From a virus: a stretch of DNA of 41,186 bases. The stretch lies in IMG/VR virus record IMGVR_UViG_3300010885_019614, positions 1-41,186 of that record; one strand, given 5' to 3'. Shown here piece by piece: positions 1 to 41,186 of this stretch; position 1 is the first letter of the stretch; the number at the start of each line of letters is the position of its first letter. A program made the position numbers and the translations under genes. The notes under the pieces are model-generated. The model was given only the letters and a program-made list of their open reading frames with translations. It was not told the DNA's origin and did no database searches.

Positions 1-28
1 ATTTCGTCAGTTGTTTGTTTGCGCAGAT

Positions 29-91
29 TTAAAGAGCTCTAGCACATCTCTCTACGTGTGGTACTACCATTCTCATTGCAATCAAGTCCAT
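29..91 (-). CDS. Possible 20-aa ORF or start of a disrupted gene
   Basis: A short ATG frame (MDLIAMRMVV...) opens 52 bp after the stop of the 120-aa gene and ends at a TAA. It sits 19 nt downstream of a promoter-like ATATTTACA. The frame is also open upstream of the ATG back to a stop near 129. After the TAA, another frame continues to the window edge as LNLRKQTTDE. A single extra T in the TTT run before the stop would join the two pieces into one protein-like stretch. It could be a leader peptide, a decayed gene, a base error or chance. No function is assigned. Confidence 0.25.
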   Translation of the reverse strand: MDLIAMRMVVPHVERCARAL

Positions 92-109
92 GGCATCCCC
101 ATTATATAA

Positions 110-118
110 TGTAAATAT
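110..118 (-). promoter_or_regulatory. Candidate late promoter (ATATTTACA variant)
   Basis: The coding strand reads ATATTTACA, one mismatch from the ATATTTATA motif found in every larger gap of the window. It lies in the gap after the 120-aa gene, 19 nt before the ATG at 91. It probably drives the next operon beyond the window. With one mismatch in AT-rich DNA, chance is possible. Confidence 0.35.
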
Positions 119-143
119 ACGAATAATTTCTTAAACTGCCAAA

Positions 144-506
144 TTATTGTTTAGAAAATTGTAAAAGGTATGGTAAATAAAGTTGAACAGCTGGTAATAC
201 CTTAGCTGCTCTTTTTACCGATTTTAAATTTCCTTCTTTTATTTCTTCAGCAGTACCTGCTATCTTCCAATCTAATGTTACGATTGTATAAAAACTATTA
301 TTTATAAATTCTTGATATCCTGTTTTTGATATTTCACGCACAACAGAATTTATATCATTTGATTTTTGTATAAAATATCTAGTAATATATCCCGTTGTAT
401 AATCAGTATCTATTGGCTTTGGCACATGAGTTTCTATATTTGGTATTTCAAATTGATTTATTTTACTTCTATTAAGTCTATCATATACTACTCTGTATAT
501 ACTCAT
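144..506 (-). CDS. Baseplate-associated hypothetical protein, 120 aa
   Basis: A small soluble protein with no signal peptide or membrane segment. The central part (YTTGYITRYFIQKSNDI, then FYTIVTLDWKIAGT) resembles small proteins encoded beside baseplate genes of marine T4-like phages; that is from memory, not a search. The C-terminus is basic and then hydrophobic (VKRAAKVLPAVQLYLPYLLQF). The ATG follows the stop of the hub-like gene by one base (TAATATG), so translation is probably coupled and the product needed in a similar amount. No SD sequence is visible. A minor baseplate or hub-assembly role is inferred from position. Confidence 0.75.
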   Translation of the reverse strand: MSIYRVVYDRLNRSKINQFEIPNIETHVPKPIDTDYTTGYITRYFIQKSNDINSVVREISKTGYQEFINNSFYTIVTLDWKIAGTAEEIKEGNLKSVKRAAKVLPAVQLYLPYLLQFSKQ

Positions 507-507
507 A

Positions 508-3105
508 TTATTGTATTTGTCTATATTCTCCTTTTACTGATGTAAACCAATTCATATTTTCAATTGTATGTTCAACTTGAGTTATTTGAAACAATCCATA
601 TTTTGCATATTTTGTAGGAATACCAATTATATTAAACATATCACCTCTTCTTAATCCGCTTGTTCCCAATATTTTAAAACTATATTTTATAGGTAATGGG
701 TGCGATAATCTTTTATCTATTGAACCATTTTTATTTACTAAATTATCTGTTGGTTTACTTAAAAAGAAATTTTTATTTTTAATTTTATCAAAAAATGAAG
801 TATCATTAAAGCAATATATTGCAAAATTTTCTTTAAATTTGTTTGTATCTGTAATACTTGAATTATCTAATTTTAATGGTGTAGCTTGTTTTGGATTTGG
901 TACTACATCAAGTTTATCTAAATTTTGTGTAAGAGTTGTTTTTTCCTGTTTTTGCGTTTGCTCTTTTTTTGCATTTATAGCTGTTTCTAATGCTTCATAT
1001 GCACGTATATCATCATCTGATACCTTGGGTGGATCTGGTTGTCCTGGTGTTTTACTATATGTATATTTTTTATTTCCTAATTCATCTGTATCTCTAACTA
1101 CACCTAACTTTCCCTTGTTTTCTTGTAGTTCTTCTAATTCAGTTTTTTTAACTGGTGGGTTTGTACTGTCACCAACCGCTGCTTCAGTAGTTACTTTTCT
1201 AGTCTGTCCGTTAGCTATTACTTCTTTTAAAAATAAATCAACACTTGCATTAAAAAATCCACCAACATCTGTTATAGGAGAATCCGGATTTGTTACAACA
1301 TTTAATCTTCTAGAAACTATTGCACTTGTCATTTCACCTGGTATAGATGATTCTAAAGTTGATTGTAAAAATGTACAATTAGCTCCATTATGATAAAATG
1401 TTTGTATTGGTTCTATCGTTGGTGGCTTACCTATCCAATGCTCATCTATTACACCCAATTTTATAGTAGTTTTAGTATCTTCAATTTGAGTAAGTTTTAT
1501 TGGATTTGTTATATTAGTTGGATTTAATAAAGGAATTGTAGATGCGTTTATTTCAGTTACTTTACTTATATTTCCATTTTCATCTTGAATTTCTACTATT
1601 TGAAAATTCCAATATGAATTTACTGCATCAGACATTTCATTTAATATATCTAAAAATATTTCTCTTATGTTTTTATTTTTTTGTTCAATTTTATTTTTAA
1701 ACATATCAAAATTTACATAAAGATTTTTAATATAGCCCCAATGTTGAGCATTCTCACTATACCCCTTTACATTGGCATTTGGTAGTGGGTCTGTTTCAAC
1801 AAAAGGGACACCAAGTCCAATAAACTCACTATCATATAACGCCTGTTGGTTTTCCTCTGGTAGCTTTAAAAAATATTTACTAAAATCAGGTAGTGTACCT
1901 GCTATTAGTAATTTATCAGCTTTAGCTGAAAAGATTTTTGGAAAAGCACCAATAACAGAATTTGAAATATCAATTCGTAAATCAATACTTTCATTTCCTA
2001 TTTGATATGCTTCAATAACACCAATTCTATTTAATATTGCCACAGCCAATTCAAGTCTAATATATCTATTTTTTGAAAAAAGTTTATCTTTTTCTATTGG
2101 AATATCACCAGCAGTTCCATTAACATTAACTTCTTTTCCTTGTCCTTTTTGAAATCTTTTAAAAAAAGATGGGTCTGCAAATGAATTTACAGAATTACTA
2201 ACTACTTTATCAAAATTTATAAAATCAAGTTCATTTAATTTAACCGACGGAGTAATACCATCTTTTAATATGTTTTTAACATCATCCGTTTGTCTAAATG
2301 TTGGCAATGCATTGAACATTGCAATAAATCTTCGGTCTAATACATTAACTTTTTCATTTTCCGCGTCTGCTGATGGAAATGGGTGGGGACCTGTGTTATT
2401 TATTCGTAAATCAATATCTCCTTTATTATTTTTTTCTAATGGTAAATTATGAGATTGCATAAATGTAGGTAAAGATGGAGACCCTCTTAAAGATATTTCA
2501 ACATCAAATACTTCACTTTCATTACTAATACTACCACCAACTATAAATCCTAAAAAAGAATCATAATCTCCATTTGATTTAATTCGTTTAGCATGTAATT
2601 TATTTTGATTTAAATTTGATGAAACTCCATCGGATAATATTTCTTTTGTTTTTATTATACCAGCTGCAGCATTTGGAGTGTTCCATCCAAATTCAATACA
2701 CAATGTATAACCCGGTTCCATAAAATATTCTTGAATCTTTTCTAATTGTTCTAATGTAAAACATTTTATTTTTAAAGTTGCTTCTCTTGATATTTGGTCA
2801 TGTCCTTCTTTAACTTCCAATCCAGTTATAATTGGTCTTGGTCTTAATGCTCTACCAGCTTTAGTAGATACTATTTTACCGTTCCAATCTGTGCCAATAG
2901 TACCGCTTGTTGTTGAATTACCATATACTGATGGTTCACCTGCAAGCGAAAATATTGGATATTCGGGATGTGATTCAAATATCAATCCAGCATTTGCTCC
3001 AGAAATAACTCTTACCCAGCAATTCAATGTACTAGCTGCTACATTATTTCTATTCTTTATTTTGGAAGCGATATTTGCTTCTATATTTGATAGCTTAGGC
3101 CACAT
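508..3105 (-). CDS. Baseplate hub-like structural protein, 865 aa
   Basis: A large soluble protein between the LysM-like baseplate gene and the 120-aa gene. The N-terminal part (about 1-260) holds beta-rich segments (NCWVRVISGANAGLIFE, then GYTLCIEFGWNT) of the kind seen in baseplate hub proteins of T4-like phages. Residues about 650-760 are a charged, low-complexity linker rich in K, E and Q. The C-terminal stretch (RRGDMFNIIGIPTKYAKYGL...QVEHTIENMNWFTSVKGEYRQ) looks like the OB/hub domain common at the end of gp27/gp44-like hub proteins. T4 gp27 is 391 aa, so this would be much enlarged. Start and preceding stop are one base apart (TAATATG). A hub role is likely; exact T4 equivalence is inference. 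Confidence 0.65.
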   Translation of the reverse strand: MWPKLSNIEANIASKIKNRNNVAASTLNCWVRVISGANAGLIFESHPEYPIFSLAGEPSVYGNSTTSGTIGTDWNGKIVSTKAGRALRPRPIITGLEVKEGHDQISREATLKIKCFTLEQLEKIQEYFMEPGYTLCIEFGWNTPNAAAGIIKTKEILSDGVSSNLNQNKLHAKRIKSNGDYDSFLGFIVGGSISNESEVFDVEISLRGSPSLPTFMQSHNLPLEKNNKGDIDLRINNTGPHPFPSADAENEKVNVLDRRFIAMFNALPTFRQTDDVKNILKDGITPSVKLNELDFINFDKVVSNSVNSFADPSFFKRFQKGQGKEVNVNGTAGDIPIEKDKLFSKNRYIRLELAVAILNRIGVIEAYQIGNESIDLRIDISNSVIGAFPKIFSAKADKLLIAGTLPDFSKYFLKLPEENQQALYDSEFIGLGVPFVETDPLPNANVKGYSENAQHWGYIKNLYVNFDMFKNKIEQKNKNIREIFLDILNEMSDAVNSYWNFQIVEIQDENGNISKVTEINASTIPLLNPTNITNPIKLTQIEDTKTTIKLGVIDEHWIGKPPTIEPIQTFYHNGANCTFLQSTLESSIPGEMTSAIVSRRLNVVTNPDSPITDVGGFFNASVDLFLKEVIANGQTRKVTTEAAVGDSTNPPVKKTELEELQENKGKLGVVRDTDELGNKKYTYSKTPGQPDPPKVSDDDIRAYEALETAINAKKEQTQKQEKTTLTQNLDKLDVVPNPKQATPLKLDNSSITDTNKFKENFAIYCFNDTSFFDKIKNKNFFLSKPTDNLVNKNGSIDKRLSHPLPIKYSFKILGTSGLRRGDMFNIIGIPTKYAKYGLFQITQVEHTIENMNWFTSVKGEYRQIQ

Positions 3106-3106
3106 A

Positions 3107-3397
3107 TTATCTATTAAAATTATTTACGATTTCTAAATAGTTTTGTGGTATTCTTAATATTGTCCCATCCTCAAAACCAAATACAGCATTGTGTATATTA
3201 TTTGCAGATGCTATTATCCACCAAAGAGATGCATCTTCATAGAATTGATAAGCAAGTGAATCTAATCTATCACCAGTTTCAGTTGCTACATATATATCAT
3301 CATCTCTCAATGGAATATTAGCATATATTTTTGATTGATATACCTCTCTACCATCAATTGTTTTTTTAGTTCTATTATTTTGATATCTACTTGACAT
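3107..3397 (-). CDS. LysM-like baseplate protein (gp53/tail protein X type)
   Basis: A 96-aa protein whose C-terminal two thirds reads as a LysM-type fold: DIYVATETGDRLDSLAYQFY, then LWWIIASANNI, then DGTILRIPQNY. This is the usual order of a GDxLxxLAxxFY helix, a WWxIaxaN helix and a G-x-x-L-x-IP strand. In contractile phages such modules occur in baseplate wedge gp53 and in P2 tail protein X, where they hold the baseplate or hub together rather than bind peptidoglycan. It is shorter than T4 gp53 (196 aa), essentially the LysM module alone. It lies between the junction protein and the hub gene, 3 bp after one and 1 bp before the other. Confidence 0.8.
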   Translation of the reverse strand: MSSRYQNNRTKKTIDGREVYQSKIYANIPLRDDDIYVATETGDRLDSLAYQFYEDASLWWIIASANNIHNAVFGFEDGTILRIPQNYLEIVNNFNR

Positions 3398-3400
3398 ATT

Positions 3401-5464
3401 CTATTGCTTTTTTATTCCTGCGGCTGTTTCCAATTCTTCTTTACTAACTTTCTTACCATCTAAAATATATTCCTTTTTACCACTACCATCTTTCATTCCA
3501 GCTGCTAAATTTGATTCTCTTGAAAAATCTACTTTTGTATTTGCTTTTTTAACAGGATTTTCTTTTTTAGCACCATCTTTAGCTTTTGGTTGAGATGCCG
3601 CTGTATTTGTTTTTGGATTACCTCCACTGTCTATGTTCTTTTTTGCATCATCTGCTTTCTTACCATATGCATATAAATTACTTGCTGGATTAAATATAGT
3701 TATATCGTTTCCTTTGGAATCTTTTCCTTTTGTTTCACTACCATGAGATGCGGCCGATTCTACAAATTTTATAGATACATCGACATCTATAATCATTGGT
3801 AATTTATAATTTGTTAATTCGTTTTGTCCAATAGCTCCATTTCCAGAAGCGCCAGGTATTGCATTAAGGCCCGTTTCCCAAGAATAATTATCATCCACAG
3901 TATATGTTAATGATTCTATAAATCCTTCTTTTTTGTGATATAAATCTCCTAAAGTAAATTTTATAAATGGTGGTACTACATATTTGGCAGGACTATTATA
4001 TCCTTGTGGATATACTAATGATGTTAAGAATTTAATTCTTTGCCATGCTGCTATATGTTCTCCAGCTGATAATGAATATATTTTAAATTTAAATGTTGCC
4101 GTTCTTTCTATTGCACTGTATGTATAATAGTTAAATGGGTTTCCTACAAATTTACCCGGCTCCCAAGTAGGTCTAAGAGTTTCACTAAATCCACTTATTG
4201 TTGCTCTAAACATAACAACGGATTTCTTTGCAACAGAATAAAATTTTAATGGTATAAAATCTAAATTTTTAGTATAATCATTTAATTTTAATTCGTCTTC
4301 TTCACTAAAAGCAACTAAGCTATTTAAAGCATCTCCATAATTACCAGGCATAGCAGTTGCGTTACCATTAGCATCATACATTAATTCATTGTATGTAAAT
4401 CCTCTTTTAGTATTTAATGAATTTTCTGCTACGTAATCACCATATTCATTTACTGTGCCCAATACTCCATTTTTAGCTTTGGAATATGGTGTATTAGTGT
4501 AATCGTTTTGGTATTGTATTTTAGTTATTTTTTTAGGTAATAACTTTTGTGGAAATATATTTTCAATGTTTGTAAGAATTGTAGATAAATCATCTCTATC
4601 GCCAACTTCTACACTTTTTGGGGATATTTTTTGAGAATAATTAAATCCGTACACATTATTATTTGCGTAGTGCTTATATTCAAATAACGAATAATCTTGC
4701 TTCAATGAATTGAATTCTAATTGTCCATATTTATTTCTATTCTTTACAAATAAAGTAGGTGTGTTTTTGTATAAAGGGTCAGCAATACCAGCTGCGGAAC
4801 TTCCAAATAATTTTTTAGTAAGTGCACTTTTTGCTGCTTGAATACCACCACCTAAAATTTGGCCACCCATTTGATTTGGTGTACCTTGCGCATTTTGTTG
4901 TAAAAATTTACCTAATAAAGAACCTGCCGCATCATCTTTTATTTCACTTAAAGATGTCATTGTATTCCAAACACTACTATCCTTTCTATTAAACCCTATA
5001 TGAAATTTGCCTTTTTTTGTAAGCTTATTTTTAGTATCATTAAATACTAAAGTTGGAATTATACTTTGAGGTAATCCTAAAAAATTAGATACTGAACTTT
5101 TAATCTTATTTGCAAATGCACTAAGAATACCACCAGCATTACTACCATTCGCTGCTTCTCTCATATTATCCAAATCCGTTGTAGTACGAGTTTTTAATCT
5201 AATAATATCAGTACCATATATAATCGGAGATGCTACATTTTTTAATATTCTCAATCCGGTTATTTCTTCCTCAAATCTAGTTTCTCTACCTTTTGCAGAT
5301 AAATTTCGTCTTGCTATTTGCTGTAATGGAAATGATATTGCCGTCATTAATGCATTTGCAGAAGTAGGTTTATTCTCTTTACTATTTTGAATATCATACT
5401 TTTGTTGAGCCGTTTGGCCGTTGCTTAACTTTTGAGATTTAAATAATTCTTTTAATGATGGCAT
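3401..5464 (-). CDS. Tail tube/baseplate junction structural protein, 687 aa
   Basis: The core around residues 420-545 is the recognisable part: FRATISGFSETLRPTWEPG, then NYYTYSAIERTATFKFKIYS, then W.RIKFLTSLVYP, a proline-rich FIKFTLGDLYH and ESLTYTVDDNYSWE. This pattern (RAxIxGFxE..P.WE, R..xFxFxxxS, xGDLY) recurs in phage baseplate and tube-initiator proteins. The N-terminal 100 residues are polar and helical. The C-terminal ~110 residues are a lysine-rich, low-complexity tail. It follows the tape measure gene and precedes the LysM-like gene, the slot held in T4 by tube-cap/initiator genes such as gp48 and gp54. Function is inferred from motif and position. ATG start, no SD. Confidence 0.65.
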   Translation of the reverse strand: MPSLKELFKSQKLSNGQTAQQKYDIQNSKENKPTSANALMTAISFPLQQIARRNLSAKGRETRFEEEITGLRILKNVASPIIYGTDIIRLKTRTTTDLDNMREAANGSNAGGILSAFANKIKSSVSNFLGLPQSIIPTLVFNDTKNKLTKKGKFHIGFNRKDSSVWNTMTSLSEIKDDAAGSLLGKFLQQNAQGTPNQMGGQILGGGIQAAKSALTKKLFGSSAAGIADPLYKNTPTLFVKNRNKYGQLEFNSLKQDYSLFEYKHYANNNVYGFNYSQKISPKSVEVGDRDDLSTILTNIENIFPQKLLPKKITKIQYQNDYTNTPYSKAKNGVLGTVNEYGDYVAENSLNTKRGFTYNELMYDANGNATAMPGNYGDALNSLVAFSEEDELKLNDYTKNLDFIPLKFYSVAKKSVVMFRATISGFSETLRPTWEPGKFVGNPFNYYTYSAIERTATFKFKIYSLSAGEHIAAWQRIKFLTSLVYPQGYNSPAKYVVPPFIKFTLGDLYHKKEGFIESLTYTVDDNYSWETGLNAIPGASGNGAIGQNELTNYKLPMIIDVDVSIKFVESAASHGSETKGKDSKGNDITIFNPASNLYAYGKKADDAKKNIDSGGNPKTNTAASQPKAKDGAKKENPVKKANTKVDFSRESNLAAGMKDGSGKKEYILDGKKVSKEELETAAGIKKQ

Positions 5465-5476
5465 GCTATTCTATAT

Positions 5477-8023
5477 TTACGCTAAATTAAAACTATTTCT
5501 GCTTGTCTTTTCAACCTGTTTAGTAATTCCGGATGTAACTTTAGAACCATCCATATAAACAGATATCTTACCTGCATTTAAATCTGCTCTAAGTGCTTTT
5601 ATTTCATTAATCATTGAGTTTAATGGTGCTGATAATGCTGCTAAATTCATTTGTACTCCACCTCCTCCACCACCAGATAATGCATTTGCTGCTCCGGGTG
5701 CTGCTACTAAATCATCATTTGCAGATAATTCAAATAAACCACCCTCTTTAGTTGATACTACCGTTTTACCATTAGCTGGTGACATTACATCTCCCGCTTT
5801 ACTCATAGATGATGCTAAGTATCCAAGTATTCCACCAATTGCCAATAAACCCAAAGGACCCATCCATGCATTTCCAGCAAAAATAGATGCAATTGCACTT
5901 TGTTCTTTTATGCCTGCCTCTGTAGTAGCTGCTGCTATTTTAGGTCCTGCCATTCCTAAATCTGCAGTATCTGCAATTACTGCAGCTTCTTTTTCAGTTG
6001 TAACTATTCCTTCTGCTACTACCTTTTCAGCATTAAGAGCTGCTTGTTCTTGTGATACTAATAATTGTTCATATTGGGATTTCAATATTGCACTTTGCAT
6101 CGTTGCCTCTAGAGCTTTAGAAGCGGCAGCTTCTTTTACAGATTTTGCATAGAAAAATGCACCAACTCCAAGAGCACCCATAAGTCCGTAAAGTACAAAT
6201 GAATGTTGTGCTATAAATTCAAATACACTTGCTAATAACTGCATTGGTTTTAATAACAATGAACCAATTTGAGTACCAATTGCTTTCAATCCATTACCCA
6301 TTTGTTGTTGAGATGATTGTATTTGTGTATTTAATGCAAATTCTTCCGTTTTTTGTTTTAACTGCTCATCATTTAATTCCGTTATATCTAATCCTGCGTT
6401 TATAGCAGCTGTTGCTTTTTCTTTTTCTTCTGTAGTAAGGTTTCCTAATCGTTTTCTAATTGATAATTGTTTATTAATCTCTTCAACAGTCATATTAGAT
6501 GCTTTAGCTAAAGCCTCTTGAGTGAATACATCCTGTTTGGAAAATTCTCCACTTCTTTGAATTTGGTTTAATACCTCGTCTTGAGCTTGAACCATTTTAC
6601 CGGCAGCTGCTAAACCTCTTGCTTGCGATAAATTAAATTGCCCTCCAACAAAAGTTGCTGCTACTAATTCATCTCCAATGTTTTCTTCAAAATTTAATAA
6701 ACTCTTAGCAACCCTTTCAACATCAGAAAGTTCTTGTCCTAATTGATGGGCTTTTATTACTTGCTCTTTAAGCAAACCAACATCACCATGAAAATATTTT
6801 GATGTAATTCCTGCACTTTTTGAAATATCTTCTAATACCTCTTTAGGAGATACACCGGCCATCTCTGCCATACTAGCTACTTGCAATCCTACATTAGCTG
6901 CTGTTTCTTGTGATAATCCAGATACTTGCTCAAATACGGCTTGTAATTTAGCTGCTTCACCTTCTGATATACCTAAATTGGTTGTCATTATTGATAGTGC
7001 ACCTAAAGTACTTTCACTAAATTGAGCTATATCACTAAATTCATTCTTAAGTTGATTTGTTATTTCATATACAATAGCTGCATCCACTCCCATCTTTGCA
7101 TATTCTAATGCAATTTCATGAGCTGAATGTTCTATTTCATATGTTTGCTTTTTTGTATATCCAGTATCCTCTCTAAATTTACCCGCTGCTTTATCTAATT
7201 CTAAAAAATCTTCAACTGCAAGTCCTATTGCCGTAAATAATAATAATATAGGAGAACCTGCTATAAGAGCTCCCATTAATTTTTTTGCTGCTCCTGCGGC
7301 TGATGTTAATGATTCCGGTAATTCTGAAGCTATCTCATTTGTTTGTTCTTGAATTTCTTTTAAACGTTCTAATTGATGTTCTTTTTTTTCAGATTGTTCA
7401 AATGCTCGTAATGCCAATTCTCTATCAGCTTCCCCTAAATCTTTTATTTTTTCTAAAAATTCAATTCTTTTTTTATCTACCTCTTGTATGCCAAGCATAC
7501 TATTTATTTGCTTAATATACTCATCATTTGCATCTATAAGCATATCACGTGAACCACTTAATGCTTCTATTTGACTATCGTTTATTTTCTTTTGTTCTTC
7601 TGATAAGTTTAGTTCATTTTTTTTAAGTTGTAAAATTCTACCTTCGATTTCTCCAAAAGTACCAGCACTATTAGTATTTATTTGTAAAGCTTTTTGTAAT
7701 TGAGGATTCATTTTTGAAATAGATGTTGCAAATTCATCTATTAATTCATTATATTCTTTTTGATGAGTTTTTTCTTTTTCTTTTAATGCATTAATTTTAG
7801 TTTGTCTTTTTTCATTTTGTTCTAATGCTTTTTGTCTCTTTTTTGCTTCCTCCTCAGTCAATCCCAAAAGTATTTTAGTACTAGCTATTTTATTTTCCAT
7901 TTCTTGAGCTTCCTTACCACTAAGTACTGCGGCAGCCTTTACTTGCTCATTTAAGCGAGTTTGAAGTTCTCCTTGCTGTTTAAGCAATTCGTTTAATTCT
8001 CTACTATTTTTGGAATCTGCCAT
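5477..8023 (-). CDS. Tail tape measure protein
   Basis: This 848-aa protein has the usual tape measure design. The first ~230 residues are charged and predicted coiled coil (long E/K/Q stretches). Three hydrophobic segments follow near 245-270 (ALIAGSPILLLFTAIGLAV), 605-630 (FVLYGLMGALGVGAFFYA) and 715-738 (GPLGLLAIGGILGYLA). Alanine-rich helices separate them, and the end is a Gly-rich stretch followed by ISVYMDGSKVT. The protein would fill the tube lumen, set tail length and be ejected with the DNA. If the usual scaling of about 0.15 nm per residue holds, tail length would be near 125 nm (inference). It lies downstream of the putative chaperone gene, as in most tailed phages. Confidence 0.85.
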   Translation of the reverse strand: MADSKNSRELNELLKQQGELQTRLNEQVKAAAVLSGKEAQEMENKIASTKILLGLTEEEAKKRQKALEQNEKRQTKINALKEKEKTHQKEYNELIDEFATSISKMNPQLQKALQINTNSAGTFGEIEGRILQLKKNELNLSEEQKKINDSQIEALSGSRDMLIDANDEYIKQINSMLGIQEVDKKRIEFLEKIKDLGEADRELALRAFEQSEKKEHQLERLKEIQEQTNEIASELPESLTSAAGAAKKLMGALIAGSPILLLFTAIGLAVEDFLELDKAAGKFREDTGYTKKQTYEIEHSAHEIALEYAKMGVDAAIVYEITNQLKNEFSDIAQFSESTLGALSIMTTNLGISEGEAAKLQAVFEQVSGLSQETAANVGLQVASMAEMAGVSPKEVLEDISKSAGITSKYFHGDVGLLKEQVIKAHQLGQELSDVERVAKSLLNFEENIGDELVAATFVGGQFNLSQARGLAAAGKMVQAQDEVLNQIQRSGEFSKQDVFTQEALAKASNMTVEEINKQLSIRKRLGNLTTEEKEKATAAINAGLDITELNDEQLKQKTEEFALNTQIQSSQQQMGNGLKAIGTQIGSLLLKPMQLLASVFEFIAQHSFVLYGLMGALGVGAFFYAKSVKEAAASKALEATMQSAILKSQYEQLLVSQEQAALNAEKVVAEGIVTTEKEAAVIADTADLGMAGPKIAAATTEAGIKEQSAIASIFAGNAWMGPLGLLAIGGILGYLASSMSKAGDVMSPANGKTVVSTKEGGLFELSANDDLVAAPGAANALSGGGGGGVQMNLAALSAPLNSMINEIKALRADLNAGKISVYMDGSKVTSGITKQVEKTSRNSFNLA

Positions 8024-8042
8024 TAATTATTTTTTAAATGGA

Positions 8043-8285
8043 TTATATATCTTTTGGAGCTAGTCCCATTTTAACTAATGTATTAAAAATATCAGGATCT
8101 TGTCTTTTTATAGTTTTTAATCCATCCGATGCCTTTGAATCAAGTTTATCATAATCGGCTTGTAATTTCTTTAATATAGGGTCATTATCTACTATTTTTT
8201 GAATTTCATATGGCGTTTTTTTCTTTTTAAAAAATAAATCCCAAAATTCATTAATTTTAGATTCTGATAATTTGTATTTTTTCAT
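8043..8285 (-). CDS. Hypothetical protein, 80 aa
   Basis: A small, highly charged helical protein (MKKYKLSESKINEFWDLFFKKKK...) with no membrane segment and no family I recognise. It is the first gene after a strong terminator and carries its own promoter-like ATATTTATT 26 nt before the ATG, so it probably leads the tape measure-baseplate transcript. The leader is A-rich with no SD. Its place between the frameshifted chaperone-like gene and the tape measure suggests a role in tape measure or hub assembly, but that rests on position only. Confidence 0.7.
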   Translation of the reverse strand: MKKYKLSESKINEFWDLFFKKKKTPYEIQKIVDNDPILKKLQADYDKLDSKASDGLKTIKRQDPDIFNTLVKMGLAPKDI

Positions 8286-8310
8286 ATTTGAATTTGTTTA
8301 CTTATACGAT

Positions 8311-8319
8311 AATAAATAT
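8311..8319 (-). promoter_or_regulatory. Candidate late promoter, ATATTTATT
   Basis: Coding-strand ATATTTATT lies 26 nt upstream of the 80-aa gene and just after the U-tract of the preceding terminator. It is a member of the motif family shared by all gaps of 25 bp or more. It would drive the operon for the 80-aa protein, tape measure and baseplate genes. Confidence 0.6.
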
Positions 8320-8330
8320 CTTATAAAAGA

Positions 8331-8373
8331 AAAAGTTAGGATTTGGAGAAATTATCTCTTTATCCTAACTTTT
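8331..8373 (-). terminator. Rho-independent terminator after the gp26-like gene
   Basis: A 12-bp perfect stem pairs AAAAGTTAGGAT (8331-8342) with ATCCTAACTTTT (8362-8373). Inside the loop a second small GAGA/TCTC stem can form. On the minus strand it is followed by TTTTTCTTTTATAA, a good U-tract. The stop codon and last codons of the shifted-frame extension lie inside the hairpin, so termination and the end of translation overlap. Confidence 0.8.
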
Positions 8374-8570
8374 GATTGTCTTTGTGATGATTTTACTTGC
8401 TCATTCTCTTTTTTCTTAGAGTCCACCAGTTTATTATAATAAAATAACCTTAGTCTGGTTGGCATTTGATACAATTCCATCATAGTAAATCCATTACCAT
8501 AATTAACCATATCAAAAATCTGCGAATGAAGGTTTATACTATGATTGGTAGGAAGGCCAAAAAAACCCAA
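8352..8570 (-). CDS. Shifted-frame C-terminal extension of the gp26-like protein
   Basis: An open frame that overlaps the end of the 252-aa gene by 32 nt in the +1 frame and has no credible start. Its first possible initiator is TTG with a GGAG directly abutting it, an in-frame TAG lies two codons upstream, and the first ATG is about 20 codons in. The peptide looks genuine: LHSQIFDMVNYGNGFTMMELYQMPTRLRLFYYNKLVD, then a basic tail, ends in a form I associate with tail chaperone extensions of T4-like phages (from memory). A shift at the T7 run would give a fusion of about 314 aa (246 + 68). It sits two genes upstream of the tape measure, the usual place for G/GT-type pairs. Confidence 0.6.
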   Translation of the reverse strand: MGFFGLPTNHSINLHSQIFDMVNYGNGFTMMELYQMPTRLRLFYYNKLVDSKKKENEQVKSSQRQSKVRIKR

Positions 8571-9297
8571 CTCCTAATGCAATAGGTACCTCCTCCACCT
8601 CACCATCTTCGTGAGTATATTCAAATTTCATATTCATATCAGGTGACATACTCTTAATATGCTCTCTTAATGCTCTACTATCTTTAGCTAACATATTGTT
8701 TACAAATTTGTTAATAGTTGCTAAATCATTCTTACCATCAACTGATTTAATCATATATCTTAATCTAGTACTAATCTCAGATGATACATCTTTATTTATT
8801 TTTTTAAGAGCTTCTACATCTTTATCAATTAATCTTTCATCACCATGTGTTAATATCTTAAATGTTAATTTAGTACCACTTGGTGTTGTATAATCAAATT
8901 CATTTTTGTTTTTGAATATTGAAAAATCAACTTCTTTAGTTTGGATTGTAGATAAATCAAAATTTACATTAATTGTTTCACCTTTTTTAGATGAAAAGAA
9001 TTGTAAATTATATTCTGCACCATATCCTAATAATCTAGTTGCTAAAAGGATAGCGTTTTTATCACCAATAATAATATCATCCGATTTTATACCATCTACT
9101 ATAATAGATTCAAATAATGTATCAATTGCTAATCCTTTTTTAATAAGATTAGATGAAGAAAGAATATCTTCCTCCTTTGCAGTCATTAATTTAATTCTAA
9201 TTTGCCCAGATGATAATGGATGTTCTGGTGGATATACTTTACCTTGAGATGGAAGGTCTAATACTTCCGTTGGAAAATCATATACTTTGTCTGTCAT
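8539..9297 (-). CDS. T4 gp26-like baseplate/tail assembly protein
   Basis: A 252-aa protein starting MTDKVYDFPTEVLDLPSQGK, with the pattern LPSxG..YP...PL.SG.I.IK.MTAKEED.L, followed by IDTLFESIIVDG, DKNAILLATRLLGYG and a C-terminal GVGFFWPS. This matches the T4 base plate family that includes gp26, which acts in hub assembly. The last motif falls directly on a run of seven T where the overlapping frame begins. It has its own promoter-like GTATTTATA 27 nt upstream and a terminator after the extension, so it is a single-gene unit between tube and tape measure operons. No SD is present. It may act as a tape measure chaperone, with long and short forms made by frameshifting (inference). Confidence 0.75.
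   Translation of the reverse strand: MTDKVYDFPTEVLDLPSQGKVYPPEHPLSSGQIRIKLMTAKEEDILSSSNLIKKGLAIDTLFESIIVDGIKSDDIIIGDKNAILLATRLLGYGAEYNLQFFSSKKGETINVNFDLSTIQTKEVDFSIFKNKNEFDYTTPSGTKLTFKILTHGDERLIDKDVEALKKINKDVSSEISTRLRYMIKSVDGKNDLATINKFVNNMLAKDSRALREHIKSMSPDMNMKFEYTHEDGEVEEVPIALGVGFFWPSYQS
8559..8568 (-). promoter_or_regulatory. Candidate programmed frameshift site (GGG + T7)
   Basis: The coding strand reads GGG TTT TTT TGG in the main frame. The downstream open frame is +1 (equivalently -2). On seven T a Phe-tRNA can move forward one base, or back two, and still pair with TTT. The main-frame stop TAG follows 18 nt after the run. I see no strong downstream hairpin directly after the run. The site is inferred, and a shift slightly further downstream at the Trp-Pro codons is also possible. 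Confidence 0.5.
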
Positions 9298-9323
9298 AAC
9301 TTTACTTGTTTTAAGTTTGTATA

Positions 9324-9332
9324 TATAAATAC
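9324..9332 (-). promoter_or_regulatory. Candidate late promoter, GTATTTATA
   Basis: Coding-strand GTATTTATA, 27 nt upstream of the gp26-like ATG and downstream of the tube terminator. It differs from the consensus ATATTTATA only at the first base. It would drive the single gp26-like transcription unit. Confidence 0.55.
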
Positions 9333-9358
9333 ATAGTTTTTAAAAAATTAGAAAGCAC

Positions 9359-9384
9359 AAAAAAGGGGATATTTTGATATCCCC
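9359..9384 (-). terminator. Rho-independent terminator after the tail tube gene
   Basis: An 8-bp perfect stem (GGGGATAT/ATATCCCC at 9365-9372 and 9377-9384) with a 4-nt loop, followed on the minus strand by six U. It lies 24 bp after the tube stop codon. This is the strongest terminator in the window and fits very high transcription of the tube gene. Confidence 0.9.
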
Positions 9385-9407
9385 TGATTGTTTTTATTAT
9401 TTTTAGA

Positions 9408-9896
9408 TTAGTATTCTAAGATAGCGTAATCATAAGCTAATGTTAAAGTGATAGTTGCTACTTCGTTTGAAGTGAAATCTAAATCACCAAAGTTAGCCTG
9501 AAGAATGAAAGCTCCTTTAAGTTTCCATTGTTCGATTTTATCACCAACCGGTCCTAACATATAGATATCGATATCCTTTTTGTAGAAATCAGCGTATCCA
9601 TCTCTACCAGTAATAGATTCATGTGATAATCTCACCCACTCCATTACCGCTTGTGCTCCAGATGGAACGATTGGGTCATAAAGAGTGATTTCTAAATCTT
9701 GCCACTCACCTTTACCTTTCAACTGTCTTTTAACGTTGATATGGTCTAAGGTTACTTTCTCAAAGTTAATTTGAGGTCTGTTACCAGCTTTTACTAAATA
9801 TGATTGAATACCATCAATTTCCATGATGTATCTGTTCTTCATTTTAGGTTCGAAGTTCGTATAGAACATCTTATCAAATTCTAATATTTCTGCCAT
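9408..9896 (-). CDS. Tail tube protein (T4 gp19-like)
   Basis: A 162-aa protein, matching the T4 tube protein length (163 aa). It opens with FDKMFYTNFEPKMKNRYIMEIDGI, the N-terminus typical of gp19-family tubes (F..KNRF.M.IDGIPSYL.K...RP), and continues with LEITLYDPIVPSGAQAVMEW and WKLKGAFI..ANFGDLD...VATITLTLAYDYA. Hexameric rings of this protein form the inner tube through which DNA passes. It follows the sheath gene, as 18-19 do in T4, and has its own promoter-like ATATTTATT and a strong terminator. The leader has GGAAC 6 nt before the ATG, a weak SD, unusual here. Codon use is less AT-biased than in the baseplate genes, as expected for a very abundant protein. Confidence 0.93.
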   Translation of the reverse strand: MAEILEFDKMFYTNFEPKMKNRYIMEIDGIQSYLVKAGNRPQINFEKVTLDHINVKRQLKGKGEWQDLEITLYDPIVPSGAQAVMEWVRLSHESITGRDGYADFYKKDIDIYMLGPVGDKIEQWKLKGAFILQANFGDLDFTSNEVATITLTLAYDYAILEY

Positions 9897-9919
9897 TTTT
9901 GTTCCGTTTATTTTATATT

Positions 9920-9928
9920 AATAAATAT
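9920..9928 (-). promoter_or_regulatory. Candidate late promoter, ATATTTATT
   Basis: Coding-strand ATATTTATT, 24 nt upstream of the tube ATG in the 52-bp gap after the sheath gene. No terminator hairpin is seen in this gap, so the tube may be made both from its own promoter and by read-through from the sheath transcript. Confidence 0.6.
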
Positions 9929-9948
9929 CCAATTCCTTTATTTTCAAA

Positions 9949-12225
9949 TTATGCGTTGAAAGATGCTCCCGTTGGTAAGATGTTGAAATCAATTACGATG
10001 AATTCAGCTGTCTTTGCCGGTTGTAAGAACACTTGTCCTGCTAATACATTTCTATCGATTACATCCGGTGTGTTGTTAGTTTCATCCATTACAACTTTGA
10101 ATGCGTATAAACCTTGTCTTTGTTGGATAGCCTCTAAATAAGGGTTTACAGTGTTTAAGAAACGAGTTCTAGTTGTAGATGTATTTTGTTCAAACACTAA
10201 GTAACGAGATGTTGAAGCGATGAACTTCTTCATTGTGATAAGTAATCTTCTTACATTGATTCTATCTAATGCCGAAGCCTTATCTTGCAATGTCTTCTGT
10301 CCGAATGCTACAATACCTTGTCCAGGGAATGCTGCGATTGGGTTTACTTTGTTCTCATATAGAGTGTCTCTCTCTGCATGTGTTAATCTATTCAATACAC
10401 TAACTGCTCCAGTGATACCACCTCTATTCAAACCAGCCGGTGCGAACCACTCTGCCGCCAATCTATCATTACTTGCGTAAACCGCTGGTAATAATACTGA
10501 TGGAGGAACTATTGTTAATTTGTTTGTATTTGTATCAATTGTTTTAATCCAAGGATAATAAGTACCAACATAATTTGAATCTACTCCTTGCGCTTTTTCA
10601 GTTACATCTGCAATTGTTGCATCATAATCAGAAAATTCAGCTATGTAGAATGCATCTTGTCTATCTTCAACCATATCAATAACTGCTTGAACAGCTGCTG
10701 GATGGCTTTGGTAGTTTAGACCAGGTGTTACCACCATATTGATATCCCACTCATCAGGATTAGAAATTGCGTTAATTGCTTTTGTATATGCTACTGAACC
10801 AGATGCTGCTGAAGTTGAACAATTGAATCCTTGCTGATTTGCATTGCTCCAATTTGCATCACCAGCTTTAGCTATTGGTGTGATTGGATTGATACCATCA
10901 AATCCATATTGGAATGCTAATACAAATTGTCTCTTAACCATATCAACTGCCTTTGAACCAGTCATTTGGTATGATAATTGAGAATCAAATCCGAAAACAG
11001 CGTTTGAACCTGATAATGCTCCATCAGGAATTGGTTTTAAATATTGAGCGTTATCAATTGATACACCCTCACCTTCAAAATCAAATCCACTATAATAGAT
11101 TGGAGAACCGGCTGTGTTAGCTGCTGAACCTGTTTGATATACAACCGCAGGTACTTTAGTTACATCGCCAGCTGCTGTTTCAATTGGATTTATATATGCT
11201 GCATGTCCGAATGGTGCTGCTGATATAGGATATGAACCAGCTATTGCTACTTCAACTCTTACATATTTTGATTTATTAGCGTAATCACCATTTTGTGTGA
11301 TTTTGCCAGCAGAATCAATTGTAATATAAGAATCACCCATTCTTCTAGCTATAAAGTTTGGAGAAGCAGGGTCTAAGTTTACATTGTTAAATGTTTCAAC
11401 AACACTCTTTCTCTTATCAATATCAGAATAACTTCTAATAGTTACAGTAAAAGTTGAATAATCAGTACCACCATCTTCACCAGCTGCCTTTACATTAGAA
11501 ATACCAACTTTAAATTTAGTATTATAATTTGCACCATCACCTAAAGTTACAAATTTGAAAAGGTCATATCTTACACCACTAATCAATTGAGAGGTAACCA
11601 TTGGAGTTTGTGCAGGCTGTGCATCAAATGTATAATCCTGTGTAGGTAATACAATACTAGATATACTAGCTGTTGGTAAACCATTTGCTGCATTTTCAAA
11701 GTAAACATAAGTGTATGCTTCTTTTGGTCCAAGTGGAGATTCACCAAATACATCTGATAAATCATTTGTAGCTGATGTTACTGTTGATGCTGATACATTC
11801 GTTGCACTACCGGTTGCTCCAGTAATTACAAATGAACCAGATGTACCGGTTGCACTTCCTCCAGTAAAACCATAGTTTTGGAATCCGTTTGAAGTTGAGT
11901 ATAATACACCAGCTATTTTACCACCAGCAACTATTGCTAATGGTGCTGCTTGGTAGTATCCTCCGATACCTGCAACTCTTACGATAGTAGCTTGTCCAGC
12001 TTCTCTTAAATAATTTTGTACTGCGTATTCAGTATAATATGTTCCGTCTACTTTACCGAACTTTTCCTCAAATTCTGATTGAGTTGTTACGATTGTAGGT
12101 ACAAATGCAGGTCCTTCTTTTAGAGGTCCTATAAATGCTGCTCCGATTTCACCGATTCCTTGAGAAAGGAATGATAAATCGTTTTCTCTAGTAAATACAC
12201 CAGGGGATACAATTCTTTCTGCCAT
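9949..12225 (-). CDS. Contractile tail sheath protein (T4 gp18-like)
   Basis: A 758-aa protein (T4 gp18 is 659). The N-terminus MAERIVSPGVFTREND is the classic sheath start, followed by GAAFIGPLKEGPAFVPTIV and FGKVDGTYYTEYAVQNYL. The variable outer domains occupy about 120-450. The conserved C-terminal part has LAAEWFAPAGLNRG, AFPGQGIVAFGQKTL, a DRINVRRL helix and a final beta arm (TAEFIVIDFNI). I place the start at 12225 because AATCGGAGAAATAAC precedes this ATG: GGAG at good spacing, the clearest SD in the window. A longer frame to 12276 adds 17 residues without family support. A promoter motif lies 61 nt upstream, giving the longest leader here. Codons are less AT-biased than in baseplate genes. 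Confidence 0.95.
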   Translation of the reverse strand: MAERIVSPGVFTRENDLSFLSQGIGEIGAAFIGPLKEGPAFVPTIVTTQSEFEEKFGKVDGTYYTEYAVQNYLREAGQATIVRVAGIGGYYQAAPLAIVAGGKIAGVLYSTSNGFQNYGFTGGSATGTSGSFVITGATGSATNVSASTVTSATNDLSDVFGESPLGPKEAYTYVYFENAANGLPTASISSIVLPTQDYTFDAQPAQTPMVTSQLISGVRYDLFKFVTLGDGANYNTKFKVGISNVKAAGEDGGTDYSTFTVTIRSYSDIDKRKSVVETFNNVNLDPASPNFIARRMGDSYITIDSAGKITQNGDYANKSKYVRVEVAIAGSYPISAAPFGHAAYINPIETAAGDVTKVPAVVYQTGSAANTAGSPIYYSGFDFEGEGVSIDNAQYLKPIPDGALSGSNAVFGFDSQLSYQMTGSKAVDMVKRQFVLAFQYGFDGINPITPIAKAGDANWSNANQQGFNCSTSAASGSVAYTKAINAISNPDEWDINMVVTPGLNYQSHPAAVQAVIDMVEDRQDAFYIAEFSDYDATIADVTEKAQGVDSNYVGTYYPWIKTIDTNTNKLTIVPPSVLLPAVYASNDRLAAEWFAPAGLNRGGITGAVSVLNRLTHAERDTLYENKVNPIAAFPGQGIVAFGQKTLQDKASALDRINVRRLLITMKKFIASTSRYLVFEQNTSTTRTRFLNTVNPYLEAIQQRQGLYAFKVVMDETNNTPDVIDRNVLAGQVFLQPAKTAEFIVIDFNILPTGASFNA

Positions 12226-12285
12226 GTTATTTCTCCGATTATTATGTTTTAAAATGCTAATATTGAGTATGTACAATATTACCTA

Positions 12286-12294
12286 TATAAATAT
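12286..12294 (-). promoter_or_regulatory. Candidate late promoter for the sheath gene, ATATTTATA
   Basis: An exact copy of the consensus, 61 nt before the sheath ATG, directly after the terminator of the upstream gene. The leader is longer than at other genes and ends in a GGAG SD, so sheath may have extra translational control. Confidence 0.6.
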
Positions 12295-12300
12295 AAAGAA

Positions 12301-12346
12301 AATGTCCAAAACATAATTTATTTTATTAAACTATACTTTGGACATT
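12301..12346 (-). terminator. Terminator after the 131-aa gene
   Basis: A 10-bp perfect stem, AATGTCCAAA (12301-12310) with TTTGGACATT (12337-12346), and a 26-nt AT-rich loop. On the minus strand TTCTTTATATTT follows. The loop is long, so this is weaker than the tube terminator, but its place just after a stop codon and before a promoter motif supports it. Confidence 0.65.
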
Positions 12347-12369
12347 CAAAATAATATATTTTTGGTATA

Positions 12370-12765
12370 TTATACAGGAGGTGCGTCAGGTATATTACTA
12401 CCAGATGCTTCAGACCAAGGGAAATTTTTAGGACCAACTTCTTGCTTTTCCCATTTATGTGAATCAATGTGTTTATTTAATTGCTCATTTATATGTTGCC
12501 AATAATGAGGATTCGGTGATTCCGAACCACTTACATATGTTTTAACCCAACCCAATATTAAATCTTCAGATAAATCTTTGTAATCGATGAATCCATCTTC
12601 GTTTAAATCAGATATTTCAAATGGAGTTCCTCCAGTAAATGTAGCCACATATCCTTCTTCATCAGTAGCTTCAAGTTTCCATTGTGTACCAACAATAACA
12701 TCTGATTTATCAGATGTATTTTGCTTTCTAAGTCCTGTTAATGACCATTTGTATTCGAATGCCAT
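12370..12765 (-). CDS. Small virion-associated protein with EF-hand-like loop, 131 aa
   Basis: The N-terminus (MAFEYKWSLTGLRKQ...DVIVGTQWKLEATDEEGYVATFTGGTPF) resembles a small protein family common in T4-like marine phages, of the form YxW.I..L......VV....W...G.DE.G..GTF.G.TPF. Residues 53-64, DLNEDGFIDYKD, match a calcium-binding EF-hand loop: D53, N55, D57, G58, I60, D61, D64. After it comes a helix (LSEDLILGWVKTYV) and a proline-rich tail ending DAPPV. Family members often have a helix at this point, so the loop may be a local embellishment. It sits between the giant fiber and the sheath, with its own promoter motif and terminator. Confidence 0.7.
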   Translation of the reverse strand: MAFEYKWSLTGLRKQNTSDKSDVIVGTQWKLEATDEEGYVATFTGGTPFEISDLNEDGFIDYKDLSEDLILGWVKTYVSGSESPNPHYWQHINEQLNKHIDSHKWEKQEVGPKNFPWSEASGSNIPDAPPV

Positions 12766-12780
12766 AGTTTTGTTATTTTA

Positions 12781-12789
12781 TATAAATAT
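12781..12789 (-). promoter_or_regulatory. Candidate late promoter, ATATTTATA
   Basis: An exact consensus copy filling most of the 25-bp gap between the giant S74 fiber gene and the 131-aa gene, only 16 nt from the ATG. If transcription starts about 6-8 nt downstream, the leader would be very short or nearly absent. Confidence 0.5.
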
Positions 12790-12790
12790 G

Positions 12791-15700
12791 TTACTTTTTA
12801 TTTTTCAATTCTTTGATTTCAGCTCTTGCTTCGTCCAATTCTGCTTTTAATTCTTTAACTGCCTCTACCAATAGTGCGGTAATCTTATCGTATTTGATAG
12901 TCTTATACATTGGAGACATTTCAGGAACAAAATCAACCGCATCCATTGCGTTTTTAGAATCTTGATGTGTAAGTTGAGTTTGGTATTCCGTTGTTAATAA
13001 TGGTTCTATTTCTTCAACTTCCTGTGCAATCAATCCAATATCTCTAGTTCCAGCACGCTTACTATTAATGTTTACCTTTTCATTATTCCAATCATAAGTA
13101 ACACCTCTAAGCTTTTGGATTTTTTCTAAAGCGTTAGGAATTGTTTCTATATTTTCTTTAAGTCTAATATCAGAATAGTATGCAATTACGTTACCACTTG
13201 CTCTCAAATCACCACTAATATAGAATCCCCAATCAGTAGTATATGCTCTCCAACCAGCTGCGTATGCTAAATAAACGTTACCATTACAATATGATAAGAA
13301 TGACCAACCATATGAAGGATGCCAGAATCCACAAGGTGCACCAGCACCAGCAGTATGTATCATCAATGCCATACTACCATCAACTCTCCATCCAGAATAT
13401 CCATTATTAGAACCACCCATATACCAAGATGTATAATCTCCAGTATAACGGTCTAAGTATTTAGAACCATCGTATCTATTATACATAGTACCAGAATACA
13501 TTCTATTGTAGAAATATGCAATTGGGTTACCATTCTCACCACTCATGTAAGTGAATGTGTTATCACCAGTTGAGTTATCCATCAATCTCAAATACGAATA
13601 AGTGTTATTGTTATTCGCATCAACTCTCAATGTAATATCATTGAATGAGTTTAATGAAACTGAATCAGCCCAGTTAGCGTTATAATCTTGCGATGCATAT
13701 CCGTGATTATTAAATGTATCATATGTTGCGTTCCAGTCAAATGATACAAATGCCAATCTACTAATATAGGAGCTATATGAACCATAGTTTCCCCAAATAG
13801 AATATTCACTACCTACTCTAAATGAACCTTGTGCTCTAATATATGAATCACAATAAATGTTTTTACCATTATATGTTCTTAACCAAGTAGAATCCTGCAT
13901 AAACCAACCACCACCATAAGATTCATTATACCATCCAGTACCACCATAACTTCTAAACCAGTTATTAGAATATATTGTATTGGCCATCGTTAATGTATTC
14001 ATATAAGATGAACCATTCATATCAATATAATATCCACCATTATCTCTATCTACAATATACGGAACGTATAGAGTATTAGAAATTCTAATATTTTGGTCAC
14101 CAGCACCAACAGACATAATTTCAGAACCGTGATAAGGGTCATTATTATAGAATCTAGTTCCACCATAATCCCATCTACCACCAATTTCAACCCCAGTGTG
14201 CCATCCTAATACTAAACGAGTATGTGTTGAGTAACCATTGTTGTATGGTCCTCTTACAAATATCATATAGTAAGGTTGAGCATCACTTCTAGTACCAGAT
14301 GTAATACCAGTTTGAGAACCTACTGCAGATGGGTCAGTTCCACTATTACCCAAATCAATACTTCTAGTGTTACCAGTTCCACTATTAATTCTGAATGCGA
14401 ATGTTCCACCATAATCATAGTAGTAATCTGAGTTTACAGAACTACGAGCAATTAAAGTACTACCATTATGAACACCATTTGTATAGAAATCACCATAGTT
14501 ATTAATAGATGCCACATTCGTATTGGTACTCATATTTCTGAATACCCAAGCTCTACCAGATGTATCCATTATAAACCAAGTACCATAGTTATCGGATTGA
14601 TAACCATGCGTACCATATCCAATGTTTGCACCATATTTGAATCCCATCCAAGATGTAGTAGTGTTACCAGTACTCCACAATGTAATACCACCATCTCTTG
14701 ATGAGTTATTATTATTAGAGTTGAACCAACCAGAATATCCAACCGTAAGATTGTTTACACTTACAACATCACTACCACCAGCATTAATACCACCATACAA
14801 CCAGTTATATCCTAATGAATAAATACCAGATGGATGATACGATGCGTTACCAGTACCACCGGCGTTTGTATTACCTCTATAATAGTTTGCATACATTCCA
14901 ACCAAGTTAGAAGTACCATCAGGAACTGAATAGTATCCAGTACTAGATGTACCATAAAATGCAGGTGCCTGCATGCTGTCTGCTGAATATTGTCTACCAT
15001 ATGTCCAGAATGAACCATTATAGTGCGATATTATTGCATTTACTTTACTACTACCATTATACCCAACCCAACCTGGCATTGCAGGTCCAGAACCTTGCCC
15101 AACAAATACAGTTTCTGCACCAACCATAGTGTATGCACCATAAGTTTGTCCAGATTGAGAACCTTTGTTGAAATAAAATATACCCCAGCCTCTAGCATTT
15201 TCTTGGAATAACCAGTTATTTGCTTCAGAGTTATCGGATACTAAGAATGTACCACCATCGTTATTTTGTCTAAAGTAAGCTTCAGCTTGTATTAAATATC
15301 CTATTGATGTACCATTGCCATCCCACTTATAATATGCATTATCATAATCATAGAATATAGGTGAACGAGTATCAACATATGAATATAATCGTCTGTCCGA
15401 ATCAATTCTTACAGCGTGCTGTCCGTTTATAGAAGGGAAATCTGATGTATTATTAACATAGAAATCTAACCAACCATTTGTATTAGTTCTACCTGCTACT
15501 ATATAGTTTGCACCATTATTACCTAATTGTAAACCGTACCAATTAAGAGATGCATTATAAATACCAGAGTTATCTACATATCTTGCTCTAAAATGATAAG
15601 ATGAATTTGGAGTAATTAAATCACCACTAGCAACATTACCTCTTGATGTTACAGTAGCTAAAGTTTCAGATGTTGCGTTACCAGTAATTGATGTATTTAA

Positions 15701-18700
15701 TGAATTTTTTGGAACAGTTGTTATTATACTTAAACCAGTATAAGTTGCATCTGTAATAGCCCAACTTTCCAAATATCCTGAGCCTTGGTCATATATACAT
15801 CTTACGTTAAATCTACCATAATAGATGTTTGATGATAGATGAATACACACCTTACCAGCCCCATTTCTACCAATTCTTACAGTACCAGGATCCCAATCAC
15901 CGTTATTTATATATGAATGATTCGTCCAACTACCACCATATGCGTACCAAACAATTTGTAAATTAATTGATTGTGCATTTCCATATGCATAACCCTCAAT
16001 AATTACAGTTGGCATATTGAAAGTACCATAATCAATATTCGTAGTAATTAAATATCCGTTTCCAGTTGAATAGTTAAGTGCGTTAAATGTAGATGTTAAA
16101 CTATGATATGGAGTTGATACTTGATTAGTTCTTAATATATTTAAAACACTTGTACCATTTGTATTCAAGTAATAACTACTATTATTATTCATATACAAGT
16201 TACCATCACTCAGATTTTTTCTCAAATCCCAGCTTGCCCATGTACCATTTAAAAAACCATAGTTACTACTATTATCACCATATAATTGGAATTTGAAGCC
16301 ACCAGAACTATTTTGTACTACGATACCACCATCACTATTTCCAGATGTTCTAATTCTAATATTTGCCGTATTGAATGCGTCAAATAAATGTGCTCCAATA
16401 TATGCTGAACTTAAGTTAGCTTGTCCACCACTACTAATGTAATAAGTTGTACCACCTACATAAAGATTACCATCTGCTCTAAAGTTATATGGAGTATAAG
16501 TACCATTAGTAAATGCATTAGATTGATTTAATCTTAAATAACTATCTGTTGTATCAAGTGCTTGCTTACCATTACCAGATAGATAATTAGTAAAGAATTG
16601 ATTACCTGCTCCATTTACTCTCCATACCCAACCACTACCATCATTAACCGCAAATCCATAAGAACCACCGGATGATATAGTTGTATAAATACCATAATCA
16701 AATCCAGTCTTGTCAACAAAAATACCCCAGTCTGCTCCACTTCTATCAGAAACAGTCAATACCGCATCAGTACCTCCAATTGAATATGGATTTGATGAAC
16801 GATAGAAAATTACAGACCCATTATCAACACCACCAGCTATCAAACCTCTTAAGTTTGATGTTGTCGCGTTTACATAATAAGTTGTTGCTCCTCCAACATA
16901 TACAGTGTTTGCAGTTAAGTTTCCACCAATTGTAGTATCTCTACTAATGTATGCTCTATAATAATCGTAATCATAAACCGCTTGATGGTATGGTTGATTA
17001 TATCCACTATATCCACCATAGTATGCAAGTGCAGCTACAGATCCAGCATTTCCACTACCACCCGTATTGTAGAATGATACCCTTATTCTATTGATAGCAG
17101 AATCAAATAAAGAATAGAATTTAGTAAAGTTACCAGGCCAGCTACTCCAGTTGTGACTGAATGCAGTACTCCAACTACTTCCTCCATTTGTTGATGTTTC
17201 TACTGTAATTGTAATATTTGCTCCATTGGTACTACCTACCACATGGAACATATCAAAGTTTTTATATCCTATACTAAATGTAAATCTTTGACCTCTACCG
17301 CCACCACTAGCATCAATAGTAAATCCACCACCACTATAAGAAGATATAGCTTTTTCTCCTAAAAATGTATTTCTAATTGTATCGGTAATAGTTTGTGATG
17401 TCCAAGATGAATTATTTGCCGATGTTTCATACGTTATTAAATCACCATGTCTTAAATTAGACCAAACCGATGAATATGCAAATCCATTATATAAATAACC
17501 TCCACTAAAGCCACAATAAACTAAAGGTGAATTATTATTACCAAATGAAAGTACATTTCCAATTACAGTTCCAGTATTAGCAGTTAAGTTACCAGCTAAT
17601 GTTAATGAGTTTAAATAAGATGTACCTGCATTAATATAATATGTAGAACCACCACCAGTATAAATCGTACCTGCTGTTAAATTTCCTCCAAACCAACCAG
17701 TTCCATTATTTAAATCTACATAGAATCTAGCAACACCACTACCAACAAAACCTAATCTATTAGAATCACCACTACCACCCAATAATCCACCAGCCGTAGT
17801 TTCAAAATATAAACCCCAGTTATTAGCTCCCGGTGTAATCCAGAAATTATTAGTATCAGTTACTTGTAAGAATGCGTAGTTGTAAACACCAGATGAATAC
17901 ATACCACCAGCTGCTACTAAGTTTCCAGCTAAACTTAAATTGTTTAAATAGGATGTACCTGAATTAACATAATAAGTTGTTGCGTTACCTACATATGAAG
18001 TTCCTACTTGTGAGTTACCAGGAATAGTAAAGTTACCACTACCATCCAATCTACCTATTTGAGTATATGATGCAAATCTATTTAATGTTGTACCTGCATC
18101 ATTATAGAAAGTAAATCCACTATTAAATAATAAATAAGTTGATGTGTCTGCTAATGGTGCTCTCCAGCTACCACCTGTTGTTGTATGTCTAACGTTGTAT
18201 CCTAATCCTCCATAAGAACCACCACTATAACCAGCTACAATACCTCTACCTTCAGAACCGCCATTACCTAAATTTACGTTAAATGTACCAGTACCATCAT
18301 AAAAATTTGTTGCTGATACATTTGATGAAAACACAGCGTTTGTACCATTTAAAGTACCAGCTAATGTTAATGCGTTTAAGTTTGATGTAGCATTACTAAG
18401 ATAATATGTACTACCATTGATATTAATATTACCACCTAAAGGATTTAATGTTATGGGTTCTACACCATTTGCTCCACCTGTATTATCATATGATGCTTGA
18501 ATCCATCCTGCGAATGGTGAAACGTTTTGAGTACCTAATTGTAATCTTACTAATGCGTTAGTTCCAGCTAATACTAAATGTGCATTATTTGTATTATCCG
18601 CAGTTGTTGGTGCGCTTACACCAGCTTTATATATTGTTGTATTACCAATTGCCGTTAAACCACCCATAACACTATTTCCAGAAACAGTATTATTTCCAGT

Positions 18701-21673
18701 TACCGTCAATGTAGTACCATCAAATAATAAATTACTTTCAACGGTTGCATTTGGTGCAGTACCATTTAGTGTTATTACACCATTATCAGTACCACCACTT
18801 AAAGATAACAATCCAGATGAACCGGATGTACCTCTTGATCCTGATGTACCACTACTTCCAGATGTACCGCTTGTGCCAGATGTTCCCGATGAACCAGATG
18901 AACCGGATGAACCACTACTTCCAGATGTTCCTGAAGTACCGCTTGTGCCAGATGTTCCTGATGTACCGCTTGTGCCACTACTACCACTACTTCCAGATGA
19001 ACCACTGGCTCCCGTAGCACCACTACTTCCGGATGAACCAGATGAACCACTACTACCACTACTTCCAGATGTACCTCTTGTTCCTGACGTACCAGATGAA
19101 CCAGATGTTCCACTACTTCCAGATGTGCCCGATGTTCCCGATGTTCCCGATGAACCACTACTTCCACTTACTCCAGATGTTCCTGATGAACCGCTTGTGC
19201 CAGATGTTCCTGATGAACCGCTTATACCAGATGTTCCCGATGAGCCACTTGTACCAGACGTTCCCGATGAACCGCTTGTGCCAGATGTTCCCGATGTTCC
19301 AGCTGAACCAGATGAACCTTGTGCTCCAGATGAACCACTACTTCCAGATGAACCACTACTTCCGCTTGTTCCACTAGTCCCACTACTACCACTTGAACCA
19401 CTACTTCCAGATGTACCCGATGTACCAGCTGAGCCAGATGAACCTTGTGCTCCAGATGAACCCGATGAACCAGATGTTCCCGATGTACCAGCTGAACCAG
19501 ATGAACCACTACTTCCAGATGTTCCCGATGTGCCAGATGTTCCCGATGTGCCAGCCGAACCAGATGAACCTATTACTCCATCTTTACCAGATGTTCCAGC
19601 TGTGCCAGATATTCCCGATGTACCACTTGTACCAGATGAACCAGCAGTTCCAGATAATCCTGATGTACCAGTAGCACCAGATAATCCACTTGTTCCTGAT
19701 GACCCACTTGTCCCAGATGTTCCTGATGTACCAGCTGAACCAGTTGTTCCCGATGAACCACTACTTCCAGATGAACCAGCAGTTCCAGATAATCCTGATG
19801 AACCACTAACCCCACTTGTTCCAGATGAACCACTTATTCCTGATGTACCAGATGTACCGCTACTTCCAGATGTACCAGCCGTACCAGTAGAGCCGGATGA
19901 ACCAGACGAACCACTACTTCCACTTGTGCCACTTGTGCCACTTGTACCGCTTGTACCGCTTATTCCAGATGTACCACCACCACCAGTTAAACCACTACTT
20001 CCAGATGAACCAGATGTTCCAGATGTTCCTGATGACCCACTTATTCCACTTGTGCCAGATGTTCCGGCTGAACCACTTATTCCACTACTTCCAGATGTAC
20101 CAGATGTACCAGATGAACCATCTTTACCACTACTTCCATCTTTACCAGATGTTCCACTACTACCAGATACACCAGATGAACCACTTGTTCCTGTCAATCC
20201 CGATGAACCAGCTGAACCTCTTGTTCCACTACTTCCACTACTTCCGGATGTACCAGATGAACCATCTTTACCAGATGAACCACTACTTCCGGATGTACCA
20301 GATGAACCACTTGTACCAGTCAAACCAGATGTACCAGCAGAACCAGTACTTCCAGACGAACCACTACTACCACTTACTCCAGATGTTCCTGATGTACCAC
20401 GTGTACCAGATGTTCCGGATGAACCAGATGTTCCCGATGTGCCAGATGTTCCGGATGAACCGCTTGTACCAGATGTTCCTGATGTTCCACTACTTCCAGA
20501 TGTTCCAGCCGAACCCGTTGTACCAGCTGTACCAGTACTACCAGATGAACCACTACTTCCAGATGTTCCCGATGAACCACTACTACCAGATGTACCACTT
20601 ACTCCTGAAGTACCAGATGTTCCCGATGTGCCAGATGTACCGGATGTTGCTGCTGCAAATCTAGAACCAATTTGACCAGTTGATGTATCAACTACTAATA
20701 CTTGGTTTGATAATGATGATGGGATACTATCCACATAAACACTACCACTAACAATTAAACTACCTGTTATTTTTACACTACCAGTTAATTGTTGTATATT
20801 TGTTACAGAATTACCAAATATGTTTGAGCCAGATGAATATACTACTGATGATGATACTATGTTTGTTACAATTTGATTTGAAACAATAGTACCAGCTACA
20901 GTTAAATTTTGTGTTATTATTTGAGAACCAGTAACAACTAAATTTCCATTTATATTTTCGTTACCAGTTATTGTTAAGTTACCAATTAAATTTTCACTAC
21001 CACTTACATTCAAACTACCAGTTATATTTTCACCAGCTGTTACCTGTAAAGCTCCAGTAACATTTAAGTTACCATTTATATTTTCCGTTCCGTTTACAAT
21101 TACATTACCATTGATAGTTTCATTACCTAAAATGTTTACACTACCAGTAATTATTTCACTTCCACTAACTATTAAAGAACCTGTTATAGTTGTTTTTATA
21201 TTTATCTCCAATCCTTTATCAGGAGATATTACAGCAATTGCTGAACCTGACTTAATTCTATTTATATCGCCAATTGAATCAGCATTAATATTTCTTAATT
21301 GAGAACCATCTCCAACAAAATAAGAACCAGTTTCTACATATACACTACCAGTTACTCTTACACTACCAGTAATTTGAGTACTACCACTTATTAGTACATT
21401 ATTTTCATTTACTTTTACATAGATAGAACCACTAGCTATTTGAGTTACATTATATAACTTACTAGCATCTCCAGTAAACGAACCACTAAACGAACCACTA
21501 AATTGTGAACCACTAAATATAGATGCGGTTATTGAGTTTATTACATTTAACGATGTATTAACTGATACCGATGATGTTGATACATTTACTTGGTCAATAC
21601 CATTTACCGTTACCGCTAATACACTTTGACTAATCTGATTAAACCCGTTAGGATTTTTGCCTAAAACATTCAT
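12791..21673 (-). CDS. Giant tail fiber with Gly-X-Y shaft and S74 chaperone, 2960 aa
   Basis: Domain order: (1) residues 1-344, repeated beta strands (SGSLIVSGSxxITGSVNI), including one IKSGSAIAVISPDKGLEI module and an SSSVVYSSGSNIFGN block also found in the other giant fiber; (2) residues 345-953, exactly 203 Gly-X-Y triplets, mostly G-T-S and G-S-S; (3) about 954-2820, a long aromatic/Asn/Gly-rich beta region with at least seven copies of a (T)YYxNxxTSxLNxLxxxG element; (4) 2834-2960, an intramolecular chaperone of the S74 type ending in a coiled coil. It is probably a homotrimeric receptor-binding fiber whose chaperone is removed by self-cleavage. ATG start without SD, 14 bp after the 111-aa gene, so co-transcribed with it. 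Confidence 0.88.
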   Translation of the reverse strand: MNVLGKNPNGFNQISQSVLAVTVNGIDQVNVSTSSVSVNTSLNVINSITASIFSGSQFSGSFSGSFTGDASKLYNVTQIASGSIYVKVNENNVLISGSTQITGSVRVTGSVYVETGSYFVGDGSQLRNINADSIGDINRIKSGSAIAVISPDKGLEINIKTTITGSLIVSGSEIITGSVNILGNETINGNVIVNGTENINGNLNVTGALQVTAGENITGSLNVSGSENLIGNLTITGNENINGNLVVTGSQIITQNLTVAGTIVSNQIVTNIVSSSVVYSSGSNIFGNSVTNIQQLTGSVKITGSLIVSGSVYVDSIPSSLSNQVLVVDTSTGQIGSRFAAATSGTSGTSGTSGTSGVSGTSGSSGSSGTSGSSGSSGSTGTAGTTGSAGTSGSSGTSGTSGTSGSSGTSGTSGTSGSSGTSGTRGTSGTSGVSGSSGSSGSTGSAGTSGLTGTSGSSGTSGSSGSSGKDGSSGTSGSSGSSGTRGSAGSSGLTGTSGSSGVSGSSGTSGKDGSSGKDGSSGTSGTSGSSGISGSAGTSGTSGISGSSGTSGTSGSSGSSGLTGGGGTSGISGTSGTSGTSGTSGSSGSSGSSGSTGTAGTSGSSGTSGTSGISGSSGTSGVSGSSGLSGTAGSSGSSGSSGTTGSAGTSGTSGTSGSSGTSGLSGATGTSGLSGTAGSSGTSGTSGISGTAGTSGKDGVIGSSGSAGTSGTSGTSGTSGSSGSSGSAGTSGTSGSSGSSGAQGSSGSAGTSGTSGSSGSSGSSGTSGTSGSSGSSGSSGSSGAQGSSGSAGTSGTSGTSGSSGTSGTSGSSGTSGISGSSGTSGTSGSSGTSGVSGSSGSSGTSGTSGTSGSSGTSGSSGTSGTRGTSGSSGSSGSSGSSGSSGATGASGSSGSSGSSGTSGTSGTSGTSGTSGTSGSSGSSGSSGSSGTSGTSGTSGSSGTSGSRGTSGSSGLLSLSGGTDNGVITLNGTAPNATVESNLLFDGTTLTVTGNNTVSGNSVMGGLTAIGNTTIYKAGVSAPTTADNTNNAHLVLAGTNALVRLQLGTQNVSPFAGWIQASYDNTGGANGVEPITLNPLGGNININGSTYYLSNATSNLNALTLAGTLNGTNAVFSSNVSATNFYDGTGTFNVNLGNGGSEGRGIVAGYSGGSYGGLGYNVRHTTTGGSWRAPLADTSTYLLFNSGFTFYNDAGTTLNRFASYTQIGRLDGSGNFTIPGNSQVGTSYVGNATTYYVNSGTSYLNNLSLAGNLVAAGGMYSSGVYNYAFLQVTDTNNFWITPGANNWGLYFETTAGGLLGGSGDSNRLGFVGSGVARFYVDLNNGTGWFGGNLTAGTIYTGGGSTYYINAGTSYLNSLTLAGNLTANTGTVIGNVLSFGNNNSPLVYCGFSGGYLYNGFAYSSVWSNLRHGDLITYETSANNSSWTSQTITDTIRNTFLGEKAISSYSGGGFTIDASGGGRGQRFTFSIGYKNFDMFHVVGSTNGANITITVETSTNGGSSWSTAFSHNWSSWPGNFTKFYSLFDSAINRIRVSFYNTGGSGNAGSVAALAYYGGYSGYNQPYHQAVYDYDYYRAYISRDTTIGGNLTANTVYVGGATTYYVNATTSNLRGLIAGGVDNGSVIFYRSSNPYSIGGTDAVLTVSDRSGADWGIFVDKTGFDYGIYTTISSGGSYGFAVNDGSGWVWRVNGAGNQFFTNYLSGNGKQALDTTDSYLRLNQSNAFTNGTYTPYNFRADGNLYVGGTTYYISSGGQANLSSAYIGAHLFDAFNTANIRIRTSGNSDGGIVVQNSSGGFKFQLYGDNSSNYGFLNGTWASWDLRKNLSDGNLYMNNNSSYYLNTNGTSVLNILRTNQVSTPYHSLTSTFNALNYSTGNGYLITTNIDYGTFNMPTVIIEGYAYGNAQSINLQIVWYAYGGSWTNHSYINNGDWDPGTVRIGRNGAGKVCIHLSSNIYYGRFNVRCIYDQGSGYLESWAITDATYTGLSIITTVPKNSLNTSITGNATSETLATVTSRGNVASGDLITPNSSYHFRARYVDNSGIYNASLNWYGLQLGNNGANYIVAGRTNTNGWLDFYVNNTSDFPSINGQHAVRIDSDRRLYSYVDTRSPIFYDYDNAYYKWDGNGTSIGYLIQAEAYFRQNNDGGTFLVSDNSEANNWLFQENARGWGIFYFNKGSQSGQTYGAYTMVGAETVFVGQGSGPAMPGWVGYNGSSKVNAIISHYNGSFWTYGRQYSADSMQAPAFYGTSSTGYYSVPDGTSNLVGMYANYYRGNTNAGGTGNASYHPSGIYSLGYNWLYGGINAGGSDVVSVNNLTVGYSGWFNSNNNNSSRDGGITLWSTGNTTTSWMGFKYGANIGYGTHGYQSDNYGTWFIMDTSGRAWVFRNMSTNTNVASINNYGDFYTNGVHNGSTLIARSSVNSDYYYDYGGTFAFRINSGTGNTRSIDLGNSGTDPSAVGSQTGITSGTRSDAQPYYMIFVRGPYNNGYSTHTRLVLGWHTGVEIGGRWDYGGTRFYNNDPYHGSEIMSVGAGDQNIRISNTLYVPYIVDRDNGGYYIDMNGSSYMNTLTMANTIYSNNWFRSYGGTGWYNESYGGGWFMQDSTWLRTYNGKNIYCDSYIRAQGSFRVGSEYSIWGNYGSYSSYISRLAFVSFDWNATYDTFNNHGYASQDYNANWADSVSLNSFNDITLRVDANNNNTYSYLRLMDNSTGDNTFTYMSGENGNPIAYFYNRMYSGTMYNRYDGSKYLDRYTGDYTSWYMGGSNNGYSGWRVDGSMALMIHTAGAGAPCGFWHPSYGWSFLSYCNGNVYLAYAAGWRAYTTDWGFYISGDLRASGNVIAYYSDIRLKENIETIPNALEKIQKLRGVTYDWNNEKVNINSKRAGTRDIGLIAQEVEEIEPLLTTEYQTQLTHQDSKNAMDAVDFVPEMSPMYKTIKYDKITALLVEAVKELKAELDEARAEIKELKNKK
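12794..13174 (-). other. S74-type intramolecular chaperone domain of the 2960-aa fiber
   Basis: Residues 2834-2960 begin SDIRLKENI, the cleavage motif of the endosialidase-type chaperone family (Peptidase_S74): the bond before the serine is cut, using a Ser-Lys pair. LRGVTYDW, RDIGLIAQEVEEI and YDKITALLVEAVKEL follow, the standard order, and the domain ends in a charged coiled coil (LKAELDEARAEIKELKNKK). In known cases it trimerises, guides folding of the beta-helical fiber and is released. Ser2834 and the RLK lysine are present, so cleavage is expected. Confidence 0.92.
18815..20641 (-). repeat. Collagen-like (G-T/S-S)n block, 203 triplets, 2960-aa fiber
   Basis: The DNA is a tandem of 9-bp units encoding Gly-Thr-Ser or Gly-Ser-Ser, with scattered variants (GKD, GLT, GIS, GTA, GRG-like GTR). 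The span is 1827 nt, exactly 203 uninterrupted triplets. Proline is absent. Gly-Ser-Ser is encoded by two unrelated 9-mers, GGAAGTAGT and GGTTCATCT. The block links the N-terminal attachment part to the distal beta region and probably forms a long thin shaft. Confidence 0.95.
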
Positions 21674-21687
21674 CTATTTTATTACTT

Positions 21688-22023
21688 TTAACTAATTTCT
21701 AAAACCGAAACAATTACATCTGCCGATGCAGCTACTGAAGATTGTACCGAAATAAAATCTCCTGCACTCATTGCTATTTTTTGGTCACCACCAACAAACA
21801 CTACACTTCCTCCAACAGGTATAGTAGTATTTCTAACTACATATACCGTCTTAGCTTGTCCAGCACTTGTTAAAGTTGCACTAACATTAATATTATTATT
21901 AAGGTTAGTATTTGCAACACTCATCCCAATTACAGTTGTTGATGTAGCAGCTGGTGCTTGATATACAATTGTATTTGCCGTACCAATCGAACCACTTATA
22001 CTATTTTTAAATGTATTTGCCAT
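21688..22023 (-). CDS. Small beta-rich virion protein, 111 aa
   Basis: Begins MANTFKNSISGSIGTANTIVYQAPAATSTTVIGMSVAN and ends GGSVVFVGGDQKIAMSAGDFISVQSS..ASADVIVSVLEIS. This shape (IG......VY..PA...TTVIG.S.AN, then VGG.QK....AGD...V.SS..ADVI.S.LEI) recurs in small proteins beside fiber genes of marine phages, to my recollection. It is all-beta, without Cys or membrane segments. It lies 14 bp before the 2960-aa fiber and 12 bp after another 111-aa protein, so the three are co-expressed. A fiber-attachment or collar-type decoration role is plausible but unproven. Confidence 0.7.
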   Translation of the reverse strand: MANTFKNSISGSIGTANTIVYQAPAATSTTVIGMSVANTNLNNNINVSATLTSAGQAKTVYVVRNTTIPVGGSVVFVGGDQKIAMSAGDFISVQSSVAASADVIVSVLEIS

Positions 22024-22035
22024 TTATTTTTATTT

Positions 22036-22371
22036 TTATCCTAATGCGATAGCATATGCTAAAGCTGTATCTAACACACTTACACCTTCTATTGTTACCG
22101 AGCCAGATAATACATTCACCGAGCCAGATAATATATTAGTAGAACCGGTTACATTTAATGGGCCAATTATATTTCCAGAACCAGTAACAATTAAGCTTCC
22201 GCTAACTATTAATCTTTGACCAATTGTTAAATAATCAAAAGATGCTTGCTGAACATCAATAGAACCTTTGAATGAACCTGTAAATGAGCCCGTAAACGAA
22301 CCACTCAATGTAGCATACGCATTAACTGCTTGCGTTATTGAGCCTGAAAAAATGGGACTATTTATTTTCAT
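22036..22371 (-). CDS. Fiber-like beta-repeat protein, 111 aa
   Basis: Made almost wholly of the strand repeats used in the two giant fibers: LSGSFTGSFTGSFKGSI, then LIVSGSLIVTGSGNI, NVTGSTNILSGSVNVLSG. It ends in a short helix (DTALAYAIALG). It looks like a minimal stand-alone fiber segment, either a short fiber/connector or a remnant of a longer fiber gene. It is the first gene after a promoter-like ATATTTATA, 24 nt before its ATG, with a partial SD (CGGAT). It leads the transcript that includes the 2960-aa fiber. Confidence 0.65.
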   Translation of the reverse strand: MKINSPIFSGSITQAVNAYATLSGSFTGSFTGSFKGSIDVQQASFDYLTIGQRLIVSGSLIVTGSGNIIGPLNVTGSTNILSGSVNVLSGSVTIEGVSVLDTALAYAIALG

Positions 22372-22394
22372 TTATATCCGTAATTTTGTTATAG

Positions 22395-22403
22395 GTATAA
22401 ATA
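22395..22403 (-). promoter_or_regulatory. Candidate late promoter, ATATTTATA
   Basis: An exact consensus copy, 24 nt before the ATG of the beta-repeat protein, in the 46-bp gap after the chaperone gene. It would drive the two 111-aa proteins and the 2960-aa fiber as one transcript of about 9.6 kb. Confidence 0.6.
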
Positions 22404-22417
22404 TAATAAATTTCCTT

Positions 22418-22861
22418 TTAAGGTTTTGTAGGCCAGCTTATACCAAAAGGGTTACTTTGACTGGTAATATCTCTAAGATATTGTCTGTATGTTTTCCAGT
22501 CATTATTTGTAATTTGCGGAGAATCTGCTAATTGTGTCCAATCAGATTCTAAAAGTAATTGGTCTCTCAAATTTCTGATTTCTATCCATTTATTTTCTAT
22601 ACGAATATTAATTTCCGTTTCAGATGCGTTTGATTGATTCCAAACTTGATTATATGTACCATCTATTAATTCAGGAGTTCCTTCGGAAATATTTTTTGTA
22701 TAATCGTTTGGTTTTACTGTTGGTTGAACACTAATCATATCCCATTGAAGTAAAACAGCATTAGTTAAATTTTCAGGAAAAGTTACATTTGAATTATCTA
22801 ACTTTAATTGTTGAATTGTATATGGATATATTATAGTATCGTTTATAATTCTTAAATACAT
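22418..22861 (-). CDS. Tail fiber assembly chaperone (Phage_tail_APC-like), 147 aa
   Basis: The C-terminal 60 residues carry the hallmark of phage tail assembly chaperones: IEIRNLRDQLLLESDWTQLAD, then W.TYRQYLRDITSQ, then a WP-x-P end (SWPTKP). The pattern R..LL..SDWTQL.D......W..YRQ.LR.I.....P....WP is typical of Phage_tail_APC proteins encoded next to fiber genes. The N-terminal half is beta-rich and probably recognises the partner. It follows the DUF285-like adhesin by 2 bp and precedes the fiber cluster, so its client may be the adhesin, a giant fiber, or both. Confidence 0.75.
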   Translation of the reverse strand: MYLRIINDTIIYPYTIQQLKLDNSNVTFPENLTNAVLLQWDMISVQPTVKPNDYTKNISEGTPELIDGTYNQVWNQSNASETEINIRIENKWIEIRNLRDQLLLESDWTQLADSPQITNNDWKTYRQYLRDITSQSNPFGISWPTKP

Positions 22862-22863
22862 AA

Positions 22864-23727
22864 TTATTTAAAATTTGAAGGTATTGATGCGAAATTTGAT
22901 AAACCAGTACAATTTTTAAATGCACCCACTCCATATGGTTGAGGAACTCTAGTCCAAAGTGATGGTGCCGTACCAGACATACTATTTGTTGTTGTGTTTT
23001 GAAAATATAAATTAGAAAAATCAGTTACAGCAGTATTATATGTAAATTGTAATGGTGATGTTAATAATTTGCATAATTTAAATGTACCAGCAAAACCAGA
23101 TACATTTATATTAGTATCAAATAAATTAGATGGGTATGTTGCTAAAGAAAGACATGTACTAAATGCAGCACCAAAATCAGTAGCATTAACATTATTAGTA
23201 AACAACCCAGATGGTATACTTGTTATGGCTGTAAATGAAAAAATATCCGTAAAAGATAATGCTTGTGTTGAATTTGAAAATATTGTTGAAGGAATTGTTG
23301 TTATAGCAGTTGAACGCATAAAATTTGAAAATATCTCAACATCAGCTAATCCAATATAATCAGTTGGTAGAGTACTAATATTATTACAACCATAAAAATT
23401 GATAACTCTTAAACCAACAGTCCCCCATGCATCAACAGATGTAATCAAACTTTTTATTGCTGCTTTATTATCAACTGCAAATGATGGCATGAATCCAGTT
23501 ATTTCTATTTGATATGTACCAGCTGATGTATATGTGTGTGCTCTATTAGTATCATTATATGCTGTTATACTATTTGACGTAGCATCGCCCCAACTTACAC
23601 TAAAGTTTGGAGTTAATCCATTATAATCATTCAATGGTAAAGTAAATAAACCACCAGCACCAACTGCTATTGTAAATTTGAAAGGTTCTGCCATTCCGCT
23701 AGGTATTAATCTTCTTGCTATTCCCAT
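22864..23727 (-). CDS. PKD plus DUF285/BspA-like adhesin, 287 aa
   Basis: Residues about 17-80 form a PKD-like beta domain (VSWGDATSNSITAY, then RAHTYTSAGTYQIEITG). From about 85 on come leucine-rich-like repeats of the DUF285/BspA type: VINFYGCNNISTLPTDYI, ITTIPSTIFSNSTQAL, ITSIPSGLFTNNVNATDFGAAFSTC, and FKNCTGLSNFASIPSNF. Such repeats are known from surface adhesins of Bacteroidota, Mycoplasma and others. In a phage tail cluster they suggest a receptor-binding protein or fiber tip. There is no signal peptide, in line with a virion part. It starts 6 bp after the 4164-aa fiber and is followed at once by a fiber chaperone. Acquisition from a host adhesin is possible. Confidence 0.72.
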   Translation of the reverse strand: MGIARRLIPSGMAEPFKFTIAVGAGGLFTLPLNDYNGLTPNFSVSWGDATSNSITAYNDTNRAHTYTSAGTYQIEITGFMPSFAVDNKAAIKSLITSVDAWGTVGLRVINFYGCNNISTLPTDYIGLADVEIFSNFMRSTAITTIPSTIFSNSTQALSFTDIFSFTAITSIPSGLFTNNVNATDFGAAFSTCLSLATYPSNLFDTNINVSGFAGTFKLCKLLTSPLQFTYNTAVTDFSNLYFQNTTTNSMSGTAPSLWTRVPQPYGVGAFKNCTGLSNFASIPSNFK

Positions 23728-23733
23728 AACTTA

Positions 23734-26700
23734 TTATATCATATTTTTTCCGGCTAAGAAACCATAATAGGTACTGCCTCCATCATAAGTATATATTACA
23801 ATAATATCCGTACCAGATGTTGTTAGAGTTGGTTGTGCTCCACCAGCCCATTTAACACTAGTCCAAGCTATTGTATATCCACCACCATTTGTTAATGCTA
23901 GTGTAAATCCAAATGCTTTTCCAGCTGGTGGATTTGTTATTGTAACCGTTCCATTTGCGTTTACAGTTTTCTTAAAATTGTTTGCTGTACTTAAATCGAT
24001 TGAGAATGTTGCTCCACCAGTTCCTAAATCAGAATATGTTTCTCTATATGTTGTTGGTGATACTGCTCCAGCTACTGTCAACAAGCTACCATCAAATGTT
24101 AAATTAGCTTCAACACTTGCATTTGGTTGTGCACCATTTAATGTTAATATACCATTATCAGTTGTACCGGTTAAAGTTAAAAACCCAGAAGTTCCAGATG
24201 TACCAGCAGAACCACGCGTACCAGATGTTACTCCGTAAAAGGATGTACCAGATGTTCCAGATACTCCAGACGTTCCAGATGTTACACCATAGAATGATGT
24301 ACCAGATGTTCCACTTACTCCTGATGTTCCGCTTGTACCAAAATAAGTACCATCAGTTCCACTAATACCGCTTGTACCAGATGACCCAGATGTGCCGGAT
24401 GAACCTGCTGTTGCCGTTGCACCACTAAGACCCGATGTGCCCGATGTTCCACTACTTCCAAAATATGTACCATTTAAACCACTAATACCAGATGTACCAG
24501 ATGACCCAGATGTTCCAGATGTACCGGCGGTTGCGGTTACACCACTAAGACCTGATGTACCAGATGTTCCGCTAACTCCAGATGTTCCACTACTTCCAAA
24601 ATAAGTACCGTCTTTACCACTTACACCGGATGTTCCCGATGTCCCAGATGTTGCACCAGCTCCACTAAGACCCGATGTACCAGATGAACCGCTAACTCCA
24701 GATGTACCACTACTTCCAAAGTAAGTTCCGTCTTTACCACTACTTCCAGATGTACCAGATGAACCAGACGTTGCACCAGCTCCACTAATACCAGATGTAC
24801 CAGATGTACCAGCCGAACCACTAACTCCAGACGTTCCTGATGAGCCAAAGAATGTTCCATCTTTACCACTTGCTCCAGATGTACCAGATGTTCCTGATGA
24901 ACCAGATGTTGATGCTACTCCACTAATACCAGATGTTCCAGATGAACCGCTTACTCCCGAAGTTCCGGATGTACCAAAGAATGTACCATCCGTACCACTT
25001 ACACCAGATGTTCCTGATGAGCCGGATATGCCAGATGTACCACTTTCTCCAGATGTACCGCTTGTACCGCTTGTACCGCTTGTACCAGCTGAACCAAAAT
25101 AAGTACCATCTTTACCACTTGCTCCAGATGTTCCCGAAGTTCCAGATGTACCAGCAGAGCCACTTTCACCAGATGAACCAGATGTACCAGATGTTCCTGA
25201 TGTTCCGCTTGTACCAAAGTAAGTACCATCCGTACCGCTAATGCCGCTTGTGCCAGATGTTCCTGATGAACCAGATGTACCACTTTGCCCGGATGTACCA
25301 GATGAACCAGATGTTCCTGATGTTGTACTTGCTCCACTAATACCAGATGTTCCCGATGAACCAGATGACCCAGATGTTCCGCTTGTACCAGACGAACCAG
25401 ATGTTCCTGATGTTCCAGACGAACCACTACTTCCAACAAATGTACCATCTTTACCGTCTTTACCACTTACACCAGATGTTCCGCTTGTACCAGCCGAACC
25501 ACTTTCTCCAGATGTACCGCTTGTTCCAGACGAACCACTTTGTCCCGATGTTCCAGATGTTCCCGAAGTTCCAGATGTTGAACCAGCTCCACTAATACCA
25601 GATGTTCCCGATGAACCACTACTTCCACTTGTTCCGGATGTTCCTGATGTTCCTGATGAACCACTTATTCCACTACTTCCAGATGTACCAGATGTACCAG
25701 CTGAACCATCCGTTCCAGAATATCCAGAAGAACCAGATGTACCAGATGTTCCAGATGTACCGTCTGCTCCACTACTTCCAGATGTACCATCTTTACCACC
25801 ACTACCAGATGTACCACTACTTCCAGCTGTACCACTTATTCCTGATGTACCAGATGAACCACTACTACCAGATGTTCCCGATGAACCATTTTCACCACTA
25901 CTTCCAGATGTTCCAGATGTACCAGCTGAACCAGATATACCTGATGTGCCAGATGTACCACTACTTCCAGATGTTCCACTTAATCCTGATGAACCACTCG
26001 TACCAGATGAGCCGCTTGTACCTCTTGTACCAGATGTTCCCGATGAACCACTACTTCCACTACTGCCCGATGTACCAGATGTACCAGATGTACCAGCTAA
26101 TCCATTTAAACCAGATGAACCAGATGAACCATCCGTACCATTAAAGTAATCTACTCCAAATTCAGGAGTATATCCAGGTAAACCATCTACACCAGATGTA
26201 CCATGACATGCACCTACTAAATTTATTGTTCCGTATGGTGGATTTGCTAATACAACAGATTCTCCAATTGCACAAATTTCTACATTCGGGTCACCAGGGT
26301 TTATTGTTATTTGGTCTCCTGATGTAAAATCACATCGTGTCCAATCGAACACTGCAGGATTATCAGGATCCTCATTAGATAAAAGATATGTTAAACAAGA
26401 AATACCACTACTTCCAGATGAACCATCAGTACCACTTTCTCCAGATGTTCCTGATGTACCAGATGTACCGCTTGTGCCAGATGTTCCTGATGTTCCATTT
26501 TCTCCACTACTTCCAGATGTTCCAGCTGAACCATCAGTACCACTACTTCCAGATGAACCACTTGTGCCAGATGTACCATCACTACCACTACTTCCAGATG
26601 AACCAGATGAACCGCTTGTAGCGCTTGTTCCTGCAGAACCATCAGTACCACTGCTACCACTACTTCCAGCTGAACCAGATGAACCGCTTGTACCAGATGA

Positions 26701-29700
26701 ACCACTTGTACCAGCTGAACCATCAGTACCACTTGAGCCAGATGTTCCAGCCGAACCGTCAGTACCACTACTGCCACTACTTCCAGATGAACCACTACTT
26801 CCAGATGTACCATCAGTACCACTTAATCCAGACGAACCAGATGTTCCCGATGAACCACTTTTACCTGATGTACCAGATGAACCACTACTACCAGATGTTC
26901 CCGATGAACCAGCTTTACCAGATGTTCCAGATGAGCCGCTTGTACCATCCGTACCACTTTTACCTGATGTACCAGATGTTCCACTTAATCCAGACGAACC
27001 AGACGAACCAGATGACCCAGACGAACCAGATGTGCCATCCGTACCACTTTTACCTGATGTACCTGATGTTCCACTACTACCACTACTTCCGCTTGTACCA
27101 GATGTTCCGTCTAAACCAGATGAACCACTACTTCCAGATGTACCATCACTACCAGTAGAACCAGACGAACCACTACTACCAGATGTTCCTGATGTACCAC
27201 TACTTCCAGATGTTCCCGATGAGCCAGCCGAACCAGATGAACCACTTGTACCAGATGTACCAGCCGAACCAGTTGAACCTGATGTACCACTACTTCCAGA
27301 TGTACCACGCGTTCCACTACTTCCAGATGTTCCAGATGACCCAGATGAACCAGCCGAACCTGTTGAACCAGATGTTCCAGATGTTCCAGATGTTCCCGAT
27401 GAACCACTACTTCCAGATGAACCGCTTGTTCCAGATGTTCCAGATGAGCCAGATGTACCAGCTGAACCAGTTGTTCCCGATGAACCACTACTTCCAGATG
27501 TACCACTACTTCCAGATGTACCACTACTTCCAGATGTACCAGATGTTCCTGATTCACCACTTGTACCAGATGAACCAGCCGAACCATCCGTTCCAGATTC
27601 ACCACTACTTCCAGATGTACCAGATGTTCCCGATGTACCAGATGTACCGGATGTTCCACTACTTCCAGATGAACCAGATGAACCACTACTACCGGATGAA
27701 CCATCATATCCCGATGAACCACTACTTCCGCTTGTACCAGATGTTCCCGATGTACCACTTGTACCAGATGTTCCCGATGAGCCGCTTGTGCCAGATGTTC
27801 CAGATGTTCCAGATGAACCGCTACTTCCAGATGTACCAGATGTTCCTGATGTACCACTACTTCCAGCCGAACCCGTAGAACCAGATGTTCCCGATGTACC
27901 AGCAGAACCACTACTTCCAGATGAACCACTTGTTCCACTACTACCACTACTTCCAGATGAACCAGATGTACCAGATGACCCAGATGTACCAGATGTTCCT
28001 GATGTTCCACTACTTCCGCTTGAACCAGATGAACCATCACTACCAGATGAACCGCTTGAACCAGACGAACCCGATGTTCCAGATGTACCAGATGTTCCCG
28101 ATGTACCAGCTGAGCCATCCGTACCACTACTTCCAGATGTACCATCACTACCAGATGTACCACTAGTACCAGATGTACCACCAGAACCATCAGTACCACT
28201 ACTTCCAGATGAACCAGATGTACCAGATGACCCAGATGTTCCCGATGTGCCAGATGTTCCGGATGTACCACTTGCTCCAGCTACGTCTCTAGCTTCTAAT
28301 TGATGAGTTGTTGTATTCCAAGTTAATACATAAGATGATAAAGAGGATGTATATAAATTATTTACATAAACACTACCACTAGCACCAAAACTTCCTGTTA
28401 CAACAAAGTTTGCGAACATAGTACTATCTAAGTACTTATTAATAAATGCTGTTGTGTCTACGTTTGAAGCATTTGCTGCGTAAGCTGCGTAAGATGCTGT
28501 TATAGCATATGATGCACTTAATACACGCATTGAAGCTGTTTGTGAATTTAATACAAAACTAGCCGTATCAACAAAACCACCACCGCCACCGCCATTGGCA
28601 GAGAATGATGCTGATATCGCTTGGTATGCTAAAGATGCTGTACCTACAAACATTGAAGCTGTTTGTGAATTTAATACAAATAATGTTGTATCAATATTTG
28701 CATTTAATGCGTAAGATGCAGTTGCTGCGTAAGATGAGCTTAATACTCTCATCGATGCAGTTTGAGATGATAAAACGTAATTGCCAGGCTGTAATGATGC
28801 TGACAATAATTGTTGTACATTTTCATTTGTTAAACCAAGTAAAGTAGATGCCGTTCCTGCATTTTCAGCATATACTGCGTAAGATGCGGAATTAACAGTT
28901 CCTACTACTCTATTACCTTGTATTGTACCACTAATTACACTACCCCCACTACCAATTACTACTTGTCCACTTTCAGTTCCACTAAATGTAATTTTTATAG
29001 TGTTTAAGTCAATTGATTCAATAGTTGCTGGTAGAATTTGTTGTTGTGAACCAGTTTGATAAACCTGAACAACCGGATATAAAACTCCTAAGTTGTGAAC
29101 AATTGTTAAAATGTTTACATTACTAAATCCAACAGTTTCCACATTTGAATATTCAGGTTGAGGAATATAATATCCCCTAGCTTCATCATATCTTAAAATA
29201 TCATATTCAGCAGATGCGGTTGGCCCAGTTCCTCTAAATGTATATGTGCCATTGAATGAACCAGTAAAATATGGAGAATATATAAATGAACTAGTAATTC
29301 CTTTATCAACATATAAGTTACCGTAAATACTTGCAGATGCGTTTGTAACAAATCCATTATTAGGAGAAACAGATGCTGTAAATGATCCTGATTTTAATAT
29401 TGATGTTTCAAATGCTAAGTTTGCAATATTAATATTTGTCAATCCACTTCCATCTCCTACATATGTAGAACCGGATGCTGCTACAAAATTCCCACCAGTT
29501 ACATAAATACCACCGGTAATTGCTGCAAATATATTTGTTCTAAATCCATCAATAGGTGAAATAGATGCTGTTGCAGAACCAGAAACTAATTTATCTAACT
29601 TAAGGTCTGTTAATGCATTTGCAGGGATGTTAAACAATCCACCACCATCTCCAAAATAAAGAGATGCTGATATTGTTGTATTAATATTCAAACCATTATT

Positions 29701-32700
29701 AGGTGAAATTATTGCTATAGCCGAACCAGAAATAATTTTATTTAATTCAAGATCTTGCAATGCTGCGGCTGGAATGTTAAATAATCCACCACCATCTCCT
29801 ACAAATAAGGATGCGCTTAGTGAACCACTAATTGCCACCGAACCAGTAAATTGAGAACCTACTGCCGAACCAGACGTTGCACCAGTTATAACTATAAATG
29901 TATCACCACTTTGTACAGATGCTGTTGCCGAACCACTAGCGATAAATGGCGCAGATGATGCTTGTACATTGGTTAATTGAGAACCATCTCCTATAAACGT
30001 AAATGCCTTAACACTACCACTTACATCAATAGAACCGGTAAATCTAGAACCAATAGCTGAACCAGTTGCTCCAGTTGTTACTACAAATGTATTACCACTT
30101 GATACCGATGCTGTTGCTGAACCACTTGCTATTAAAGGGGCTGCTGATGCTTGTACGTTAGTAATAAACGTACCATCACCAAATAAATATTGAGTTGCTC
30201 TAATACTTCCACTAACTTCAATTGAACCAGTAAATTGAGAACCTATTTGAGATTGTGTAAATGGAGTTTGTACTCTAAATCCAAAATTAGGACTTACTGA
30301 AGCCGTTACACTACCACTTTCAATTTTTGGAGATGATTGTGCAAATACATTTGTAATATATGTACCATCCCCAATAAGATAATCAGTTGCTCTAATGCTT
30401 CCACTAACTTCTATTGAACCAGTAAATATAGAACCAAGTTGAGAACCAGTTTTTGCTGTTGTTACTATAAATTGGTCCCCGCTTGTTACCGAACCAGTTG
30501 CAGAACCACTACCAATAAATGGAGCTACTATTGCAAGAACATTTGTTAATTGTGAACCATCTCCTACAAAGAATGATGCCGATACACTACCTGTTACATA
30601 AACTGAACCGGTAAATTGAGAACCAGCATCCAATGAATAAACTTTAAATCCGTTATTAGGAGATACAGATGCAGTTACACTACCAGATGCCATCTGATAA
30701 ACATTTTCTGCTAATGCCGATAAAGGAATATCAAATAACCCCCTACCACTACCACTAAATGTTGAACCAGTATTTAAAAATACCCCGCCACCAACTCCAC
30801 CACTTACATATAGTGAACCAGTGAATTGTTGGAAGTTTGTTACATCATTTCCAAATATATTAGAACCAGACGAATAAATTATTGAGGATGAAATTAAATT
30901 AGTAACTATTTGGTTTGCTATAATTTTACCATCAACATATAAATCATTATGTAAATGAGCATCTCCTATAATATCCAATGCTCCAGTTATATTTGTAGAG
31001 CCACTTAAATTAATAGTTCCGTAGCTACCACTATTAAGAGTATCAACATTTACATTACCCAATACATTTAAACCTTGTTGTAATGTGGTTGATGATGATA
31101 CAATTAAACTACCTGTAATTGTTGCGTTTGAATTTACAATAAATCCAATATTAGGGTCTACTGATGCGGTTACTGAACCTGTTGCTATTTGGTAAACATT
31201 TTGTACTAGCGCAGATAATGGAATATCAAATAAATTTGCACCACTACCACTAAATGAACCACTAAATTCGTTTGCTATAACCGAATTAGTTACAGTCAAT
31301 GAATTATCTATATTCACAGAGCCAGATACTCTAATACTTCCAGTAAATTCAGAACCATAATCTACTGATTCTATTCTAAATCCATAATCCGGACTTACAG
31401 AAGCTGTTACTGAACCACTTATTATTTTATTTGGAGAAAATGATAATGCAGATTCTGGAATATCAAATAAAAATCTACCACTACCAGAATAAAAAGACCC
31501 AGATGATATTGAAATACTTCCACTTACATTTATACTACCAGTAAATTGCGAACCACTTTTCAATGATTCCACTTTAAATCCAAATGTAGGTGAAACAGAT
31601 GCCGTTACACTAGCACTAGAAATTCTAGATGCATCTCCGGTAAATGATGAGAACGGAATATCAAATAATCCAGCACCACTACCAGTAAACATTGATGCCG
31701 ACACATTACCTTCAAATTGTGCTTTAGTATTTACCAAAAATCCATTAATCGGAGATATTGATGCCGTTGCAGAACCACTTGCTATACGAATTGCATCTCC
31801 ACTAAATGCAGAGAATGGAATATCAAATAAGTTTGCCCCACTACCACTAAATGTTGAACCAAATGTTATACTTACACTTCCAGTAACATTCACATCTCCA
31901 ATTAATTCAATAGTAGCTGGTATTACCAATTCATCAACAATATTAATTGTACCTACCATCATTGAATGGTATTGGCAAATATAATATAAAGTTGCTGGTG
32001 CGGTATTTGGTACAGTAAATGTTATTGTTCCTACCTGTGTTCCATTTCCAGATACACCCGTATTATATGTACTACCTGTTCCAGTTACAGGTGCAGCTTT
32101 TATGTAAAATGGGTGGCCACTTGCGTTTACGTTAAATGTATAAGTTACTCCTTTTACTAAAGTTATTGTAGGATTTGAACCACTAACTGCACCGGTAAAA
32201 TAATACTCCATAGAAGAGTTATTAGTTACAGCAAATACTTTATTAATATCAGATACATCTACTACATGTCCCGATGATGATACAACTAAACTTCCAGATA
32301 TTTTTGTAAAAGTATTTACTTCGAATCCTTTATTTGGAGAAATAGAAGCTGTTACACTTCCACTTGCTAATCTTAATGCATCCCCAGATAAAGCAGAGAA
32401 TGGAATATTACTCAATCCTTCACCACTACCACTAAAATATCCAGACCCAGATGGTATTGTTACACTACCGGTTATTAAAATAGAACCAGTAAATACAGAC
32501 CCACTATCGGTTGATATTACAATAAATCCAAAATTAGAATTTACTGAAGCTGTTACATTACCACTACCCAATCTAGTAGTTTCTGGTAAATTTGTTAATC
32601 CCGCACCACTACCACTAAATACAGATGCCGATATACCACTTTTAAATAATGCAGGTCCTTCTACAAATAAACTTGAAGTTAATTCAGTTTTAGAACCAGT

Positions 32701-35700
32701 AATAATAACATTACCATAAAACAAAGAACCACTTTCAGAAGCTCTTACTACAAATCCATTTTGTAATGATACAGATGCAGATACACTGCCTGTTGCTATT
32801 AATGTTGGTATTGTTGCTGGGATATTTATTAATCCACTACCATCACCTTTAAATGCCCCACTAAATGAACCAGTATATGATGATGCTGTTACAAATCCTG
32901 CTATTAATTCCGTTTGTATTTTAACAGAACCAGTAAATTGTTGGATATTGGTATTGGTGTTTCCAAATATATTTGAACCGGTTGAATAAATTATCGATGA
33001 TGATATAAATTGAACAGATATTTGTTTAGCGTATATATTATTTTCTACATAAAGATTATTTCCTACATATGCACTATTTACTAAATTTAAATTACTTGCG
33101 GTTACACTACCATTTTCAACAAATAAATTTGTATTAACTTTTAATCCGATATTTGGTATAAATGATGCTGTGAATGAGCCAGATTGTAATACATATGCCG
33201 ATAATGCATTTACATTAGTTAATTGAGAACCATCTCCAATATGCGAACCACTAAATGATTGTCCAAAGAAATTAGAACCACTAAATATTGAACCATATAC
33301 ACTACCACTAAATTGAGAATATTGGCGAGTTATAATTAAAGTACTATCAAAGAAATTAGAGGCAGATGTTACAAGTAATGTACCACTAATAAATCCATTT
33401 CCATATGCACTTAATGAACCACTAATACTAACACTACCACTAAACTGAGAACCACTTGCAGCAGATGTTACGACAAATCCAAAATTAGGACTTGCTGATG
33501 CAGTTACACTACCACTTGCAATTCTAAACACTTCAGTAGATAATGCTGAAAACGGAATATTAAATAACCCTTCTCCAGATCCAGAATAAAAAGAACCACT
33601 ACTTAAAAATACACTACCACTAATTGATAAACTACCAGTAAATCTAGAACCAATTTGAGAACCAGAGAATGGAGTTTTTACTACAAATCCATCATTAGAA
33701 ACAGATGCGGTTACATCACCATTTGCTATTCTTAGAGCTTCCGTTGCTAATGCTGCTAATGGAATATTAAATAAAGATTCACCACTACCACTAAATATAG
33801 ATGCAGATACTGATGATAAAAAATTACTAGAACTAACTACTAATAGAGAGCCAGTTATTCTTGTATTTACATTTATTTCAAATCCTTTATCAGGAGAAAT
33901 TGATGCCGTTGCAGAACCGCTTGAAATTTTTGATATTTCTCCAGATATAGATGCAAATGGTATATTAAATAATCCCTCACCACTACCACTAAAAAATGAA
34001 CCAGAAGATACTTGGATATTACCACTTACAAATAATGAACCCGTAAACTGAGAACCACTACTAATAGATTCTACTCTAAATCCATAATCAGGATTAACAG
34101 ATGCTGTTATACTACCAGTTGCTATTCTAGATACTTCACTACTAAATGCAGATAATGGAATATTAAATAATCCATCACCACTACCACTAAATGAAGATGC
34201 TGATACAGTTGTGTTTACTAATAATCCAGTATCAGGAGATATAGATGCCGTTACACTACCACTTGCTATACGAGGTGTAACATCAGCTCTTACTCCAGTT
34301 AATCCAGAACCATCCCCAATAAAGAAATTAGCAGTTAAGCTACCAGTAATAAATTGAGAACCAGTAAATAAGTTTGAACCAGTTGTTGCAAATGTTGATG
34401 ATTCTCTACCATCAAATAAATTTGCATTTTCAGCTTGAGATGCAGAACCATAAAAATTAAATGCAGTTACACTACCACTTACATTTATTGAACCAGTAAA
34501 TTTAGAACCACTTGCCGTAGATGTTACAATAAATCCTTTATCAGGTGCTACCGAAGCAGTTACACTACCACTTGCTATTAATACAGCGGTTAAAGCTGGT
34601 ATGTTAAATAATTTACTACCATCTCCAACAAAAAATGATGCTGTCACACTACCACTTACACTTATACTTCCACTTACACTTATACTTCCAGTAAATTGAG
34701 AACCACTTACTAATGATTCTACTTTAAATCCATAATCAGGACTTACTGATGCAGTTACATTACCATTTGATATTCTAATTGTATCTCCTGTTAAATTTGC
34801 AAATGGTATATCAAATATATATTTACCACTACCAGAGAAATAAGAGCCGCTACTTAAAAATACACTACCACTAAAAGTAGAACCATTTGCTACCGATGTT
34901 ACTACAAATCCATTATTTGGGTCAACCGATGCAGTTACACTACCACTTGCTATTTTAGTAGCTATTGGTAAATTTATTAATCTACTACCATCCCCTTGAA
35001 AAGAACCAGAGAATGAGCCACTAAATTGTGATGCTATAATTGATTGAGATACATTTAAACTACCACTAATACTTGAATTAACATTTACTTTAAATCCTTC
35101 TGATGGTGAAATAGATGCTGTTGCACTTCCACTAAATATTCTTGTTGAATCTATTGATAAATTTGCAAAAGAAATATTGCTTAAATATCTACCATCTCCA
35201 ACAAGATATGAACCACTTTGTACTAATACACTACCACTAACATTTATACTACCAGTAAATTGAGAACCTTTAATTAATGATTCAACAATAAATCCAGAAT
35301 CAGGACTTACAGATGCGGTTACACTACCACTTGCTATTCTTTTTGAGTCAGGTAAATTAAACAATGATTCACCACTACCACTAAATACTGAAGCGGATAC
35401 AGCTGAATAAAATGTTGCCGAACCAGTAACTATTAAATAATCCGCAATAGTTACTCCAGTATTAACTAATAATCCCTCATTCGGAGATATGGATGCTGTT
35501 GCAGAACCAGAAACAATTCTAGGAGAAGTTGCGGCAGGTACATTAAATAAATTACTACCATCTCCAGTAAATGAACCACTAAAAGATGATGCTGTTACAT
35601 ATCCCGCTATTAATTCCGTTTGTATTTGAACAGAACCAGTAAATTGTTGGATATTAGTATTGGTGTTTCCAAATATATTAGACCCAGACGAAAAAATTAC

Positions 35701-36228
35701 AGACGATGAGATTAAATTAACAATAAGTTGGTCTGCAATTATTGATTGGGATACATAAAGATTTCCTAATATTGTAGTATCAACATTTATTTGCAATCCC
35801 AAATCAGGAGAAATAGATGCGGTTGCACTACCACTAGCAATTCTAGGTGCTACAGTCGATGCAACATTTGTAAGTTGTGAACCATCTCCAATAAAATAAT
35901 TGGCCGTTACACTACCACTTACAAATACACTACCAGTAAATTGAGAACCACTATCTACAGAAACTACCTGAAATCCATATTCAGGAGTTACAGATGCCGT
36001 TATTGAACCAGTTACTAATTTTGTGGATGATGGTAATTGAACAAATCCTCTATTTCCATCGGAATCTGAAACTAATATCGCTGGATTATCATAAAGAGAT
36101 GCGCTGAACGATGGGACTCCAAAATTTGGTTCGGCCTGTGACAAATCCAAAAACTGATATCTGTCAGATGTTACATTTTTTGGGCTTACAACCCTTACCC
36201 TTCCTGTTAATAGATTACTAATTGCCAT
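23734..36228 (-). CDS. Giant tail fiber, 4164 aa, with cupredoxin-like insert and Gly-X-Y shafts
   Basis: Domain order: residues 1-50, an anchor-like start (MAISNLLTGRVRVVSPKNVTS...FLDLSQAEPNFG); about 70-2300, roughly 29 beta modules of the form IASGSVTASVSPDYGFxV...SGSxFTGSIxVSGSV...GSGxGLFNIP; about 1320-1436, a cupredoxin-like insert; about 2310-2650, a receptor-fiber type domain (TIVHNLGVLYPVVQVY...) and ASYA-type repeats; 2651-3277, the first Gly-X-Y block; 3278-3342, a four-Cys domain; 3343-4014, the second Gly-X-Y block with interruptions; 4015-4164, a terminal beta domain (TLALTNGGGYTIAWTSVKWAGG...YYGFLAGK) common at phage fiber ends. Two promoter motifs and a GGAAAG SD precede it. 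It may be the long tail fiber. No S74 chaperone is present. Confidence 0.88.
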   Translation of the reverse strand: MAISNLLTGRVRVVSPKNVTSDRYQFLDLSQAEPNFGVPSFSASLYDNPAILVSDSDGNRGFVQLPSSTKLVTGSITASVTPEYGFQVVSVDSGSQFTGSVFVSGSVTANYFIGDGSQLTNVASTVAPRIASGSATASISPDLGLQINVDTTILGNLYVSQSIIADQLIVNLISSSVIFSSGSNIFGNTNTNIQQFTGSVQIQTELIAGYVTASSFSGSFTGDGSNLFNVPAATSPRIVSGSATASISPNEGLLVNTGVTIADYLIVTGSATFYSAVSASVFSGSGESLFNLPDSKRIASGSVTASVSPDSGFIVESLIKGSQFTGSINVSGSVLVQSGSYLVGDGRYLSNISFANLSIDSTRIFSGSATASISPSEGFKVNVNSSISGSLNVSQSIIASQFSGSFSGSFQGDGSRLINLPIATKIASGSVTASVDPNNGFVVTSVANGSTFSGSVFLSSGSYFSGSGKYIFDIPFANLTGDTIRISNGNVTASVSPDYGFKVESLVSGSQFTGSISVSGSISVSGSVTASFFVGDGSKLFNIPALTAVLIASGSVTASVAPDKGFIVTSTASGSKFTGSINVSGSVTAFNFYGSASQAENANLFDGRESSTFATTGSNLFTGSQFITGSLTANFFIGDGSGLTGVRADVTPRIASGSVTASISPDTGLLVNTTVSASSFSGSGDGLFNIPLSAFSSEVSRIATGSITASVNPDYGFRVESISSGSQFTGSLFVSGNIQVSSGSFFSGSGEGLFNIPFASISGEISKISSGSATASISPDKGFEINVNTRITGSLLVVSSSNFLSSVSASIFSGSGESLFNIPLAALATEALRIANGDVTASVSNDGFVVKTPFSGSQIGSRFTGSLSISGSVFLSSGSFYSGSGEGLFNIPFSALSTEVFRIASGSVTASASPNFGFVVTSAASGSQFSGSVSISGSLSAYGNGFISGTLLVTSASNFFDSTLIITRQYSQFSGSVYGSIFSGSNFFGQSFSGSHIGDGSQLTNVNALSAYVLQSGSFTASFIPNIGLKVNTNLFVENGSVTASNLNLVNSAYVGNNLYVENNIYAKQISVQFISSSIIYSTGSNIFGNTNTNIQQFTGSVKIQTELIAGFVTASSYTGSFSGAFKGDGSGLINIPATIPTLIATGSVSASVSLQNGFVVRASESGSLFYGNVIITGSKTELTSSLFVEGPALFKSGISASVFSGSGAGLTNLPETTRLGSGNVTASVNSNFGFIVISTDSGSVFTGSILITGSVTIPSGSGYFSGSGEGLSNIPFSALSGDALRLASGSVTASISPNKGFEVNTFTKISGSLVVSSSGHVVDVSDINKVFAVTNNSSMEYYFTGAVSGSNPTITLVKGVTYTFNVNASGHPFYIKAAPVTGTGSTYNTGVSGNGTQVGTITFTVPNTAPATLYYICQYHSMMVGTINIVDELVIPATIELIGDVNVTGSVSITFGSTFSGSGANLFDIPFSAFSGDAIRIASGSATASISPINGFLVNTKAQFEGNVSASMFTGSGAGLFDIPFSSFTGDASRISSASVTASVSPTFGFKVESLKSGSQFTGSINVSGSISISSGSFYSGSGRFLFDIPESALSFSPNKIISGSVTASVSPDYGFRIESVDYGSEFTGSIRVSGSVNIDNSLTVTNSVIANEFSGSFSGSGANLFDIPLSALVQNVYQIATGSVTASVDPNIGFIVNSNATITGSLIVSSSTTLQQGLNVLGNVNVDTLNSGSYGTINLSGSTNITGALDIIGDAHLHNDLYVDGKIIANQIVTNLISSSIIYSSGSNIFGNDVTNFQQFTGSLYVSGGVGGGVFLNTGSTFSGSGRGLFDIPLSALAENVYQMASGSVTASVSPNNGFKVYSLDAGSQFTGSVYVTGSVSASFFVGDGSQLTNVLAIVAPFIGSGSATGSVTSGDQFIVTTAKTGSQLGSIFTGSIEVSGSIRATDYLIGDGTYITNVFAQSSPKIESGSVTASVSPNFGFRVQTPFTQSQIGSQFTGSIEVSGSIRATQYLFGDGTFITNVQASAAPLIASGSATASVSSGNTFVVTTGATGSAIGSRFTGSIDVSGSVKAFTFIGDGSQLTNVQASSAPFIASGSATASVQSGDTFIVITGATSGSAVGSQFTGSVAISGSLSASLFVGDGGGLFNIPAAALQDLELNKIISGSAIAIISPNNGLNINTTISASLYFGDGGGLFNIPANALTDLKLDKLVSGSATASISPIDGFRTNIFAAITGGIYVTGGNFVAASGSTYVGDGSGLTNINIANLAFETSILKSGSFTASVSPNNGFVTNASASIYGNLYVDKGITSSFIYSPYFTGSFNGTYTFRGTGPTASAEYDILRYDEARGYYIPQPEYSNVETVGFSNVNILTIVHNLGVLYPVVQVYQTGSQQQILPATIESIDLNTIKITFSGTESGQVVIGSGGSVISGTIQGNRVVGTVNSASYAVYAENAGTASTLLGLTNENVQQLLSASLQPGNYVLSSQTASMRVLSSSYAATASYALNANIDTTLFVLNSQTASMFVGTASLAYQAISASFSANGGGGGGFVDTASFVLNSQTASMRVLSASYAITASYAAYAANASNVDTTAFINKYLDSTMFANFVVTGSFGASGSVYVNNLYTSSLSSYVLTWNTTTHQLEARDVAGASGTSGTSGTSGTSGSSGTSGSSGSSGTDGSGGTSGTSGTSGSDGTSGSSGTDGSAGTSGTSGTSGTSGSSGSSGSSGSDGSSGSSGSSGTSGTSGTSGSSGTSGSSGSSGSSGTSGSSGSSGSAGTSGTSGSTGSAGSSGTSGTSGTSGSSGSSGTSGTSGTSGSSGTSGTSGTSGTSGTSGSSGSSGYDGSSGSSGSSGSSGSSGTSGTSGTSGTSGTSGSSGESGTDGSAGSSGTSGESGTSGTSGSSGTSGSSGTSGSSGSSGTTGSAGTSGSSGTSGTSGSSGSSGSSGTSGTSGTSGSTGSAGSSGSSGTSGSSGTRGTSGSSGTSGSTGSAGTSGTSGSSGSAGSSGTSGSSGTSGTSGSSGSSGSTGSDGTSGSSGSSGLDGTSGTSGSSGSSGTSGTSGKSGTDGTSGSSGSSGSSGSSGLSGTSGTSGKSGTDGTSGSSGTSGKAGSSGTSGSSGSSGTSGKSGSSGTSGSSGLSGTDGTSGSSGSSGSSGSSGTDGSAGTSGSSGTDGSAGTSGSSGTSGSSGSAGSSGSSGTDGSAGTSATSGSSGSSGSSGSDGTSGTSGSSGSSGTDGSAGTSGSSGENGTSGTSGTSGTSGTSGTSGESGTDGSSGSSGISCLTYLLSNEDPDNPAVFDWTRCDFTSGDQITINPGDPNVEICAIGESVVLANPPYGTINLVGACHGTSGVDGLPGYTPEFGVDYFNGTDGSSGSSGLNGLAGTSGTSGTSGSSGSSGSSGTSGTRGTSGSSGTSGSSGLSGTSGSSGTSGTSGISGSAGTSGTSGSSGENGSSGTSGSSGSSGTSGISGTAGSSGTSGSGGKDGTSGSSGADGTSGTSGTSGSSGYSGTDGSAGTSGTSGSSGISGSSGTSGTSGTSGSSGSSGTSGISGAGSTSGTSGTSGTSGQSGSSGTSGTSGESGSAGTSGTSGVSGKDGKDGTFVGSSGSSGTSGTSGSSGTSGTSGSSGSSGTSGISGASTTSGTSGSSGTSGQSGTSGSSGTSGTSGISGTDGTYFGTSGTSGTSGTSGSSGESGSAGTSGTSGTSGASGKDGTYFGSAGTSGTSGTSGTSGESGTSGISGSSGTSGVSGTDGTFFGTSGTSGVSGSSGTSGISGVASTSGSSGTSGTSGASGKDGTFFGSSGTSGVSGSAGTSGTSGISGAGATSGSSGTSGSSGKDGTYFGSSGTSGVSGSSGTSGLSGAGATSGTSGTSGVSGKDGTYFGSSGTSGVSGTSGTSGLSGVTATAGTSGTSGSSGTSGISGLNGTYFGSSGTSGTSGLSGATATAGSSGTSGSSGTSGISGTDGTYFGTSGTSGVSGTSGTSFYGVTSGTSGVSGTSGTSFYGVTSGTRGSAGTSGTSGFLTLTGTTDNGILTLNGAQPNASVEANLTFDGSLLTVAGAVSPTTYRETYSDLGTGGATFSIDLSTANNFKKTVNANGTVTITNPPAGKAFGFTLALTNGGGYTIAWTSVKWAGGAQPTLTTSGTDIIVIYTYDGGSTYYGFLAGKNMI
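24187..26202 (-). repeat. Collagen-like block 2 of the 4164-aa fiber, with periodic interruptions
   Basis: Residues 3343-4014 are mostly G-T-S/G-S-S triplets but carry regular breaks: GTDGTYFG, GKDGTYFG and GKDGTFFG recur about every 35-45 residues, each adding one residue to the triplet phase through an aromatic pair. Near the end SFYGVTSG appears twice. A larger break (GLPGYTPEFGVDYFNG) lies near the start. Segments such as SGAGATSG and SGVTATAG alternate with the breaks, giving a higher-order repeat of about 45 residues at the C-terminal end. Confidence 0.9.
26203..26397 (-). other. Four-Cys beta domain between the two Gly-X-Y blocks
   Basis: Residues 3278-3342 (CLTYLLSNEDPDNP...DWTRCDF...ITINPG...EICAIGES...GTINLVGAC) interrupt the shaft. 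The order C-x-TY..., C-D, a strand with NPG, CA, and a final G-x-C resembles a small domain I have seen in Bacteroidota and phage surface proteins. The four cysteines could make two disulfides after lysis. Function is unknown; a bend, a side knob or a glycan-binding site are possibilities. Confidence 0.65.
26398..28278 (-). repeat. Collagen-like block 1 of the 4164-aa fiber, 209 triplets
   Basis: Residues 2651-3277 form 209 continuous triplets, mainly G-T-S and G-S-S, with occasional GTD, GSD, GKS, GKA, GES and GTR. One glycine is replaced: Ala3203 (GTS-ATS-GSS), from GCT in place of GGT/GGC. No proline is present. The 9-bp units are the same as in the 2960-aa fiber gene. Confidence 0.93.
29300..36030 (-). 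repeat. About 29 beta modules in the N-terminal half of the 4164-aa fiber
   Basis: Counting the strand motif (I/L)xSGSxTASxSPxxGFxV gives about 29 copies over roughly 2,250 residues, averaging 75-80 residues each. Between them recur SGSQFTGSIxVSGSV and SGSGxGLFNIPFSALS or GDGSQLTNV. Three copies are extended by SSSxIxSSGSNIFGNxxTNxQQFTGS. Modules differ mostly by point changes and small indels, as expected for old tandem duplication. The fold is probably a trimeric beta prism or helix. Confidence 0.88.
31921..32275 (-). other. Cupredoxin-like domain inserted in the 4164-aa fiber
   Basis: Residues about 1320-1436 break the beta-module series. The segment is Cys/His/Met-bearing, unlike the rest of the shaft: GVTYTFNVNASGHPFYIK with His1372, and YYICQYHSMMVGTINI with Cys1418, His1421 and Met1424. 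H ... C-x2-H-x2-M is the ligand set and spacing of type-1 copper proteins of the amicyanin kind. Similar C-x2-H-x-x-M domains occur, from memory, in other marine phage structural proteins. Copper binding is predicted, not shown. Confidence 0.7.
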
Positions 36229-36248
36229 GCGTTACTTTCCAGCTTTGT

Positions 36249-36257
36249 TATAAATAT
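36249..36257 (-). promoter_or_regulatory. Candidate late promoter (proximal copy), ATATTTATA
   Basis: An exact consensus copy, 20 nt before the ATG of the 4164-aa fiber. It is the second of two copies spaced 20 bp apart, the only gap with a doubled motif. Confidence 0.6.
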
Positions 36258-36268
36258 AGAGAATCCCT

Positions 36269-36277
36269 TATAAATAT
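36269..36277 (-). promoter_or_regulatory. Candidate late promoter (distal copy), ATATTTATA
   Basis: An exact consensus copy 20 bp upstream of the proximal one. It overlaps one arm of a small hairpin. The doubled motif may give two start sites or a stronger promoter for the largest gene in the window. Confidence 0.55.
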
Positions 36278-36291
36278 CAATCAATGATATT
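36273..36291 (-). terminator. Weak AT-rich hairpin after the 305-aa gene
   Basis: Arms AATATCA (36273-36279) and TGATATT (36285-36291) with a 5-nt loop lie just after the stop of the 305-aa gene. The stem is only 7 bp with one G-C pair and the U-tract is short, so it may terminate poorly or serve as an operator overlapping the promoter copy. Confidence 0.3.
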
Positions 36292-36295
36292 ATTG

Positions 36296-37213
36296 TTATT
36301 CATTTGCACTTTCTAACAAGGAAAGAACCACAGTTAATTCAGGTGAACCAGAAACAATAAATCCATAAGTTTCTTCTAATACTAATTTACCAGAAACAAC
36401 AGGAGATAAAGAATCTGCTGGCGGAATTGATACGTTAGTAACCAATCTCACAGCTTCTTGTTCAACAAGTACAGGAGATTCAATTGTAGCTTTTATAACA
36501 TCTACTAAAGAATTTACTACATATATAGATGCTGATATACCAGCAGTTGTGCCATTTGTAAATCCACTTAATACAGATTGTGTAACGCCACTTTGAAATA
36601 ATAATGGTGAATCCAACGAACCTGTTGTTGATTCATTTTTTATAATTTGATTTGATAATACTTTTAAATAATCTAAAGCGAACAAAGATGCCGAATATTC
36701 AGTTGAATCAATTAAAGATACACCATTTTTATCAAAATATGCTTTAGCTGCTTTATTTGTTCTAATAGTTGTATTATTAACTATATCATACTTTATTGCA
36801 TCCACATCATCTAAAGTATTTTGCTCAAAATAGGATGATATAAAAGTAAATGGAGTTTCCGATAAACTATTTTGATTATCAGTATATGCCGCTATTTCTT
36901 TTCTTAAAAATTGTCTATTTGAATTAAGTAATAAAGATGCACTAGCAAAACTACCACTAAAATCTAATAAAGATACGGAAGAACTTATAAAGGAACTTCC
37001 ACTATATACATTACCAAATTCAGGTAAGGGTATTTCTTTATTTGATATTACAAATATAGTTACAGGTTGTGTTATCAAACTATTGTTTGTAATTTGACAT
37101 GATAACACAATAGATGATACACCCGCCGGAGTTGCATATATTTCATCAGGTTCTCCAGTCAGGCCTGTTACTACTGACTGAAACCGATTTAAGGGTACAA
37201 AAACTTCTGCCAT
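36296..37213 (-). CDS. Beta-rich virion protein, 305 aa
   Basis: The ends resemble the small 111-aa protein at 21688-22023: N-terminal GLTGEPDEIYATPAGVSSIVLSCQITN matches its IVYQAPAATSTTVIGMSVAN, and C-terminal GKLVLEETYGFIVSGSPELTVVLSLLES matches its KIAMSAGDFISVQSS...VIVSVLEIS. Between them lie about 200 extra residues, including a helical part (YFEQNTLDDVDAIKYDIVNN..., SASLFALDYLKVLSNQII). So it may be an enlarged relative of that family. It is 24 bp after the Cys-repeat protein with no promoter motif between, so the two are co-transcribed. It has a poly-A leader without SD. Likely structural; role unknown. Confidence 0.65.
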   Translation of the reverse strand: MAEVFVPLNRFQSVVTGLTGEPDEIYATPAGVSSIVLSCQITNNSLITQPVTIFVISNKEIPLPEFGNVYSGSSFISSSVSLLDFSGSFASASLLLNSNRQFLRKEIAAYTDNQNSLSETPFTFISSYFEQNTLDDVDAIKYDIVNNTTIRTNKAAKAYFDKNGVSLIDSTEYSASLFALDYLKVLSNQIIKNESTTGSLDSPLLFQSGVTQSVLSGFTNGTTAGISASIYVVNSLVDVIKATIESPVLVEQEAVRLVTNVSIPPADSLSPVVSGKLVLEETYGFIVSGSPELTVVLSLLESANE

Positions 37214-37237
37214 TTTTTTATTTTTTTATTTTCTTTT

Positions 37238-40200
37238 TTATATTTGTAGTGCCAATGAGAACGGAGTTACTAATGAGAATAGAGATTTACTAAATGTTCT
37301 ACCCACCAAAGTACCAGTTGCCTGATTAATACTCAATCCAGTACCAATTCTAAAGTCACCAGTTTCGTTACCGGATGTGAAGAAGATTCTACCACCACCC
37401 AATTCCGTAATTTCAAATAATGGATTTGCAACACCACTACCACCCTGATTTGGAGGAAGTGCTTTAAATGTTACACCACTACCATTATAAGAGTAGTCAA
37501 TACCAGTTGCCACAATCAAAGAACCAAATGATTCCAATGGTGCACCAGCTGCTATAAACTCTGCTCTAGTTCTTAGATAACGATTTGTTTCCAATGTTTC
37601 TAATAATTGGTCTCTAGTCACAGCTATTGCACTTCCGTACTGGCCATCGTAGTAAGAAGATGCTGCTGCAATTCCTCTCTCATTTCCACCATATAATAAA
37701 TCAGTTACACACGCATCTACAATAAATCCAGTATCACGTGAACAACTTGCCTCATTATATACTAAATATGGAAATGCTCCATTTGTATATCCAATTGCTC
37801 TTTGTTTCAATTCATCCTTACCAGATTTTAACCTTTCAGCTGCTTGTCTTCTTTTAGTTGCCGGTGCTAAATAAGTTAATAAAGTATTTGCTACTACCTT
37901 TTCAGAAATTCCTCTTGCGAAGTTAATACCATCTACCGTTTGTTTTTTCTGTCCAGTATTATCAGCGTAACTTTCCACAATTGCTACTGATGGGAATTTG
38001 TAGTAGTATGAACCTGCTTCAATACTTCTCTCATTACCACCATAAACTAAATCCGTTCTGATTGCATCTATAATAAATCCTAAATCTCTAGAACAACTTA
38101 CTTCATTATATTTTAAATTACTCCAAGAGGAACTTAAGAATGTTATAGTTTCTTTTTGTATCAATTGTTTATTATCTGTCAACAATTTTGCTGTTAGTAA
38201 TAATGATGCAGATGGTACTAAATAAGTTGGATTGGTTATTATCTTTTTGGATACCTTTCCAGCATATCTGATACCAGTAAGAGTTGGGTCTAATTGATTT
38301 AGAGTTGATGGTACGCCTGAATTAATTGCGTTAGAAGGATATAAGTAATAATACTGCCCTGCTATCACAGTTCTTTCTTGTCCACCATACAATACATCCG
38401 TTGCTGCTGCATCTATTAGATATCCTACATCTCTTTTACAAGTTGCTTCGTTATAATATACACTACTCCAAGATGAAGATACATAAGCGATAGTTTCAGC
38501 TGCCACAAATGATTTATTCTTTCTTAATAAATCAAACGATGCGGATGCCTCTACTGATGCTGTTACAAACAATGTATTTTTTACAATCTTTTGTGCTATT
38601 CTACTTGCGTAGTTTATACCATCAATTGTTTGCCCTAATTGTCCTACACCATCACCATCTCCTTCAATAATTGCCTTAGATGGATATTTGTAATAGAACT
38701 CTCCGCTGAATACACCTCTTTCATTTCCACCATATAATAAATCAGTTGTTACACCATCTAATATATAGCCAACATCTCTCTTACACTTATCTTTATCATA
38801 CTCAAATGTACTCCAGCTAGCAGTTAAGTAAGCTAGGGTTTCATTTTGTATAAACTCTCTATTCTTTCTTAACAAATTAACCGATGCTGATACTATTTGA
38901 GATGCTGTCACAAATGTTAATGATGCCGCAACATTCTTAGAAAGTTGTCCTGCGTAATTAACACCTGCTAATGTTGGTTGTAATTGTGAACCTTGCGCTT
39001 GTGATGGATATAAGTAATAGAACACCCCAGCGTTTGTACTTCTTTCGTTTCCACCATAAAGTAAATCCGTAGAAACCGCATCTATAATATGACCAACATC
39101 TCTTTTACAAGTTACTTCATCATAAGATGCTGTACTCCAAGAAGAAGATAGATACGCAATAGTTTCATTTTGTATAAACTCTCTATTTTTTCTAATCAAT
39201 GCGTATGATGCTGATACGATTGCTGATGCAGTTACATAAGTTACGTTTTGTACTATATTTTGTGCTAATCTACTTGCGTAGTTTATTCCATCAAGAGTTT
39301 GATTCAATTGTGAACTTGTTGCTGCTGATGGGAACTGATAATAGAATACACCATTAAATATAGATGCCGAATTTGCGTTGTACAATAAATCCTCAGCCGA
39401 ACCACTCAATATAAATCGTAAGTCACGAGAACAACTTTCTTCATTATAAGATGCTGTTGACCAAGATGAACTTAAATATGCTATTGATTCCGATACAATA
39501 AATCCAATATTTGCTTTTAATAAATTATATGAGTATATTACATTAGTATCAACCGATTGAGTTGTATATGGAATTAAAGTTGGTAATGAACCCGTACCAT
39601 TTCTTACTATATTTGCTACAATAGAAATTGATGCCGATATTGCGTTAGCTTCAGCCACAGTTCCAAACAATGATGATGTTACAAGTTGTGTAGCGTTAGT
39701 TACTTTAATGTTTTCTAAAGTATTAAGTACGATAGAAGGTGCTGCTATTAATGTACTACTAATAGATGCCGTTGTTATTCTAGCTGCGTACTTAATTGCA
39801 TCCGTTGTTTGAATTACTTGCGAACCAAACCCATTTGCTTGAGATGGGAACTGATAATAGTAATCTGCATTATCTCTACTTCTCTCATTTCCACCATAAA
39901 GTAAATCAGTTGCTACACCATCAATGATATATCCTAAATCTCTATAACATTTACTTTCACTATAATCTAAGTTAGGGTATTTAACGTTTACATATGCAAC
40001 ACTTTCACTTTGTATGAATAGTTTGTTAGCTTTTATTAAATCGTATGCGTATTGAACTTCCAAAGATGCTGTAAATATCTGCTTATTAACAACTACGTTC
40101 ATAGCCGTTCCTTTTGCATATCTTACACCAGTCAATGTTGGTTCTAATTGTGCGTTTGTAGCTTGAGATGGATAATCATAATAATATCTTCCTGCTATCA

Positions 40201-41186
40201 CACTTCTTTCGTTACCACCATACAACAAATCAGTTGCTACTGCATCTATAATGTATCCAATATCTCTCTTACAAGTAGTTTCATTATAATCATGCTTAGC
40301 CCAACTTGCTGATAGATATGCAATTGATTCACTTTGTATAAATCCTTTGTTTTCTCTCAATGAATTGTAAGATGCCGATGATGATACCAATTGTGATGCT
40401 GATATATGTGTAAATACAGTATTCAATACAACCTTTTCTGCTAATCCACTTGCGTACTTTAATGCAGTTATAGTTTGGTCTAATTGTGAACCAGTTGCTT
40501 GAGATGGGAAATCAAAATAGAACTTACCATTAAACAAAGATGCTGAATTACCACCATATAAAAGGTCAAATGCAGAACCACTAAGGATTCCTGTCAAATC
40601 TCTTTCACATTTACTTTGTGTATATGCAAATCCACTCCAAGATGAACTCATATAAGCAATAGTTTCATCAACTATAAATTTAGAGTTACTTACTAATAGA
40701 TTATATGCTGAATTTATTTTTGCATTTGTATTTGCTATTGGATATGCGGATGGTCTATATGTAATTGAGCTTGTACCATTATTTAATAACACATCAATTA
40801 CCAAAGATAAAGATGATGATATTAATTTACCCTGCAATCTTCCTGCCGCACTTCCACTTATTAATTGTGGTGTGTTAGTTACCTTAATACTTGCTGATGT
40901 ATTTGATATAATTGTTGGTAGAACCGATGTTCCATTTTCAATTACACTTAATATCAAATCAAATCCACTTGCAATCTTATTAGTATCAAAAGATGATGCT
41001 GATGTTGCTTGTCTTACAGGATTTGCGTTTGTTACTTTTAACGATGATGATGTATTTGTTACTAATGTAGGTAATACACTCAATCCGTTTTTAACAACGT
41101 TTACAACAGTACCATAAGAAGAACTTACGTTTGTAATTTGAGTTGATAAGTTATATGAACCCGTACCAATTGTTTGCTCTTTAGAA
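37238..41186 (-). CDS. Repeat-bearing virion structural protein, 5'-truncated by the window edge
   Basis: The frame is open to the last base of the window, so the TTG near 41083 is not the true start; at least 1316 codons are present. Nine modules of about 110 residues share F-(I/V)-x-x-E-(T/S)-(I/V)-AY(L/V)SSSW..., Y-x-E-x-x-C-x-RD-x-GxIIDAxxTDLLYGGNERS, YYYxxPSxA..QLxPTLxGIxYA. A second repeat (NGxxSLPTxxxxTxxSIKVTN) separates some of them. The end, KALPPNQGGSGVANPLFEI...GGRIFFTSGNETGDFRIG..LSINQATGTLVGRTFSKSLFSL, closely resembles the C-terminus of large structural proteins in cyanophage-like myoviruses (from memory). It may be a baseplate wedge or fiber-anchoring protein. Confidence 0.8.
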   Translation of the reverse strand, partial: SKEQTIGTGSYNLSTQITNVSSSYGTVVNVVKNGLSVLPTLVTNTSSSLKVTNANPVRQATSASSFDTNKIASGFDLILSVIENGTSVLPTIISNTSASIKVTNTPQLISGSAAGRLQGKLISSSLSLVIDVLLNNGTSSITYRPSAYPIANTNAKINSAYNLLVSNSKFIVDETIAYMSSSWSGFAYTQSKCERDLTGILSGSAFDLLYGGNSASLFNGKFYFDFPSQATGSQLDQTITALKYASGLAEKVVLNTVFTHISASQLVSSSASYNSLRENKGFIQSESIAYLSASWAKHDYNETTCKRDIGYIIDAVATDLLYGGNERSVIAGRYYYDYPSQATNAQLEPTLTGVRYAKGTAMNVVVNKQIFTASLEVQYAYDLIKANKLFIQSESVAYVNVKYPNLDYSESKCYRDLGYIIDGVATDLLYGGNERSRDNADYYYQFPSQANGFGSQVIQTTDAIKYAARITTASISSTLIAAPSIVLNTLENIKVTNATQLVTSSLFGTVAEANAISASISIVANIVRNGTGSLPTLIPYTTQSVDTNVIYSYNLLKANIGFIVSESIAYLSSSWSTASYNEESCSRDLRFILSGSAEDLLYNANSASIFNGVFYYQFPSAATSSQLNQTLDGINYASRLAQNIVQNVTYVTASAIVSASYALIRKNREFIQNETIAYLSSSWSTASYDEVTCKRDVGHIIDAVSTDLLYGGNERSTNAGVFYYLYPSQAQGSQLQPTLAGVNYAGQLSKNVAASLTFVTASQIVSASVNLLRKNREFIQNETLAYLTASWSTFEYDKDKCKRDVGYILDGVTTDLLYGGNERGVFSGEFYYKYPSKAIIEGDGDGVGQLGQTIDGINYASRIAQKIVKNTLFVTASVEASASFDLLRKNKSFVAAETIAYVSSSWSSVYYNEATCKRDVGYLIDAAATDVLYGGQERTVIAGQYYYLYPSNAINSGVPSTLNQLDPTLTGIRYAGKVSKKIITNPTYLVPSASLLLTAKLLTDNKQLIQKETITFLSSSWSNLKYNEVSCSRDLGFIIDAIRTDLVYGGNERSIEAGSYYYKFPSVAIVESYADNTGQKKQTVDGINFARGISEKVVANTLLTYLAPATKRRQAAERLKSGKDELKQRAIGYTNGAFPYLVYNEASCSRDTGFIVDACVTDLLYGGNERGIAAASSYYDGQYGSAIAVTRDQLLETLETNRYLRTRAEFIAAGAPLESFGSLIVATGIDYSYNGSGVTFKALPPNQGGSGVANPLFEITELGGGRIFFTSGNETGDFRIGTGLSINQATGTLVGRTFSKSLFSLVTPFSLALQI
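37640..40690 (-). repeat. Nine Cys-centred modules in the 5'-truncated structural protein
   Basis: The core C-x-RD-(L/V/I)-G-x-(I/L)-(I/L)-(D/S) occurs nine times (for example CERDLTGIL, CKRDIGYII, CYRDLGYII, CSRDTGFIV), usually about 330-350 nt apart, with one wider gap of about 530 nt where an SLPT-type repeat is inserted. Each module has one cysteine, the DLLYGG turn and an aromatic YYY strand. Spacing and conservation point to tandem duplication of one fold. Confidence 0.88.

Follow-up and report, generated by a model that had tools for sequence, protein, structure and literature searches.

The longer intergenic gaps of the viral DNA analyzed here, a stretch of 41,186 nucleotides (the window), carry an AT-rich, strand-specific box, ATATTTATA, that is very probably a promoter, judging from its place relative to genes. 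We consider it likely that ATATTTATA is a -10/-7-type late promoter of a T4-related Bacteroidota phage clade, and that it is read by a phage sigma factor of the gp55 kind.

Distribution of the box

All long non-overlapping genes of the window are on the minus strand. As the preliminary description of this DNA had claimed, each of the seven gaps of at least 25 bp carries coding-strand TATTTAT[AT] (eight copies, none antisense), and it is missing from all ten gaps shorter than 25 bp. Its tally of variants also holds: five copies of ATATTTATA, two of ATATTTATT and one of GTATTTATA, all on the coding strand, with two copies in the last gap (36229-36295). Over the whole window, ATATTTATA occurs five times on the reverse strand and not once on the forward strand. 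Measured from the 8-mer, the distance from motif to ATG is 15 to 26 nt, and 60 nt at the sheath gene (16 to 27 and 61 in the earlier description); for the upstream copy of the double gap it is 40 nt, a distance that had not been mentioned. The gap at 12226-12369 was delimited correctly, as the sheath ATG (MAERIVSPG) is at 12225 and the listed open reading frame begins at a TTG. The gap at 8286-8351 depends on a 72-amino-acid open reading frame with a TTG start; without that frame there is a 253-bp gap that retains one copy. The boxes and the neighboring terminator-like elements are as follows.

8311..8319, minus strand: putative late promoter ATATTTATT lying 25 nt before the small-ORF boundary at 8286; the next gene is 8043-8285 (80 aa)
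8325..8372, minus strand: inverted repeat AAAGTTAGG/CCTAACTTT with T-run, recognized by visual inspection and located on the upstream side of the 8311-8319 box
9324..9332, minus strand: putative late promoter GTATTTATA before the baseplate hub gene (8539-9297), 26 nt to the ATG
9359..9384, minus strand: terminator-like hairpin with T-run, 3' of the tube gene and upstream of the hub-gene box
9920..9928, minus strand: putative late promoter ATATTTATT before the tail tube gene (9408-9896), 23 nt to the ATG
12286..12294, minus strand: putative late promoter ATATTTATA before the tail sheath gene, 60 nt to the ATG (12225)
12295..12346, minus strand: terminator-like inverted repeat with T-run, adjoining the sheath box on its upstream side
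12781..12789, minus strand: putative late promoter ATATTTATA before the DUF7936 gene (12370-12765), 15 nt to the ATG
22396..22404, minus strand: putative late promoter ATATTTATA before gene 22036-22371, 24 nt to the ATG
36249..36257, minus strand: putative late promoter ATATTTATA before the 4164-aa gene (23734-36228), 20 nt to the ATG
36269..36277, minus strand: second, upstream ATATTTATA copy in gap 36229-36295, 40 nt from the ATG

Gene 22036-22371 opens a run of genes whose last member is a 2960-aa fibre gene. The inverted repeat at 8325..8372 was not flagged by a simple terminator test, which was run on a shorter stretch.

The concentration of the motif in gaps exceeds what base composition would give: across 5000 dinucleotide shuffles the motif reached at most four of the seven gaps, against seven of seven observed, and the antisense motif is found in none. 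TATTTAT is not enriched over the whole window (26 observed versus 31 expected), its copies being clustered in gaps; the 40.5 kb of coding sequence hold 6 sense and 10 antisense copies of TATTTAT[AT]. The pattern extends to relatives, for which 80 loci and the window were dereplicated to 46 representative contigs. Among their codirectional gaps of at least 25 bp, 192 of 214 contain the sense motif (22 lack it) and 9 the antisense motif; of the shorter gaps, 1 of 169 contains it. Motif density in gaps of at least 25 bp is 8.8/kb sense versus 0.38/kb antisense, and in coding sequence 0.12/kb and 0.15/kb. Equal density inside genes or in both orientations, which would have spoken against a promoter according to the preliminary description, is not what these contigs show.

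De novo expectation maximization (EM) on 213 upstream regions, excluding the window, returns ATATTTATA with an estimated occupancy of 93%. When all 256 A/T 8-mers are counted in 220 upstream regions including the window, ATATTTAT is found in 167, TATTTATA in 146 and TATAAATA in 5, with the median 8-mer in 6. An artefact of AT-richness is ruled out by the strand bias, the shuffles, the A/T 8-mer comparison and the presence of a related motif in phage RM378 at 42.5% GC. Counted over all gaps genome-wide, the strand bias is moderate in immuto (30 sense versus 10 antisense, n=79) and weak in Mel-JY01 (19 versus 13, n=83).

Operon position and virion genes

Across the contigs, the median distance from box to ATG is 24 nt. 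The motif lies 8 to 70 nt before the ATG in 180 of 195 gaps of at least 40 bp, 12 of 19 gaps of 25 to 39 bp and 4 of 169 gaps below 25 bp. In motif-bearing gaps of at least 80 bp, a terminator-like hairpin stands upstream of the motif in 84 of 104 cases and downstream in none; no terminator was flagged in the motif-bearing gaps of 25 to 79 bp (n=88). We read the box as a promoter because of its spacing to the ATG, its position behind hairpins in long gaps and its near absence inside operons. An RNA-level signal in the leader, such as a processing site, stability element or translation enhancer, would also be expected in AT-rich leaders close to start codons, where the box indeed sits. However, genes behind gaps of less than 25 bp would need such a signal equally and have it in only 4 of 169 cases, the box can be as far as 60 nt from the ATG, and in long gaps the box follows terminator-like hairpins. 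We therefore give an RNA-level element hardly any weight, rejecting it on its near absence inside operons.

The promoters appear to serve virion genes. In the 252.6-kb contig G037, 15 of the 19 virion genes with a gap before them have the late box, versus 19 of 91 others (p 2.6e-6); in immuto the counts are 19 of 23 versus 13 of 60 (p 5e-7), and in Mel-JY01 8 of 16 versus 10 of 70 (p 0.004). Early boxes are significantly depleted before virion genes in immuto only (p 0.03; G037 0.12, Mel-JY01 0.06). In the proposed scheme, late (virion) operons would be transcribed from ATATTTATA without a -33 box, often right behind the terminator of the previous operon, with transcription starting a few nucleotides downstream of the box and the start codon following about 24 nt downstream of it.

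Relation to host-type and T4 promoters

G037 also carries promoters of the Bacteroidota type, TTTG-N20-TATATTTG. The pattern TTTG-N18..22-TAHHTTTG is found in sense in 12 of 109 G037 upstream regions and in antisense in none, and this host-type class (upstream box plus G) precedes primase, helicase and polymerase genes among others. The late box for its part is also seen in 19 of the 91 non-virion gaps of this contig. G037, immuto and Mel-JY01 all have such a second promoter class with an upstream box, which the late class lacks. Many early genes would accordingly use host sigmaA through a -33 TTTG, about 20 bp and a -7 TATATTTG; in immuto, early starts are expected after TATATTTAGG, with GTTGC upstream.

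Compared with the Bacteroidota sigmaA (sigmaABfr) promoter TTTG/TAHHTTTG, the late box keeps the -7 core in the same direction (A-11 and T-8, T-7, T-6), with leader lengths of similar order. It differs in having no conserved -33 box, in the change of G-5 to A in the EM matrix, in a T at -12 in 56% of sites, and in an additional fixed T followed by A/T downstream. None of the seven window gaps has a -7 box TAHHTTTG with G-5. No conserved column corresponds to a -33 TTTG in 192 sites, and the full bipartite pattern is found in 5 of the 220 upstream regions of the window set. Upstream of the late box, the best column outside its own A reaches 0.46 bit (192 sites).

These comparisons bear on whether a phage sigma is needed. 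The box might simply be a host sigmaA promoter whose last base is weak and whose -33 is degenerate, with timing set by, for example, an activator. The A-11 and the TTT at -8 to -6 are common to the host box, the -33 motif of F. johnsoniae is itself described as weak (PMC6847099), and 42 of 192 sites have a TTG at -30 to -18 relative to the box, versus 12 of 192 farther upstream, so a weak -33 is possible in a minority. However, G-5, reported as almost invariant in host promoters (PMC6847099), is A in the late box, T-12 is present in 56% of sites only, and a separate host-type class coexists in G037. We regard a plain sigmaA promoter as unlikely.

A host sigmaA promoter might also be switched by a phage activator or the clamp, the sigma-like protein described below acting as an anti-sigma or appropriation factor. 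Two points speak for such a switch: appropriation is the mechanism of T4 middle transcription, and the sigma-like protein is strongly diverged. Yet the upstream region, with its best column at 0.46 bit, contains no strongly conserved activator site, and the protein is modeled with a region-2 fold that has gp55 at the top of its matches, making this reading quite improbable.

The resemblance of the late box to the T4 late promoter (gp55/gp33/gp45) lies in an AT box of 8 to 9 bp at the presumed -10 place, the lack of a conserved upstream box, service to late virion genes, a dedicated sigma region-2 protein and, in G037, a clamp gene. The letters differ: the box is TATTTATA here versus TATAAATA in T4. 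In 13 codirectional T4 gaps, TATAAATA is found in sense in 3 and TATTTATA in 0, so that the letters are indeed reversed; adding divergent gaps, which display the promoters of both neighbors, gives 9 and 6 in 21 upstream regions. Conversely, the T4 consensus TATAAATA is on the coding strand of only 5 of the 220 upstream regions of the window set, versus 146 for TATTTATA.

The preliminary description had proposed a late promoter of T4 logic, either with a mirrored recognition element or with a different sigma. The T4 logic survives in the single -10-like box, the lack of a conserved upstream box and the position before virion operons. The mirror does not, because the motif matches the Bacteroidota -7 box TAHHTTTG, present beside it in G037, without any reversal; of the two alternatives, a different sigma is the better. 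A truly mirrored element, read on the template strand in the style of the AR9 nvRNAP, or a phage multisubunit RNA polymerase, would account for letters that are the exact reverse complement of those of T4, and template-strand promoter reading is documented for AR9 (PMC9209446). The same-direction host match and the series TATATTTG, ATATTTATA, TTATTTAAA are simpler, and we regard either of these two readings as very improbable.

Candidate sigma factor, clamp and relatives

The likely reader of the late box is a diverged, unannotated sigma factor encoded in G037, immuto, Mel-JY01 and RM378. The gp55-like gene that the preliminary description had suggested seeking elsewhere in the genome thus has a very divergent counterpart in the same-clade G037 and a wider group, and the window, a fragment, is without the gene. 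A weak immuto match to PHROG 234 (E 0.008) was the entry point to this family (A2), which was found in 8 of 14 contigs searched, including G037 at E 3.3e-71, and which has several hundred homologues. Pfam Sigma70_r2 matches 6 of 15 A2 members at E <=0.1 (best 8.8e-5), the PHROG late sigma matches 4 of 15 at the same threshold (best 8.2e-4), and hhalign of A2 against a three-row gp55 alignment gives E 7e-5 and probability 63. Other searches were negative: the G037 sigma matches no Pfam family at E 0.01 and a sole PHROG of unknown function; a PDB sequence search with A2 finds nothing at E up to 1; Pfam Sigma70_r2 and PHROG 12791 have no match in immuto, Mel-JY01 or the partial contigs G001-G003; those partial contigs have no A2 match below E 0.08; and phmmer with T4 gp55 matches 0 of 633 proteins (immuto, Mel-JY01, the first 50 kb of RM378 and eight clade loci). 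In immuto, the A2 sigma is gp118; in RM378, it is Rm378p020, and the Sigma70_r2 search finds an ordinary sigma annotated as Rm378p144, outside the family.

The whole-protein model of the sigma has a pTM of 0.42. Its top structural match is 7d7c_F, T4 gp55 (Z 11.0, rmsd 6.6, 111 aligned), and the remaining 49 matches listed are all sigma factors by title and chain; the leading VIA matches are tied (10.7 versus 11.0), and for helical folds a Z below about 13 can reflect a common arrangement. Foldseek finds nothing in the PDB at E <=0.001 and one match in BFVD (E 7.6e-5), an unnamed protein. In relatives of the window, then, sequence and model both point to a protein with region 2 of the sigma70 family, and the combined, modest evidence suggests that G037 and other relatives encode a gp55-like sigma.

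Unlike T4 gp55, which has 185 aa and a separate gp33, this sigma has about 240 aa, including a C-terminal helical domain that might stand in for gp33. Modeled alone, the domain matches SigR region 4 (Z 5.0, rmsd 3.1, 65 aligned), on a par with unrelated folds; the search returned helix-turn-helix-type and other small helical folds, with no clear region 4 and no gp33 among the matches listed. On this scheme, a diverged sigma of the gp55 kind with a C-terminal helix-turn-helix-like domain would read the box on the host core RNA polymerase, and in the window's clade it would probably be tethered to the replication sliding clamp through its C-terminal tail. A gp45-like clamp gene is found in G037 (E 8.3e-13) and also in G001; the clamp model has no match in Mel-JY01, immuto, RM378 or the partial contigs G002 and G003. 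In G037, the sigma and the phage DNA polymerase have similar tails, and among its 281 proteins only the sigma and PolB end in FF.[FYL], a pattern picked after inspection of both protein ends. The FF.[FY] sigma tail is present in G037 and loosely in G038, and absent from Mel, immuto, G045, G048, G023 and G014. Clamp coupling of late transcription is hinted at by the FFSY/FFSF tails only.

The window is tied to the sigma through G037, the sole contig in which both the clade sheath (70% identical to that of the window) and the sigma were found; in the first three sets of sigma-bearing contigs the sheath, where present, is only 49 to 58% identical to that of the window. A link of sigma loci to the clade through shared neighbors was dropped, as it consisted mainly of an endolysin that was likely exchanged. 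In a capsid tree of 12 rows, a 100/100 split groups the clade with RM378 versus the T4, cyano- or pelagiphages examined, but RM378 and T4 both sit on long branches; by this tree, the clade may belong to 'Far-T4'. Rhodothermus phage RM378 and Far-T4 contigs share related capsid, tube and sheath proteins, the sigma family and a TATTTA-core motif with it, although RM378 gene order is reported to differ from that of other Far-T4 (PMC4360716). Unlike the ATATTTATA clade, RM378 (42.5% GC) has the box TTATTTAAA, closer to the start codon (median 13 nt). TATTTAA occurs there in 12 sense and 2 antisense codirectional gaps (n=33), with a smaller bias when divergent gaps are added (31 and 19 in 67 upstream regions), and exact TATTTAT[AT] is found in only 1 of 26 gaps. 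G023 keeps the sigma family without this box: of 94 gaps, 11 have it in sense and 15 in antisense, and the top-ranking motif there is CTTATCTTTA. The host of the window's phage is apparently a member of the Bacteroidota; a search of genome contigs yielded one relative (56%), in a metagenome-assembled genome titled only 'bacterium', and no host.

Far-T4 phages are seen in marine and freshwater viromes and have cultured members, among them RM378 and immuto, which infects Flavobacterium sp. LMO8. A survey of Far-T4 contigs (PMC4360716) reported T4 core transcription-regulation genes as undetected and gave a differing transcription, or genes missing from partial contigs, as possible causes. Literature searches on T4-type late promoters, Bacteroidetes and crAss-like phages, immuto, RM378 and Far-T4 gave no description of this promoter among the matches listed, which is not proof of absence. 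There are now candidates for both Far-T4 halves, late promoter and late sigma. The promoter pair may also aid host assignment, as TTTG/TAHHTTTG early promoters would indicate a probable Bacteroidota host, whatever the record says. Why a fused late sigma is nonexistent or unfound is a question raised in a review of T4 late transcription (PMC2988020), and the sigma with its modeled C-terminal helical domain is a candidate for one. It is conceivable, if somewhat doubtful, that the Far-T4 late sigma is a natural fusion of a gp55-like region 2 with a gp33/region-4-like domain, clamp-tethered through its C terminus in the window's clade, and that its box drifted with the host -7 box. If so, late promoters of T4 relatives would follow the logic of the host primary sigma.

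Placement of the motif in the window and its relatives

The window is the entire virus record (41,186 bp), and its contractile-tail phage genes lie on the minus strand:

Baseplate gene(s), minus strand
Hub gene, minus strand
9408-9896, minus strand, tail tube gene
ATG at 12225, minus strand, tail sheath gene
DUF7936 protein gene, minus strand
Giant fibre genes, minus strand

The closest named phage by tail tube is Microcystis phage Mel-JY01 (63%), followed by an uncultured 484-kb phage (52%), Flavobacterium phages of the immuto group (46%) and Rhodothermus phage RM378 (44%). The giant genes encode 2960, 4164 and ~5930 aa (window 12791-21673 and 23734-36228; 6773-24568, L107-L108, in the related contig G002). 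Those of the window contain higher-GC islands (0.43-0.47 versus ~0.33) as well as long antisense open frames.

The preliminary description reported a motif in every longer intergenic gap and in no shorter one. Indeed, coding-strand [AG]TATTTAT[AT] is present in all seven window gaps of at least 25 bp and absent from the ten shorter ones, and 5000 dinucleotide shuffles yielded at most 4/7. The heptamer is not enriched over the whole window (26 found, 31 expected), indicating that the signal is its placement. Eighty loci recruited with the sheath protein were reduced, together with the window, to 46 representatives. Among these, codirectional gaps of ≥25 bp carry the motif in sense in 192/214 cases and in antisense in 9/214, and gaps of <25 bp in 1/169 and 4/169, respectively. 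Its density in the longer gaps is 8.8/kb in sense versus 0.38/kb in antisense and 0.12/kb in sense in coding sequence. Unsupervised EM on 213 upstreams, with the window left out, recovers ATATTTATA in an estimated 93%. Across 220 upstreams, sense TATTTATA occurs in 146 and sense TATAAATA in 5, with a median of 6 for A/T 8-mers. The motif lies a median of 24 nt from the ATG (quartiles 22 and 28; 192 sites), and it is conserved and directional among the relatives.

Scored 8 to 70 nt upstream of each ATG, the motif precedes 180/195 genes behind gaps of ≥40 bp, 12/19 behind gaps of 25-39 bp and 4/169 behind gaps of <25 bp; it marks operons, not single genes. Motif-bearing gaps of ≥80 bp have a terminator-like hairpin upstream of the motif in 84/104 cases and downstream in 0/104, while the same test flagged none of the motif-bearing gaps of 25-79 bp (0/88). 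Two of the seven window gaps pass, and 8325-8372 is a third that appears terminator-like by eye.

Two promoter classes in larger genomes

G037, a 252.6-kb relative, is placed in the window's clade by its sheath (70% identical) and by its capsid, which shares 78% identity with the capsid of the close-sheath contig G002. Its upstreams fall into two classes. The late class consists of ATATTTATA with nothing conserved upstream (32/109 sites), and the second of TTTGG followed by TATATTTG, TTTG and TATATTTG being 20 bp apart (13 sites). This second class is the -33/-7 promoter of Bacteroidota, described as TTTG/TANNTTTG and refined to TAHHTTTG (T-12, A-11, T-8, T-7, T-6 and G-5), with the start 4-5 nt further (PMC6847099). 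The strict bipartite pattern occurs in 12/109 G037 upstreams in sense and 0 in antisense; about half of the G037 gaps match neither class.

Virion blocks were delimited by hand, using homology with genes annotated in immuto and Mel-JY01. The late box precedes 15/19 gap-preceded genes in the virion blocks of G037 versus 19/91 elsewhere (p 2.6e-6), with corresponding values of 19/23 versus 13/60 in immuto (p 5e-7) and 8/16 versus 10/70 in Mel-JY01 (p 0.004). Genome-wide, late-box gaps number 35 sense and 4 antisense of 101 in G037, 30 and 10 of 79 in immuto, and just 19 and 13 of 83 in Mel-JY01. The early, host-type class is found before the primase, helicase, polymerase and clamp genes of G037, and its single-strand binding protein gene has both boxes upstream. 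Early-class boxes are scarce before virion genes, significantly so only in immuto (0/23 versus 12/60, p 0.03; p 0.12 in G037 and 0.06 in Mel-JY01).

A UvdE-type UV endonuclease gene of G037 (L400:4051-5004) has a host-type early box upstream and lies ~1.9 kb before the sigma gene described below. The second class of immuto, GTTGC ... TTCnTATATTTAGGTATC (16 sites), sits at a near-fixed position before the ATG, with quartiles of 33 and 36 nt counted from the box start. Early-type promoters of Mel-JY01 (PP395634, L090-L093) look Bacteroidota-like, with CTTGC upstream and TATATTTG. Flavobacterium and Rhodothermus are the hosts of its named kin. Its own labelled host, the cyanobacterium Microcystis, may be an error, the true host being perhaps a bacterium that accompanied Microcystis in culture. 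For the window's clade, we infer the host from promoter type and named relatives; one relative's genome contig was found to belong to a bacterium MAG.

The late box beside T4 and Bacteroidota elements

The preliminary description saw in the motif the T4 late element reversed and proposed either mirrored recognition or a different sigma. T4 codirectional gaps, read in the same way, contain sense TATAAATA in 3/13 and TATTTATA in 0/13, so the letters are truly reversed relative to T4. We nevertheless reject a mirrored element, as the late box can be aligned without reversal to the -7 box of Bacteroidota, keeping A-11 and TTT (-8 to -6) and changing G-5 to A. On this alignment, the mirror is best read as a coincidence of host logic. 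RM378 (42.5% GC) has TTATTTAAA, with TATTTAA in 12 sense and 2 antisense of 33 codirectional gaps, and appears as a third member of the box series. The 197-kb contig G023 (L436-L445), from a related phage, lacks the late box despite having the sigma described below; its dominant upstream motif (22/100 upstreams) is CTTATCTTTA and then GTATAaTAA, and conserved bases lie ~20 bp upstream.

The T4 late promoter is described as retaining a -10-like box and dropping the -35 (PMC2988020). Similarly, the late box is a -7-type box without a conserved upstream element: no upstream column in 192 late sites exceeds 0.46 bit, the box's own A excepted. TTG at -30 to -18 occurs in 42/192 sites versus 12/192 in an equal-length stretch further upstream, an excess that makes a weak upstream contact possible in a minority of sites. 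The two systems are similar in working, but the window motif departs from the TATAAATA consensus and is not a member of the T4 system by sequence.

A candidate phage sigma and its possible clamp tether

T4 gp55 as a phmmer query found no match, and the PHROG late-sigma model gave a single weak match in immuto, gp118 (E 0.008). Homologues of gp118 occur in Mel-JY01, RM378 (Rm378p020) and many viral contigs (at least 404/600 and at least 587/600 stretches examined in two scans). Of 14 contigs searched, 8 have one, G037 included (46919-47638, E 3.3e-71). With an E cut-off of 0.1, 6/15 family members match Pfam Sigma70_r2 (best 8.8e-5) and 4/15 match the PHROG late-sigma model (best 8.2e-4). Compared by profile with an alignment of three gp55 rows, the family matches over the region-2 parts (E 7e-5, probability 63%). 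For the AlphaFold2 model (mean pLDDT 74.8, pTM 0.42), the matches listed by VIA-align are headed by T4 gp55 in its open complex (7d7c_F; Z 11.0, rmsd 6.6, 111 aligned), whose score ties with those of the next rows, and the other 49 listed are all sigma factors by title and chain; Foldseek alone found no PDB match at E ≤ 0.001. Each line is modest singly; taken together, they indicate that the gp118 family is very likely a diverged sigma. Encoded in G037, immuto, Mel-JY01 and RM378, it is the likely reader of the late box. The window contig has no sigma gene; in a fragment of 41 kb, this absence is perhaps to be expected.

Besides Rm378p020, RM378 has an ordinary sigma factor, Rm378p144 (L458:28329-28928). 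Close downstream of the G037 sigma gene lies the gene of a PAS-domain histidine-kinase-like protein (L400:7997-9229; HATPase_c E 1.9e-15, PAS folds), which may be a sensor linked to late transcription.

Region 2 is supplied in T4 by gp55 and the mimic of region 4 by a separate protein, gp33; a review of T4 late transcription asks why a fused late sigma is not known (PMC2988020). Beyond region 2, the candidate family has ~100 residues that model as four helices (pLDDT 77, pTM 0.66), with an end that, as read from the model, suggests an HTH-like fold. As a lone query, this part matches small helical and HTH-type folds, among which SigR region 4 (Z 5.0, 65 aligned) is on a par with unrelated folds. 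A fused late sigma, region 2 plus a C-terminal domain, is a plausible hypothesis.

In the capsid tree, the clade groups at 100/100 with RM378, immuto and Mel-JY01 and apart from T4, P-HM2 and HTVC008M; because its branches are long, the clade is likely rather than firmly 'Far-T4'. Placement, strand and virion-gene association make the motif very likely a late promoter, and the different sigma first offered as an alternative is likely a phage one. Clamp genes resembling gp45 are present in G037 (E 8.3e-13) and the related contig G001 (E 1.5e-13); with that model, Mel-JY01, immuto, RM378 and the incomplete contigs G002 and G003 gave no match. The C termini of T4 polymerase, gp55 and gp33 are described as interchangeable clamp-binding motifs (PMC2988020). 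In G037, the polymerase ends in KFFSF and the sigma in EDEFFSY, and among its 281 predicted proteins no others have an FF.[FYL] end followed by at most one residue, a pattern picked after both ends were seen; the G038 sigma ends in EDYLGYD. Such a tail is absent from the sigmas of Mel-JY01, immuto and contigs G045, G048, G023 and G014, so a clamp tether of the sigma would be a feature of the window's clade.
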